Origin: Effrenium voratum
Lineage: Eukaryota; Sar; Dinophyceae; Suessiales; Symbiodiniaceae
DNA length: 64,000 nt
Assembly: GCA_963377175.1 (NCBI GenBank)
Contig: CAUJNA010001001.1
Span: forward strand, 147,050 to 211,049
Direction: 5' to 3'
Shown here: positions 1-64,000 of the stretch, one piece after another
How the letters are laid out: each line of letters begins with the position of its first letter
Position numbering within the stretch: position 1 is the first letter of the stretch
The notes under the pieces: generated by a model
The model's database searches: none
Seen by the model: the letters and a program-made list of their open reading frames with translations, nothing else
What the model was told of the DNA's origin: nothing
Program-made: the position numbers and the translations under genes

Positions 1-88
1 TCAGGACGCAACCAACCCTCGCTCGGTGGGAACCCGTGCCAGGCACCCAGCGCTGGACCCTTCGCAGGCCATGTTGCAGTTATCGAAA

Positions 89-230
89 GGGGTTGATCAA
101 AAGGTCCGTGATGGCCATGGGATGACCATTGGTTGGAAAACCACGGACAAGGATGATGATATTTCCCCACATGGGAGAAGTTACCCATGGTCAGTGGTTA
201 TTTATGATCTCAAATAGGATTCGGACGCCC
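89..230. repeat. MITE-like dispersed repeat, copy 1
   Basis: The segment opens with GGGGTTGATCAA followed by AAGGTCC and a CCATGGGATGACCATTG block. The same blocks in the same order occur, in reverse orientation, in the better preserved element at 39,652-39,780. The right end of this copy is not clear. I read it as a diverged member of a short non-autonomous element family. Confidence 0.5.
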
Positions 231-1240
231 TGTTGTTAGTAGTCAAAGGGAAACCAACCGCAAGACGGAGACCGAGATTTTGGAGAAACACCTCATGTCT
301 AGGCCATTATGTCGGTAGTATGCATATACTGCCAGCGTAGTGTAAGTCAAGCAAATGTCATGCTGTGCCTTGTGATTTGTCTAGCTTGATTTCTGCATAG
401 CGTAAAGACTATGTCTAGAATATGGTCTGCACATATCTGCTGCCTAAGATTTGCCCAGCAGACTGGCAATCGATTGCTACATTGCCAGCATGTGGCCAGC
501 AACTGTGTTACACAACACTGATTTTCATCCGCCCAAATTTCCAGCACATTGCAGCATATGCGTACATGTCTTACCATATTTCCAGCTGAATATGTGATGC
601 CTTTCTGCATTCTGCTAGAGCATATTCTCCACTTGTCTAGCATTGTTGCCAGCAACTTCAAGGCGCAGCAGCAGTGCAGACTCAATCAAGCCAGATGGCA
701 GTCAAGTGGGCCGCATGTTTGAATTGCCAGGGCTAGGTGAGCATTTGTCCCAAGGCGTTTGTAGGATCTGGAATATTGCGCTTCTTCCCCGCAGCGCAAA
801 CAACTCCGCCGCGTGCTTGGCGGGCAGGAGCGTTGAAGGAATCTGGCGGCTTGAATTCATTCAATTCACATGTTGAAGAGCTAGGCTGGCTGGCAGTCGT
901 AGTCTAAGCTCTTGCTCGGAGTGTGTGCCTGTTCCCCGCGGAAATTGCATTCGACGGGATTTCTGCCCGGAAGGTCGGTTTGCCCAACTCAAAGCAAGAT
1001 CACAGGAGAGATGTTAAGTCAGTCCGGTATCTCTGATTCCCCCGAGTTGGCAAGTCATGGTACTTTGAAGAAGCTTGAAGATGTCCTCAAATTTGTTCTC
1101 ACGCAAAAAGAGTTGGCGTCAGTTCCTCAGCTTCGCCTGGAATTTGGTGGAGCCTTCCTTTCTTCCCCAGAATCAGTTCCCCTTTTTTGTTGTTGCTTTT
1201 CTGGGGTCCTCTTTGGTTTCCAAACTTTTCTGACCGGCAG
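231..1240. other. Host non-coding sequence, no gene seen
   Basis: No open frame here resembles a known protein and no RNA gene was recognised. Nucleotides 400-650 are unusually rich in CAGCA/TGCTGG-type words. The part just before 1,241 is pyrimidine-rich and ends in CCGGCAG, as expected for a 3' splice site leading into the first LARP-like exon. Confidence 0.4.
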
Positions 1241-1333
1241 GCGGCATGAACTACATGCCCCCCATGGCACAAGCCATGCCCTTCGACGTCGCTCAGCTTC
1301 CGATGTACCCGCCCTACATGGGAGGAGGCCCAG
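1241..1333 (+). CDS. La-related protein (LARP-type), exon A (Met/Pro-rich linker)
   Basis: The exon follows a pyrimidine-rich tract ending in CAG and encodes a Met/Pro-rich linker containing PMAQAMPFDVAQLPMYPPYM. On its own this is low complexity. It is assigned because it joins in frame, through a Gly codon, to exon B, which continues the same composition, and because La-domain exons follow on the same strand. LARP proteins bind RNA, often mRNA 5' or 3' ends, in the cytoplasm. The 3' boundary is uncertain because CCAG occurs at both intron ends: the splice can be placed with GT at the donor only by giving up AG at the acceptor. Upstream exons were not found. Confidence 0.5.
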
Positions 1334-1409
1334 TTCGTGGGTCGCTGTCGGTGTCCTTGCGTTCGTCAGCGGGAACGCGGCAGCCAAGAGCCAACACTTG
1401 CATGTATGG

Positions 1410-1496
1410 AAACATATATATATATATAATATATATATATATAATATACGTATATAGATATATAATATAATACATACACATATATATATATGTATA
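1410..1496. repeat. AT microsatellite
   Basis: Interrupted (TA)n tract inside the presumed LARP intron. Similar AT tracts occur near 13,543, 15,400, 17,487, 49,211 and 52,347. Confidence 0.8.
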
Positions 1497-1762
1497 TGGT
1501 GCGTCTTCTGCTGTTGTCCTTTGCGCACAAATTTCAGGGTCCTCCAAAGATGATGTATCGGCGCAACGAGCACAGGGAGTAAAAGTGAGCTGCCCATGCA
1601 GGTTCAAGGGATTCCTTATTAACAACAAAAAGCAGAAGAACAAAAACAAACAACACTTGGAGTCATATGGGGTTGCGCAGGAATCTGTTTCAATTCAAGG
1701 TTTCTGCCCATCGATGTGGTCGAATGGGAGCCACCATGCTCCATAACCAACTCTAGGGTCAT

Positions 1763-1822
1763 GGGTGTCAAAATAGGGGGACCCCCCTAAAAATGGCGGT
1801 GTTACTTTGGTTTTCCCAACCA
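1763..1822 (-). repeat. Copy of the GGGTGTGTCTT-type MITE family (partial)
   Basis: Read on the minus strand, this shows the family's ordered blocks: AAAACCAA, CCATTTTTAGG, GGTCCCCCTATTTTGACACCC. Fuller copies are at 4,473-4,565 and 17,285-17,381. The outer left end is not recognisable here. Confidence 0.5.
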
Positions 1823-1924
1823 ACCTACAAAGCGAGGTAACCCCTAAGTGGTTTCTTCGCGTCGATGCCCTCCCACGTTTCACCGGGAGGCCACCGCGGG
1901 GAGTTTTTATCGCGCGGGGCGGCG

Positions 1925-2132
1925 GGTCAAAAATGGGTACCCAAAATTCAGCCTTGGTAAATGGACATATGGCTGTGGCTCAAAAAACCGGTACCAAAAT
2001 GGGTTGCCCTGGTAAGTGGAAACATGGACCAACACCTGCGGTTTGCCCCTCCTGTTTAATTTTGAGCCACGCCCATATGACCCAAAATCTGCGGTCCCCT
2101 GGTCCCCTGGTTGCTTAGTTTTGACCCACCAG
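1925..2132. repeat. Dispersed repeat sharing a GGTCAAAATTAA / CCACTTACCAGGG block
   Basis: Contains blocks (AAAATTAAAC, CCACCAGG, TGGAAACATGGACC, CCAAAATGGGTACC) that recur in either orientation near 43,417-43,515 and 50,663-50,746. It forms the 3' part of the presumed intron between LARP exons A and B. Confidence 0.4.
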
Positions 2133-2206
2133 GTATGGGCATGCCCTTCATCGGCTACATGCCGGAGATGATGCCGGGCATGTCGTCGCAGCCGCAGCGG
2201 CAAGAG
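2133..2206 (+). CDS. La-related protein (LARP-type), exon B
   Basis: Follows an acceptor ending CCACCAG. It encodes GMPFIGYMPEMMPGMSSQPQ and a short Gln/Arg-rich tail, continuing the Met/Pro-rich linker of exon A. The end is set at CAAGAG because a GT dinucleotide follows, but the frame may run on to about 2,228. One further exon may lie between here and exon C, because the phases of B and C as drawn do not match. Confidence 0.5.
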
Positions 2207-2701
2207 GTGGTGAGCAAGGCCCAGCGACAGCCACTTGGCAGGCAGAAGAACTCCGATGTGCTAGCAGGGCTCCTTAAAAGATACATTTTGCAACCATTTG
2301 AAACATGGCTTTTTCCACCAAAATACAGGGAAACCACCATTTACAAGGCAATGTTCAGGTGTATAATGTAAGGATCCCTGTCTAGTCAAACAAAGCTTGG
2401 ACATCCTCACCATCTGACCCAGGTTTCTCAGATGGGTGCGGAAGTGATCCCAACCCACATGGTTTTTGCGATGGGGCCGACAGGGGGTCCCGCTGCTACG
2501 CAATGCGTTTTTTTCGGGTTTCGGTTTTTATCTAAACAAACACATCCCAAGGAACCTGCGCCCCAAGCAAAGAGCCCCTGCCCAAATGACTTGGAGAAAA
2601 GCACACCGGCTCTGACAACTGGGTTCGGGTAAGACACCCTTCTTCTTCTTAAAGGCGTCACTCACTGCCTTTAAGACGCAGAGTTGCTAGAGTGAGCTGA
2701 G

Positions 2702-2738
2702 GATCGATTACTACTTCAGCAAGGAGAACCTCATTAAG
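2702..2738 (+). CDS. La-related protein, exon C (start of La domain)
   Basis: Encodes IDYYFSKENLIK, which matches the opening signature of the La domain (consensus about QIEYYFSxENLxxD, the conserved helix and aromatic residues that contact RNA 3' ends). It joins exactly, in phase 0, to exon D: ILE-LYS then ASP-VAL-TYR. With this join the intron begins GACC and ends GCAG, a GA-AG intron. Dinoflagellates are known to use GC and GA donors. Too short to be seen as an ORF. Confidence 0.7.
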
Positions 2739-3379
2739 GACCGCTTTCCGTACCAGCAACGCCGAACGGAAAGCGAAGCTGCCGAAAGCCAACGATGCCG
2801 CAAGACTGGAGGTTCATTTCCAGTGACCTGTGGATGGTTACGAAATCCGTTTAGGCACCAGACCACCTAAGAAACTATGGGGTTTCCCATGGTCGGCCGG
2901 CATTGGCTTCTCAGGTGGTGGAGGATTTTGTCCATCCACTGTATGTCTTTGGTTAACCCTAAGAAACTTCAGTCAAGTTGCCATTTGCCCTATAGCCTAT
3001 GGCCCTGTACCCTTCTTGTTGCCAGAATGGAGGGGAGACGGCTCGATTGTTTTTTTGTTTTTTTTTGTATTTCCTTTTTTTTAATGATTCCTGCCCTCCA
3101 CCTTTCTTTACAGGCCGGGGTAGCTGATTAGCTGGCACCTGCGAGGGGTTTTCTGGGGCTTTAGGGGTTGAGGGGGCACCTCCGAGTGCTTCCAGTTGCC
3201 GCCATAGTGGGTGGCCAGGGAAACCATCACATGAGACTTAGAGGTAAAACTACCTGGTTGCCTACCATAGTGGCAACTGGAACCACTGCGACTGGTTTGG
3301 ATCTGGACCCTTTTCCTTTGGGTTTCCACGTTTCCAACATGTTCTCTCTTCCCCTTCCTCCTCCACTCCCCCCTTGTCT

Positions 3380-3548
3380 TCCATCTCCCCCTGTCCCCCC
3401 CCCTCCTGTCCCCCCCCCCTGTCCCCCCCCCCCCATCCCTCCACTCCTCCACTCCCCCCATCTCCCCCCTCTCCGTCCACGCCCCCCCCACTCCTCCACT
3501 CCCCCCCTCTCCCCCCCCCTCCCCCCCCACTCCTCCACTCCTCCACTC
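3380..3548. repeat. C-rich polypyrimidine tract
   Basis: About 170 bp of CCCCCT/CTCCACT sequence directly before exon D, serving as, or expanded from, its polypyrimidine tract. It creates long spurious Pro/Ser and Gly-rich open frames on both strands. Confidence 0.8.
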
Positions 3549-3565
3549 CGCATCCATTTCCGCAG

Positions 3566-3659
3566 GATGTGTACCTCCGCCGCCACATCATGGACACGCA
3601 GGGCTGGGTGAGCCTCACGAGCCTGGCTCAGTTCCCGAAGCTCGCACACATCACGAGCG
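3566..3659 (+). CDS. La-related protein, exon D (La domain core)
   Basis: Starts after CCGCAG and encodes DVYLRRHIMDTQGWVSLTSL followed by AQFPKLAHITS. This is the second half of the La motif; the family pattern is D-x-YLR-x-x-MD-x-x-GWV-x-L-x-x-IA-x-F. The residues typical of LARP1-like proteins (YLR, MD-QGWV, FP) are all present. The frame hits a stop shortly after 3,659, and the next exon resumes the La domain. The exact donor is ambiguous by one G shared by both intron ends. Confidence 0.75.
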
Positions 3660-4472
3660 CCTAGGAACTGAGCCCGTGGGCGGCCATGGTTTATTCGTGC
3701 TTGCTTCTCTGTTGTTATTTTATTTTTATTTTTTGTGTGTTTATTACAATTATTGTTGTTGTCATCATCATCAGTTTACCAGTTGTTTGTTTGTAACAAC
3801 AATGATCAGGATTTGGATCACTTCAAAAACTAGTAATACTAACAAGAGCTAAAAAACACCCAACCAACAAGGAATCCCACTCGTTTCCAAGGATTCAGAC
3901 TCGTGCAACACAGATTTCGGTTTAACTGTTGGTTGCCCAACCAAAAAAAACCCAAGAAGGGTGCCCTGCTTTCTCCTTCTTCCCTCAGAGAACTCCCTCT
4001 TCCTCCCTCCCTCTTCCTTTTCCCTTCAGAACTCCCTCCCTCGAGCCTTGAGGCCCCTAGAGTTGGCTCCCGTGCGGCCCTTCCGGAGGTCCCGGGGTAT
4101 GGCTGTTCACGCACCCGCTAGGTTTTTGGGCAGTTGTTCTGAACGAGGGCTACGGGGACTTTGACCCTGGCCCACATAAAGCTCGAGTTTGGACGGTGGC
4201 GCAACATGAGCAGCGCCCAAACCCCCCAATGGCCGGTTTGGTGGGGGGTCCTACTGCCCGTTTGACAAGGGTTATAGAAAGGCACCTAGAAAGCCTTGTG
4301 ACCATGTAGAACCAAAGTCAATGGTTTTGGGGTGCTGCTCACATGAGCCACAATCAAGACCAGGCTAGATCAAAGTTGGGGAATCCAGCCCTTTATTTTG
4401 AGGTGACTTGATCCTTCTGCATTTCAGAAAGGGAATTGTGCGGCTACTGTCAACCTTGTGCAGTTTCAGGGT

Positions 4473-4565
4473 GGGTGTGTCTTCCTTGTGGGTACCCTTT
4501 TTGGGCTTGGTTTAGAAGCCCAAGGGAAACCCACCATTTTGGGGGTCCCCTAAAAAGACACACCC
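4473..4565 (+). mobile_element. MITE-like element, 93 bp, 11-bp perfect terminal inverted repeats
   Basis: Begins GGGTGTGTCTT and ends AAGACACACCC, a perfect 11-bp inverted repeat. The interior has CCCTTTTTGGG, AAGGGAAACC and CCATTTTGGGGGTCCCC. Related copies lie near 1,763, 6,430, 16,571, 17,285 and 50,401. No coding capacity. Confidence 0.65.
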
Positions 4566-4813
4566 AGATTTTGATTACTCACACTGTCTCATGATCTGAG
4601 TTGAAGTTTCCTGCTGTTTCCCTTGACCTACTTCCGTGTCCATTTTTCTGGAAACTTCCTGACCGGCTGTTAGATTCATGTGAAAAAGGGCGTGTGATTT
4701 TTTGGGGTGCCCCCTTTTGACAGGCTTTGAAGGGAAACCAACAGGAGCACCAGCTTTTTCGCGCGCCCCCCCCCCCCAAAAGAAAAAAAGAACACCCACA
4801 CGCCCAAGCGGAG

Positions 4814-4928
4814 GTGACCTGGGCATGTTGGTGGAGGCGGTGGGCAACATCCAGAAGCTGGAGATGAAGCAGGACGCCAGCGCGGTGCGGCTCAGGGAAG
4901 ATTGGCAGGGCTGGGTGCTGCAGCCGGG
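4814..4928 (+). CDS. La-related protein, exon E (end of La domain and beyond)
   Basis: Starts after GCGGAG and reads GDLGMLVEAVGNIQKLEMKQ, then a segment ending VRLREDWQGWVLQPG. In LARP proteins the La motif ends with an x-x-D-x-x-L-x-EAL-x-x-S helix and a strand before VR-x-x-x-x-W, which this matches. The 3' end is an estimate near a GGGCACC donor-like site. No later LARP exon was recognised within the next few kilobases. Confidence 0.65.
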
Positions 4929-7900
4929 CACCTTGGCCTTTGCAAGTTTGCATGCCATGCACTTGGGCGACATGCTGTGTCTTTGTGTGTCTTTGTGTGT
5001 GTGTGTGAATTTGTCTTTGTGTGTGCCCAACAAGGGTACTAGGGAAAAGACGAGCCTCCCAGATGTGTTTGGGTTTGGCTCAGATGGGCATGAGCTTTTG
5101 GTCCCTTGGTAGAGGTAGATGTTTAAAGTTTAGGATAAGAAAGGGAACCCTGCTCAAAAGTAGGTACTCCTAGTTATCGTTAGTTTACTTCTGACCAGGC
5201 CAGAGGGCCGCGATAATTGTTTTTGCTCCCAAGGGCTGGGTGGCTTCAGTGAAAGCAGATCTCGAAGTGATTGCCCCAAAGAAGCCTCCTCCTTTGAGTG
5301 CCCTTTTAGACCAGCCCCAGGGATAAGCTCCGGAAAAGACACCCCCGAGGTGCGCCCTGATCTGAGGATGGCCATGACCCCCGCAACAAGATTTGGCCAT
5401 GAGTTTCCATGGGGAACACTCCCTTCCATGATTGATGAACGTGAATCCCCAGCTAAATGATGTCCACCAAAGGGTCCCTAATGTTGGAGCTCCTCTCAAA
5501 GGAGCCATGAGGGTGGACCACATATGGCGGAGTTTGACCGTGGCACATGTCTGGGTTCGTCTCGAAATGGGAGAATTCTTACAAAGGGCTTCGACTTCTA
5601 TACTTCTGGTTGGTTTCTTGTGAACCCATCCCAACAAAAACCCAGCCAGAAAGGTTCTCAGCCAACGCCCCTAAGGTTCAGGGAATCGTTCCGGTCGCGT
5701 TTGGTTTCCTAAAGCCACATGCCTGCCGAGGCACATGATCATCGGTGCCATGTGCTGATCCTCCCCCTGCCACTCAACTGAGCTGCATGGATCGTTTCAT
5801 GTAGTCAATTTAGCCCTGCCCACTCAAAACATGTAGTTACATTCGCGGATTTGGTGCACAGCCCGTTTGGTGCACAAATCTTTTGGTGCACGGATCATTT
5901 CGTGTACACAGTGTCAAACTAAGTCTCAAGTCTCAAGTCGAAGTTCACTCGTCAGATTTCACTTTACATGGACGGAAAAGGCGTGCAAGCTCGGCACAGA
6001 TGTGTGGAAGCATGAGCCCAGAGGGAGGGAGACGGATGGAGAGAGCGCAGCTTTTCATTGGGTCTTTTAAAGTGAACCTTTTTCAGGGGTTCTTAAGATT
6101 ATTTTCGAGGGTGGTTTTCCTTTGAACCACCATTTAGACCGTCATGTTGAGAGTGTCACTCTAAGAACCCCAGTTCATGTGCAGTGCTGGGACAATCGCA
6201 TCAGCTTGATGGATCGTTTGAGGCGAGTCATTCGAGAGCATGTGCGAAGGAGGGTCCCTGCAAGCTCGATCCTATCGGATAGATTCAAAACCAAGTCTCC
6301 GGCAAAACTGGGTGTTTCTGGCTTGGATTCGGATTCCCAGGACTCCAACAGACCGGTTTCTTTTTGTTTGTCGCCCAATGGCACCACTTGCAAGACTTCC
6401 AAGGTTATGTGGAGCCGTGCTTTGTTTGCGGCTACCCTTTTGGTTGGCTTTCAAGGGACGCCAAAAAGGGAAACAGCCATTTTGGGTCCCCTTAAACAAC
6501 ATTTCCCCCCCGCTAGCTGCGTTTTGCCCGATGTGGGATTTGCTCAGCTCCTTCCACCGAACTCGGAGCTCCGCGCGCGAGCGCGAGCAAGCCGTAAGAA
6601 GGTCCAAAAACCATTGGGCTTTGTTTAAAAAACAAACCATCTGTTTGATTATTCAACAAGCAATTGTTTTATTGTAGTTCAACAAACAAACAAACAACAA
6701 TATTCAACTTGAATAACCATCAGGTTTGTTTGATATTGGTGTTTTGTAATTCAACTAACAAATGCAAGTATACTTTGTTCAAATAGCCAACCCGATGCAA
6801 GTATAGAATTGGTGACTGGGGCAGAATGGTCTACCAACTTCTGCAAAGCCAATCGGGGTTTCATCCAACTGATCTGAAATCGGCGTCTTAAACCAGCACA
6901 CACACACACACACAGACATGCGGTGGCATGCGGGTATGCGCCAAAATGGGGCGAGCTCCCAAAGCGGTACCCTTCAAACGCACACGCGCACAAGAGTTGT
7001 TTTTTTGTTAAGGACCTTTTGTTGGGTTGGTTTTAAACGGGACATCAATAGGAAGCCATCCATACAGGGCTTCCCTACGAGACCAACCCTCAGGGTGGTA
7101 ACCTGGGCGACGCACCACCCGCGATTCGCATGCGGACGCGCGTCCGCGTCGCGCATCGCGCGATGTGGCATGGCGCAGGCGAGAGTGGGGCAGAGTCGGA
7201 GAGAGGGCAGGAGAGTTGTGGAAAGTTCGGCTGTGCCACTTTTCCCGGCGACAAAGTAACGCAAGGGATGGGAATCGGGAACCCCACTTCGCTAGTACAG
7301 GAAGGATCATGTCACTTCCTTTGATCATGTGGGTACCTGATGAACAAGGCCCCCCCCAAAAAAAAGAAAAAAACAGAAAGAGCATGAAGCCTCAATAGAG
7401 AAATCCGTTTGGGGCTCAGATCAGCCTTTCCTACGTTTAGTATCGGCTTAGTATTGTCTAGTATAGGTTTAGTATTGGTTTTGTATTGCTTTGTGCTGCT
7501 GTAGTGCTGGCCAAGGAAGGCAAGGTAGGGGTAGGTAAGGTAGGTAAGTAAGGTAGGTAGGTAAGGCAAGGTAGGTAAGGCAGGTAGGCAAGGCAAGTTT
7601 AGGTATAGTTGGTTTAGCATTGGTTTCGTGTTCCTTTGAGCAGGATCAGTACTGTTTAGAATTGGTTTAGTATTGGTTTTATATTCTTGTATATTGGCTC
7701 AGCTAGCTCAGTACCGGCTCAGTGCCTCAGCTCTCGGCTTTCTCAGCCATGTCCTTGCCTGAGCTGGAGCGAAGGGTGGACTCTCAGAACAGCCGGCTTT
7801 CTGAGATGGAGAACTCTCAGGGCTGGACTGTGATGGTTGCAGAAGAGCCATGAGGACAGCACGGCCAGGCTTCTTGAGTCATCATTGATAGTTTTGGCAC

Positions 7901-9003
7901 ACAGCGAGATGCAGCGAGCTGAAGTGCCAAGAACAAGGTGGGTACGATCCTTTGGACGGTCATGAAAGAGGCACACTTCAGATAGGGTCCTTTGTTACCA
8001 CAATATCGGGTGACACAGTTCTTTGAATCAACCAAACGACGGCCATTCTTTTGAAAGGGCTGTGTGTGTGTGTCATACTAGGAATCGTCCCCTGTCATTT
8101 TGAACAGATCAGTCCCTAGATATGTTTTGATCCGCAGGGGGCCCATGGTCTCGGGCAAATGCACATGGACCCCTTCAGGGTTCTTGCCACGATCTGGGCA
8201 CATCAAGGCAATTCGACCCAATTGTGGCCACTTGAGAAGGGCAAGTCCTGCCATTGATTTTTACATGTCACGCAACCATCACCTGGTGAAGGATGAATCC
8301 CGTGTATCGTGGCTGTGCTCTGCATTGCTTTCGACCCATCCGAATTCCACGCGTAGCGCGAAGACATCTCTCCCCCCTACAAAGGCATTTCAGAGCGAGG
8401 GATTTTGGAGGTATCACATGGAACCCCAACAAGACACATCATGCTTGGATGAATCTCCTCTTGAACGCCTTTTGCGCGGGTGTTCAGCCTTCAGGCGAGT
8501 CACAGTGAGGCCCCGAGGCCGGAGATTTGGGCCTTGCCTGGGATTCTATTCCTTTGGCCTCCTAAGACGATGTTGAGATTTGGTGACAATTACCCTCCCA
8601 CAAAGAAACATTGCGCCAGGGTGAGACTTTTGTGGGGGTTCGAGCGGCGGCCATGGACCGCAGGGGAAAAGTAGACAAGCGCCACAAGAGTTCCTATGGG
8701 AGTTTTGACCATAGCGCAGACTTCTGTGCACAGGCTCCCTTTCTACAAAAAGCTGGTTTTTGCAAAAGGCAAGCCACGTTTGTGGGTTAGAGGGTGGGTC
8801 CAAAAGCTGCTTTTGGGGGTTTAGTCATTTTGAATGTGGTCGCAGATTTCCTGAAACATCTGCCCCTCAAAACTATATTTGATGTCTTGGGGTTGGTTCC
8901 TTGAAAACTGACTGGGATTCCCCACTTTGACACGTGGGACAACTAAGGCGAGACCTGTTGTCGAGGGTCCTACTAGCCAAATGGCTGCCTGTTTGAGTTT
9001 GTT
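4929..9003. other. Host non-coding sequence with repeats; one weak exon candidate
   Basis: No recognisable gene. It holds a partial MITE copy near 6,430-6,500, a GTAAGGTAG array at 7,505-7,610, and several short repeats shared with 52 kb and 61 kb (a CCACCAAAGGGTCCC word near 5,463-5,480 that recurs inverted near 52,245). At 7,749-7,853 an ATG frame encodes a short heptad-like peptide (LERRVDSQNSRLSEMEN), possibly a fragment of a coiled-coil exon; support is weak. The 158-codon frame at 8,100-8,576 resembles nothing known. Confidence 0.3.
7505..7610. repeat. GTAAGGTAG minisatellite
   Basis: Degenerate tandem GGTAGGTAA/GGCAAGGTA words over about 105 bp. The flanks have repeated TAGTATTGGTTT words, so the whole 7,435-7,700 stretch is low complexity. 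Confidence 0.7.
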
Positions 9004-9486
<483 letters not shown>

Positions 9487-11348
9487 CCTGACATTCAAAC
9501 CCCCTTTTAAACAAAGGCGGTTCTATTAACCCCTTTTCTTTTTACCGTCGAGGCAGTGAGGAGGATTATTTTTAGGGTCACTCAGGTTGGCACCAATAAA
9601 TGGATGCATCAATCGGGAATTAGTTCAACTATGATTCTTTACACTCGGCGAGTTCACGCCAACCGTCTTTCAGCTGACGCATTCAGCCTTGCGCAGGTAG
9701 AGCAATTGACATCGGTTCCCTATTGATTGAGTCTAGGTGCTTTTTGATCTTTAGCTTGGTGGATAATAGCCTGCAAAGCTATCAACTGCTACTAGCACAA
9801 AACACTAGCGACGCGGTGCAATCAAACAGCCTACAAAGTAGCCAGAGTTTGCGAGTTCGAAGAATTTCCAGCGAGTCGGATGAGCAGGTTTGTGGACACC
9901 TTGTGTGCCCAACCCATGAAGAATCAACAAATATATCTGGGCAACACTGCGGGCGCGATTCAGAAAAAAACCTGTGCGCTAATTGAACGAAGCAGCGTTT
10001 CGTCCAGAACATTGCATCTTAATCCAAAAAGCAATGAGTCATTCTTGGGGTTTTCCCTGCAAGGCACTGTTGACTACCAAGAACTCAATTCAGTAAGATG
10101 CACTGCTGCAAATACTAGGTGAGCTCAGCCAAACATTGGAGACAAGTTGCTGTGGGTCCGGATCCGGTCGAGCTGGTGAAAAAAAAACATCATGGGCAAA
10201 CTGCCAAAGGGCATATTAGAGGTTCTTGTCAAGCAAGACAATCAATTCTATATAGACTTCGAAAGTTTCATTCATGAATCCAAGTGGCATGTACCTTTGG
10301 GCGGACGAACCACTCAGGGCGGACGGGTTGACTCACGAGCTCAGGTATCACGGGAAAACATCGGTTTTGGGGTGTGCGTGGTTCACGCAAAACAAAGGGG
10401 GTTCACGCAGAATAAAGGGGGTTCACGCTAAGTTCACGGTAGTTTCACGGCAATTTCACGGTAGTTTCACGGTAGTTTCATGGTACCATACTCTTGGAGT
10501 ACTGGCATGCCGATTGCGTACGGCAAATATGATAGCGACACGCTCATCACGCGCGAGCTTCCTATAATGCAGCGCTGCAAGCTGGCTGGGCACACGAACT
10601 TGCATGGCATAGCACTAGGGACGCTGCTCATATGATCATGTTCATAAAGAATAGTCAAATGCAAATTCACGGGCGGGCCGCATAGCCAACTAATTGAGGG
10701 TCACCCAGCCTGCGCACGCACACTTGGCCTTCTGATGCCTTCTGGCTACATGGGGCATCAACAGCAAGCAGGAGCTCTCTAGATCCAATTGTCATGAATT
10801 ACACGCACAGTCAACGCAGCTAGCAAGCACGATCAGCAATCTAATCATCGCAGCCATCGGAACGAAATGTAGCGTGAGATGAGCACCAGAATCGTGCTCC
10901 CGGCGAAGGAAACTGTTTAGCTCAGAAAGTCCTGCGTGCCTCCAGCCATAGGGCGCCTCCGACACCCATATATCATAGAAAACCACGCTGTGTACCAACG
11001 TTGCATCCTGTAGCTTTTAAAGCTGGAAAGCTGGCACGCTTCATCAATGTCAATCATACAAATTCTAAACATCACGATTATGTCACGCTGGGATGCTTGG
11101 CCCCCAGCAAATTCACATGATCTGTCTCAGCCGTCATTGCTGGCTGAGCTGCTGAACAAACGACTCCATGGTTCAACTTCACAACTGATCAGCGTATTAT
11201 CTAATATCTTAGTCCAAAGGGCCATGTCCATATGGCCATGTTGCTTAAACGAGGCTTTACACCAAGCCCCTATACAAACAAAGGTCGAGCAAAGCAAAAC
11301 AAAGGTCGAGTCCTAACCCCCTTTGTTTTAAAGGGGGTTGAACCCCAG
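9487..11348. other. Host non-coding sequence, no gene supported
   Basis: Open frames here are short and unlike known proteins. Around 10,380-10,480 there is a short array of GTTCACGC/TTTCACGG words. Confidence 0.35.
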
Positions 11349-11451
11349 GGTGTGTGTGTGTGTGTGTGTGTGTCTGTCTGGTGTGTGTGTGTGTGTGCGT
11401 GCGTGCGTGAGTGCGTGCGTGCGTGCGTGGGTGTGTGTGTGTGTGTGGGTG

Positions 11452-11508
<57 letters not shown>

Positions 11509-11881
11509 GCGGGCGTGCGTGCGTGCGTGCGTGCGGGTGTGTGTGTGTGTGTGTCTGTGTGTCTGTGTGTCTGTGTGTCTGTGTGTCTGTGTGTCTGTGT
11601 GGGTGTGTGTCTGTGTGTCTGTGTGTCTGTGTGTCTGTGTGTCTGTGTGTCTGTGTGTCTGTGTGTCTGTGTGTCTGTGTGTCTGTGTGTCTGTGTGTCT
11701 GTGTGTCTGTGTGTCTGTGTGTGCGTGTGTGCGTGCGTGCGTGCGTGTGTGTGTGTGTGTGTGCGTGTGTGCGTGTGTGCGTGTGTGCGTGTGCGTGTGG
11801 GTGTGTGTGTGTGTTTGTGTGTGTGTGTCTGTGTGTGTGTGTGTCTGTGTGTCTGTGTGTCTGTGTGTCTGTGTGTCTGTG

Positions 11882-11912
<31 letters not shown>

Positions 11913-12090
11913 CTGCGTGTCTGTGTGTCTGTGTGTGTGTGTCTGTGTGTATGTTTGTATGTGTGTCTGTGTGTCTGTGTGTCTGTGTGTCTGTGTGCAT
12001 GTGTGTATGTGTGCAGGTGTGTATGTGTGTAGGTGTGTATGTGTGTATGTGTGTATGTGTGTGTGTGCGAGTGCGTGTGTTGTTGTGTTT
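11349..12090. repeat. Compound (GT)n / (GCGT)n / (GTCT)n microsatellite
   Basis: About 740 bp, including a regular TGTGTGTC octamer block over 11,550-11,720 and 11,820-12,000, with GCGT blocks before and between. The frames through it on both strands are artefacts. Confidence 0.95.
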
Positions 12091-12106
12091 CTTTTGGCCT
12101 GCCTGT

Positions 12107-12300
12107 TCATCGTTCGTTCTTGCTTTCTTTCTGTCGTTCTTTCGTTCTTTCTTTCTGTATTTCTTTCCTTCATTCCTTCCTTCCTTCCTTCCTTCATTCC
12201 TTCCTTCCTTCCTACCTTCCTTCCTTCCTTCCTTCCTTCCTTCCTTCCTTCCTTCCTTCCTTCCTTCCTTCCTTCCTTCCTTCCTCCTTCGTTCCTCCTT
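12107..12300. repeat. (TTCC)n microsatellite
   Basis: TTCC tetranucleotide tract, most regular over 12,170-12,285, immediately after the GT-rich array, followed by a T/G-rich stretch to about 12,500. Confidence 0.9.
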
Positions 12301-14180
12301 GTTTTCTGTTTCTCTTTGTTATCGTTGTAGTCTTTGTTCTCTCTGGTCTCTTTGTTTTGTTTGTTTTGTTGTTTGTTGTGTTTAGTTTGTTTGCTTGCTT
12401 ACTTGCCTTTTTGCTGAGTTGTTTTTCTGTGCATGCTTTCATTTTCGCTTGTTTGCTAGGTTAGGTTAGGGTAGGTTAGGATAGGTTTGGCTTGGTTTGG
12501 CCTGTTTGCGTTGGCTTCGTTTGTTTGTTGACCCATGACCAAAGGGGCCCCGTTGCCCGTTGCTTTGACCGAGCTCAGCGGACGAAACGTGTCCGCCATT
12601 GTTTGTTTGTTTTCGGGTCTTGGTCTGTTTCGTCCTCGCCATATGGATGTCCTTTTTTGAGGCACCTTTTTTGGATCTCCCCGCATGTGGGATTGACTCA
12701 CTGCATAGCTTGCTCGTGGGTAGGCTGGACCTCATGGAACGACCCAATGTATTTGCCCCACGGAACGACCTGATTATTTGCAATTTCTTCGGTATAGAGT
12801 ACAACTGCCATCGGGCTTTTGGAATGTTCTTTGCCAAGTTCCTGGCAGATTTTCTTTGTCTGGGAAATGGATGGAGCCTCTCGCACAGCTCTCAAACCTG
12901 AGGCTTCTTTCCGGCCTGGTTTGATAGGGTCCCTCAAAGGATACATTGGGGACAGTCAACAAATCAGTTTTGCCATCTGGTTCAAATCCCCGTGAAAAGA
13001 AGCAGCTCGATTTGGGGTTCCATGTTCACTTGCAGGGGAGTAATTGCGTCCATTGATCAGGGACCCAGATAAGGCAAACTAAGCCGGGAGGGTGAGAAAC
13101 GTATCACGGCGCTCCACGAGGGCGGTGCGCTGCAATGCGCGGCGCGGAGGCCCAGGGTCAGGTTCCATGAGTCGAGGGTTGAGACAAACGGAGAAGAACT
13201 TATGGGTTTTGCTTTGGTTTCCCTTTAAGCGAATCTTGGTTTCAACTTTGGTTTTGTCGTTCTTCGGTTTTCCTTTGGGTTTCAATTGGGTTTCCTTTGG
13301 TTGTCCTTTCGGTTTCGTTGGAGGTTTTTCCAGTGTTTCCCCTCGGTTTCCCTTTGGCTTTCCTTTGGTTTCCCTCCCTGAAAAAGCAAAGCTTTACTTT
13401 ATGTTGAGCCATTTCAAGCATCGCTTTTTGGGCTATTGTGGGGTGACCTTGCTCTTGGAGGGTGGTTTCTTTGGGCGAGAAGCACCACGACCAACACCTT
13501 TCAAGGCGGTGGTCAGTTCGCATCCTTGCGACCTGATACCTAGTATATATATATATATGTATACATATATATGCATGTGTATATATATATATCTACTAGA
13601 ATGGCATTTCGCACATTTTTTATTTTTCTAGGTTTCTGCCTCCCTGCATCCAGTTGCCCAGCCAGCCCAGCCCGTCTGGCTTCAGCAAGCACATCCACCA
13701 CGAGATCTTTGCACGCAGCGCCAGACCCTTGGCTGGTCAGCCTGCCAATTGTTGTGCCCCGAAGGGTTTGAGCAGCACGGTGAAGGGTGAAGGGTGCGGT
13801 CTTGCAACATCTTCATCCCCACTTAGCCGCCCAATGCTGTAGGCGAAGATGCCGCGCCCCTTCCTCCAGAAGTAGCCTTTGCGAAGAAGCAGTTTGAGGC
13901 GGGCGGCCCGTACGCCTTCTTTGTTGGGTCACGCAACCCGTCATGGCTTGGCCAGCTAAGATCCTGGATTCTGTTGTCAGTCAGTGAAAGGCATGCCTTG
14001 GCTTATCAGTGCTCGATCTTTTTGCGCCCCCTTCCTTCATTTCTTTTGCAGTCAGGGCGCCATGGCTGAGTCATCTGATGCCGGCAGTGTCAGAGAAGCC
14101 TTGAACCAAGCTACTGAGAGCTTGGACACCACGGGGCGGTCCCAGCGGCCCCTTCAGCTGCAACGGAGGCTTCAGCAACT
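12301..14180. other. Host sequence without a clear gene; exon candidate near 13,630-13,760
   Basis: The first part is a T/G-rich simple sequence with TAGGTTAGG words. At 13,200-13,380 there are repeated GGTTTCCTTTGG words, and an AT microsatellite lies at 13,543-13,595. A GC-rich island at about 13,630-13,760 follows a TTCTAG acceptor-like site and could be an exon (frame with SGFSKHIHHEIFARSARPL). Nothing is recognised in it. Confidence 0.3.
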
Positions 14181-14410
14181 GTGGGGCAGGACAGCCAGGA
14201 CCACCTGCAGCTAGTCGCTGAGGCGCTCGCAGCCATGCTGGGAGAAAACTGCCGCCTGAACGCCCAGGCATTGCTCCAGAAGTATGCCATCGCGCTGCCA
14301 CAAGCGCCCCCGGTGTTTCGCATGCGCTATGACACGGGGCGCAGCTTCAGCTGGGCCATGGCTGGATTCAACTTGATCACATCCAGCAACATTCCTGCAG
14401 GGGTCAAGAC
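14181..14410 (+). CDS. Candidate exon(s), possibly of the downstream kinase gene; function unknown
   Basis: The frame is GC-biased at third positions, unlike the flanking non-coding sequence, and encodes DHLQLVAEALAAMLGENCRL and a segment with FRMRYDTGRSFSWAMAGFNL. No family was recognised. It is on the same strand and about 200 bp upstream of a certain kinase exon, so it may be an upstream part of that gene. Exact borders are unknown. Confidence 0.35.
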
Positions 14411-14617
14411 CCCGCAGAGTGCCGCGGAGATCTGCGCAGGCGAGGCATGTTCAAATCACGTTTTGTCATAGATGTGAAGTGGTAGTATTGAAAGGTTCTC
14501 GCTCTGAAGTAACTATCTTGTGCTTTCAGCCAGCAAACATGAGTGGTTAGCCAAAGAAGCCCCTTGCAGTCCTGACGCTCTCTGACGGCGCCCTGGTGGA
14601 GCAAGGACTGCTGCCAG

Positions 14618-14838
14618 CTGAAGATTGCTGACTTTGGCATGGCCAAGTACATGGGGCGCGAGAATGGTGTCTCGTCTCCCCGCTTCTCAGAATACGGCAC
14701 TTTTCCTTACCGACCCCCAGAACTGTGGGATGCATCGGAAAAGGAAGTTCAGGCACACTTGGCTCCAGCCGTTGACTTGTGGGCATGCGGGTGCGTGATG
14801 TGTGAATGCACTGCGGCAAAAGTGCTGATGAGGCCATT
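14618..14838 (+). CDS. Protein kinase, exon with DFG, activation loop and subdomain IX
   Basis: After a CTGCCAG acceptor the frame reads LKIADFGMAKYMG, the subdomain VII DFG motif that binds the magnesium ions. It continues through an activation segment to GTFPYRPPELWD (subdomain VIII, PPE in place of APE) and then VDLWACGCVMCE, the subdomain IX D-x-W-x-x-G helix. This is the C-lobe of a Ser/Thr-type kinase. The PPE variant and GxxxYRPPE wording recall CDK/MAPK-like (CMGC) kinases, but that is inference. The glycine loop, catalytic lysine and HRD motif were not found, so upstream exons are missing or undetected. The 3' boundary is estimated. Confidence 0.75.
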
Positions 14839-14871
14839 GGACCACGCAGCGCTCAGCGGCAACGGTGCCAA

Positions 14872-15010
14872 GCTTGGCCGGAGATCAGCAGCAGCTGCAT
14901 CACCGATCGGCATTCATCCAAAGCCGCCCGCCTGTGGCAAGCTCGACTATGGAGAGCTGGAGAATGGAGGGCTGTCATCTTGGCTGCTTGCGACCCAAAC
15001 CCAAAGAAGA
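14872..15010 (+). CDS. Protein kinase, C-lobe end exon (subdomain XI)
   Basis: In this frame a Trp-Pro-rich segment is followed by WRAVILAACDPNPKK, matching the kinase subdomain XI pattern (L-x-x-C-L-x-x-DP-x-x-R), with the expected Arg completed across the splice. The 3' end is a canonical donor: AAGA followed by GTAAGTGG at 15,011. The 5' border is less certain. Together with the exon at 14,618 it supports a genuine intron-containing host kinase gene on the plus strand. Confidence 0.55.
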
Positions 15011-15939
15011 GTAAGTGGTGAGAGACTGCTTGGTCATCGTGAGGCGTTGCTCACAACGTCAGCATGTAGAGCATTTGGGTTTCACAGCTGGAGCCATTGA
15101 GCGGGCAAATGCAAGCTGCTCCAGCGGTTCCAGCTGTTTGCAGCACGAGTGCTGCAGGGGAGCACCGGGGAAAACAAAAAATGCGCTCAGAGAGCATTCG
15201 TTGTGAGCGCATTTTCCCGCAGAGCAGCTTCTATCTCCGACCTTGCTCGCCCAGGCGTGGCCCGTTGATGATCCTGTCGCGCCAGCAGCGCGAGCAAAAC
15301 ACGTGCTGCGGCCAGGGCCGGCGCTGGAGTGGGCGCGCAAGCCCCAAAATATAGCCACACCCCTTTATATTTTTCGGGACCAGTGAATTGCCACTCCAGT
15401 ATATATATATATATATATATGCAAGCCCTTGCAAGGCTTCCCCTTAAAGATCACACACCCCTTTTGAGCTTCAGCCAAAACCTGGCTGGACTCCCGCCCA
15501 CAAATCGTAAATTCGCGTGACCGAGGTTTCTATCCTTTACGTTGGCTTGGGCAGAAGCGTACATCATTCCCTATAAACCATTTCCTATAAGCCGTTTTCC
15601 TTTGGTTTGCTTTAAGGGGATCCTAGGTTCATTCCCAACACCCGGAAGGTCATTCCCTACCTATCGCACCAAGGTACATCTGTAGGTTGTTCTTTAGGGA
15701 AATAGCCCCTTTGTGTCATGCCCATCCTCGTCGGCCAACATTCGCAACTTCCCGGTCCAAACGGGTTGTCTCGGGGAACGAAATGGAAGTGGTTGTCATG
15801 GATCCGAACATTTGGGTCCTGCTAGAACAATTTAAGGAAGACAAGCCAATTGGGCCTGTTTTTTTTGGGGGGCGCGTTTTCCCCAGATAGCTGAAAGCTA
15901 TAGGGGTTCTAACTTCTAAAAAGAGGGGAAAGTGATTTG
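15011..15939. other. Host non-coding sequence
   Basis: Downstream of the kinase donor site at 15,011. A GC-rich island at 15,060-15,350 may hold another exon but no protein family was recognised. A (TA)n tract lies at about 15,400-15,420. Confidence 0.3.
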
Positions 15940-16545
15940 CGAGATTGATGGGCTGGTGCTAGGGGGCGTGCAGTTTGGGGTGCTGGTGTAGGTGTTGATT
16001 GGGGCGTTTGAGGTGCTGATGGCAGTGCGGGCGCATCTTTTCAAGATTGGCGGTGGGGTGCTAGGGGGCATGCAGTTTGGGGTGCTTGTGCAGGTGCTGT
16101 TTTGGGGGTGACGGTGCGCGCGCATTTTGCATCTTGACGGTAACCGCAGGGGGGAATGCAGTTTGGGGTGCTCTGATGGTGCTGTGGGACGCAGTTTGTG
16201 GGGAGCTGTTTGAGGTGCTGGTGACGGTGCTCTCGCGCGCGGGCGCATTTGCGCGACATTGACGCTCGGGTGCTATCGGGCGTGCAGGTGACGGAGCAGG
16301 CGCATGTTTGCATCTTGACGGTAGGGTGCAAGGGGGCATGCAGCTTAGGTGGTGGTTTGAGATTCTGTTTGGGGTGCTGGTTGATTTTCGCAAGATTGAC
16401 GGCTGGGTGTCTTGGCGGGGGCTGTTTGGGGTGCTCTTCAGGGTGATGGTGCGGGTGCATGTTTGCTCCATTGACGGCCGGGTTTTGCTTGGGGCGTTCT
16501 TCGGGGGGGGGGGGGCTCTTGGAGGTGCTGGTGCGCAAGCGCTGC
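15940..16545. repeat. Degenerate tandem repeat, about 60-100 bp units
   Basis: Blocks such as GGGGCATGCAGTTTGGGGTGCT and GGTGACGGTGC, GCGCATTTTGCATC and TTGACGG recur at least six times with drift. The strong purine bias gives a long spurious Pro/His/Thr frame on the minus strand. Confidence 0.65.
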
Positions 16546-17569
16546 TATCCGGGGTCTATGCTGGTGCAATATTTTTTGGGGTTTTAAAGGGACAATAAAA
16601 GGACACCGTTGCCATTTTGAGGGTCCCCTAGAAAACGACACACCCAACTTTTCGAGCTTTGAGGTTTGGGCAAAGACTCGCCGGCCAGGGTGTGTTAACT
16701 CTTGAAGCCACCAAGCCGAACCTCTATTATATACTCCTATGAGCAGGTTTGGTGTTAAAGTCCCCCCCCCCAACCTCTCACTTGTAGCTATTTAGGCCTT
16801 TTTCGTACCCAAAAGATATGCGCAGGCCAAAACCTCCAGCCCAAACTGGGCCCAAACCCCTCGGCTCTGCGTCCTTGGGGTTTCTCGTTTGAACCAAAAG
16901 ACGGCTTGTTCAAAAAGAGACGCACAACCATGTGGTTGCTGGAACACTACGTGGTTCCCCCAAGACCCACATCCCAAAGCTCAGGTGCTCCCTACTTTGC
17001 GGCGGCCTCACCCTGGCGCTGGCCGGCTATGCGTGCCTGGAGCCGGCGCGAGTCGTTCTTTCCTCGCGCCGGGGGGTTGGGAGGTTGGGAGGGGTCAGGC
17101 AGCGAGGGAAAAAACGTCGAAACTTCCTGGGCGTGGCTTTTTTGAGGATGGGAACTAAGAGGAACCTGGGTCTATCCATAAAGGGGCGAGCCGGGCAACA
17201 AAAGCTCAACAAATTTCGCCCAAACCAGGGGACAAGCCCAGATGTCTACGATGTCCTGGGGAAGCAAGTAATTTTGGCTAACATGGGTGGGTCTTTTTTG
17301 GAGTTGGTCCCCCTTTTTTTGGGTTGAAAGGGAAACCAAGGACCACCACCAATTTGGGGTCCCCTATTTTAAGACACGCCCGTATACTCACTCCCCGAGC
17401 TCCTGAACTTCATACGTTTTGAGACGCCCGTTGAAATGGGAAGAACATCTTCGGATTTGTTTGGCCAACCCACTCGGGAAGTGAATACATATATATATAT
17501 ATATATAAACTTTATATATATATATATATATATATAAGAGCCTCCGGCTCAGTCCGCCGACCCTCCCCC
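16546..17569. other. Host non-coding sequence left of the viral insertion
   Basis: Contains a partial MITE copy (16,571-16,648) and a full copy (17,285-17,381). A GC-rich island near 16,990-17,110 could hide an exon, but no domain is recognisable. An AT microsatellite (17,487-17,536) and then C-rich tracts lead to the element border. Confidence 0.3.
17285..17381 (+). mobile_element. MITE-like element, 97 bp
   Basis: Starts GGGTGGGTCTT and ends AAGACACGCCC, the same near-perfect inverted ends as the copy at 4,473, with AAGGGAAACC and TTTGGGGTCCCCT inside. It lies 200 bp left of the viral element. Confidence 0.6.
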
Positions 17570-17582
17570 CCCCTCCCCCCCC
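17570..17582. repeat. Possible left target-site duplication (low complexity)
   Basis: CCCCTCCCCCCCC just outside the left TIR, identical to 39,382-39,394 just outside the right TIR in direct orientation. Because the surroundings are C-rich, the true duplication length (Polintons usually make about 6 bp) cannot be fixed, and a chance match is possible. One T (17,583) separates it from the TIR. Confidence 0.4.
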
Positions 17583-17583
17583 T

Positions 17584-17834
17584 AAAAAATAGAAGAAGTA
17601 GGGGGCCTGGGGGGAAGTCTGTTGAGGGTTGCCTGTTATGGTTTTTATGTTCATCTCAAATCTATGTTCCCCCTTATTCGTTTTGAAAAGAGGGTTTTTA
17701 GGGAGCTTATTTATCGTTTTCGTTAAGGTAATCATTTGGGTAAATTGTCGCCTTGTTCATTGTTGGGCTAGGGGCAAACATTTTTTCATTTGAAAGAGGT
17801 AGCCCTTTTAGTAGTTATCAAGTTCTGGGGTGTT
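17584..17834. repeat. Left terminal inverted repeat of the PLV
   Basis: The 251 bp from AAAAAATAGAAG inward are the reverse complement of 39,131-39,381. The outer 160 bp (17,584-17,743) show no difference to my reading. The inner 90 bp carry several substitutions and small indels, a sharp change in identity. TIRs are where protein-primed replication starts and where an rve integrase acts. Confidence 0.9.
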
Positions 17835-17943
17835 GGCGGTGCATTTGTTTTGTTAGTATGTTTCTCATTAATTTTCATTTATAGGTTAAACGTTCAGTAT
17901 AATTATAACATATAAGATTTTACATGTTATTATTATAGTATGA

Positions 17944-18201
17944 TTATAATCCCAATACAGGATAATAATTTAATTGATTTGTCTTACTTCTTTCATACAC
18001 CATTTTAAAAATAATATTAATATCTCTCACTGTATTTTGAACATTAAACTTTTTACTTTCAATAAATAATTTGATATTTTCTTTAACATCTTCTCCTTTC
18101 TCTTGACTATAACCCAACATCCATAATATATCATCAATCATGTCATATTTTCTTACTGATTTTGAGAAATGCTCTAACATAACTATGAGGTGGTATTTCA
18201 T
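17944..18201 (-). CDS. Hypothetical protein, 85 aa
   Basis: Outermost left gene of the element, just inside the TIR. It is a small helical-looking protein with no cysteines and no recognised domain; it starts MKYHLIVMLEHFSK and ends in a Tyr/Pro segment. Only 45 bp separate it from the upstream 72-aa gene on the same strand, so both are probably transcribed from the motif-bearing promoter near 18,500. AT-rich codon use matches the other element genes. Function unknown. Confidence 0.55.
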   Translation of the reverse strand: MKYHLIVMLEHFSKSVRKYDMIDDILWMLGYSQEKGEDVKENIKLFIESKKFNVQNTVRDINIIFKMVYERSKTNQLNYYPVLGL

Positions 18202-18246
18202 ACACAGTTAAAAATATCAAAATGTCATCTTCAACATTTCTTTCAT

Positions 18247-18465
18247 CTATTTTTTTAATCTCCAAAAATTTTCTATCATATTTTGATATCGTCTCCATCT
18301 TCTACAAGTTCTACATACATCTTCTTCACTCAGAGCATAATCAGTAATATTATTTACTATTCCATTAGGTAAATTCAATTTGTATAATTCCATATTTTCT
18401 TTTTTGAAGTGGCAACAATCATAGCATTTCTTATTAATATAACTGTTGATTTCATCATAGTTCAT
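18247..18465 (-). CDS. Small Cys-rich protein, 72 aa, with F-box-like segment
   Basis: Contains CYDCCHF near residue 14 and CRTCRRW near residue 52, a spacing that could bind one zinc ion. Between them LPNGIVNNITDY resembles the start of an F-box-like LPxxIxxxI motif, also seen in the proteins at 34,340 and 38,233. The promoter has the 15-nt element AAAACTACTTAAAGA on the minus strand (18,494-18,508), 43 nt before the start, and a CATATTAAG box next to the ATG. The region from this start codon back to 18,562 is a near copy of the promoter of the 174-aa gene at the other end. Function unknown; a host-interaction role is a guess. Confidence 0.6.
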   Translation of the reverse strand: MNYDEINSYINKKCYDCCHFKKENMELYKLNLPNGIVNNITDYALSEEDVCRTCRRWRRYQNMIENFWRLKK

Positions 18466-18562
18466 TTTTCTCTTAATATGTTATGCTATTTTTTCTTTAA
18501 GTAGTTTTGACTAGGGGGTTGCTGGTCAGCTGGTCTGGGTTTCAGGTTTAATTTAAATGTCT
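18462..18562. repeat. Subterminal inverted repeat, left copy
   Basis: About 100 bp, reverse complement of 38,138-38,236 with only a few differences. It spans the start codon, the TATATTAAG-type box, the 15-nt promoter motif and an upstream block with GGTCTGGGTTTCAGG. It lies inside the TIRs and is separate from them. Confidence 0.85.
18494..18508 (-). promoter_or_regulatory. Conserved PLV promoter motif (gene at 18,465)
   Basis: AAAACTACTTAAAGA on the minus strand, 43 nt upstream of the start. Identical motifs precede four other genes of the element. Confidence 0.75.
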
Positions 18563-18687
18563 GTGTGAGCCAGACCTTGCTGTGCGAGCCAGACCTTACT
18601 GTGTGAGCCAAACCTTGCTGTGTGAGCCTGACTGTGTTGTGTGAGCCTGACTGTGTTGTGTGAGCCAGACCTTGTTACTTGAGCCAT
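18561..18687. repeat. 19-bp tandem array
   Basis: About six and a half copies of CTGTGTGAGCCAGACCTTG with point changes, directly abutting the left subterminal inverted repeat. No counterpart is seen at the right end of the element. Confidence 0.85.
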
Positions 18688-18690
18688 TCC

Positions 18691-18885
18691 TCCCCTTAAT
18701 TGGGGAGTTCTCCCCTTAATTGGGGAGTTCGCCCCCCCTTAATTGGGGAGTTCGCCCCCCTTAATTGGGGAGTTCGCCCCCCTTAATTGGGGAGTTCGCC
18801 CCCCTTAATTGGGGAGTTCGCCCCCCTTAATTGGGGAGTTCGCCCCCCTTAATTGGGGAGTTCGCCCCCCTTAATTGGGGAGTTT
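18691..18885. repeat. 22-bp tandem array with CCCC/GGGG hairpin units
   Basis: Nine copies of TTAATTGGGGAG plus TTCGCCCCCC, the first spaced 20 bp and the rest 22-23 bp. Each unit can pair CCCC with GGGG around TTAATT, and both strands carry regular G-runs, so G-quadruplex or i-motif structure is possible. The last copy runs into the truncated methyltransferase frame and supplies its stop codon. There are no variable spacers, so it is not a CRISPR array. Confidence 0.9.
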
Positions 18886-18984
18886 ACCCACCGTTTTCAA
18901 ATCCAATGATATAACATTATAACCGAGCGACTTTGCTACTTTACCAACTGAAGAAGTACCACTAAATAGTTCTAATAAGTGCAT
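18871..18984 (-). pseudogene. Truncated DNA methyltransferase remnant (N-terminal 37 codons)
   Basis: An ATG frame on the minus strand reads ELFSGTSSVGKVAKSLGY followed by NVISLDL. This matches the N-terminal S-adenosylmethionine-binding motif I and following helix/strand of site-specific DNA methyltransferases (pattern LF-G-G-S-x-x-K-x-x-x-x-LGY-x-V-x-S-D). The frame ends at TAA contributed by the first unit of the 22-bp array, so the catalytic part is missing. It lies just downstream of the GIY-YIG gene on the same strand, as if once co-transcribed. It suggests the ancestral virus carried a methylase lost by deletion or array expansion. Short length is the main uncertainty. Confidence 0.6.
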
Positions 18985-19004
18985 ATATTATTAGAACTAT
19001 TTAG
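18962..19004. terminator. 16-bp perfect hairpin at the GIY-YIG gene end
   Basis: CTAAATAGTTCTAATA at 18,962-18,977 pairs with 18,989-19,004 around an 11-nt loop. It overlaps the stop codon of the leftward GIY-YIG gene, and the methyltransferase remnant's ATG falls in the loop. A likely transcript-end hairpin. Confidence 0.65.
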
Positions 19005-19561
19005 ATATTAATATTTTCACATACATATCGTTGATGTTTTTCAGTTCTCTCGTGTCTTCTTATATCACATTTCCTGAAAACACCACCACATTCACATTCA
19101 ATAGGTTCTTTTCGTTTTTCCAATATTGTTTCTTTGTTTTGGTGGTAGTGCTCCCTACTTTTATTACATATATGTTCTTTGTTGTTTTCTGCGTATTCCT
19201 TCCTCATATTTTGATAGTGTTCCTTATTGTCTTCCTTCCACTCATTAATTGTTCTACCTACCACACATCTATTCACACAATCATTATTTTGAATGTAATA
19301 ACCTTCTCTTTTCATTAACTGTTCTCTGTTTTCACATGGGTAGTCTTCTAATAATTCAATCTTACAGTTGTCCATTCCATATTCATCAAACAACAAACGA
19401 CAGTTTGTTTTATTATTCCATTGTTCTGCCTTGTTATAATTTTGTCTATGTCTTGCCATTCTTTGGCTCAAGCTTTCACAGGTGCTTCCGATGTAGCACT
19501 TATTATAACCAACATCTGTTATTTTGTAAATCTTTGCGTTTTTATATTTACTGCTATCCAT
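19001..19561 (-). CDS. GIY-YIG endonuclease with C-terminal zinc finger, 186 aa
   Basis: The N-terminal nuclease domain shows IYKIT (residues 11-15) and CYIGST (22-27), followed by the expected Arg at 34, and a later GMDNCKIELLE segment. A charged linker with NNKEH-type repeats follows. The C-terminus has CECGGVFRKCDIRRHERTEKH, a C-x-C...H-x5-H putative zinc-binding tail of a kind common in giant-virus GIY-YIG proteins. Such enzymes cut DNA and often act as homing nucleases; here it could also serve replication or repair. It starts 23 bp after the end of the polymerase gene on the same strand. The second GIY-YIG (30,501) shares the same tail. Confidence 0.85.
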   Translation of the reverse strand: MDSSKYKNAKIYKITDVGYNKCYIGSTCESLSQRMARHRQNYNKAEQWNNKTNCRLLFDEYGMDNCKIELLEDYPCENREQLMKREGYYIQNNDCVNRCVVGRTINEWKEDNKEHYQNMRKEYAENNKEHICNKSREHYHQNKETILEKRKEPIECECGGVFRKCDIRRHERTEKHQRYVCENINI

Positions 19562-19584
19562 TAATAACCTTAGTTATCTTTTCT

Positions 19585-22500
19585 TTAACGCAGTTTATAA
19601 TGTCCATAAGGCAGTGAATTGAAAGCATCAATGTAAAACCTTTTATTTTCATAATTACTGAGTGATTGCTTGACTTGAGACATTGAAAATAATTGATGGT
19701 TGCGACTACGAATAAAATTATATGTTATTTCATGCTTTTTGTTTTGAAATAATGCTTCGTGGTAGTTTTGGTAAGTCAGTTCTTTCTTCACCTTGTGTTT
19801 CACTACACCTTTTGATTTCTTTTGTTCTTCTTCTTCACCGTGTATTGTAAAAGCATACGATTTGGGCTTTAACCCTATGAATTGTGTTATTGTTTGACCG
19901 TTGCACTCATCCTTGAAATAACCGAGTTTTTTCTTATTTGTTTTGTCATGGCAGGGGTGTTCAGGTGGATAATCGCTAAAGTCCATATATTGGTTTAATT
20001 CTTTGAAGTCCTTGTAGATGTCCTCAGTGAATGTTTGAATTACATAACTGTCAGTATCAGTATAAACCAGTTTGATGTTTTCATTGTATTTCTTCTTAAG
20101 AACATCATAGTAGAACTGATACATATGTAATTTACTGATGTCAAGGATTGTCATTCCTAAGAAAATCGGTTTGTCCAGTTTCAGCTTCGCTTTAGTTTTT
20201 TCAACTCCTACAAGGTTTTCATTAATAATAAATCTATTTTTGAATGTTGGATTATTAACACATTTTTCGTATCTAACTTCATTATCAACTAATTCAAAGT
20301 CCATATGATTTCGTTTGTCTTCCATAGTTTTTCCATACACAGAATTATTCATTAATTTGAATAAATCTTTCTCAAAATCGCTTTTGGCTTCTTTCCTTTT
20401 ACCAGTGTTAAAATCAATCCACGGTTTCAACCATGCCCTCTGTTGAAATTTTATTATCCTATGGACTTTTGTCATTTTCATTCCCATTTTCAAATAATAC
20501 TGTAAAGTCTTGATATGAACCACATATTTTTCTTTATCCTTTAGATTTAATATTAACTTACTTGTTTTCTCATCCTTGGGATTTTTACCATCATAATATA
20601 TTTTGTAGACTTGCTTTTGATAATCGGAAAGCATATTCACATTTACATTCATTATTTCAGGCGCTAGTGGATAGTCAGAGTGGAAGTCGTGCAATGTTTC
20701 GGGATATTCCAAATCAACTTCCATAATATAACCGAACTCATCGTTTTCATTCCATTTTTCAACACTGGGCGTTTTCTTTGCCCACTTGATATTTTTTAGC
20801 GGTAATTTCTGGGACATTGCTAAACCATACAAGTTATTAGCATCCAAGTAGCTAATATAATTTGATGGCTTGTTCTCATCATATGCTTCCTCCATATACT
20901 TATTATTTGCCACCGCTAATTTATGACTTACCTGACACATACCACCTCTCATTCCCTTTTCAACCATCTCAAACATTTCTTGGTCATGCAATTGTTCTAT
21001 TTCAACACCAGTTTTTAGAAGCATCGCGTCCCATGCGAAATTTGGCAACGTATAATAATGAGCGGGGTCTAAACCGTAGTATTCCATACACAAGTCTCTA
21101 AAGTTTTCAAATACATCGGTCAGTAGTAAAACATCAGTTCTTAAATACAAGTCGTGATACTGCCCGAGTGTTCTAATCCCGAAGTGCTTCCATACTTTCA
21201 GTGCCCTTTCATAATCTTTATCACTTACATGTTCCTCACTCAATTTACTGTAAAACGCTTCTTTCGGTGGTAAAGCCCTTTCCTTAAATCTTTCAAAATC
21301 ATCAAAGTAGTCATAGGGATAAATACCCTTATCAGTCAATAAATCCAAATCTTCATCGGTTTTAACATACGGGTTTCTAACGCTGTATCTGAAATTGTTC
21401 TTCCAATTCTCACGCTTTTTATCATCCTCATATTTACTCAACCTGACCAACTTATCCAACGAAGACGATAAGAAACTGAAACTGTCCTTGAAACAAAGAT
21501 TTTTAAAACCAAAGGTTATAAACTTTTCGCTGTTCTGAGCGATACATTCTATTTTAGAATTCTTGTTCAGTTCGTGAGCCTTGTTGATGATTAAGTGGGC
21601 ATCATAGTTTTTAAGGTTATGAAGAAACACAGGGATTTTATAATATCTCATACTAAATCGTAGATTGCAGTCCTCGTGGGCGCATCCTCTATACTGCCCC
21701 GTAAAGTGGCAATGGTCCCAACACTTCTTTTCTCCTTCCTCAAATTTGTTTCCACAAATGAAGCAGTTAGTGGCATTATTGAAGTCCTCCCAGTCCTTCT
21801 CGGTTTCAATACGGTCTTTGTCCTCCTTCATTTTCCTCCAAAACTTCCTCTCTGACTTTATTGATTTTCTCAACAAATTTATCCATACAATCCTGACCTC
21901 TATATAAGTAAGGCTCACTACTTCCGGTTATAGCATTGACTACATTAATCATAAAACCACACGGACGATGATTTTGATATGATGTAGTTTTAGCTTTTGC
22001 CGATTTGCTTTTAACATCAATTGGCACAGTTAAACATTCAAAGTCGGCATAGATTACGAATGGAGCTTTAAGTTTCTTGAAATGGTTTTTGAATACTATT
22101 GTTTCACCTGCTTCTGGCATTTCTATTTTTTGACCCTCAACTGCTAGACATCCTTGTTCTTCGTGTTTCTTTAACAAGTTCTTCGGTCTTGAAACCATGT
22201 GAGCAGGTTCTACAGTGATACTTCTTCGCCTTCATCTTGTTAGTCTGACTACTCATTAACTTATCATAATTTTTGATATAAGCGTAATGGGATTTAACAT
22301 CATCAGTCAATTTAATCAAATCGATTTTGTGTTGTGCTTGTGGGTTGTTGCTTCTTTTGTATAATAAAATAGTTTTACTATTCGTATCGGGGTTTATGTA
22401 ATAAACATTGACCGATATGTGTTTGTTCTGTTCTTCAAATAGTTCAATCTCATCATTACCTACTGGAAAGTCAATATTATCCCATTTGATAAATTTGTCA

Positions 22501-23332
22501 TCTACATATTTCTTATAATGATACATCTCGCAGGGATGGTCTTTTTTGAATAACTCATAAAATCCACATTGAACGGAATATTTAAAACATAAGTCGTCCT
22601 CATTTTTAATGTTAATACAAGCCTTTTTGTTTGCCACCCAGTCGGGCAATGGAATAAAGGATGAACCACGGGTAGGATTGTACCTATCATAACTGATGAC
22701 TAACTTTTCAACTTGACCAAGAACCAATCCCGACTGAATGTATTCGGTTATTTCAATTTGTGTCTCAATGTCATGCCCAATGTTGTTTAAGACGGTGTTC
22801 AACTCGTCGGATTATGAATATTGTATCTTCTGCTTCTTAACCGCCTTTGAATAAGTTCGTTGTCGGGATTTTTGAATGATAAATCGGTTTCCACGATTAT
22901 TTTCATGTTCGGGTTTCTGTTCAGGAATTCGGCCAGTCGTTGCTTCTGGTATTTTAAGTAGGATAAACCTTTCAACCCCTTTAATCTTATATCACTTACC
23001 GAGTAGGTGTTGGCGTATCCCTTGAACGCTTGTTGCTCGTCTGTGATTTTGGACTTGAATCGCTTGACATAATCCTGTAAGGGTCTGCCTCTCGTTAGTT
23101 TTAGATAATTAGCACCTTTCATTAAAAGGCCATGCTTTCTATATCCTTCACTCCTCGCCACTTCCTTGAGTTTCGTGTTCAATACGTTTGAAACTGGTTT
23201 GTTCTTATCATATCTGTAGGTCTTATCGCCTATTTTGAGTTTTTGTGTTTGCCTCCCTTCTTTTTGTATTAGTTCGCCTTGTTGGCTGTTTAAAATGAAA
23301 TCTATAATTTTTCCTTCTGTCGTGGAAACCAT
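19585..23332 (-). pseudogene. polB: Protein-primed family B DNA polymerase, broken by three frameshifts
   Basis: Four consecutive frames make one polymerase: 23,332-22,799, then about 22,800-22,170, then about 22,170-21,825, then to 19,585. Breaks sit near 22,800 (one base apparently missing), 22,170 and 21,825 (one extra each). The N-terminal part is about 400 residues without exonuclease motifs, followed by a CRTC...H...C finger. Exo I is YADFEC near 22,045, Exo II HNLKNYDAHL near 21,610. Polymerase motif A is DANNLYG (about 20,830), motif B NNSVYGKT (about 20,340), motif C YTDTDS (20,047-20,064). All catalytic residues remain. The extra segments between motifs fit the protein-primed (Polinton, virophage, adenovirus-like) type. 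The start is supported by the promoter motif 48 nt upstream. Either a decayed gene or assembly indels. Confidence 0.9.
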
Positions 23333-23360
23333 AATACTATACTCTATATAATATAAGGTA

Positions 23361-23380
23361 TTTTCTCTTTAAGTAGTTTT
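23361..23380 (-). promoter_or_regulatory. Conserved PLV promoter motif (DNA polymerase)
   Basis: Minus-strand AAAACTACTTAAAGAGAAAA, 48 nt before the polymerase start, with CTTATATTATATAG between motif and ATG. Farther upstream, GGGTTTC and TAGGGGGT words also resemble the subterminal-repeat promoters. Confidence 0.75.
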
Positions 23381-23480
23381 TCGGGTAGGGGGTCAGTGTT
23401 GGAGAAAATGGGTTTCGGGTTGAGAATGAACGCATTAATCTCATTAAGTGTTTTTAATAAGATGAATGATTATTATTTTT

Positions 23481-23804
23481 TCATAATGCGCATTGTCGCG
23501 AAGCTTGCAAACAAATTTTAGATTTCTTGTGTTTAGATAAATTTGATTTGCTTGATATCGTCCTTCCGCAGTCCTCACAAGTGTAAGACTGTTTTAGGTT
23601 ATTGTTGTAGTAATTCTGGTGGTAGTTCTTCTGGTCGTCCCTCCACCTCACGGGTTGCTCACTGTCATCGCTCGAAGTCTGTTTCTGTTCGCTTATCATC
23701 TGTAAGACTAAGTCGTTTTCTGCTTTCATCAGTTCAACCATCATATCAAATTCGTCATTCGTTATTCTCTGTTTACTATTACCGTTAATAAAAATTCCTG
23801 TCAT
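23481..23804 (-). CDS. C2H2 zinc-finger protein, 107 aa
   Basis: The C-terminal 30 residues contain YTCEDCGRTISSKSNLSKHK followed by KSKIC, a C-x2-C-x12-H-x4/5-C finger able to bind DNA or RNA. The N-terminal half is acidic and Gln/Ser-rich with a predicted helix (EFDMMVELMKAENDLVLQM). The gene has its own copy of the 15-nt promoter motif 37 nt upstream, which overlaps the stop codon of the upstream RS-repeat gene, so it is probably regulated with the polymerase and arm genes instead of the virion genes. A transcription-factor role is inference. Confidence 0.65.
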   Translation of the reverse strand: MTGIFINGNSKQRITNDEFDMMVELMKAENDLVLQMISEQKQTSSDDSEQPVRWRDDQKNYHQNYYNNNLKQSYTCEDCGRTISSKSNLSKHKKSKICLQASRQCAL

Positions 23805-23826
23805 TTTACTATATTAGGGCGTTTTG

Positions 23827-23841
23827 TCTTTAAGTAGTTTT
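23827..23841 (-). promoter_or_regulatory. Conserved PLV promoter motif (zinc-finger gene)
   Basis: Minus-strand AAAACTACTTAAAGA, 37 nt before the start at 23,804, with CTAATATAG near the ATG. Its first base overlaps the stop codon of the gene ending at 23,841. Confidence 0.75.
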
Positions 23842-24722
23842 TATTTTTTCTTCTTGCCTCGGCTACTTTTTGTATTTGTGCTTTTTGGGCTTCTACTCCT
23901 GCTTCTTGTTTCCATTTGTTCCCTCGTCCATTCACTACCTCTTGCTATTTCTTGGGGTGAGTTGCTCCTGCTTCTTGTTTCTAATTGTCTTCTGTTCATT
24001 TGATTATCTCTTGCTCTTTCTTCTGGTGAGTGGCTTCTGCTTATTGCTTCTACCTGTCGTCTTGACCAGAATGATGCCCTTGGATGTTCTTCTTCCTGTT
24101 CCCTTGATTGTTCTGATGGTGTGGATGTCTTCTTGTCATCACGATTGAATAGTTCAAATACGCTCTTGTCTTCTCCACCTAAAAATATGTTTCTTAACGA
24201 CTTTATTTCTCGGCTTTCCTCTTTCTTCTCTTCCTCTTTCACGGTTGATGCTGACGATGATGACGTTAAATGAAGACTTTGTAAATCTTCCTGCTTTTCA
24301 TCAGTCTGTTTTAAATCAGTATCTTTTACATCGGTTGGTTCATCTGACTTTTTCTTTTCTTCAGTCCTACCTGAAATTGCATTACTATAAATTTCATCAG
24401 TAAAATCTTTTGCTATATATCGTGTTGTTTGTACGTCTGCTTCGTTGTTTTCATAAAACTGTGATGTTGGCGCTACTTCATCAAACATATCAGGGAACAA
24501 TTCATGATGAAGAACTTGTTCATCAGTTTGAACCTTAACATTCAACCGTAGTCTCCTATCGTATTTTGAAAGGTCAAAATCGTCAAAATCTATATTGTTG
24601 ATTGACAAGTCAATTACCTGTCTTTCGGGGATGATTTCAATTTTTAATCTGTGCGTCATCGCTTCCTTTAGCATTTCTTCAAAAGTAGGACGTCGGCGTA
24701 ATCCATAATATTTAACAGTCAT
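23841..24722 (-). CDS. Probable virion-associated protein with C-terminal RS repeats, 293 aa
   Basis: The N-terminus has YGLRRRPTFEEMLKEAMTHR, related to the N-terminal RPSYDELLKE segment of the next gene upstream. The middle is acidic and Ser/Thr-rich. From about residue 221 there are three copies of a 23-residue unit (RRQ-x-E-x-x-SRS-x-SP-x-E-x-AR), ending in a Lys-rich tail SSRGKKKK. RS dipeptides suggest phosphorylation-controlled binding to nucleic acid, as in SR proteins or protamine-like packaging proteins; this is inference. It lies in a leftward run of five genes after the penton, a common position for virion components. No enzyme motif. Confidence 0.6.
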   Translation of the reverse strand: MTVKYYGLRRRPTFEEMLKEAMTHRLKIEIIPERQVIDLSINNIDFDDFDLSKYDRRLRLNVKVQTDEQVLHHELFPDMFDEVAPTSQFYENNEADVQTTRYIAKDFTDEIYSNAISGRTEEKKKSDEPTDVKDTDLKQTDEKQEDLQSLHLTSSSSASTVKEEEKKEESREIKSLRNIFLGGEDKSVFELFNRDDKKTSTPSEQSREQEEEHPRASFWSRRQVEAISRSHSPEERARDNQMNRRQLETRSRSNSPQEIARGSEWTREQMETRSRSRSPKSTNTKSSRGKKKK

Positions 24723-24742
24723 ATTAAATATTATATATTTTA

Positions 24743-25666
24743 TTAAACTTCCGCGGGTATTTCTTTAACTGAACCATCCATCACGGTTGGTCTATCTTCT
24801 TTTTCCTTAGGTCGTGGGTGGAAAACTGTGTAATACACTTTATCATTGTAAAACCTTACTAATTTCAATCTGTGTTCCTTCTTGATAAAATCACCATCGC
24901 TATTAATTAAAGCATTATATAACTCAGTGAATTCTTCATGAACACTGTCTTTAATCTTTTTAAATCCTTTCAGTTTGTCCATGACATCTTTCATCTCTTC
25001 TGGTCTGCTTGCAAGATAAGCAGGTGTTAATTCAGACGCTCTTTTCTTAAACTCGTTGTAGCCATAAGCGTCTTCTGCTTTTGGTTCTACTTCAACAACT
25101 GGGTCGTCTTCTCGTTCATCTTCTTCTTCGCCTTCCTCTAATGGTTCTAATTCTGGCATTTCATCAGCGGACACCATTGAATGAACTTCTACACCGGCAG
25201 GATATGAACTCTTCGATACAGCGCTTGCCATTTCTTCGTGTTGTTGTCTCCAAAGTCTCATTCTTTCAGCAAGTTCTTCTTTCTGTTTCTGTGCTTCCGT
25301 TAGTCCTTCTTGAATGAAAGACTGGTGTTGTTTCAGTGTGTCAGCAAGTTTCAACTCGTCATTAAGTTTATCTCTTACTCTGTCAGAGTCCGACATTGCT
25401 CCTTTCATAACTTCTCCTCTCCGGTCTAGTTCTTGTTTCTTTTGAATGTCTAAGGCTTCCTTATTATCAAACTGACTACCGTATTGGTTTAATCTGTATC
25501 TTGTCGCTTTTCTGTCTATCACATTTTCAATTGATGGACGGTTCTCATCTCCTACCAACGTTTCTTTCAATAATTCATCATAAGAAGGTCTCAAATGTAG
25601 TTGTGATTTCAATGACCCTACTCTGACCGGTCCTACTGTATTCAATCTACTAATTGATTTAATCAT
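24743..25666 (-). CDS. Probable structural or scaffold protein, 307 aa
   Basis: The N-terminus contains HLRPSYDELLKETLVG, the motif shared with the neighbouring 293-aa protein. A long charged helical region follows (about residues 60-150, Glu/Lys/Gln-rich, likely coiled coil), then a strongly acidic stretch (LEEGEEEDEREDD) and a more compact C-terminal part with FKKRASELTPAYL and VRFYNDKVYYTVF. Not recognised as a known family. The position between penton and the RS-repeat protein, the composition and the absence of the 15-nt early-type promoter suggest a late internal virion or assembly protein. Confidence 0.6.
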   Translation of the reverse strand: MIKSISRLNTVGPVRVGSLKSQLHLRPSYDELLKETLVGDENRPSIENVIDRKATRYRLNQYGSQFDNKEALDIQKKQELDRRGEVMKGAMSDSDRVRDKLNDELKLADTLKQHQSFIQEGLTEAQKQKEELAERMRLWRQQHEEMASAVSKSSYPAGVEVHSMVSADEMPELEPLEEGEEEDEREDDPVVEVEPKAEDAYGYNEFKKRASELTPAYLASRPEEMKDVMDKLKGFKKIKDSVHEEFTELYNALINSDGDFIKKEHRLKLVRFYNDKVYYTVFHPRPKEKEDRPTVMDGSVKEIPAEV

Positions 25667-25693
25667 AGTATATTAATTATTTAGAAAAATAAA

Positions 25694-26026
25694 TTAATCA
25701 GAGATATTCTTAATCATTTCTTCTAAATGCTTCTTTCTTACAGTTAGTTGTTCCTTCGTTTGTATTCCATCTGGTGTCCGTGTGTTGTCTAATATGTGTC
25801 TTATTCTGTCTAACTCTTTTCTATAACTTTCGGTTCTGTTGCTTTCAACTAAATCGTTTCTATACTTTATTAATGCTCCTTGTGATTGTTTCGCTTCCAG
25901 TGTGTCCTTCAACTGTTTAAAGTAATTCATACGCGAGGCAACTCCCCATAAATCTGAAACGTCATAATGACGTTCTACTTGTGGCGCCCTTTTAAATTCT
26001 ACATTTCTATGACTTCTCATAAGCAT
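25694..26026 (-). CDS. Hypothetical protein, 110 aa, helical
   Basis: Basic N-terminus followed by VSDLWGVASRMNYFKQLKDT and two long charged helical stretches. No recognised domain. It sits 27 bp upstream of the 307-aa gene and 30 bp downstream of the 159-aa gene, so it is part of the same leftward transcription run. A small core or cement role would fit but is not shown. Confidence 0.55.
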   Translation of the reverse strand: MLMRSHRNVEFKRAPQVERHYDVSDLWGVASRMNYFKQLKDTLEAKQSQGALIKYRNDLVESNRTESYRKELDRIRHILDNTRTPDGIQTKEQLTVRKKHLEEMIKNISD

Positions 26027-26056
26027 GATTAATATATATTATAATTAGATTATTAT

Positions 26057-26536
26057 TTAAAACATTGATGAAGATAATTTGTTTATTTTTTCTTGTTTAT
26101 CTTGTTTTTTCTTCTGTTTAAGTTCTTCATAATGTTGGTTTAATAGTTCTGTTGCCGTGGGTTTCTTAATAGTTTCTTTAATCACTTCTTGTTTAATCTC
26201 ATTCTTAATCTCTGAAATAACTTCAGGTTGTATCTTTCTAATATTCTTTTGTGGATTGACTGGTAATAACTCAGTAGGTGCTCCCTTACAATTTTTGGGA
26301 TGTGAGTGTCTCAAACTTTTCAATGTCATCTTTTTAGAGCATTGTTCACATTCTACTAATTCAACTTCTTTTTTAGTTCTTGGTAATGCTTTTGCTTTCG
26401 CTTTTGGTTCAGGAATAACTTCTTCTGACGTTGGTTCTTCATTAACTGTTTCATTTTGTTCAACGACTTCATTATTAACAGGTGCTTCTTCTGTTTTAGT
26501 TTCATTATTAACATCTACTACCTCAATACTTGACAT
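26057..26536 (-). CDS. Hypothetical protein with CxxC...H...C finger, 159 aa
   Basis: The N-terminal 60 residues are acidic and Glu/Asn-rich. At about residues 77-99 VECEQCSKKMTLKSLRHSHP followed by KNC gives a C-x2-C-x11-H-x4-C finger. A Lys/Glu-rich coiled-coil tail follows (SEIKNEIKQEVIKETIKK). No specific family is recognised. A perfect 34-bp palindrome lies immediately upstream, between it and the penton stop codon. It may be a DNA-binding virion or regulatory protein. Confidence 0.55.
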   Translation of the reverse strand: MSSIEVVDVNNETKTEEAPVNNEVVEQNETVNEEPTSEEVIPEPKAKAKALPRTKKEVELVECEQCSKKMTLKSLRHSHPKNCKGAPTELLPVNPQKNIRKIQPEVISEIKNEIKQEVIKETIKKPTATELLNQHYEELKQKKKQDKQEKINKLSSSMF

Positions 26537-26541
26537 ATAAT

Positions 26542-26575
26542 ATATATAGATTTTCCATATGGAAAATCTATATAT
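26542..26575. terminator. 34-bp perfect palindrome between penton stop and next start
   Basis: ATATATAGATTTTCCAT and its exact complement ATGGAAAATCTATATAT abut with no loop, centred at CCATATGG. It sits 4 bp past the penton stop (26,579) and 6 bp before the next start (26,536): a likely transcript-end signal or a dimeric binding site. Confidence 0.6.
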
Positions 26576-26578
26576 TAT

Positions 26579-27433
26579 TTAAATAATATCGCTTTTTACG
26601 AAAAGTAGACTCAGACTAACATTTACACCGTTTAAATTAATTTCATTTCCTAATGAATTAGACAACCAAAAGTCTAACTGTTTAAAGCTTCTATTTGATA
26701 CATCCAAGTAGTCGAGAGGGTTCATTTCATTATCAAAGACAATTCCCGCGTGTGGTGCTGAGACTGGCACTTTCTTAACAACTGTGCTATCGCCTGTCCT
26801 TAAATTTACTTGATTATAATTAGACAATTGAGAAGAATGAATATAAATATTTCTAATGGGTTGAAGATTAACGAAACCAGAAACATAAGGATTATTATAT
26901 TGATAAACTACCATTTGATAATTTCCTAAAACTTCATTAACAGACTGTAAGTTATTAACATTAAAACTTCCATTCCATATATAATCTGCATATGTTAGTT
27001 TCATTTGTTCATCAGTTAATACAGCGAACTTTCTATCAGCATAGTTTGAATAAATTGTTATTTTATTAGTTTTTACACTGTAAGAAATTTCATAAGTATT
27101 TGAGAAATTAGCATTATCAACAATACCATTTATTTTTGCCTTTAATTCTGTCGCTAGTTCTGTGCCAGTATATACTCCTTCGTCCAATTGTAACGCTAAA
27201 TAATGGACATTAGTATTATCTTCATCTGGAACTAACGGAGAAGAATAAAAGTATAGTATATTATTTAATCCTGACTGTATTGAATACCACGAGTTAGGTA
27301 ATGTTATTTCGTGAATGTAGCAATGTACTCCGTTGTCTGTTTGTAATGTTTCCGGCAATTCAACTTTGAAATTTGATGATGTACCACTAATTCTATGAGC
27401 GCTGTCAATATAGACCTTCTTGTAAGTCAACAT
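26579..27433 (-). CDS. Penton / minor capsid protein, 284 aa
   Basis: Begins with YIDSAHRISGTSSNFKVELP, the conserved start of PLV, virophage and Polinton minor capsid proteins (I-D-S-x-x-R then F-x-V-x-LP). It continues with HEITLPNSWYSI and ends with LDFWLSNSLGNEINLNGVNV, the characteristic closing strand region. Length suits a single jelly-roll penton occupying the five-fold vertices. The start codon lies inside a large palindrome at 27,431-27,479. The gene is divergent from the lipase-like gene, and the capsid gene follows within 1.7 kb on the other strand. The frame is intact. Confidence 0.85.
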   Translation of the reverse strand: MLTYKKVYIDSAHRISGTSSNFKVELPETLQTDNGVHCYIHEITLPNSWYSIQSGLNNILYFYSSPLVPDEDNTNVHYLALQLDEGVYTGTELATELKAKINGIVDNANFSNTYEISYSVKTNKITIYSNYADRKFAVLTDEQMKLTYADYIWNGSFNVNNLQSVNEVLGNYQMVVYQYNNPYVSGFVNLQPIRNIYIHSSQLSNYNQVNLRTGDSTVVKKVPVSAPHAGIVFDNEMNPLDYLDVSNRSFKQLDFWLSNSLGNEINLNGVNVSLSLLFVKSDII

Positions 27434-27479
27434 AATATGTTTGATTAGAAAATAAATTTTCTAATCAAAAAATATTATG
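27431..27479. promoter_or_regulatory. Long palindrome covering the penton start codon
   Basis: CATAATAT...AATATTATG outer arms and TTGATTAGAAAAT...ATTTTCTAATCAA inner arms form a stem of over 20 bp with a 2-nt interruption and a 2-nt loop. It lies in the divergent promoter region of the penton and lipase-like genes. Confidence 0.6.
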
Positions 27480-27575
27480 TTGCTTAGGACTACGTCGTAA
27501 GTCAACTTTTCTATATGAAAAGTTGCTTAGAGCAAAGCTGTAAGTCAGCATTATTAATTAATTGAGAAATTAATT
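27480..27575. repeat. Two direct repeats and a hairpin in the penton/lipase promoter region
   Basis: GTTGCTTAGGACTACG...GTAAGTCA at 27,479-27,505 recurs as GTTGCTTAGAGCAAAG...GTAAGTCA at 27,522-27,549. Between them CAACTTTTC (27,503-27,511) pairs with GAAAAGTTG (27,517-27,525). A possible operator-like arrangement. Confidence 0.5.
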
Positions 27576-27590
27576 TATAACTTTAATTAT

Positions 27591-28250
27591 ATGATTAATA
27601 ATAAAAAGTTAATTTATGACATGAAGCATGGGAAAATTAAACATTATCAACCTTATAAGAAAACAACTAAAATAACTAATGTTATGAAACAAACTGACAA
27701 AATATTAAATAGTTATTATCCTAATTCAAATTTAACTGATGCACAAGGATTGAGTAGAGCATATGGCAATGGTCAGGGTTTTTATATTGATGGTGATAAA
27801 ATGTATATAAGCGGAACATTTGGAAAAGGAACTTTTGGAGGTGCTATTAATGACATTCTGGCAGATGTAGGACTTCCCTTTAAAATGACAAAATATTCAC
27901 AACGATATAAAGACACATCAACAGCATTGGATGAAAACAATGAAGTTAAACATCTTATAACACATAGTCTCGGTTCAAGTGTAGGGGCACAGATAACAAA
28001 AGATTACCCTGAAAGAGAATTAACTTTAACCACTTATGGAGCGCCGTTTATATCACGAAGGTCTAAAATTACCGATGATTACATTAATTTTAGAAGTATC
28101 TTAGACCCTGTCAGTATTGCTGACCGTGGCGCTATAACTGTTTATACTGGTTCATTAAATCCATTTACTAACCACGATTACATAACTGGATATGGAGACC
28201 AAGGCAAAGATGTTTCAAGAAGCATTGAACCGGTCAGGGAGATAATATAG
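27591..28250 (+). CDS. Class-3 lipase-like alpha/beta hydrolase, 219 aa
   Basis: ITHSLGSSVGAQ (residues 123-134) gives the nucleophile elbow of class-3 lipases, with Ser126. Asp172 or Asp178 (ILDPVSIAD) and His195 (FTNHDYITG) stand where the other triad residues are expected. Thr124 replaces the first Gly of the G-x-S-x-G motif. Lipase-like proteins of this kind occur in several virophages and PLVs and may act on host membranes during entry or exit. No signal peptide is visible. It starts 157 bp from the penton start, divergently, with hairpins and direct repeats in between. Confidence 0.7.
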   Translation: MINNKKLIYDMKHGKIKHYQPYKKTTKITNVMKQTDKILNSYYPNSNLTDAQGLSRAYGNGQGFYIDGDKMYISGTFGKGTFGGAINDILADVGLPFKMTKYSQRYKDTSTALDENNEVKHLITHSLGSSVGAQITKDYPERELTLTTYGAPFISRRSKITDDYINFRSILDPVSIADRGAITVYTGSLNPFTNHDYITGYGDQGKDVSRSIEPVREII

Positions 28251-28290
28251 TTAAATAAGTACTTAAATATATAGCTATATAATATTATAT

Positions 28291-28632
28291 ATGTATAATC
28301 AGTTAAAAGAAAACTTGACAGAAAGTGAAACAAACTTTAAACCATTAACACTTGTAGAAAGATTAAGGGATTTAAATAGAGATAATAAACGAACACATGT
28401 AAAATGTCTGTGTGGATGTTTCATTATTAGGAGTGTCAGAGTTAGACCTGACTATTTTGAGTATAACTGGATTACTTCAATTTATAATATGATTGTACCA
28501 AAATATATAAATGGTTATGTCCTCATCAATGACAACACTAACAATTGTAATCATACTCAATCAGACCTTGATGAAATAGTAAAAAGAAAAAACGCAAAAC
28601 TATTTTCATATTATTGTTATGATACAACGTAA
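28291..28632 (+). CDS. Hypothetical protein, 113 aa, Cys-rich centre
   Basis: Contains VKCLCGCFIIR in the middle and NCNH further on, which could bind a metal ion. No known family. It starts 40 bp after the lipase-like gene, from a region with palindromes AAGTACTT and ATATAGCTATAT. Its last codons overlap the start of the next gene by 14 bp, suggesting translational coupling or a shared transcript. Confidence 0.5.
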   Translation: MYNQLKENLTESETNFKPLTLVERLRDLNRDNKRTHVKCLCGCFIIRSVRVRPDYFEYNWITSIYNMIVPKYINGYVLINDNTNNCNHTQSDLDEIVKRKNAKLFSYYCYDTT

Positions 28633-28840
28633 GAAATATGACAATGAAACAACGGATGATATGATTAAGAATGAAAATAAAAAGTATAAGAAAAGTACAT
28701 ATGAAGAAATTAGAGAATTAGTAATGGAGAAAGAAAAAGGGAATAATCCAGTTGAAGATAAGATTAAGAAAAAGAAAATGAAAATATTTAAAAATAATAA
28801 TTCTAATCAAAAGGATTACACTAAATTATTCAATTTGTAA
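28619..28840 (+). CDS. Hypothetical basic protein, 73 aa
   Basis: Lys/Glu/Asn-rich and highly charged throughout (KIKKKKMKIFKNNN), probably helical or disordered. It overlaps the upstream 113-aa gene by 14 bp, and its stop codon overlaps a hairpin at 28,839-28,863. A nucleic-acid-binding role is possible from charge alone. The shortness and composition leave doubt that it is a real gene. Confidence 0.4.
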   Translation: MIQRKKYDNETTDDMIKNENKKYKKSTYEEIRELVMEKEKGNNPVEDKIKKKKMKIFKNNNSNQKDYTKLFNL

Positions 28841-29040
28841 ATCATAATTCTTAATTATGATTTAGAAATTAATGAAATTACAATTTCATCAATTTGTAAA
28901 ACATATATAAAATATGTTTTAGAAATTAATGAAATTAAAATTTCATCAATTTGTAAATCATAATTATTAATTCTGTTTTAGGAATTAATAAATGTATAAA
29001 TTTATCAATTTAGTTTAGTTTAAATTATTTCTAAATTAAA
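28839..29040. repeat. Three imperfect hairpin-bearing repeats before the capsid gene
   Basis: Units of about 65 bp share ATCAATTTGTAAA, a hairpin, then TTTAGAAATTAATGAAATTA. The first hairpin is AAATCATAATT/AATTATGATTT (28,839-28,863), the second AAAACATAT/ATATGTTTT (28,898-28,920), the third imperfect. They separate the small-gene transcript from the capsid gene and could end the former and control the latter. Confidence 0.6.
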
Positions 29041-29052
29041 TTATATATAGCA

Positions 29053-30435
29053 ATGGAAACTTTTAGTGCTGAAGATATTCTAATTGACAACCTCTCATTC
29101 AAATTAAATAAAGGTGCAAGTTATATCAACGACCGTCGTTCTGTCTCGTTTTTTCCTTCTGGGAGTAATATCTACACCCCTTCATCTGGTCAACGTGTGT
29201 TGAAAATAGCATTAAATGCTGAAGATAATACTTGGCTTGACCCGCAGAGTGTAATGGTTTATATGACTGTTGAAAACACTGACTCGTCAGACAATAAACG
29301 CTTACGTCCTCTGTCTCCTGCTTATTCCTTTTTTAGAAGAGCAAGACTAATTGCTGGTAATCAACTTGTTGAAGACATTGATTATTACAACCGAAATCAT
29401 CACATGATGAGTTGCATGATGTCAAAAGGAGCAAGAGACAATGAAGACGCCCAGAGTTTTGGTTATAGATATGATGATGATTTAAACACACGTCGTGCAG
29501 TTCCTGCATCGGGTCATATTGGTCCTGCATATGACGCTTACACAATTCCAGGCTTTAACAGAAAAATGGTTGTAGGATTTAAACCGATGCTTGGTTTATT
29601 CAATCAATTTAAGTATATCCCGTTAAAAGCGTGTCCTCTTGTTTTAGAACTTGAACTAGTTTCAAATTTTACTGATTGTGTTGTTTCAGCGGGCGGGTCG
29701 AGGTTTCCAGAAAGTGGCAACGCAGACTCAAGCCTTCATACAAATGAGCAGTTCTCAATTAGTAATGCATTCCTTCAAACTGATTTGGTAAGCTTGGACA
29801 ACGACCTTCATAATAAATATGTTGCACACCTACTTGATGGGAAAGAATTACCTATTACTTATAATACTTACATTTGTCAATCTAATCAAGTTCCCGATGG
29901 TTCGTCGTCAATTAACACTACTGTTGTTCGTTCAGTGTCTAAACTCGCTACCGCGTTCATCTCTTTCAGTAAAAGCGGAGTAGGTGATATTCACGTTATG
30001 AAAGAATACAACAACTTCTATCATCCTATGTATTATTTGAACTACCAAGAAAGCGGATACTACAATCACGACCTTGATTTAGAATTTCAACTTCAATTAG
30101 GGTCAAAACTATATCCTGAGTATCCATGCCGTTCATTAACACAAGCATTCTATTATTTACGAAAAGCATTAAATTTACCATTGTTCCATCAACACCATTT
30201 ATCGATTGAATATTCTGCTTATCGTGTTGATAAGTTTATCTTTGCTATGGATTTCGAAAAGGTTCCCGATAGTTCATATACTGGAATTAACACAAAAGCA
30301 GGGCAACAGCTTTTAATTCGTGTGAAACCTGTTGGAAATATGGTATCAGCAAATATGCCAGACACGATATATATAACATTAGTATCAGAACAAATATTAT
30401 CCATTCGCGATGCAGGTTGCCAGATACTTGATTAA
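29053..30435 (+). CDS. Major capsid protein, PLV-type double jelly roll, 460 aa
   Basis: The protein shows the order typical of PLV major capsid proteins. An N-terminal FPSGSNIYTPSSGQRVLKI precedes TWLDPQSVMVYMTVEN. Next come a PLSPAYSFFRRARLIAGNQL segment and VEDIDYYNRNHHMM. In the second half there are QVPDGSSSINTTVVRSVSKL and, near the end, FEKVPDSSYTGINTKAGQQL. Trimers of this protein would form the icosahedral shell. Length (460) is within the usual range. The frame is intact with no introns, arguing for a recently active virus. It lacks the 15-nt motif seen upstream of polymerase and arm genes and is preceded by A/T-rich hairpin repeats, as expected for a late gene. Confidence 0.92.
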   Translation: METFSAEDILIDNLSFKLNKGASYINDRRSVSFFPSGSNIYTPSSGQRVLKIALNAEDNTWLDPQSVMVYMTVENTDSSDNKRLRPLSPAYSFFRRARLIAGNQLVEDIDYYNRNHHMMSCMMSKGARDNEDAQSFGYRYDDDLNTRRAVPASGHIGPAYDAYTIPGFNRKMVVGFKPMLGLFNQFKYIPLKACPLVLELELVSNFTDCVVSAGGSRFPESGNADSSLHTNEQFSISNAFLQTDLVSLDNDLHNKYVAHLLDGKELPITYNTYICQSNQVPDGSSSINTTVVRSVSKLATAFISFSKSGVGDIHVMKEYNNFYHPMYYLNYQESGYYNHDLDLEFQLQLGSKLYPEYPCRSLTQAFYYLRKALNLPLFHQHHLSIEYSAYRVDKFIFAMDFEKVPDSSYTGINTKAGQQLLIRVKPVGNMVSANMPDTIYITLVSEQILSIRDAGCQILD

Positions 30436-30475
30436 CTCATTCATTTTTACTTGAAAACATATATAAACAAATATC

Positions 30476-30497
30476 ATCTTATAATATATTATAAGAT
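30476..30497. terminator. 22-bp perfect palindrome between capsid and GIY-YIG genes
   Basis: ATCTTATAATA and its exact complement adjoin without a loop, 41 bp past the capsid stop and 3 bp before the next start codon. Candidate transcript-end hairpin or promoter dyad. Confidence 0.55.
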
Positions 30498-30500
30498 AAT

Positions 30501-31274
30501 ATGCCAGTTAAACCCATAGATTACTCAAAAACTCATTTTTATAAGATTGTTTGTAAAGATTTGAATATCAAAGATTGTTATGTAGGACATACAACCGATT
30601 TTACCAAAAGAAAGTCAAACCACAAACGAGCATATACAAATGAAAATGATAGACACTACAATATTTACTTATACCAGTTTATTCGTGAAAATGGAGGACT
30701 TGATAATTTTGATATGGTTTTGATACAAACAGTGAAATGTGAAAATGGAATGGAGGCAAGAGCAAAAGAAAGAGAATACATTGTAGAACTAAACGCTACA
30801 TTAAATAAAGTGCAAAGACCCATAGTATCACAGCGAGAGGAGCAAGAGAGAAAAAAACAATGGAAGGAAAACAATAAAGGATATGTTAAACAAAGAGACC
30901 ATCAATATTATGAAAACAACAAAGAAAGATACGCTGAAAACTCTAAACAATATAGAGAAAAACATAAGGAAGAACTGAAAGCAAAGAAAAAACAATACTA
31001 TGAAGACAACAAACCTGAACTATTAGAAAAGCAACGGGAGAAATACCAAGAACAAAAAGATGTAGTCAATAAACGAAGTAAGAAATGGAGAGACGAGCAT
31101 AAACCAGAACAACAAGAATATTTCAAACAATATAGAGAAAAAAACAAAGACAAAATGAAAGAATGGAAAGAGACTAAAATCGAATGTCAATGCGGGTCTG
31201 TTTATAGACAAGACCATAAAGCACAACACGAAAAGACTAAAAAACATCAAGAATACATTAACGATAATAATTAA
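30501..31274 (+). CDS. GIY-YIG endonuclease with C-terminal zinc finger, 257 aa
   Basis: THFYKIVCKD (residues 11-20) and CYVGHTTDFTKRKSNHKR (26-43) are the GIY and YIG segments, the latter with Val in place of Ile. A long Lys/Glu/Asn repeat linker follows (residues about 110-225, NNKERY/YYEDNKPE-type repeats). The tail IECQCGSVYRQDHKAQHEKT then KKH repeats the C-x-C...H-x5-H finger of the 186-aa GIY-YIG protein. Sitting between capsid and fibre genes, it resembles a homing-type insertion into the late cluster. Its stop codon begins a perfect 12-bp hairpin. Confidence 0.8.
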   Translation: MPVKPIDYSKTHFYKIVCKDLNIKDCYVGHTTDFTKRKSNHKRAYTNENDRHYNIYLYQFIRENGGLDNFDMVLIQTVKCENGMEARAKEREYIVELNATLNKVQRPIVSQREEQERKKQWKENNKGYVKQRDHQYYENNKERYAENSKQYREKHKEELKAKKKQYYEDNKPELLEKQREKYQEQKDVVNKRSKKWRDEHKPEQQEYFKQYREKNKDKMKEWKETKIECQCGSVYRQDHKAQHEKTKKHQEYINDNN

Positions 31275-31302
31275 TATAATTAATTTCTACAATTAATTAT
31301 AT
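31274..31302. terminator. 12-bp perfect hairpin between GIY-YIG and fibre genes
   Basis: ATATAATTAATT (31,274-31,285) pairs with AATTAATTATAT (31,291-31,302) around TCTAC. It starts at the last base of the GIY-YIG stop codon and ends 5 bp before the fibre start. Confidence 0.65.
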
Positions 31303-31307
31303 CGATT

Positions 31308-34088
31308 ATGCCTTCAATAAATTTAACAAACTTTGAGAATGTTGTAGCGCACACAATTAGCGAAATCAATTCTACAAGTGGGATAACAAACATTAGAAAC
31401 ATATATGCTAATCAATCAGATATAATTGATTTACTCAACAATAAAGCAGACCAAGTAGATACTTACACAAAAGCACAGATTGACGCTAATTTTTATGATA
31501 TAAATCAATCATACAATAAGACGGAAGTTAATGTATTATCAAATAATATTAGTTCAAATACATTTTTAATAGGTAATCTAACAATAACTTCAAATACAAA
31601 TTTTAATAATATTTCATCAAATACAAATTTAATAAATAATTTAAATTCTACTATAACATCTAATTTTAATAATATTTCTTCAAATACTAATTTAATTAAT
31701 TCAAATATTAATAATATTTCATCTAATACACATTTAATAAATAATTTGAATTCTACTATAACAACTAATTTTAATAATATTTCTTCTAATACACATTTAA
31801 TAAATAATTTAAATTCTACTATAACATCTAATTTTAATAATATTAGTTCTAATTCTAATTTAATAACAGGATTAAATAGTACAGTCAGTTCACATATTTC
31901 AGCCATATCAGATTTACAGAATGGAGGTTCACTTAATGAAGCAGATTATTATAATAAAATAACGACTAATAATTTATTATCAAATAAGTTAAATACATCA
32001 ATATTAAATAATACATTAATACATAATATAACAACTAATTCAACTTTCAAAATAGCAGAATTTGGAAATTATAATAATTTTTATGAAATGTATAATAATT
32101 ATTTTGATAGTTATGTTTATGGAAATTTAAGTGGAGCAACTATGTTTTTAAATCAAAGAGGTTTTGGAGATGTAGAAATTAATAATTCTTCAACTTTTCA
32201 AAATGATAAAATATTATTAAATCATAATACTACAATATTAAGTAATTTACAAGTATCAGGTTTATTTTCATGTTCATCTATTTTAGATATAGCAGGTTCT
32301 GATGCTCGTTATGTTTTACAATCAGATGGATTAAGTGGATTAATAACGGGAAATACAAATACAATTAATTCAATAATTACAAATGATAGCGCACAAGATA
32401 CAGTAATAAGTCAAAAATTAGACAAAGTTAATACAACATTACAGACAGTGAATTCGCCATTAATTATTAGTTTAACAGATAATACTAATCCTATATTAAG
32501 AATTCAAGATGCTGTAAGTAATCAACGTTTAGAATTTAAAAGAGGTTGTCAGTTGGACTCTTATCAAGGACTAACAGGTGCTACGCCTTATCGATTATTA
32601 CTTGGGTGGAATACGGGAGATGTCATTATTGGAAGGCCTAATAATGCTTCAAGAATTACAATTAATGGTAATGTTCATACTTCATATAATTTTGCGCAGA
32701 TGCACGGAACATCATATTTTGAAGGTGCTGTTTATATGAAAGGAAATTTATTTACAAATAATGATTTTTCAACGGATATTAAAACAAAAATAGATAATAT
32801 CAATACTTCAATAAATGGATTAGAACCATATTTAGAAACATATACACCAGATGCAACAGAAGGTTTTTATATGCATCATCCTAATTTTGTAGCGTGTAGT
32901 GTAGGAGATATAACTAATGCTTCTAACCAATATTTTATGGCTGATGGGCTTGTAGGAAAAACAATTTTTTCCAAGCCTATTGATGTGCTAGGTAATATTT
33001 ATACGAATGCTGATGTTAATTGTGATAATGTTAATATTGCTACTGATGGTAAATTAACAATTGATACAAACTGCGAATTATATAGATATGTTAGTGCTTT
33101 TTCATCTTTTGATATGAGGAATAGCGATGCTAATTCTTCAATTAGATTTATTTGTGGAGACCCCGCTGTTCAGTCTAACATAGTCGGGGCAGTTAATATT
33201 ACCAGTGGATGGACTTTTAACACAAGCACTGTTGATGTTATGGGCAATTTATTTGCTGACGATGTTTATATTAAAACCAATGGAGCATTAAGAAGCAATC
33301 ATTTATCACCCAACGGTGGAACATTAATAACCGTTGATACTAACTTAGCAGTTCAAAATGCTTATTTAGCAACTAATACCATTCAATCATTTGATTTAAC
33401 AACAGTTTCATTTTTAAATAATATTTCAATGACTACTGGAACTGATATTAAAATGGGAACAAGTGAAATATCGACTTATTACGATACTACTAGTTTAAGC
33501 ACTATTGATATAATATTCCGAACATCAAACACAGCTTTTCGAGTTTCAGATGCTTCAAGTACACCTTCAGTTTTATTATCTATTGATAAGACATTTGGAG
33601 CTACCATTAATACTGAAAATTTTACAAATAATGCCTCATCAACATTCAATGAAAATGTAAAAGTTGCAGGAACGAAGAAATTGTTATGTAATTTAATTGA
33701 ACCATCAACAGGAACTAATATAGATTTAACAGCGACAACCGTAACGATTAACGGAACGTTTGTTGATTCATCTGACTCAAGATTGAAATATGATATAGAC
33801 AATATCAAATCTAATTGTATGAATATTATTAAGAAATTTAAGCCAAAGAAGTTTAAGAGACACGATAGAAATGATGGTGGTAAAACTCATATAGGATATA
33901 TCGCAGATGAAGTATTGAAAGCAATTCCTAAAGAGTTTGAAAATATTGTATGTCAGGACAGAGAATATTTAGGATTAAATTATTTAGTTTTACCCGTGTT
34001 GGTTCATAAAGCAGTATTAGAATTAAATGATAAAATAGATAAACTTGAAAAAGAAATTAAGGAATTAAAAAGAGAAAAATCTAAATAA
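31308..34088 (+). CDS. Fibre / spike protein with C-terminal S74 chaperone domain, 926 aa
   Basis: The N-terminal part has Asn/Ser-rich repeats of about 20-23 residues (NNISSNTNLINNLNSTIT type, about residues 75-190), followed by long beta-rich sequence with Asn/Thr/Ser and recurring YYNKITTNNLL/YTKAQID-type segments as in phage tail fibres. The last 107 residues, from DSSDSRLKYDIDNI (820 on) to HIGYIADEVL and YLVLPVLVHKAV, match the peptidase S74 intramolecular chaperone: Ser in SDSRLK is the expected cleavage nucleophile with nearby Lys as partner. A coiled coil ends the protein. Such domains fold trimeric fibres and are then cut off. The likely role is attachment to the host cell. Confidence 0.85.
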   Translation: MPSINLTNFENVVAHTISEINSTSGITNIRNIYANQSDIIDLLNNKADQVDTYTKAQIDANFYDINQSYNKTEVNVLSNNISSNTFLIGNLTITSNTNFNNISSNTNLINNLNSTITSNFNNISSNTNLINSNINNISSNTHLINNLNSTITTNFNNISSNTHLINNLNSTITSNFNNISSNSNLITGLNSTVSSHISAISDLQNGGSLNEADYYNKITTNNLLSNKLNTSILNNTLIHNITTNSTFKIAEFGNYNNFYEMYNNYFDSYVYGNLSGATMFLNQRGFGDVEINNSSTFQNDKILLNHNTTILSNLQVSGLFSCSSILDIAGSDARYVLQSDGLSGLITGNTNTINSIITNDSAQDTVISQKLDKVNTTLQTVNSPLIISLTDNTNPILRIQDAVSNQRLEFKRGCQLDSYQGLTGATPYRLLLGWNTGDVIIGRPNNASRITINGNVHTSYNFAQMHGTSYFEGAVYMKGNLFTNNDFSTDIKTKIDNINTSINGLEPYLETYTPDATEGFYMHHPNFVACSVGDITNASNQYFMADGLVGKTIFSKPIDVLGNIYTNADVNCDNVNIATDGKLTIDTNCELYRYVSAFSSFDMRNSDANSSIRFICGDPAVQSNIVGAVNITSGWTFNTSTVDVMGNLFADDVYIKTNGALRSNHLSPNGGTLITVDTNLAVQNAYLATNTIQSFDLTTVSFLNNISMTTGTDIKMGTSEISTYYDTTSLSTIDIIFRTSNTAFRVSDASSTPSVLLSIDKTFGATINTENFTNNASSTFNENVKVAGTKKLLCNLIEPSTGTNIDLTATTVTINGTFVDSSDSRLKYDIDNIKSNCMNIIKKFKPKKFKRHDRNDGGKTHIGYIADEVLKAIPKEFENIVCQDREYLGLNYLVLPVLVHKAVLELNDKIDKLEKEIKELKREKSK

Positions 34089-34097
34089 TAATATATA

Positions 34098-34307
34098 ATG
34101 GGTCTTGGTCAAAGTAAAAACCTTGAAAATAACAGTATGGAAGACATTAAGAATTTAAGAGTAGATGAAAAAACAAGAGCAGATACTTTAATAATCAAAT
34201 CTATTCAAGAATGTGTAACGAGAATAGAAAAGTTAGAAAATCAAAAATCGGACAAACTAATATATAAATTACCAAATTTACAATTATGCAACGCTTCATT
34301 GATTTAA
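34098..34307 (+). CDS. Small protein with possible N-myristoylation site, 69 aa
   Basis: Starts MGLGQSKN, which fits the N-myristoylation pattern (Gly2 and Ser6). The rest is a charged helix (IKSIQECVTRIEKLENQKSD), possibly a coiled coil. It begins 9 bp after the fibre stop, so it is probably co-transcribed with it. A membrane-attached small virion or exit protein would fit; this is inference. It ends in the hairpin shared with the convergent gene at 34,340. Confidence 0.5.
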   Translation: MGLGQSKNLENNSMEDIKNLRVDEKTRADTLIIKSIQECVTRIEKLENQKSDKLIYKLPNLQLCNASLI

Positions 34308-34345
34308 ATTAATAATATTAATATGATTCATTAACATTATTAATT
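34307..34345. terminator. Bidirectional hairpin between convergent genes
   Basis: AATTAATAATATTAAT (34,307-34,322) pairs, with one mismatch, with 34,330-34,345 around a 7-nt loop. The rightward stop codon ends at the first base and the leftward stop codon (34,340-34,342) is inside the right arm, so one structure can serve both transcripts. Confidence 0.65.
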
Positions 34346-34855
34346 AAACAAATATGAATAAAATTTACTAATAAAACTTTGTCTTTCATAATTGATGACT
34401 TTAATGGTTATTTTTTTCACTTGTAATGAAATAAAATTAACCATATTACGGTGATACGTGAAATTAGTTTCATAAAGGTCTTTATTAAGAAAATAATAAA
34501 TATCAAATAAATTATTTGATGTTAAAGTACGATTACGAACATGATTCAAACAAGTAAATGAGGTAGATGTAGCTAATATATCGTATTCAATTAATAATTT
34601 TAATGGTTTATGATTTTGATGTAATTTACCTAAGTCGCTTAAGTTAAAAACATATGATATACCATTATTAATATTGATATTATCAATTTCAAAATATTGC
34701 ATATTATTTAATTTGTAAGACTTATACACTGGTTTAAATTTATTAATATATTTTTTAATAATATTATTATTTTTTATTTTTAATAATCTAAAATCATCTA
34801 AAATATACGATATTATTATGTTTTTAATTTCCATTGGTAAATAATAAAATACCAT
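34340..34855 (-). CDS. Hypothetical protein with F-box-like N-terminus, 171 aa
   Basis: Starts FYYLPMEIKNIIISYILDDF, which resembles the opening helix of F-box motifs (LP-x-E-I-x-x-x-I-x-x-YL). The remainder is rich in Asn, Ile, Lys and Tyr with no recognised domain. Large DNA viruses often encode F-box-like proteins that recruit host ubiquitin ligase; whether this does so cannot be told. It starts 17 bp downstream of the ATPase stop on the same strand. Confidence 0.5.
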   Translation of the reverse strand: MVFYYLPMEIKNIIISYILDDFRLLKIKNNNIIKKYINKFKPVYKSYKLNNMQYFEIDNININNGISYVFNLSDLGKLHQNHKPLKLLIEYDILATSTSFTCLNHVRNRTLTSNNLFDIYYFLNKDLYETNFTYHRNMVNFISLQVKKITIKVINYERQSFISKFYSYLFN

Positions 34856-34871
34856 AATATATATAATATAT

Positions 34872-35627
34872 TTACTTTATTTTAAATGCTTTTTCAAATC
34901 TAACATAAAACATATTATTAACATCTTTGGAATTCATATTAACATAAAAGAAGGAGTATGGTTTATCATCTACCGCTTTATGATACATATTTAACAGTTG
35001 CTCTTTATCAACAATGGCGGAGTTTTCCTCAATGAATGACATTAACTCTGATACATTCTTTAACTTGAAGATATACAACGAACTAGAATTCAACCTAATG
35101 ATTGGAGCAAGGACACGATATTTTTGAACACTTAAGCAAAAACTAATGGCGTCGTGTCTGCCTCTCGTTGCCAGTCCATGTAATAACTTGCTGTATCTAA
35201 CAAATTTAGGGTCGTCTGCAAAATCATCAACAATGATTAAAATTGAATGTAGTTTCTTCATCTTCTGTTCTTTCATATAATGAATTATCTTTCTTTGTGT
35301 GTTAATTATTTCTTCCAGTTCTTCAGGTTGGTAGGTGTCATAATATAACTTTTCTTTTTCGTCATCAACCTTCATATTATCTTTTTGATATTTCTTGACT
35401 TCAACGAAGGTAGGGTCATTATGAACCGACGGGCTAAAAATGAATATACGGGCGAAGCAGTCCCTATAAACATTTAGGATAAGGTTTTGAATTAAAACTG
35501 TTTTGCCACCCGTTGATGAAGCAACAACAATTGAGCGAAAAGGTAGTTTTGGTACATGTTCATATTTGGATTGTTTGAAATCGTAATCAGTTATATTTAT
35601 TGGTTTTATTATTGGAACATCAGACAT
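34872..35627 (-). CDS. Genome-packaging ATPase (FtsK/HerA, A32-like), 251 aa
   Basis: Walker A is VVASSTGGKTVLIQ (residues 34-47), with Ala36 where the consensus G-x4-GK-T has Gly. Walker B is ILIIVDDF (129-136). A following ATRGRHDAISFCLSVQKYRV segment carries the Arg and the sensor Gln typical of this ATPase clade in PLVs, virophages and large DNA viruses. It would drive DNA into the preformed capsid. Intact, usual length. Divergent from the small gene at 35,680; the two starts are linked by an inverted ATAAAATAAT/ATTATTTTAT repeat. Confidence 0.85.
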   Translation of the reverse strand: MSDVPIIKPINITDYDFKQSKYEHVPKLPFRSIVVASSTGGKTVLIQNLILNVYRDCFARIFIFSPSVHNDPTFVEVKKYQKDNMKVDDEKEKLYYDTYQPEELEEIINTQRKIIHYMKEQKMKKLHSILIIVDDFADDPKFVRYSKLLHGLATRGRHDAISFCLSVQKYRVLAPIIRLNSSSLYIFKLKNVSELMSFIEENSAIVDKEQLLNMYHKAVDDKPYSFFYVNMNSKDVNNMFYVRFEKAFKIK

Positions 35628-35679
35628 AATAAAATAATATTAAAGTTATTTAGAAAATATTTTATATTTATTATTTTAT

Positions 35680-35865
35680 ATGAATAGAAGTTATTCGGAT
35701 TATATTGATATAATAGATAAAGTAGAAAATATAGAACAAGTAATACTAACTGATAATAGATTTAAAAAAGTATGCTATTTTGTTTTAGAATTAATTAAGT
35801 TTGTGATACAATATATTAAAAATATAAATATTAATATAGATGGGAAGGAAAAAAAGCAAAAATAA
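35680..35865 (+). CDS. Hypothetical protein, 61 aa
   Basis: Small protein with an N-terminal acidic part and a hydrophobic helix (VCYFVLELIKFVIQYI) that might insert in a membrane, ending in a Lys-rich tail. It overlaps the next gene by 26 bp. No known family; may be a small membrane protein. Confidence 0.4.
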   Translation: MNRSYSDYIDIIDKVENIEQVILTDNRFKKVCYFVLELIKFVIQYIKNININIDGKEKKQK

Positions 35866-36205
35866 TAAAACAGGTTTAAGTGTTTCTTCAACCAATGAAG
35901 AAAAAGAAGAAATTGTTAAAGAAACATCAGTTATTGAGTTTGCTTGTCCAATGTGTAAAAAGATGTTAGAAATGAAAAATGAATTAGAAATACAAAAGAA
36001 AGGACATTGTAAATGTTCGTGTATTCCAACAAGTTTCAAAATAAGTAAGAATGATAAGAAAATGAATATTGATAAAACTAAAGACAGTATAAACTTAGAA
36101 ACAGATGTTCATAATATAACTTTTAAATGGGGTCGGCAAGCATCACCATCCGATAGTGGCGATAAGGAAACTCAGGAAACTGTTAAACAAATGATGAAAA
36201 AATAG
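35840..36205 (+). CDS. Hypothetical Cys-rich (zinc-ribbon-like) protein, 121 aa
   Basis: A basic start (MGRKKSKNNK) is followed by EFACPMCKKMLEM and then KKGHCKCSCIP, two Cys pairs with spacing suited to one zinc site. The C-terminal part is acidic. MGRKKSK could also be a myristoylation-like start (Gly2, Ser6), but the basic run argues against a firm call. Role unknown. Confidence 0.5.
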   Translation: MGRKKSKNNKTGLSVSSTNEEKEEIVKETSVIEFACPMCKKMLEMKNELEIQKKGHCKCSCIPTSFKISKNDKKMNIDKTKDSINLETDVHNITFKWGRQASPSDSGDKETQETVKQMMKK

Positions 36206-36275
36206 TATTTAAAGAGTAGATTTAACATAATTGCAACATTTAGTTTTAAAAGTTTAGTTTTATAATTTAGTATAT

Positions 36276-36575
36276 ATGGAGGAACATTTAGCGAACATTG
36301 ACAGTAGTTTAGAGTTGTTGTTTCCAAGATTAGAAAAAGTGTTGGAGCAAAATGAAAACATACTGAAAATCTTAAAGAGCTTGAATATTAAACCTACATA
36401 TGATAACAATAACAATTATCAAGCAAAAGAAGTAGATAGAGACAGTAGCGAATACAAAAATAAACGAAACATTTATGTTAAAAAACTGAATGAAAAAATC
36501 ATAAAAGAACCTAAACAATCAAGTCTGGATTACTATCAAGTCAAGTATAAAGAAGACACCAAGAAATACGTTTAA
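36276..36575 (+). CDS. Hypothetical protein, 99 aa, coiled coil
   Basis: The first 40 residues form a Leu-rich heptad region (LLFPRLEKVLEQNENILKIL), followed by an Asn-rich linker and a Lys/Tyr-rich end. It converges on the integrase gene, overlapping it by 4 bp. No domain recognised. Confidence 0.5.
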   Translation: MEEHLANIDSSLELLFPRLEKVLEQNENILKILKSLNIKPTYDNNNNYQAKEVDRDSSEYKNKRNIYVKKLNEKIIKEPKQSSLDYYQVKYKEDTKKYV

Positions 36576-37498
36576 TCATTAACTAACAAAATTTCGTGTC
36601 TCAAAAGCGGTTTGTTTATTTCTGCTACTTTGTAAGTTTTATTACCCATAATATCATATTCAATTTTATCGATATTGAATATTTTATTAGACCATTTAGA
36701 GTTATACTCCTTTCTGTCGGTGTAATTACCCCTTTTCTTTTGAAACACTTTTACCTTGTCGTTCTCCACTATTCTGGGATACTTTCTTTTGTTTTTTTCT
36801 CGTAGTTTAAGATTGACCTTTACATTTATTTCATTCTCGTCCTTGTGTGCTTCAGACGGTGTCATCCTTGTTGATGAGTGAGATGTGCTGTTATACTGTT
36901 TCAATGCCGGCGTTAGGGCGTCGGTCCATTTCATGTTGTTAAACCTAACTCTATCGTGAATTTTGTTTTTCATCGTTCTAATAAAACGCTCGGCCACATT
37001 TGCGTGGGTCTTCGTAACGATGTGGTTTATTCCTTCACTGTTGAAGAAATCCTGAACGTGATTTTTAGTTGCAAACGCTCCGTCGTCATCAGAATACACG
37101 GACATCGGATAACCCATCTTTTTAAAGCTTGCTCTCAACGCCTTCAAAACGTTCTCTCCGTCTCTTTCCTCCATCGGTATTACATCTGCTAATTTACTGA
37201 AGATGTCAATCACGACTAAAGCATACTGTGGAACGTTCTTGTCTTTTGCTAAAGGAGACATATGCATTATGTCTATTTGATATTCATATCGTGCGAATGG
37301 AGCGGTATAGGAATTAGTTCCTCTATAATTTTTGATTTGTTTATTTGGCTGTTTCTTTAAGAAAGACTTTACATCGTCTAATGTTATTGTTGGGTCTTCT
37401 TCCTTTGCCTTCTTGTGTGTCGCTTGTGTGCTTCCGAAACCCTCGTCTAAGTCGTAATAGATGTTGCTGATTATTTGGTCTTTTGTTAATCTCGCCAT
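36572..37498 (-). CDS. rve-family (retroviral-type) DDE integrase, 308 aa
   Basis: The catalytic core shows YQIDIMHM (first Asp, residue 76), VYSDDDGAFATKNHV (second Asp, 137-139) and NVAERFIRTMK (Glu170), the D,D-x33-35-E triad of retroviral and Polinton integrases. ALVVIDIFSKLADVIP is the usual strand after the first Asp. The N-terminal 60 residues are a helical region without a clear HHCC finger. The C-terminal 90 residues (VFQKKRGNYTDRKEYNSKWS then KIFNIDKI) resemble the SH3/chromo-like DNA-binding end of Polinton and Mavirus integrases. It would insert the linear viral genome into host DNA. The intact frame suggests recent activity. Divergent from the gene at 37,603. Confidence 0.9.
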   Translation of the reverse strand: MARLTKDQIISNIYYDLDEGFGSTQATHKKAKEEDPTITLDDVKSFLKKQPNKQIKNYRGTNSYTAPFARYEYQIDIMHMSPLAKDKNVPQYALVVIDIFSKLADVIPMEERDGENVLKALRASFKKMGYPMSVYSDDDGAFATKNHVQDFFNSEGINHIVTKTHANVAERFIRTMKNKIHDRVRFNNMKWTDALTPALKQYNSTSHSSTRMTPSEAHKDENEINVKVNLKLREKNKRKYPRIVENDKVKVFQKKRGNYTDRKEYNSKWSNKIFNIDKIEYDIMGNKTYKVAEINKPLLRHEILLVND

Positions 37499-37558
37499 TA
37501 TATTAAATTGTTAGAAAATATTTTTTCAATAAAAACCCCGCCCCTTAACATAAAATAA

Positions 37559-37573
37559 AAAACTACTTAAAGA
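37559..37573 (+). promoter_or_regulatory. Conserved PLV promoter motif (gene at 37,603)
   Basis: AAAACTACTTAAAGA, 44 nt upstream of the start, followed by TTATATTAAG next to the ATG. The divergent integrase gene does not have the motif in its own orientation. Confidence 0.75.
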
Positions 37574-37602
37574 AATATTAACTTATTATATTAAGTGAAA
37601 AT

Positions 37603-38064
37603 ATGACTGAAAATGTCGGAGTGATTGCTGACTTATCAAACTGGGTGCTATCAGACGAAGAAGATGATGATAATGACAGTTATAAAAAGGAATTAGATGA
37701 CGAGTTAAACAAAATAAAGGATTTCGTCAAAAGACACCCTTTGCCATCAGTTGATGAAAACGAAGAATTCTGGAAAGATGTTATTAACAGGTTTAGGGAT
37801 AATAGCGGATTAAACTTGATGACAATATACTCATTTGTTAGGTTTGACATCATGAAAGAAATGTATGAAAACCTAACAGATGAAAACATCATAAAAGACT
37901 GTGGTAAAAAGTTAAACCGAGATGGGCAGTTTAATGCTATGATTATTAACCACTATATCTTATCGGGAGCGATACGGAAACTAAACACAGAAGACAGTCT
38001 AGTAGATGGACAGATGCGAATTATTGAATTCTGGTGGGATGGAATAGGTGGATGGAAAGCGTGA
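37603..38064 (+). CDS. Hypothetical acidic protein, 153 aa
   Basis: The N-terminus is acidic (LSDEEDDDNDSYKKELDDEL), and a compact region with aromatic residues follows (FVRFDIMKEMYENLTDENII, and IIEFWWDGIGGWKA at the end). No known family. Strong candidate for early expression because of the 15-nt motif and TATATTAAG box upstream. Its 3' flank (hairpin plus ATATGATTAAAC) resembles that of the following 174-aa gene, so the two units may be duplicates of one regulatory frame. Confidence 0.6.
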   Translation: MTENVGVIADLSNWVLSDEEDDDNDSYKKELDDELNKIKDFVKRHPLPSVDENEEFWKDVINRFRDNSGLNLMTIYSFVRFDIMKEMYENLTDENIIKDCGKKLNRDGQFNAMIINHYILSGAIRKLNTEDSLVDGQMRIIEFWWDGIGGWKA

Positions 38065-38073
38065 GTGATTTAG

Positions 38074-38107
38074 TTTAATGATATTATTCAATTATAATAT
38101 GATTAAA
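38074..38107. terminator. Hairpin after the 153-aa gene
   Basis: TTTAATGATATTAT pairs with ATAATATGATTAAA with one mismatch around a 6-nt loop, starting 10 bp past the stop codon. Confidence 0.55.
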
Positions 38108-38137
38108 CCTAGTTTTTATAATCTAACAATGAGGTTA

Positions 38138-38236
38138 AGACATTTAAATTAAACCTGAAACCCAGACCAGCCGACCAGCAACCCCTAGCCAAAACTACTT
38201 AAAGAGAAAAAGCCTTATATATTAAGAGAAAAATGA
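38138..38236. repeat. Subterminal inverted repeat, right copy
   Basis: Near-exact reverse complement of 18,462-18,562. It covers an AACCTGAAACCCAGACC block, the 15-nt promoter motif and the TATATTAAG box up to the start codon of the 174-aa gene. The proteins that follow the two copies differ, so the promoter alone was copied. Confidence 0.85.
38191..38205 (+). promoter_or_regulatory. Conserved PLV promoter motif (gene at 38,233)
   Basis: AAAACTACTTAAAGA, 42 nt upstream of the start, with CTTATATATTAAGAG before the ATG. Confidence 0.75.
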
Positions 38237-38757
38237 GTAAGGGTAAAATGTCAGAGAATAATTTTATGGATGAGAATTGCGCTAGCTTACCTGAAGGCTT
38301 AGTTTCAATCATCACTACTTACATTAATGGTAGTGAAGGGTGGCGAAGACTGAAACAATGTGATGCTTTAAGAGAATTACAAAGGAAATGGAAACCGTCT
38401 ATTTACACTGAACGAGTAGGAGAAAGTAGATATTATGTTGAGATTCGCAATAAATGCTTAAAAGGTGATAAAGCGCTTTCATATGCGTTGAAACCACCAA
38501 AAGAATTATTAAGAATGATGAAGTATGATGAAGAAATACAGGTTGGAATAGTAGTTAGTTCAAAAATTATGTATAATAATAATATTTGCAACAGTCGTTC
38601 TTATTCATCATCTAAACAGAATAAGATTTCAAGTAGAGCGTCATTACAATACCATATTGAACAAGCAGTTGAAGAAACCAAACAGACTATGAAACGACAC
38701 GAAATCATTACTATCGAACATGTTGCAATTGAAATTTATAGAAAACAGAAACAATGA
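38233..38757 (+). CDS. Hypothetical protein, 174 aa, F-box-like segment
   Basis: SLPEGLVSIITTYINGSEGW near residue 18 resembles an F-box-like first helix, as in the proteins at 18,247 and 34,340. A basic, Ser-rich middle follows, then a helical C-terminus (HIEQAVEETKQTMKRHEIIT). No family recognised. The promoter is shared almost base for base with the left-arm gene at 18,465. A second in-frame Met at residue 6 is possible as the start, but the first fits the usual distance to the promoter motif. Confidence 0.55.
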   Translation: MSKGKMSENNFMDENCASLPEGLVSIITTYINGSEGWRRLKQCDALRELQRKWKPSIYTERVGESRYYVEIRNKCLKGDKALSYALKPPKELLRMMKYDEEIQVGIVVSSKIMYNNNICNSRSYSSSKQNKISSRASLQYHIEQAVEETKQTMKRHEIITIEHVAIEIYRKQKQ

Positions 38758-38766
38758 TTTCATGGC

Positions 38767-38798
38767 TTAATCATAATATTTAATTATAATATGATTAA
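38767..38798. terminator. Hairpin after the 174-aa gene
   Basis: TTAATCATA pairs with TATGATTAA around a 14-nt AT-rich loop, about 10 bp past the stop codon. The right half is nearly identical to the hairpin after the 153-aa gene. Confidence 0.5.
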
Positions 38799-38909
38799 AC
38801 AGTGTAAACTTTTATAACCTTTCATTATACTGTAATTTCAACCTATAAAACATAACTAGACAATCACATAAAAATCACATAAAAAGAAGTTGTTAAGATA
38901 TATTAAGAA

Positions 38910-39146
38910 ATGGTTGTGAAGCAAACTATAATGAATAATTATGGAATGACAGAAGAAAAAGCAACAGAAGACTATGGTGAATTCTTCAAATGCAACAGAT
39001 GTCTTTATGATAAAACAATTGATGAATTTGGAAATGTAAAAAGTGGAAAAAGATATAAATATTGTCAAGAGTGTAGAACGAAAATAAATAATTGTAGAGA
39101 TAAACGTCAAAGAAAACAAACGACCCAGCAACACCCCAGAACTTGA
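38910..39146 (+). CDS. Small zinc-ribbon-like protein, 78 aa
   Basis: FFKCNRCLYDKTIDEFGNVK and then YKYCQECRTKINNCR give a C-x2-C...C-x2-C zinc ribbon. A family with this form (CxxC-x-F-x-x-F, then YC-x-x-CR) is widespread in phycodnaviruses and phages as small DNA-associated or recombination-endonuclease-like fragments; the HNH residues are absent here. The start is preceded by GATATATTAAGAA, the TATATTAAG box without the 15-nt motif. The last codons extend into the right TIR. Confidence 0.6.
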   Translation: MVVKQTIMNNYGMTEEKATEDYGEFFKCNRCLYDKTIDEFGNVKSGKRYKYCQECRTKINNCRDKRQRKQTTQQHPRT

Positions 39147-39381
39147 TAACTACTAAAAGGGTCAACTCTTTCAAATGAAAAAAATGTTTGCCCCCAGCCC
39201 AACAATGAACAAGGGGGGCAATTACCCAAATGATTACCTTAACGAAAACGATAAATAAGCTCCCTAAAAACCCTCTTTTCAAAACGAATAAGGGGGAACA
39301 TAGATTTGAGATGAACATAAAAACCATAACAGGCAACCCTCAACAGACTTCCCCCCAGGCCCCCTACTTCTTCTATTTTTT
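39131..39381. repeat. Right terminal inverted repeat of the PLV
   Basis: Reverse complement of 17,584-17,834. The outer 160 bp match the left copy without difference and the inner 90 bp are diverged (for example AATTGCCCCCC on the right copy's complement against AATTGTCGCC on the left). Confidence 0.9.
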
Positions 39382-39394
39382 CCCCTCCCCCCCC
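39382..39394. repeat. Possible right target-site duplication (low complexity)
   Basis: CCCCTCCCCCCCC, same as 17,570-17,582. It is followed by A8 and shortly by long G tracts (39,420-39,453), so the real duplication cannot be separated from simple sequence. Confidence 0.4.
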
Positions 39395-39651
39395 AAAAAA
39401 AACCTACGTATTTGATGTCGGGCGGGCGGGGGGGGGGGGGGAAGGGGGGGGGGGTTATCCTCTATCCTCTAGTAAGTATCCGACACGCCGAGCAATGTCG
39501 GCGGACGTAGACAAGCAAGTTTATTCTTAACTATAGTGTGGGGATTGATTGCTTCACAGTGTCCAGTTCGGCATGTTTGCCGATGCCTCCATGTTCCGCT
39601 TTTTTGCGACCTTCAACAATTACAGTTTCATTTGAAGGGAACTCCAGCGAC

Positions 39652-39780
39652 GGGGTTGATCAAGATTCCTGGCGCCTAAATGAACTTGTCACGTGTCCTT
39701 TCCCATTTAATGGGACATATCATGATTTTAGTGGTTTTTCTCAATGGTCATCCCATGGAAAGGACCTTTTGATCAACCCC
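39652..39780. mobile_element. MITE-like element, 129 bp, 12-bp inverted ends
   Basis: GGGGTTGATCAA at the left end and TTGATCAACCCC at the right end are exact inverted repeats. The interior has a CCATTTAATGGGA palindrome. A related copy starts at 89. It lies 270 bp right of the viral element. Confidence 0.65.
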
Positions 39781-42680
39781 ATATGGCTTTCTTTGAAACG
39801 AGTTGAATTTCCTCTTGGCCTCCATTTACGACCCCCCCGCCCTGTTGAACGTTTCCGCAAAAGGCACCCTCGGGCAAAAAAGCACGGAAACACGCTCATG
39901 GGTGGCTCGCCATTTTTAGGGCTCGTCATTCTGAGGGGACCCACCAACAATGCTGGTTTCCCTCTCGTTTCAACAGAGGGTACCCTCACAAGCAAGACAG
40001 ACCCATGCATCACACCCATGTTTGCTTCTGGATCTTTAGATTTGCCCTTTCGGAACCGACTGACTGTCAGCAGATCCGCAAACTCCCAGCGACTTTGAAC
40101 GTGTCCGGCTTTCTTTCTTCCTTCCCTGGGGCTGGCAAGAGTTGGAAATCAAGCCCCCGACTTGGCCTAAGCAGCTTCCTTTGGCATTCCCGGGGTGGGT
40201 CAAAAAATTGGATGACAAGCCAGACCCGCCTCGAAAGAAGTTTGTTTGCATTCAAATCATGGCCCTTCTTGGAAGGGAACCAGACATACTTTGTTTAAAG
40301 ACTAGTTGTCGGACCACGTTTAAGCAAAGGGTTGCCAATTGTGGTGATCACCGAGCTCGAGCCAATGTGCGTCTCTTAATGCAATGTCTCACTCGAGCCT
40401 CGCCCAATCCCTTTACCTGGATGCAAAGTAAGAGCCTCACTATTGGAAATCGATGCGGAGAGTATCATCAGACCTCGGTTGTCTCAAGGGAACCGTTTTG
40501 TTCCAGGCTTTCATGGTCTTTTAGTTCCGGACAGTTCGGGTTGCTGGGGATGCCTGCTTGCATATGGCTTGTTTTGAGTCGGTGCTTTGTTTGCATTGGT
40601 TTTGCAAGGAAACGAGGAATAAACATCATGTTGCAGGGTCCACTAAGGAAAGACTCTCATATAGGAAGCTTAATCACAGAGCCAGATGGGAGCCCACGGT
40701 CCCTGCGTTTTTTTGTCACTCCCCTTCTTCGCCGGCGGCTTGGCAAGTGTGCGCATCGGAAACTGAGACACGGGGTATACGTCTTTCTCTGGAACATGGT
40801 TTGCACGCGCTTTTTGTTCTTTTTCCTGTAGGTCCTTTTTTCGTACTCTCTTGCTCTTTTAATATCCTACAGGGGTGGATCCACCAAAAACGCATGCAAT
40901 CCGTTTCCTGGACTTTCGTTGAGGCTACCCGGGAAACCAAAAGGACACCCGAAGCCATTTTGCCGGACCGCACACCCGCAGGTCACGGCCCTCTTCGTGC
41001 CGGAGCTGGGCTGGCGGGACCCGGGTTTCGACCGAAAGATAGCTCGTGTTGCCTTACACGCCGCGGGTCCCTGACATTGAACCACGTCAGTTGTTGGTGG
41101 CCCAAACATGCCTCAACTCCACTGGGGGAGAACCAGATATCAGATTTGTCACGTACTTGGTACTGAAAGAAGGGGAACATACATGATTGGTTGCCTGTAC
41201 CATTCTTGCACTCGGCTCAAGCGGTGGGATCCCAAAGAGCATTCTTGGATTGGGAGTGGCTTTCAAGAAACGAGCAGCGCCCAGCTGAACTCACTCACAT
41301 GCAGAACGACGCCCACAGCAAGTCATGGAGTGCTGGAGTCTTTTGCACGCCAGAACATCCATATCACAAGTCAGATAAGCAGCAAGACTCAGCACTTTAC
41401 TGGGAATTGTATGTGTTTCTTAATTACTTCATTGGGTTGTTCGAACGCAATCTGCGAAAAATCCTGTGTCAGATGGGTCCCACTACGGATTGTGGATACA
41501 TCTGGGTCCCCCATTTGGAACACCCCAGAAATTGGCGCCTCGGCCCCGTCAATTGGGTTTAGCTCCAAAGGGCCACCTTTGCTTTCTTTGGCTTCCCTGT
41601 AGATTTGAGTGGGGCGTCTTCCCACTGTTGTGGGTGACACCTCGGTTCTACTTAGATCCGTTCCCTAAAGACAGAACCTGGTGGCCAAAAGGAGGTCCTT
41701 TAAACTGTGAGACACACAAAAGCGGGTTTAAACAATATTGGCTTCAGCCACTGACACGATGGGTGGCCTTCCCAAAGCGAACACGGAAGCTCCCAGGACC
41801 GTTTGGAAGACTTGGGTTCCATTTACAAAGGGGGAGCTTCCGGCTGTTACTTTGAGGGCGCGTATAGACCCCATCCCCTCTTTGCTTGCAGGTTTTTACT
41901 TGGTTTCAGTGGGGTTTTCCCGCCTTTCACCCAGGAGTCAGGCTTTGTTAGGTTTGTGGTTGTCCCTTGCGCCCACTCAAAGCGTTTGGACCTTTCCCGC
42001 CGCAGATCCGTTTGGACCTTTCCCGCCTTTGGGGTTTTCCATTTCGCCCACTCAAAGCGTGACCTTTCACGCCGCAGACCCGCGTGGGCAGAACAAAACA
42101 CCGGCAGAGAGAGAGCTCCGGGAGGTTCCTTCTGGCCCCCGGGCTGCTGGCCCTGCTGCTGGGCACCGCCGGCTGTGCCGCGCCGGGCAGCCCAGCCGAA
42201 GAGCGCTTCAAGCGCCCCTCCCCCCCAGTGTCGGGCGGTCTGACAACGGGAAACGGGGGAAAACGCCACTGTGGCTGTTTTTGCTTCACCCTTGTTGGAC
42301 CAGGTTTTTGTGTGTTTTGTTTTTTGGGGTTCTGTGCAATTTTAGAGGGCTGCAAAAACACAGCTGGAGCTACCATTCCAAGGGCATCGGCACCCGTAAA
42401 ATCGCAACATTATGCTTTTGGTTTCCCCCCCCAAAAAAATGGGGTACTCCCCAAACCTTTGAAACTGAAGAAGTTTTGGTAAAAGCTCGGATGTGCTGCT
42501 TGCAGCCTTCGCCCATTGCAGTTACGCCATTTCTGCCTTGGATCTTCGCATTTCGGAAATAGGATGACTGATCCTGGTTTTCCACTTTAGTCAAGAAAAC
42601 AGTTGTCCAGTTTTTTCTTCCATGGCCGCGGCCAATGGGCAAGTAAGGGAGGTTAAAGGGTCAAACATAGGTCTGGCCGA
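39781..42680. other. Host sequence right of the element; two weak exon candidates
   Basis: No named gene. A GC-rich frame at about 40,981-41,076, after a CCGCAG acceptor-like site, reads VTALFVPELGWRDPGFDRKI and then ARVALHAAG, which looks protein-like but unknown. A second island near 42,118-42,240 reads LLAPGLLALLLGTAGCAAPG, resembling a signal peptide. Two CTTTCCCGCCGCAGA words are repeated near 41,990-42,080. Neither exon is certain. Confidence 0.3.
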
Positions 42681-42693
42681 CCCAGTACAAGAA

Positions 42694-42837
42694 GTGTGTG
42701 TGTGTGTGTGTGTGTGTTTCTGTGTCTGTGTCTGTGTCTGTGTCTGTGTCTGTGTCTCTGTCTGTGTCTGTGTCTGTGTCTGTGTCTGTGTCTCTGTCTG
42801 TGTCTGTGTCTGTGTCTGTGTCTGTGTGTATCTGTGT

Positions 42838-42869
<32 letters not shown>

Positions 42870-42872
42870 TTG
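42694..42872. repeat. (GTGTCT)n / (GT)n microsatellite
   Basis: Hexanucleotide TGTGTC repeats flanked by GT repeats. The Cys/Val, Ser/Val and His/Arg frames across it are artefacts. Confidence 0.95.
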
Positions 42873-45800
42873 TTAATTTTGAAGGGTGCCTGGTGTCCCG
42901 ATTTTGACGCGAACCCAGAAGATTTCATCTTGTGCCGACTTTTAAATCTGGAACGGAGAGTTGTGAAGGACAACTATCTTTGTGCATGTCGACGGCACAT
43001 TATCCGAGTCCTCCTTCTTTTGCAAATCAATGTATGTCTTGGCTTGACTGGGGCGCGGGATTGGGATTTTGACCCGGGTTTGGCGGATCGCATGGAGAAA
43101 GATAGGTTCGCATTGGCTTGGTTTGGGTCCAGTGGTGGGCTTGATTGTTTGATTGCTTGTTTGCGTGGGTGTTAGCTGTTAGTCTGCTTTCATGGTTTGC
43201 TTGTTCCCGTGGTCGGCTTTCTTGTTCCTTCCTTTGTTCCTTTGTTCCCTTGCTCCTCTGAGATGACCCTTCAAACACCATCCCACCAATGGTGGCTCAA
43301 TTGGCGTTGAGAACTCAGGTCAAGGGGCAGCCCTTCAAAGCTGCTGGAGGCGGCAGCGGACCAGCGGCTGTTTCATGGGCTGACTTTCTTCACTTTGGTT
43401 TGGACCGTTTGGGTTTGGGCCAAAAATTAAGCACCAGGGGACCACAGGGTTTACTCCTTGGTTCCATTTACCAGGGTTCCATTTTGGGTACTTATTTCTG
43501 ACCACAGCCATTTTAGGGGCGAATCAACAAATGGTTACTTGTTCGGCCAATCCACTCAAGTGAGTTGGCTGCAGTGAACTCAAGCCAAAGGATGTGTTGT
43601 TGTTTTTTTCGGCAACACGAATGAGTCGCCTATCAGGTGTTTTTGCGACCTATGCTTAAACAACAGCTTTCCCTGTTTTCAGTTTGGTGAATTCCCATGC
43701 TTCATCGAGATGGCTGCCTGTGCCATAGCCCGTCCTGATTTCTGATGTTCTTCCAATTGTTCAAAGGGTGTGCATTGTTCTCAAAACTTTCAGCCCTTTT
43801 CAGCCCTCTGTGACCCTTTCTGGGACCTCAGTTGACAAAAACGCGAACCGTTCCGCAGGCGCAGCTCGCGGTCTTCACCTTCCTGGTAGTGCCGAAGCGG
43901 AAATTTCTTCGGCCCGAAGCTGGTTCGATGGGGAATAATCAGGTAGTTTTTGGGTGGTGGTTTGGATGTGTTTGGATTTGGATTTGAACAACTGGTGCTT
44001 GTCGGCAAATGGGCAAACTAGCCCTTAACCACCAAACCGCCAATCCGAACCACCAATTGGAGGGAAGCTGATTCACCTTTAAACAAATCTGAGTGAGCGT
44101 GTCCCCTGGTTTTCCTATTGGGTGGTTTTCCCATTGGCTCCCTTAAACATCTTCCCAAAAATGATACCTTCAAAAAGTCAGACCCAAATCAAATGAACCT
44201 GGTTCCTAGGACATCCCAAGCGGTTGTTCCCTGATCACCAGCAAGTCTTTGTCATAACCAGTAGGCTTGGTGGTTCCCAGGCATCCCCTGAGGCTTTTAG
44301 CTGTGCAGGGTTTTCTGGTAGTTTCCGCTACAACACAGGGGATCTGCAGCCCAGTGGATACTGCTGTAAATTGTTTAGACGCGGGTGAGTTGGGTTCGGT
44401 GGGTGACTTGGTTCTTTAGACCCAGGAAGAAGAGGGGGGGGTCCTTTTGGTTTCCTTTGAAGACCATCCAACGGCATATTGTGTGATTCGACTAGCCTTG
44501 TTGTATATCTGTACATGTGTGTCCTCTTTGTGTGTGTCTCGCCGTTTTGGGGTTGTGTTTGAGTGGGCAACAAATGCCCGTTTGTCGTGTGGACCCGTGC
44601 TATGGTCGTTCTTGTTTCTCTGGTGAGACGGCATTCCTGGGGACCGGCGCCGCAACCAAAAGTATGGCACCCCCGATGCCCTTCTGTGCCACGCACAGAA
44701 TTGGCTCACCTGCGTGCGTGGATCATCCAGATCCGCGCTCTACCTTTGATCCCAGAAATGCCAGTGGACCATCCATCTCAAAACTCCCCTGCCCCATAGC
44801 AAGTCTCAACAGAACCCTGCGGGCGCGGGTTTCTCAAATGAATGCTTTCTTAACATTGCGTAGAACTATCAACCAAAAGGGGGTACCCGTGTGTCACTCC
44901 ATCTAGATGGGTGTTTCTTTGGGGTGCGTCCTTGAGGCGCTTCTGTTGGCTGCTGCCGGCATGTTTATCTTCCACTATGTCGTCTTGGCCCCAGGTGGGA
45001 AGGGGCTGTTTTTTTGTTTTTTTTTGTTTTTTTCAGGACCTTACCCATCACAGTAGAATGTGGTTTTGGGGGATTTTCAAATCCACCAGGAGCTTGTACT
45101 GCATATGCTCAGATGCTGAGATTTTGGAACGGATGCTGGCGCTGCCAGAGATGCTGGGATATTGCCATGGCCGCGGATGGATGCTGGAGCTGCTGAGCTG
45201 ATGCTGGGGACGCTGAAGATGATGCTCGAACAAGCTCATTTTAGGTGATTGCCCTGTATAATTCCGGAATTCGTGTTCGTGAAATCCACAAATGCAACTG
45301 CCCATGCTCTTGCAATGTTGCTGACACAATACCGCAGGAAGGATTGATATTCCACTTGGCGTTTCCAGACGCCACTTGTGATTCACTGAATAGTGTGCTG
45401 CTGTGCTCCACCGTTTTGCCACACAATCTACTGGAAATGTTGGCAGATGGGGGATCCAACCTGTTCCCCTGCTCGTTATAGGGCATCCAACGTAGCTTCA
45501 GCGTCGACTCAACTGAGCACCGACTTGTGCCATGGAAAATAATTCTTGCCTCCCTCAATCTGATTCCTTTTCTCTTTCTTTGTCGGTGTTTGTGCAGTCT
45601 CCCGGGTGTGCCGGTTAGACCGTTGCAGTTTGGAAGGGTTTGCGGACGTAACTAGTGCAGAATGCCCCGATTGTTTCTGGCATTGACATCCATTCAGTGC
45701 CATCTGGCAAGGGCCTCACGCAGTTCTCCTGATGCTAATAAAAGTCCAGGTCTTGCTCCAGAAACAAGCGATGCAATGCATGCCAACTCTTGGGCCTAAA

Positions 45801-47750
45801 TCAAAACGAATCAAGGAACAAATCCCAATGCCCGTGAAATGTTTCTGCTTTGGATGAATGCTCTCAGGTGGCAGCGAGTCATTGGGTCTTTGAGGGCTGT
45901 GTGAAGTACAGGACTTGATGCGAGTCGGATGGCGGGCCAATGCGAACGCGCCCGTGATGGTTTATGTCTCGGCATATGATGCGATTTGGGAGGAACCCCA
46001 TGACTTAGCGGAACTTTCAGCCACAGCCAGCGGAACTCACATGTTTTCATGTCCATTGTCGGCATAGTTTGACCATGGTCCAACACACAACATGTTTAAC
46101 ACAACACCATCAGCCGGGAACGCAGTCTTCTTATGAAGGGGAATGCCTTGCCAGACAGCTCCCGCTTCACTGCAACTGGGGTCTCCTCCAAAACTGGCCC
46201 AGGAAGATGGTCAAGTGCCAAATAACCCAGTATGTTTGATATCCTCTAAAGTTTTTAACAGGATGGATAAGTTTTGACTTGCTCAGACACCTTGTTTGAT
46301 TGGGTTCGGAGTACCCCATAGTCTTTGGTCATCTTGATGCTTTCCATGACCCAGTTGACCCTTCGGCAGACAAACAACATGGAGCCAATTCGGACCAGAA
46401 TCCGAAGAACACTTATTCTTTTGTGTACCCCAGATTTCGAGCCGCGCTTCTTGGCTGCCGTTGCATGGAACTCTAAAAAATAGACCATCTTACCATAAAA
46501 CCGAACGGTCCAAACTCCAAGTGAGAAACGGAACCTTGAAATGGGGTGACATCGTTTGGGTTTTTAAAGGGGCAGCCAAAAAGAGAACCATCAACCGCTG
46601 AACATCTGCACGTTGCTATGCGCCTGCCGGGTGGATTTTTTTCCGCAAAGCGTCCGGGCTTTTGTCCAGATCCCATGGGCGAAAACGTTTGGTTCACTTG
46701 AGATGTCTGCCGAAGCAACCGGACAACGGTGCCCTCGAAAAGTACACTTGTATGGAATGAGTTGCTTCCCCACAAAGGCGTGGACAAGTTCACGGACTTG
46801 TCTTCGGGGGGAAAAAACAAAAACGCACCGCTTCCCATTGAAGACAAGGTCCATGGGTTCCAAAGAAATCCGTTTTCCTTTTGTTTCCTTGGAAACCAGC
46901 CTGAGAAGGGTACCCTTTTGCCTCAAAAAGTTGGAAGGGCACCCTTTGTCGTGTTGTTTTGGAGGCAAACCAAAGACATCCCATTCTTCTTTCGGCTGCA
47001 GTGAGCTTGCCGTCGGAGGACGGAGGGGGAGTGGGGCAGCGGCCGGGTGAAGGAGGCGCTAGAAGCGGTGCACCAACAGCCCGGCGCCTCAGATGGCCGA
47101 CAAAGTTCCAAAATTTGGCTGTGTCTTGTTTTTGGCGGTGCCCCCCCAAAAACACGCGGGCTTTTTCCCCAGTTGGTTTCACCTTAGAAAAACGAACCTC
47201 AAAAGGGGGTGTTCCCCCCAAAAAAAGAAAGGCAGCTCCTCCGAACGTATTTGGTTTTCCTTTTGGTCCCTGCAAACCAAGCCAAGCATTTTGGCACCAA
47301 ACACACGAATCCGTATGTTGACCCGCTTCCCGGGCTCGATCACGGGCTCCGAAAGCGGATGCGCACATTGTGCAAGAGATCTGAGCCCAGGTGGGCTTTT
47401 GAAGGAAGGGTCTCTGAGATATACCCAGTCCATTGCCCTGTACACTGTGACACGCAAGTCAAGGATTTCAGAGAACCACAAGTTCGCCCTCGAACAAACA
47501 TGGCCGGCCCGCAAGAAAGGTCACTAGGACCCGCTGGGTTTGGACATGCGAAATGCTCCACCGCCTCTCCTGAAAGGCCGTGCACCCCGCTCCCCTTTTC
47601 AATGTTGCTGGCGTTCACAAAAGGTGGTGCAGGATTGCGGTCATTCCAACATGTTTGCAACCAAGGGCCCTTAAACTTCCAAAGTCAAATGGAGAGCGCG
47701 AGAATTTTGTAAACCGTCGCGCAAGCGGTGCAAGATTTTGTCTGTCAACA
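42873..47750. other. Host non-coding sequence, no gene supported
   Basis: Contains a diverged dispersed repeat (43,417-43,515, same family as 1,925 and 50,663) and T-rich tracts. A GC-rich island at about 47,000-47,100 after a GCTGCAG site could be an exon (frame with GRVKEALEAVHQQPGASDG), not recognised. Nothing else is supported. Confidence 0.3.
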
Positions 47751-47754
47751 GTAC

Positions 47755-48510
47755 TGATTAGTCGGTAGAGCTCTGTCATCAAGCCGTTTTGTTTCGGTTT
47801 GTTGGCATGCGTCGCGATGCGATGGCCAGCGGTCAACTCCACATGACTCAGGAAAGTAGTGCACCTTGCCAATTCAACAGGGGCTCCAGTAGATAGCAGC
47901 TGAATGCTGCATTCAGCGATGCGTTGAACACTGCATGGAACACTACATCGACACTCACTGAACAGCACATTGACCACTACATTGAACACTGCCAAAGCCG
48001 CGTGCAAGCTGGAGTTTTCTACAAACCGACTAAATGATTGAACCAGCAAGTGCAGAGCTTCAAATGGCGGACTTTTATCGCGATTTCGGCAGTGTTCAAT
48101 GAGTGCTCAATGTAGTGTTCAATAAGTGCACATTGTAGCAGTGAGTGTGGCGCTGACTGCCATGCTCAGCACAAACGCCTTGCGCGCAAAGATAATTATG
48201 ATTGCTCTGTCAGCAAGCAGTTTTGTCCTTTTCGGTTCATAGGCATGCGTCGCGATCAAACATGACTGAGGCAAGCAGCGCAATTCGCCAAACCAACAGA
48301 AGCTCCAGCAGATAGCGGCTGAACACTGCATGTAGCGATGCGTTGATCGCTACATTGAACACGACATCGAACATTGATTGAACAGCACATTGAACACTAC
48401 ATTGAATGAACTCTACGCTGAACACTGCCAAAACCGTGTAAAAGCCAGCAGCGGTTCAACAAATGGACTATGTGATGGTGCGCATTTCCGGCAATGTTCA
48501 ATGTAGTGTT
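47755..48510. repeat. Imperfect tandem duplication of about 330 bp
   Basis: 47,768-48,090 and 48,208-48,500 share an ordered set of blocks: GCTCTGTCA, GGCATGCGTCGCGAT, CTCCAG(T/C)AGATAGC, GCGATGCGTTGA, and many CATTGAACACTACATTGAAC words. Within each copy the ACTACATTGAAC word is itself repeated in both orientations. Confidence 0.7.
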
Positions 48511-48967
48511 CAATGGTTCAATGTTGCCGAATTAGCAAGTACGATCCGTCCGGCAGGGCGGGACGGTCAATTATCACAATACTTTGTGTATGATAGTCCT
48601 AACAAAAGTTCCGGCGTCGAAGATTGACAGTGCATACCATCGTAGGTCTCATCGTGAAAGTGAAACGGCTGTAATTGCGTTTGACTTCCAGAAGCTCAAC
48701 TTTTGTGTGGCCAGCGTATGTTTACATACATGTTTGACGCAAGGTGCAGCCGGGTGGCGTGGTTAAACCGTTGCTGCTGGGAACCCATGTGTGAAAGCGT
48801 GTGAAACATCACCAGATTCATTCAATGCGGGGTGTCTTTTGCTGAGGGCGCCGCGGACGGTTTTGGCGGAAAACAAGAACACCTGGCGTCCCTCTATTTT
48901 GGCACATGCCCATGTTGCAAACCCAACGCGACCTCCAAATGGGACCGCCCGTGAAAGAAGGATTGCT

Positions 48968-49135
48968 TGCTGTGTGTGAGTGTGTTTGTGTGTGTGTGCG
49001 TGTGTGCGTGTCTGTGTGTCTGTGCGTGTGTGTGCGTGTGTGCGCTCGTGCGTGCGGGCGTGCGCGCGTGCGGCGTGCGCGTGCCCCGTGCGCGTGCCCC
49101 GTGCGCGTGCCCCGTCCGCGTGCCACCGTACTCGT
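48968..49135. repeat. GT/GCGT microsatellite and GTGCGCGTGCCCC minisatellite
   Basis: Alternating GT/GCGT sequence passing into three to four copies of a 13-bp CGTGCGCGTGCCC unit. Confidence 0.85.
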
Positions 49136-49677
49136 GCCCGATGTTTCACTCTTGAAGACAGGTAAGGCGCGTAAATGTTTGTCTGCCAGACATATCCAGG
49201 TTTATTTCTATATATGTAACAGTATATATATATATATACATACACATAGAGTTACACTTCCTATGGTATATTGTCATACGTATGTGTATAGATATCTACG
49301 TAAGCATAACACCCTTGAAAGAACCATGGCAGTTTGCAACAAGGACAGGTCGAATTCCCTCAGCAGGAGCATGGGCCAAAGTGGCAGGGGGCGCACCTAG
49401 ATTTGCCCGCCGTCGCAATTGAACACTGTTCATGCGGCAATTGCAAGTTGACCCTTTCTTTCGCTTCAAGCACCCTGAGGCGGCCTGGATGGTGAAAACC
49501 GGGGAAACCCAAAGGAAACCGTCTCCGCGTTTTCCGGGGTACACCGCCGTCCAAGGGAGGCCACCCAGATCTCGATCCCGTCTTGGGACGTAGGTACGCT
49601 GAGCTGAGCTGCGGCTTCCAAAGGCCCGGAGAAAAAAAAGCTGCCAAGAGGGGCTGGTCGTTTTTTGTTGCTTTTTT

Positions 49678-49815
49678 GGTAACCTTTTTTTGTAACCTTT
49701 TTTGGTAACCTTTTTTTGTAACCTTTTTGGTAACCTTTTTTTGTAACCTTTTTGGTAACCTTTTTTTGTAACCTTTTTGGTAACCTTTTTGGTAACCTTT
49801 TTGTTTTTTGGTCAC
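49678..49815. repeat. GGTAACCTTTTT tandem repeat
   Basis: About ten copies of a 12-14-bp unit alternating TTTTTGGTAACC and TTTTTTTGTAACC. On the minus strand it gives a Lys/Gly/Tyr repeat frame that is unlikely to be a protein. Confidence 0.85.
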
Positions 49816-50400
49816 CTTTTTTGTGGTTTTTTGCATAGCCTCGCTCTTGGCTTTATTGGCGGATGGTCCCGAAGTCCCAGCCTGCGGCGGCCTTTGGCCG
49901 TTTTTGTGGTTTCTCGGTTTCTGTCCTGCGGTGCACCAAATTGCCGGTGCCTTCGCAACCACAAGTACCTCACGTCCAAGATCTTGTGTTCCGGCAAAGT
50001 TTCGGATTCCAGCTCCTTCGAGGGAAGCCCTTTTCATGGCTTTCGTCCTCTTTGGCCCTCTTTTTGGGCCCGTAGAAGGGGTTGGTGGAAATGTTATATG
50101 AACCTGAGGATACCAGTTTGTGGTTTGGAAGGAAAACCATGGTTGAAAGCCACCTTTTGTTTTGTTCCCAAAAATGACATGCCCATTTCCTTGAATCCGA
50201 CAAGTTGCCCCAGTAGTTAACAAGTCAGGGGACCCGTTGGGGCTGTGAACGAGTTCCGATCGCTGGCAATGGACAATCATGTGAGCGGAACGCATGTGCG
50301 AGATTTGACATTTGTGAGATCAGTGGACAGAGGGTACCCTTTTTGGCTTTGTTTGAACTGAAACCAACAGGGAAGGTCCGAATCCCTATTTTAACACACG

Positions 50401-50487
50401 GGTGGGTCTTTGTTTAGGGGACCGTGGTTTTTTTACCGGTTTTCATTTAGCGCCACAAAAGAGGGGTTCCTCAAAAACACACGCCCG
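50401..50487 (+). mobile_element. MITE-like element copy
   Basis: Starts GGGTGGGTCTTTG and ends AAAAACACACGCCC, resembling the inverted ends of the copies at 4,473 and 17,285, but the interior differs. Classified with the family by its ends only. Confidence 0.45.
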
Positions 50488-50662
50488 CATATCCACAAAA
50501 ACTCGTCGTTGTTGTTTTTGTCTTTTTCTTATGAGAACCAGGCTGCCGTAACCTCAGGTGTCGCTTGCTGAACCCTCTGCTGCTGGACCTGGACCAATGT
50601 GGCTCACGTGCTCGCTGCGAAGGTGAGGGGCCGGGTGCGGGACGGGGGAGGTGGGGGGCTGA

Positions 50663-50746
50663 CACTTGGGTATGGGTCAAAATTAAACCACCAGGATATG
50701 GACAGCAGGTCTTAGTCCATGGTTCCACTTGCCAGGGCAAGCCATG
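50663..50746. repeat. Dispersed repeat, same family as 1,925
   Basis: GGGTCAAAATTAAACCACCAGG followed by CCATGGTTCCACTTGCCAGGG; the complement of both blocks occurs in order at 1,995-2,075. Confidence 0.45.
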
Positions 50747-52330
50747 TTGGGGTTACCGTCTCCGAACGGCCAGGAGAGCCCGTGAGTTCTTTGGCCTTCT
50801 TCCGCTGGGTGCAGCACCTGCAGGCAGATGAAGCGGGTGTGGGGTTGAGGGTGAAACCGGGGCTGTTTTTTTTTTGGGGGGAAAGCAACGCCACCTCCTG
50901 GCGATGAGATGGCACCCTTCTATCCATTCGAGTTGAGCTAAACCCCAACTGACTCCTAGAAGTCTTCCACATGGCTGGCCAGTCCGTTTGAGTGCCCCCC
51001 CCCAGCTTGGCGATTGATATTTGAGGATTCGGCAATTCGACAGGCCTAAGGTGATGGCGACTCAATTTTTGGTGTTTTTTCAAGTGAGAAGAATGCCAGA
51101 GCCATGAGAAGCCAGGGGCCCCATGCAAACGGTCCATTTAGCTGTTCTTTCAAGCTCCACAAATGGCTAGCCATTCCGTTGCTTGCGCGGGCTTGATTAG
51201 AAAGTGACTGACTCCTGCTGGGAGAGACAAAAAACCAACCACAAAAAAATATTAGATGCGTACCTGAGGCAAATGGAGGGTATACTGACAAACACTTGTT
51301 CATGTCCATGTCCATCCATGTCCATCCATGGTATAATGCAGAGGGCATACTGACATGTGCGGATGGACAAACACTTGCTCAGACTTACATCGGACGACTG
51401 CCCCCCCTCTCGCAAGCGCGGCCAATGGACAAAAACCTTGCACCAGTGCACGGGGTAGAACCCTTACCAACCGGTGCGAGGCGGATTTTGCCCGTCGGTA
51501 TGTAGGTGCATGTGCCTGTTGATCAGTTGTCTGACGCAGACTCGGTGGTGAGCACGTTTCCCATTTTTTGTTGGTTGGGGTTTACCCAATAAAGTCAACT
51601 ACCAAAGAAAGAGTACCATTTTTCCCACTGGCAAGATTGGCACAGACTGGCGCTGGGTAGCGGGGAATTGGCAAACGCGCTCAAGAATGGTCCTCAGGAC
51701 CAAACATGACTATGCACTGTTGATAGTGGTTGGTGGACACAAATCCCCACCGAGTTCTGTCCAGGGTTGTGCGTGCTCCTTTCTAGTGGGGGTGCATGAT
51801 GTTCAAGTTGCGATCAGAATACTGAATGCATGATGCACTGGCTGCAAAACAGTTGCTGGCACACCATTACCATGCAGATCGACTTCAACGTCAAACACAA
51901 CATTTTGTTTTGGACATATGTAAAAGGAACACAGGAGGCAGCTACAGTTCAAAGGTTTGCCCGCGTTTTAGTCATTTGGTTTATAAGTTTGCATCTCAGA
52001 GCTTGAGAGGGAGCCACACCATGACTGAGGGAGTTCTTCCCGCTTCCTCAGCGGAAAAGTGGTTGCTGCAGACTTAAAGGGACACAGCTGGAGCAAGGGA
52101 AAAAAACGGAAAACTACTCTCCCGTTCTCTCCAGGAATCCTGCTCTTCGGAAGATGGGCCACTAGGGAGTTGTTGGACACACCCCTGGCCGCCAAAATTG
52201 GTTGGGTCAATCTGTAGGGGAGCAACTATGTGGTTATTCATTGTTAATGGGACCCTTTGGTGGACATCATTTGGCTGGGACATGTCCATCAACCACTTGT
52301 GAGATGGTTCCCTATTAAAATCCGTAGGCA

Positions 52331-52364
<34 letters not shown>

Positions 52365-55300
52365 CAGATATACATAAACACATTATATACATATATATGT
52401 ATGTATATATATATATATATACATACAGGTATAAGTATATCGTAAGTTGTGCAATCACTGCTTTGGCACTCGTGACATTTGAGCCATGTTTCCTTTGGCG
52501 TGGCGGCCGTCATGTCGGGGTGCTCAGGATGGCGAGCCTTAGGATGACCAGCCTGCCTAAGCTTTTGCCTTTTTGGTTTTCCTTCATTTGCCCTCCCAAC
52601 CGGCAAAGGGCTTTTAAGCAATCACCCGGCCACCGACAAAAAGAGGAACCAACTTCAAGGGGGAAGCAACAGGACGTTTAAGCAGTAGGTGCTTCAACAA
52701 GTTGCAGTCTCGCCCAACCCTGGTTTGTGGACTTGACATTCGACTGCTGCTCGAATGGTCACGTTGGGAAGCAAGTATGGCGTGTCCTGAAAAGGTTGGC
52801 TTCCTTTTGGTTTCCCTTCGAGGCACATCCAGATTGGGTGCATGCAGATTGGGTCCCCCAATCTTTAGGAGACTACTTAGAGACATTCCTCGCGATTGGT
52901 CATGTGTTGTGCACGTCCTACACATTACACGACATGGTTCATGTCCTCACACCCAGACTTCCTTACATGTCCCTTGGGGACGAAACTTAACACTAGACCC
53001 AACCAAAAGGAAAGTGACCAGCCAATCAAGCCCAGCTCAATCACACCAACCCAATCCAGCCCAACCCAACCAAACACACAAACCAAGCAAGCAGCCAAGT
53101 AGAGGAGCTTTCAGCCTTTGCCATGGTCTCCGTCGTTTCGCATCCACCCGCGGCTCTCGCCCCTCCCTACGCTTCACGGCCGCTGCCGTCTGCGGGTCTG
53201 CAGCGGGCGCCTGCCCGACAAAATGTGCCAGGCCCACGAAATCGCGCGCCATTTTATCTGTGGGGAGCGGGGGTGGTCCAAGGGCGGTTCCCAAGACCCT
53301 CTTCCTGTCAACGGGAGATGTCCATGGAAGGTAAAGCGGGAGGCCAAAGACTCACTTGCCCAAAGCGAATCGACCTGAAATGACCCTTTTGGCTTTTTGG
53401 TCTATTTTTGGGTCCATGGTCCCAAAAGGTGAACCTTTTATTGCTGGGCTTCCGGCAATTGAGACTGATGGGAGCAAAAGGGGCCAGTCGAGGGACTTGG
53501 CAGGGAGAAACATGAGGCCTTTTTGCAAGGCTCTAACCATTCCCTTTCAGCCCTCGTTCCTTTCGGCGTTTTTGCTGTGTCCGGTAGAATGGTGAAGGAG
53601 CCTTTCTTGGGGGTTCGCAGCCATGCGTTTCGGTCCTTAGATCTTTTAGGTTGGTTCAGTCGTTGGGTTTCCGAATCTAACCCACAAGTTAGACTCACTT
53701 TTGGCAGATCTGAAAGTGGAACAGCCCACGTTTCACCCTTGAGGCTGCGCTCTGGTCGCTGGAATTCTGGCCGCTCCTTTGAACCGGCGGAAGCCAACGG
53801 CGCCGAAGGCACGACAAAGGGCGCTGCCGGCGGCAGCGGCGGTGTGCGCGGCTTGGAGTGGTCTTCGTCTGCCCCCCCCGCCGCCCTCAACCCCCCCCCC
53901 AAACAAAAAAAGCAAAGACAAAAAAGAAACGCCGTGTCTCGCGAAGTGCCGTCTGTTTACTTGCTTGGAACTGATCTTTTGCAGGAAATGGTCTGCCTTT
54001 AGTCTTTGGTCTGATCCCGAAGGGGTTCGAAGGCCAGGGGGTTGGTCAGGTCTCCTGAAACATCTCTTGGACAAACCACCGGGCTCCACCAATTGGAGGG
54101 AAGCTGATCTTTACTGTCGGACCCGTCCCTTGGGCATGCCAGCAACCATCTGGTGAGTTCAGGTGGTCCAAGGCGTGACATGGAAAGCCTTCGGCTCCAC
54201 CTTTTGCAGGGCAAGGTGTTCCTTTTGCTTCCCTTGGAACATGGCCCAAATTGGGGCACAACCCCAAAGGTTTTTGCAGATTGCACTCCTTGTTTTTATT
54301 TCTCTCTCTTTCTTTGTTGGGGGGGGTGGTGGTGAGCTTTCGAAGAAGAAGCAACGCGTTGCAGCAAATCACCGTGAGCGCATGGCGCTTTTTCGTTGCC
54401 TGACATGACTCCACGGGTAGCAGCTCAACAGTAGGTCGGGTTTATCTTAGAGGACCCGGACCTCTGGGTCACTGGGTTGCTTCTTCCTTTCTTTTGAAGG
54501 CGTTCGCTATAAAATCAACCAACGTGCACCCCGGGTTTTTCTAGATTCTAAACCCCTGATACCTGGTTGATCAATAAGGAGGTGCCCTGAATTGAGCATT
54601 CATTTGGTAGATTCACTTTAAAAGCAACCGCACGGCCTTGGACTAACAGCCGGAAGCAAAGGGGGTCCTGGAGGGACTGGACCCCGCCCAGGTGGGGGGC
54701 GGCGTCGGAGCCCTGTGCAGGCGCCGGCTTGGAGTTTTTGGTTCGAATGTGCTTCGAAGTTTTTGCCAGACCGGGCGTATGGGTAAACCTGACAGTTTCT
54801 GATTTTGATACCCTCTTTCCAGTCATGGAAGTGGACAAGGGCACTTTTCACAAAGACAGTCTGTCGTCTTGCCAATCCCTCCTGTCAACTTCCATGATTG
54901 TTGGAAAGAGGGTGTGTTTTGAAGGTTTCAGCACCAGAGACCTGGACAATTCCTCTGCGTAACTCTAAATAAGCAGTACACCAGGGATGACTAGCAGGCG
55001 GGGCAAGTATGCTTTAGCTAAGGGGTCTGGTCTAAGGGCTCGTGCACAAAACCTTTGGGTTTGAAGGGACACCAACGTCAACCATATTGGGTTTAACATG
55101 TGGGAAATAGGGGGCTTTGAACTGCACTTTCTGATAGGCAAGGGAGAAGATTGAACGCCAATTTGGTCTCACCGAAAGGTCTATTTCCTTCAACCTTGGA
55201 AGCTTGCGTTGGGACTTGGGCTGTGTGGTGTGTAGATGTCACACTTGCCTTGAAACAGGACACATTTTGGAATCTTGATGGGTGACGTGCCATCTATTTC

Positions 55301-57713
55301 ACCCATGTTGCTTCGGCGGCATCCCTGTTGAAGGACGAATTTTCACAGGGCTGCCGACATGTGTCCTTCCACGGGACAAAAGGGGTGTACTTGCGTTTGG
55401 CCTTACGAACCCACTTCCCCTGCAGATGAACATGGACCAAACTTCTCTTGGAGATTCCCTCCCTTTGGGGGGGCTCCTAAAACGGGGGGTCCATGCCTGG
55501 TTGCATCCACCAGGAAGCTACCACAGAGAAGCAGGTGATGGTCCGTCAGTCACGCTCTCACTCCTTGAACTCTCAGGCGTTCTTCTTCTGTCCAATCCAC
55601 GCAACTGAGATAAGTGGTCCCACGAGATCGCGGTGATCGCACTGCCTTACTGCAACGAGATGCAATGGGATTCCAACCGCCTCCCCGAACTCTGGCAACT
55701 CTGGTTTTCTTCGAATACAGAGGTACTAAGGCAGTAGTTGGGGAAAAAGGGCTCAGAATCTAGACAACAGCAAGCAACAACCAGCAATCCTTTTCCTTTG
55801 CCTTCGGATTGGACAGCATTTGAGTCTTTACCCGCGGAAGGTTCACCATTTCCAAGCTGGCCGCGCGGGGGGCAGTTTGGACCACGTTGCCTGGCGTCGA
55901 AGTTCGCGTACTTTCACGGCTCAATTCAGGGAACCCTAAAACATAGCTACAAGTGCCCCCGACTCGAAAAGTACCCCGCCCTTTTTGGTTTTCTTTGGAA
56001 AACCCCGGGCTTTTCCAGGGCAACATACCTCCTTTTGAGTCGAGGGAGCCCAAGGAAAACATTTCGACCGTTGGGTTTGCGCTTGTTGGTTCGCTTTGTG
56101 TCGAGTCAAGGTTCGCGAAACATAGCTATGGCTGGTTTGCTTTTTTGGTTGTTTTGTGACATCAACCAAAAGGGACGACCCCGAGAAGAATCACCCGAAG
56201 GGGAGTGGCTTCACATTGGGCGTGTTTTTGTTGGGTTTATTTTCAGAGGGAAACCGAAGGGAAATCTTAATGTTCGAGGGTTTTTCTAGGTGTTTCACGA
56301 GGATTGCGGGCAAACATCGGGATCTGGTTGACACGCCCCTTCCTTTGACTTGCTGAAGCCGCCCCTTTGACCTGAAGATGGGCGCTGTCTCGGGAAGCAG
56401 ACCGGTTTTTGCCACTTCCCGATGGGCCGGGGGAGTAGAGGGCGCACTTCCCCAGTCGGTAAGTCAGGGGAAAATGAAACTATGGGAGAGTGGTGCCATC
56501 TACTCTCACCCAACTTCCATTTGCTCAAGAATATTTTTTCATTTTCCCCTGTTTTAAAGGGAATCTATCACTGGAAACTCTCGTTTCCAGGGGGCAAATG
56601 GCAAATGGCAGCCAAGTCCTTGTGGGTCCTTGTGGGCCCCCCCACTTGACCATCGATGGATTTTCTGCGGGTGTCCCCTGGAGCTCAGATGGTTCCGCCC
56701 CAGCCCGCGAGAGAGATCTTGAGCCCCACCGGCTGGCCACCGAAAACCGGCCAAAATCCAGCAGGACGACCCGAAGAACTTCCGAGTCTCCAGAATTTGC
56801 GCAGATAGGCGTGCTCAACATTAAAACAACAACACGGGGTACCAAGCCGAAAAATGGCACTCACGAATCCGCAACCTTCTTTGTCGGGTAGGTTCCCCAC
56901 CACTTGCCTCGGGAGTTGGCAAGACGTTGGCTCTTTTTTTTTTGGGGGGGGGCTTCTCCTCATGTTGGTCAAAGGCCCATAAAGGGGTTTTCAAACTTTT
57001 GGCCAGTCAACTCTGAGCAGAATGGTCAGACTCCTTCAAACCGCGGTGCCGCGGTTTGAGGCTCTTCATCAATTGGCTGGGCTGCATCCTGCTGGCGTTG
57101 ACTTCCCGCTGTCCCTCAAATCTGCGGCCCCTGCTGGGCACCGGCTTCTGCGGAGGCGGGAAGTCTGAGCTGGAAGCGAGAATTGGAACATGTCACACAT
57201 GGCCCGGGGCCGTTTTGGGTCGCTTCTTTTGGCGAAGTTTTTGTTGCGCCCTTTCCAATTTTCCTTCTGACTTTGGAGGTTGGGGGAACCCCTCCGAACA
57301 TCCAGCAACACCTTGCGGGAGCATCCGCCACCTGGCTTCTTCCTTTTTCTCCGAAAAAGAAAGAAACAAAAGTCCCCCGGCTTCTTTTTTTCTCCGCAAA
57401 AAAAAGAAAAAGAAAAAGAAGAACAACAACCAAAGAGAAGTCCAGCGGAGCTTCGCTTCGCTTCGGCGATCGCTGAGGCTTCACCACATTCTCCACATTT
57501 GCCCTGGAAGCCGTGGAGCTCCTGCGCCAAAGCCGGCGCCGGGGCTTGGAGCTCGAGCTCTCAAGAGTTGGGAGCGAGAGGGGTTTCCATTGGGAGAGGG
57601 AGGGGGGAGGGGGTAAGATGGGGGGAGGGGGAGGGGCCGGGGGGTTTCCAGATACCTCAAAGCCATAGGGGTTCCAACTTCAAGTAAAGGAGGGGTGGGT
57701 GAGACTCAGAATT

Positions 57714-57915
57714 CCGGCGAGGTGCTGTTGCCCAGGGTGCTGCAGGGTGCTGCTGCAGGTCCAGACTCAGAGTTGCGCAGGGTGCTGTTGCAAGGGTGCT
57801 GCAGGCCGAGACTCAGAGTTGCGCAGAGGTGCTGCAGGGTGCTGCTGCAGGCCGAGACTCAGAGTCATGCAGGGTGCTGCTGCAGGGTGCTGCAGGCCGA
57901 GACTCAGAGTTGAAC
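57714..57915. repeat. GGTGCTGCAGG tandem repeat
   Basis: Four to five copies of a 45-60-bp unit made of GGTGCTG(C/T)TGCAGG and CCGAGACTCAGAGTTG. Open in several frames, but repeated and Arg/Cys/Gln-rich, so probably not coding. Confidence 0.8.
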
Positions 57916-58235
57916 AATAAGCAAATCCACCAACACTCCGCCGAGTGAGTTTAGCACACAGGGGCATAAATTTCGAGTTGCGGCTTGTGGCTGTGCCACG
58001 TGCAGCAAGAAATGTAGCAGACGCTGGCTTGGCCGCATTCGAGCTCTCATCACAGCGCATGAAGCAACTCCACCAAAACTCCGCCAAGTAAGATTAGCAC
58101 ACAGGGGCATACATGTCGACTTGCGGCTACTGATTGTGCCTTCGAGCCTTTTTCCGAGCTCATCACGCGTTGAAGCTGCCACCTGCAAGCGACGCGTTAA
58201 GCAAATCCACCAAAAGCTCCGCAAAGTGAGCGGCG
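57916..58235. repeat. Three-copy repeat of about 130-150 bp
   Basis: GCAAATCCACCAACACTCCGC at 57,918, CAACTCCACCAAAACTCCGC at 58,064 and GCAAATCCACCAAAAGCTCCGC at 58,200 each begin a unit. The first two continue with TTAGCACACAGGGGCATA and a TTGCGGCT word. Confidence 0.7.
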
Positions 58236-59805
58236 CGTGGAGCAAATCCTTCAGTCCAATTTTTGGGAAGGCATGTGCGCTTAAGGGTTTTTAACGGCGC
58301 CGTGAGATTCATTGGTTTCTGGTAACTTCATGAGATGACAGCACATTTTGCTATCTGGGGCCAATGCTGGTGTAATTGTTTTGGGGGTTCGCAGGGAGAG
58401 GGGAAGAAGAAGAAGGCCCAAAAAGCACCAGCAGGTCGATGAGGCGAGCGGAAGCTCGGGAGATTCGGGGGGGGCACCCTTCCCTATCTTGAGACAACTT
58501 CAGGGGATTTTAATGGGAACCCAGTTGATGAATGGCCCCTGCCTGGTTGATACGGGGGTTTCCCATCTTGGTGGGAAGCAACGAAGACCAAAACATTCAG
58601 GGTGCCAAGATTAGGGCCCAAGCCAGCAGAATGGGACTGTGCACGCTCAATCCAACTTAGGTCATGGCAGCATGTTACCTTTTTTGTTTGCCCCTCACAG
58701 CCGAAAAGGGAACCTCCTTATTGATCAGGCAGGGGTTCACAAGACTTCTGGGTTCAATTGCAGGGTAGGCATTCTTAGGCTACCTAATTGGAAACAAATA
58801 TGGCCTACCTAGAATTGTAGCTTTCCTTTTGGAGATGTGCCGAACTGGTCGGGGGCCAAAAAGACCTCCCTGTTCCGTTACGACTAGGTACGCCACTGCG
58901 GCTGGCTATGTGCTGCTCAGCAACCTGGGTGGTCTTGCATTGGCGGCTGCCGTGCTCCACGCACTGAAGCGCTGAGGTGATGGACATTCAGGAGAGACAT
59001 TAGATCATTCGGACCCTCATCCGTGAGATGGGACTGGATTGATGAACATGTTGATGATGGTTGAAGCATGTTGGTGCTCTTGGGACATTGGCCGCTCAAT
59101 CCCACCTCGCGTTTGGCCTTCAATCAGACTGCACATTGCCACCAGCAGAGCCGAAAATCGCGGCGTTCGCGATGGCTTTTGGTTGAGTCGCAGCGTTTGG
59201 CCAGAAACCAATGCTCTGAGTGGTGTGAGTTTTTTTGGGATTTCCCCGAGCGTGGTTTAGTCTAGAAAAAGCATCACACAATACTAAGCCAATCTGTGAG
59301 GAGAACTAAGATACACAATTCCTTATGTGCGTGTTGTTGAGCATACCTGTAGCCTCTCATTTGCAAACCAAAAATAGTTGCCTGCAAGGCCCGGTTGCAA
59401 AAGCAACAGCAAACCCAAAAAGGACAAAGTCCTGAGGGAACTGTTTTGGTCATGCCCAATGTGTTTTGGCTGCGGGATGTATTTTTGCTGGTTTTCCTCG
59501 GTTGTTTTGAGATTTAGTCATCCTGACACATCTCTCTCAGGCAAGAGCTTTCTCCTGGCATATGCTGCTAGCAAAGCGCCTCTACATTCCTTGTTGGATT
59601 CCTTGTAATTGCACACTATAGGAGTGCGGTTGCACCACAGAGACCTGGTGTCTTCACTTGCAGTGGGCAGAGGCAAGGCACTGGGAGGCCGATGGCCTCT
59701 AGGCCGTGGGGTACAAGCGCTCAACATAGATTTGCATAAACCAATCATAGTCTCCGGCATCGGCATAGTTTAGATATATTTCCATATGTGTTTGGCCTGG
59801 CTTGA
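58236..59805. other. Host non-coding sequence, no gene supported
   Basis: Short frames only, no recognised protein or RNA gene. Confidence 0.35.
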
Positions 59806-60159
59806 TTGTGGTTCCAGCTCGATTCCCATCATTTATGGCTAACCACTTCCAAGCCCAAGCCTGGGATTAAACTTGTGAGTTTCCCTCTGCTTCTTTTTTT
59901 GCGTGATGTGTTGGACTTTAATAGTCAGGGCATTGCCAAACATCATTTTAAAGAGCCCTTAAATTTGCTTATTCCCATCATGGAGCAAGCTAATTTTACA
60001 TGTAAATTACACCCACTCAAAGCATTGGCCTCTCCGTTTGGCACGGTCTGGGATTTTCGGGAGGAGTTGCAAGGAATATACTCAAGTGGATTCAACTCAC
60101 CGCAGTACCTCAAGGGCCTGAATGATTATGAAAAGGGGATTGTGGAGAAGTATAGTTAA
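59806..60159 (+). CDS. Unidentified open frame, 117 codons, AT-richer than surroundings
   Basis: The frame runs through VLDFNSQGIAKHHFKEPLNL, KLHPLKALASPFGTVWDFRE and YLKGLNDYEKGIVEKYS before a TAA. It looks more protein-like than neighbouring frames: balanced composition, few Arg/Pro/Cys runs, regular amphipathic segments. The sequence is more AT-rich than the flanks, hinting at a separate origin such as a fragment of a mobile element or captured gene. The true start may lie inside, after an intron near 59,870 (TTGTGAGTTTCC resembles a donor). No family recognised. Confidence 0.35.
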   Translation: MWFQLDSHHLWLTTSKPKPGIKLVSFPLLLFLRDVLDFNSQGIAKHHFKEPLNLLIPIMEQANFTCKLHPLKALASPFGTVWDFREELQGIYSSGFNSPQYLKGLNDYEKGIVEKYS

Positions 60160-60354
60160 AACCATTTTGTTGACATCATTGTAGGAGTAAACTGTTAGTA
60201 ATTCTCTAGCTCCTTATTCGTCATTTGGGGATTTCAACAAGGCTTCAAGCACCATGGGCAGTTTCCATGGTAGCTGGCTCGATCCAAGATTTGGGATGGC
60301 TGTGTGACTGTAACGTGGTTCCTTTCTTTGATCGACATGCCCCAGTAGGTCGAA

Positions 60355-60485
60355 GTTGGAGGGGGTGGGGGGAGGTTGGTGGGAGGTTGGTGGGAGGTTG
60401 GTGGGAGGTTGGTGGGAGGTTGGTGGGAGGTTGGTGGGAAGGGCTGTGGGAAGGTTGGTGGGAAGGGCTGTGGGAAGGGGGGTGG
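60355..60485. repeat. (GGTTGGTGGGA)n minisatellite
   Basis: About eight copies of an 11-bp GGTTGGTGGGA unit followed by longer 18-bp variants. The minus strand gives a Pro/Thr/Ser repeat frame that is an artefact. Confidence 0.9.
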
Positions 60486-63400
60486 GAGAGAAAGGGAGAG
60501 AAGGGAGACCCTGAAAACCAGACATCGCACTGAATGCGCCTTTGGACCTCGGGGACTGCCTCACCTTGCCACCTTGAAAGCCCGATCGGACCCCTCCCTA
60601 AAATGTGAACGAACTCAAGGACCTTCACAAAGGGAACCACCCTTGATCACTACGGTCCGTGTTTTTTTTTGGGAAGGCAACAGCTGAACAACTCCAGGAT
60701 TGTGTTGGGGCAGTGGCCGTTTCAGGCTTCGGTTTTCACAGAATCACCAGCAGTCAGGTGCCGAGTTTGAACCCACTCTAGAAAAACACGGCCAGTGACG
60801 AGCTTCATTCCTATCGCGGTGCCTTCCTTCTAATTTGATGAGAGATGAAGTCCGAGCCTCCTTGAGAAGACTCAACACATAGTACCACTAGAGGCCGGCA
60901 GAGCCGGGGGCGGGGTGGGGGTCCAAGCAGGTCTTTCCCCTTGTCTCCCTCTCTTTGTTTGTTCTCTTTCTCAGCCCACGAAAATGAAGGATCCACTTTC
61001 GCAACGTTACGGCCAGGCCTCCCCCTTGCGAGATTTCCAAGTTCCTTCCCCCTTGGGTTGGTTTAAAGAGACGCATCCCATTTAGTGCCCATTTTGGCCC
61101 ACCCCTGGCCCATCCCCACCCCCCTCCTTCTCGCCTTCGGTTCCAGCCCTGCGTTGCCGTCGCTGAGGCGGATGCCTCGTTCCAGGGCCGGCCCCGCAGC
61201 CCCGCATGGGCCGCCGCGCCGCCCAGAAAGAGCGTCCCTTCCGGCCCTTGGGGCGCCTCGGACCTGCGGTAGGAAGTTTAAGAATGGGAACGCCTGTTAG
61301 GCGTGGGCCTGGGTGTTTTTTTTTTTGGGGGTACCCTGTTTAGTGTGGTGGGGTCGTCCTTTTTGGTTGGTTTGGTTGCAGGTTTACCTAGTGGTTCAAT
61401 CATTTGGGGCCTTTTTTCCCCAAAAAGGACACCTGTGCTGTTGAGGTAGCATTCCGAAATCATGGCTGTGAATTTCAATAAGGAGCCCCCTGGAACATTG
61501 TTGGTGGACATGAATCCCCACCGCATTCCAATGTCCACCAAAGGACGGGGCATCGCTGATGACGTGAGTGAGGGCATTGCTTCGTTGTTTCGTGCAGTGC
61601 CAAGCCAGAGATTTCTTTTGTCAGTAGGGATTTGCTCACCATCTTGGGGGGAGGGGGCGGGGATGCACTGTGGCATTCACATCACAAGACCGCTCTTGAA
61701 ATGGGGATGGGAATTCGCTTTTGTCCACAGAGCTCTATGACCACAACCATGGTTCTCCAGGCACAGCTCCAGTTTGGATGGCCCCCCTTCAACGAGTTCT
61801 AAAGGGCGTCCGCACTGAGGCAAGGACAATCCTGTGCACTTGTAGTCACTCCCCGGAATTCAACTTTTTGAGAAGAGTTTTGTAGTGGCAAACAACAAGA
61901 TCCAGGACTTCTTTTGGCCACTCGTTCGGACGTGAGTTTTTTTTTGTTCTTTTTTTTTTTTCGGAAGTGAGGTATGGGAATGGGAAGCGGGAGTCGACCA
62001 CCTTTGCTGGCTGGTCCAACTGCTACCTAGGCCGGGACCTGGGCCGGGGCTTTAGGCACCTCCGAATGAACGTGAGTCCTTTTCAGGAGAACCCACGGGC
62101 ACGAGTTTAAACGGGGAGCCCCCTCAAAAGTGTGAGCTGGACATCACTGCCCACCCAAATGAGCCCCACAGCCCGGGTAGTTGAAGGTTAGACAATCCCA
62201 ACCATACATGGCTGCGGCCGCCGCCTTCATGCTTTACGTGGTTCTGGGCAGACCATTTTAATACCGGGTTTTGATTATGACTCAAATGAACATGGGTCCT
62301 TTTCAGGGGAACCCCCTGTTGGTTTGAAGGAAGACAAAAAGGCCAACCGCCATTTCGGCGGGACAACGCCTAAAAGTCCTAAAGGCAGACAGACGAGGTT
62401 GGGCGCATTTTGGGAACCCATCCACAAGAGCATATGCTTTGAGACCTTCAAAGTTTTCTGTTTGAAAGTGTTGTAAGAGAGCCAGAAGTCGGGGTAGGGG
62501 CCTCTCTTGTTTTTCCGACCCATGAAATCCCCAACAAGATCACGGCGAGCCCAGGCCTCGTCCTTGGTTGCATTCGGTATTTCCAGTTTGGGGATTTGGG
62601 TCTGTCTTCGCTTGAGGCGACCCACCACTCTGTTTGGTGGCTTCAAAGGAACCAAGAGGAAACTCTTTTTGGGGCGGTGCCCCAAAGAAAGGGACACAAC
62701 CTTTTGGGGATTGCAGTTTGCGAAACTTTTGTTTTGCCCATTCCTGACTTGCTGCAGTCTTGCTTGCCCAAAGCCGACCTTTTGACCTTTTGTCATGGCC
62801 CCCCAAATTTCAATATTTAATCTTTGATTTCTGGGTCCTTTGGGCAACTGAGTTGAGCATAGGCTTGCAAGTCAGGGTGTCCTCTCTTTTCCCCCAAATG
62901 GCTGGGTCCCGCTGAACGGATTTTCACTAAAAGCCCTTGCACAAAGGGGGCCCCTCCTTTTGCCGAGTTTCGCCTGCTTAACTTGTACATCTTGATAAGT
63001 ATTGTGGGGCTGTGCGAGGTTGACTTGTCCAAGTTTGGGCTTGTCTCCAATTGGAGTCCTGAAACATTTGCCTGGTGCCCCTTGGGTTTCCCTTTGCTTC
63101 GGCTTTGTTTCCCTTTGAACAGCCCCAAGAACCAAACCCGTTCCATCACCCTCCAAAAATCGCTTCGAACACCCAAAAAATCCCTCTGCCAGCGGCAAAG
63201 ACAGACACTCCGAAACCCAGCAGTTGCTTCATAGAACCTTCTGGAACCCCATGCCACGCTAGAACCCAACCAGTCCATGCAAACGGCCTTGCGGAAGTCT
63301 CCTGAACCCTATCCGCATGGAGTCAGGACAGCTTCTGGAACCTCACATGGAAACCCTCCGGAAAACGCGGCCCAATCCCCCCAAACCTTGTGGGACCGAC

Positions 63401-64000
63401 TCTGGAGCTTCGTTGGAAAACCCGCTTGTTCCCATGTGGGAGTGTCTCTTTTTTTGTTTTCTTCGAGGGACTCCCCCAACACGATGGGTTTTCCCGTTCC
63501 GTTTGGTTTTCTATATCCAACCCCCCCCCCCTCCCTCCCCCCCCAAAAAAAAAAGTCCCAAAGTTTTGAGTCGAGAATTGGCCCGCGAGCCGCGAGGCTG
63601 CAACGACCCCTACGGCGAGACCTTGCACAGCATCCTCAGCCTCGTGAGGGCCAAGTACCTCACAGTAGCCACCTGGCAAGTGGATTCCAAAGTTTGCGCG
63701 GCCAGCTTTCCTGGGTCCTGCGCGGACGGCAAGACCTAAACCTTGAACCTCAAGCCTAAGCCCTAAACCAACACCACAATCCCAAACTAAATCCCTGAAC
63801 CTTGAACCTTTTTCCCTGTGTGGTACGCTCTGAACAGAATGCAGCTCTGCATGGGGTGCCAGACGCCACGGATGGTCAAATCGCCGGTTCCTTTACTTGG
63901 GGTTAACGTTGGGATTGTCATCCACGTCATGAGGAACCTGACCAGAGCCACAATGATTCCTGAGGGAACCATGACCCAATTCACCGTATAAGGATTGTCT
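60486..64000. other. Host sequence with two exon candidates
   Basis: 61,146-61,268 is GC-rich, follows GGTTCCAG and ends before GTAGGAAG, with an open frame (CVAVAEADASFQGRP and on). 63,597-63,678 follows a GCGAG site and reads GCNDPYGETLHSILSLVRAK, which is protein-like. Neither shows a known domain. The rest is non-coding with T-, G- and C-runs. Confidence 0.3.

Follow-up and report, generated by a model that had tools for sequence, protein, structure and literature searches.

Polinton-like viruses (PLVs) of dinoflagellates have been described before. In the excerpts of Bellas et al. 2023 (PMC10120064) that we draw on, a 'Dino group' holds most of the dinoflagellate major capsid proteins (MCPs), with 2,535 MCPs in Polarella glacialis, and in those of Haro et al. 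2025 (PMC12721341) dinoflagellate PLVs are labelled in the MCP tree and an element of S. kawagutii measures 21.2 kb. Genes with an S74 domain are, in excerpts of PMC12220804, ubiquitous across the PLVs of most eukaryotic groups. As regards the location of such elements, the excerpted survey of EMALE landing sites (PMC8547959) gives no sequence preference, while Maverick elements of Breviolum minutum are enriched at dinoTAD boundaries (PMC11071213, likewise in part).

The window analysed here, a stretch of 64,000 nucleotides of Effrenium voratum DNA, contains a low-GC endogenous virus of 21.8 kb that is bounded by terminal inverted repeats (TIRs) and occupies positions 17584–39381 (Table 1). 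The GC content, calculated for 1-kb segments, is 0.20–0.38 across 18001–39000, compared to 0.46–0.58 outside 17001–40000, and the 5-bp target-site duplication (TSD) is exact on both sides. The outer TIRs had been described as identical, which is correct for the outermost 158 bp, but an alignment of the terminal 300 bp of both sides has 303 columns, of which 277 match. The assembly encodes DVNP, and the host is therefore a dinoflagellate, as had been proposed. The 15-base form of the dinoflagellate spliced leader is absent from the window, and tRNA and Rfam scans of it gave zero matches; an 11-base part of the leader occurs once, at 19462, within the viral gene region. An assembly chimera was also considered, but this is unlikely because the family is present at 52 insertion sites.

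Table 1. Features of the element and its borders (positions in the window).
Feature	Position	Strand	Basis
Left TSD, CCCCT (G strand: AGGGG), at the C-tract edge	17579–17583		
Left TIR, starts AAAAAATAGAAGAAG	17584–17879	+	
72-aa ORF behind shared upstream motif	18247–18465	-	F-box-like similarity, weak (0.0054, below cut-off)
Motif ACTACTTAAAG, 29 nt before ATG of 72-aa ORF	18495–18505	-	
GIY-YIG-like endonuclease	19001–19561	-	PHROG homing endonuclease, 4.9e-8; homologue in L118
pPolB region, four overlapping ORFs in three frames	19585–23332	-	
Motif ACTACTTAAAG, 34 nt before pPolB N-terminal ORF	23367–23377	-	
107-aa ORF, C2H2 zinc finger	23481–23804	-	3.3e-5, just below cut-off
Motif ACTACTTAAAG, 23 nt before zinc-finger ORF	23828–23838	-	
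Penton (minor capsid) protein	26579–27433	-	Structure model
Lipase-like protein (weak)	27591–28250	+	L118 homologue
MCP, double jelly-roll	29053–30435	+	Homologues and AlphaFold model
Second GIY-YIG-like protein (weak assignment)	30501–31274	+	Similarity to L118 GIY-YIG region, 3e-4
Fibre, Peptidase_S74 at C terminus	31308–34088	+	Pfam Peptidase_S74, 1.9e-10
A32-like packaging ATPase	34872–35627	-	Pox_A32 (PF04665), 2.6e-11
rve integrase, acidic triad D76, D138, E170 (by eye)	36572–37498	-	PF00665 rve, 3.7e-9, over cut-off
Motif ACTACTTAAAG, 30 nt before 153-aa ORF	37562–37572	+	
153-aa ORF, no assigned function	37603–38064	+	
Motif ACTACTTAAAG, 28 nt before 174-aa ORF	38194–38204	+	
174-aa ORF, no assigned function	38233–38757	+	
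Right TIR	39077–39381	-	
Right TSD, CCCCT	39382–39386		

The excerpts of PMC12220804 list protein-primed PolB (pPolB), rve integrase and TIRs as Maverick-Polinton hallmarks. The element has the rve-type integrase and the TIRs, the latter with a TSD of 5 bp, within the 5–6 bp expected of the group, and its pPolB is recognised via homologues, the gene being split over frames in the window copy. The minus-strand ORFs concerned are 22799–23332, 22137–22802, 21806–22198 and 19585–21918, and this copy is therefore not fully open as assembled, a feature absent from the sequence-only reading. The 777-aa pPolB ORF has no DNA_pol_B_2 (PF03175) match of its own; relatives at 63% carry this domain, and the nearest relative (97%) is 1248 aa long. 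An Endonuclease_7 match (1.7e-5) lies within the pPolB ORF.

The capsid genes have the features of PLVs and the Preplasmiviricota. The MCP gave nothing at 0.1 against Pfam, but has 474 homologues, and its double jelly-roll rests on an AlphaFold model whose confidence is modest (pLDDT 63, pTM 0.68). In the PDB this model is most similar to the capsid proteins of the giant virus PBCV-1 (4.7e-15), while Sputnik ranks lower (6.3e-13); the sequence searches, of general scope, brought up no match to virophages. The penton is a predicted single jelly-roll (pLDDT 87.8) with the mavirus penton 6g41 as top PDB match (2.9e-9), and an A32-like packaging ATPase is present. PDB sequence searches with the MCP and the ATPase gave no relevant match. 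No maturation protease of the Ulp1 type is found among the Pfam matches of the 22 window ORFs inside the element, although a divergent form could escape such a search. The lipase-like ORF of the window has no significant match, and its homologue in L118 scores 0.003–0.005 as an esterase or hydrolase, below the cut-offs. This L118 is one IMG/VR contig with the same gene set, obtained from a penton alignment search; IMG/VR scans with the MCP, the integrase, the ATPase and the TIR pattern gave no relative.

Pfam matches, homologues and structure models thus confirm that one unit holds the rve integrase, pPolB, PLV-type MCP, penton, A32 ATPase and fibre, and the ORF list shows that the MCP, ATPase, integrase and fibre frames are open, both as previously suggested. 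The further proposal that this gene mix marks a new PLV lineage is not supported. The lineage is probably not new, because 'Dino group' PLVs are already in the literature and fibres of the S74 type are common among PLVs, according to the excerpts cited above, and we infer that the MCP of the element belongs to the Dino group. The box ACTACTTAAAG occurs five times, each copy 23–34 nt upstream of an ATG, where 0.013 would be expected, and is a putative promoter, shared and probably early.

We now consider the sites at which the family inserts, all copies being from one genome. The insertions are strongly selective for oligo-G (oligo-C) tracts with the core NGGGG; this landing site had been missed in the sequence-only reading. 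Counting one end per insertion, a single letter, G or C, fills at least four of the five positions adjoining the TIR in 49 of 52 cases and all five in 36, compared to 4.5% and 0.59%, respectively, of 39,600 background positions. For unique ends the corresponding figures are 70/73 and 52/73, the exceptions to the four-of-five rule being L048, L080 and L093. This set leaves out L036 (flank same as L032) and L009 (the window's own left end); L075 and L077, where there is no element end, and L072, which reads N, are also omitted, and of the two stretches of C734 only L120, and not L119, has an element end. The rule is kept in the three commonest TIR subfamilies (36/37, 20/21 and 11/11) and is also seen at one end of a lineage sharing 227 of 278 TIR bases. 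Among 12 divergent ends, of which L093 is also one of the 73, three fail; for five of the 12 (L055, L086, L045, L071 and L088) the alignment starts inside the TIR, and the position of the end was therefore extrapolated. An artefact of finding the ends through the TIR can be rejected, since part of them were located by the position of the integrase.

Paired ends were compared for 21 copies, the window included. From the other 24 pairs, C3077, C3478 and C3589 were omitted because one of their ends could not be located, and C3612 because one end lacks its A-run. The letters at the two ends are complementary in 18 pairs and non-complementary in three, which means that the tract predates the virus, and a 5-bp direct repeat is present at 16 pairs and absent at five. 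Read on the G strand, the duplicated sequence is NGGGG and its flanks are symmetric, with a consensus of about GG(G/T)(G/T)-NGGGG-(G/A)(G/A)GG. In imperfect duplications the odd base is the first one in 11 of 13 cases, compared to background counts by position of 383, 278, 328, 285 and 384. Impure duplications (CCCCT, CCCCG, TGGGG and GGAGG) are present on both sides.

Taken together, the locus is very probably one copy of a young, high-copy endogenous PLV family of dinoflagellates whose integrase complex selects oligo-G tracts (NGGGG). At such tracts, the rve integrase of the element, either by itself or together with a partner, would join the two ends with a stagger of 5 bp, and pPolB would copy the linear genome by protein priming from the A6-capped ends. 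MCP, penton and ATPase would build the capsid, on which the S74 fibre would be the attachment protein. The G tracts may be a niche in which an insertion is nearly harmless. A literature search found no earlier report of a G-tract landing site for this virus group, and the rve integrase would be, to our knowledge, the first one with a strong target specificity in the supergroup of Polintons, PLVs and virophages.

A broader reading, which we favour with some reserve, is that sequence selectivity resides in the rve integrase complex of the dinoflagellate PLVs described here, which would read NGGGG in oligo-G tracts and so restrict a large family of viruses, each of 22 kb, to homopolymers as their niche. 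The same rule may hold throughout the group in dinoflagellates and could explain the Maverick enrichment in B. minutum (excerpts of PMC11071213). Such a rule would bear on the question of how dinoflagellates cope with so large a number of 22-kb viral copies in their genomes, and might explain where along the chromosomes Maverick elements lie. Even for one family, a simple target rule can be tested directly in any dinoflagellate assembly; it predicts empty sites and new insertions. A homopolymer-preferring integrase would also be biochemically unusual.

Another option is that an unselective integrase is tethered or guided by a G-tract-binding protein of the host, or by a structure, such as A-form or quadruplex, that DNA adopts at G tracts. 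The bias does extend past the duplication, to ~9–12 bases from the end, as expected of a tract-shaped signal. However, the base-level NGGGG core and the symmetric flanks point to recognition at the cut site, and we consider guidance of an unselective enzyme somewhat unlikely, although both could act together.

Concerning the life cycle, the element could be a provirophage, silent until infection by a giant virus and then packaged to the detriment of the latter. PgVV coreplicates with a giant virus, and the Dino group MCPs are distantly related to PgVV (excerpts of PMC10120064); the upstream motif common to several ORFs would also fit. However, no helper is known for this element, and the S74 fibre would permit independent entry, as argued in the excerpts of PMC12220804, which makes this scenario rather unlikely.

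An ordinary decaying transposon-like relic that has lost its virus cycle would account for the split pPolB of the window copy and for copies that look recombined, such as C208 and C3318. However, inner stops are lacking in 85 of 92 MCP and 126 of 128 integrase matches (only the best candidates were scored), and six compared copies differ by 0.07–0.96% over ~4.3 kb (rows L004 and L007, of opposite orientation, being ignored). Such near-identical copies point to recent movement, in line with the young insertion proposed earlier, and a relic is thus improbable.

Random integration followed by survival or retention of only those insertions that lie in G tracts was also considered. The copies are many, the tracts may be non-coding, and the neighbourhoods are G-rich too, with 11.5% of 9,216 positions 60–200 bp from the ends passing the four-of-five rule. 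Yet selection of this kind would set neither the NGGGG phase nor the symmetric tolerance of T/A at −1,−2 and +1,+2, and the copies are young, leaving little time for sorting, so that this explanation is very improbable. It is hardly credible that the element brings the homopolymers itself, by addition of G or C to its ends ahead of random integration: C or G runs adjoin nearly all ends and the outermost TIR bases are replaced by C in L045 and L055, but the same letter would then be expected at both ends, contrary to the complementary letters of most pairs, and the impure duplications are identical on both sides.

With a target-selecting rve integrase of an endogenous PLV as the preferred reading, the element can be compared to known systems, as given in excerpts of the respective papers. 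The 'Dino group' PLVs (PMC10120064; PMC12721341) share the dinoflagellate host, high copy number, MCP, size of ~21–22 kb, TIRs and lower GC, a likeness by description rather than by tree; these excerpts do not mention a target preference. OmPLV of Oxyrrhis marina (PMC12721341) likewise resides in the genome of a dinoflagellate, is low in GC and encodes MCP, ATPase, pPolB and GIY-YIG, but has a tyrosine recombinase and a helicase-pPolB fusion instead of an rve integrase and a plain pPolB. The cryptophyte PLVs with rve integrase (PMC12220804) share this enzyme, the TIRs and the S74 fibres, but their typical TSD is 6 bp, compared to our 5 bp of NGGGG. Mavirus, whose penton is the best fit for our penton model, and the EMALEs (PMC8547959) have rve integrase, pPolB, capsid genes, TIRs and short TSDs; for EMALEs, however, the TSDs are mostly 3–5 bp and the excerpts give no evidence for sequence-specific integration, whereas our family is strongly selective. 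Endogenous nimaviruses (PMC10871703) are also virus-derived and land in simple repeats, those of sesarmids using a Ginger2-like DDE transposase at (AT)n targets, but they are large, unrelated crustacean viruses with other repeats and mostly tyrosine recombinases. Finally, Ginger1 transposons (PMC2836005), although small cut-and-paste elements with a 4-bp TSD, resemble our element in that their DDE transposase is of the integrase type and the target they duplicate is highly specific (CCGG in 75%).

The TIR-bounded viral unit proposed in the sequence-only reading is real and well formed, with terminal inverted repeats, search-supported genes and the same five bases, CCCCT, flanking it at left and right. 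Its GC content per kb is 0.20–0.38 (18001–39000), to be compared with 0.46–0.58 in the windows beyond 17001–40000. The outer TIRs, which had been read as identical, are indeed so over the outer 158 bp; taken over 300 bp per end, the alignment has 277 matches in 303 columns. The coordinates are collected in the table, together with those of a composite locus elsewhere in the host assembly.

Coordinates of the element, neighbouring features and one composite locus (window positions unless a contig is named)
Feature	Position	Size	Observation
Element	17584-39381	21,798 bp	
Host protein-kinase gene fragment	14639-15100		about 2.5 kb left of insertion; Pkinase 6.8e-5, below cut-off
Short ORF	18247-18465	72 aa	weak F-box-like match (0.0054, below cut-off)
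ORFs starting much like the 72-aa ORF (by eye)	34340-34855; 38233-38757		
Inner inverted repeat	18515-18562; 38138-38185	48 bp	98% complementary, 19.6 kb between; adjoins motif-bearing genes at both element ends
Two adjoining tandem arrays	18561-18884		near left TIR; 19-bp units x6, GC-rich 22-bp units x8.8
Composite (L017, L016)	C3607 215197-254360	39.2 kb	two same-orientation MCP matches 16.8 kb apart; single left and single right TIR end

The host assembly (1,155,904,702 bases, 3,699 contigs) gave 30 matches above the family cut-off for DVNP, an established dinoflagellate marker (as PMC11071213 also notes), and the same cut-off search found none in 14 control genomes. The element belongs to a large family. 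For the MCP there are 4,419 first-look candidates, the best 92 of which were scored at 98–100% identity, 11 tying with the top score of the window copy and 85 lacking inner stops; for the integrase there are 3,896, the best 128 scored at 97–100%, with 31 at the top score and 126 lacking inner stops. These candidates are not the same as confirmed copies, and as the scored ones are the best, the intactness is biased upward. Six same-orientation MCP loci diverge by 0.07–0.96% across about 4.2–4.4 kb. The database MCP P0012, 57% identical to that of the window, gave 4,390 candidates (best 89 scored at 58–63%), and since those compared by eye sit at places other than the window-type loci, a second MCP subfamily is likely.

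We now turn to the landing site. A TIR search of the assembly gave 685 candidates, the best 40 of which were scored and yielded 30 loci including the window. At 28 of the 30 ends, at least 10 of the 12 outer bases are one same G or C, a condition found at 143 of 42,038 positions in the host part of the window and 226 of 42,840 flank positions. Integrase positions served to locate further ends: 20 right ends, for most of which the left end was taken as well, and another 20 right ends of lower-ranked matches, one of which was misplaced. With the window included, the set comprises 73 unique ends at which the TIR tip was recognised. At 70 of them at least four of the five adjacent bases are the same G or C, at 52 all five, and at 54 at least 10 of 12, against a background of 4.5%, 0.59% and 0.23%, respectively (20 stretches of 2 kb at set offsets, 39,600 positions). 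Positions 60–200 bp off the ends also exceed this background (11.5%, 3.1% and 3.2%), which shows that the neighbourhoods are G-rich as well. When each insertion is represented by a single end, 49 of 52 pass the 4-of-5 test and 36 have all five; assuming independent insertions, the binomial probability of 49/52 is 2e-62 against a rate of 4.5% and 1.5e-42 against 11.5%.

The preference extends over the TIR subfamilies (36/37, 20/21, 11/11 and 3/4 ends passing 4-of-5). Of the 12 ends whose TIRs have diverged too far to fit the search pattern, five of them placed by extrapolation, nine pass. In a lineage sharing 227 of 278 aligned TIR bases with the window element, one end, at the locus matching P0012 best, adjoins a C tract. 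As many ends read G as read C (35 each), and the insertion orientation is therefore free.

Both ends could be paired in 21 copies, 20 of which span 20.8–22.6 kb and one, the composite of the table, 39.2 kb. The two ends carry complementary letters in 18 copies, as insertion into one tract requires, and the same letter in three. Sixteen of the 21 are flanked by a 5-bp direct repeat, and impure duplications recur on both sides of copies: CCCCT (window), CCCCG, TGGGG and GGAGG. Among the five copies without the repeat, those on contigs C208 and C3318 have different TIR subfamilies at the two ends and unmatched flanks, as expected for recombinants between copies; those on C2944 and C1547 may be rearranged, and that on C3012 has one extra A at one tip. 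On the G strand the duplication reads NGGGG (GGGGG 36, AGGGG 5, TGGGG 4, CGGGG 2, GGAGG 2, one end per insertion), the odd base being the first in 11 of 13 imperfect cases. The positions flanking it tolerate T at −1 (7/35) and −2 (4/35) and A at +1 (7/35) and +2 (6/35), and G returns at 3–4 on either side. We infer that a paired integrase active site would produce this symmetric tolerance.

Two loci have unusual arrangements. The C3607 composite resembles a head-to-tail fusion of two copies, and on C3232 (L032, L036) two right ends lie 12.6 kb apart with one common host flank, as if a stretch carrying an element end had been duplicated.

As to the genes, profile searches support the rve integrase, A32 ATPase and S74 fibre; searches also identify the pPolB, which contains an Endonuclease VII-like stretch, and back a GIY-YIG-like protein. 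The structure model of the MCP is a double jelly roll, with modest model confidence (pLDDT 63) and strong fold matches, and the best match of the penton is the mavirus penton. Homologues at E up to 0.001 number 474 for the MCP, 134 for the penton and at least 7,968 for pPolB, the last from the best 7,989 candidates by common words; most of the 120 matches listed per protein are from ENA. A related gene set is found on the 17.4-kb IMG/VR contig L118, with identities of 51% (ATPase), 36.5% (MCP), 36% (penton), 37% (lipase-like, a label taken from a weak match of this homologue) and 37% (GIY-YIG), and 60% over the largest piece of pPolB and 35–48% over the others. The contig carries its own S74 fibre, and no integrase match was found in the 13.7 kb of it examined. 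Because L118 holds these homologues, the genes of the capsid side form a conserved virus genome rather than a chance mix. The window pPolB is spread over four overlapping ORFs in three frames; the homologous L118 pieces share one frame by their start coordinates, and the closest protein among the matches listed has 1248 aa. In a further MCP relative, P0120 (561 aa), an S74 domain (PF13884) stands in place of the C-terminal part, a fusion or deletion involving the genes for MCP and fibre in one of the relatives.

The motif ACTACTTAAAG occurs five times in the window, each copy 23–34 nt upstream of an ATG (300 first-order shuffles: mean 0.013, maximum 1). The ORFs behind it are the 72-aa ORF, pPolB, a zinc-finger ORF and ORFs of 153 and 174 aa. 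It was not found in the 110 bases upstream of the MCP, penton, ATPase and fibre ORFs, and upstream of the integrase it is present only in opposite orientation, belonging to a divergent pair. The motif is a putative shared promoter, probably of early genes. The A6 at each element tip would fit a protein-primed start via sliding back, as in phi29 and adenovirus.

Lineages and genes of this type have already been described (PMC10120064, PMC12721341 and PMC12220804), and the element probably belongs to that known type and not to the distinct PLV lineage first suggested; it may produce virions and may have a provirophage role. The landing-site choice is new within the literature searched, where, by title and abstract and with thin coverage of subscription journals, no report of Polintons or their relatives targeting homopolymers or G tracts was found. 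In Breviolum minutum, Maverick elements are described as enriched at dinoTAD boundaries (PMC11071213), and a link of this enrichment to G tracts is a matter of speculation. Insertion specificity as such is already known, for repeats in endogenous nimaviruses (PMC10871703) and for CCGG in Ginger1 (PMC2836005). For EMALEs, in contrast, no evidence of sequence specificity in integration is described (PMC8547959), whereas the present family is strongly selective for G/C tracts, and the 6-bp duplications given as typical of PLV rve integrases (PMC12220804) differ from the 5 bp of the window element.
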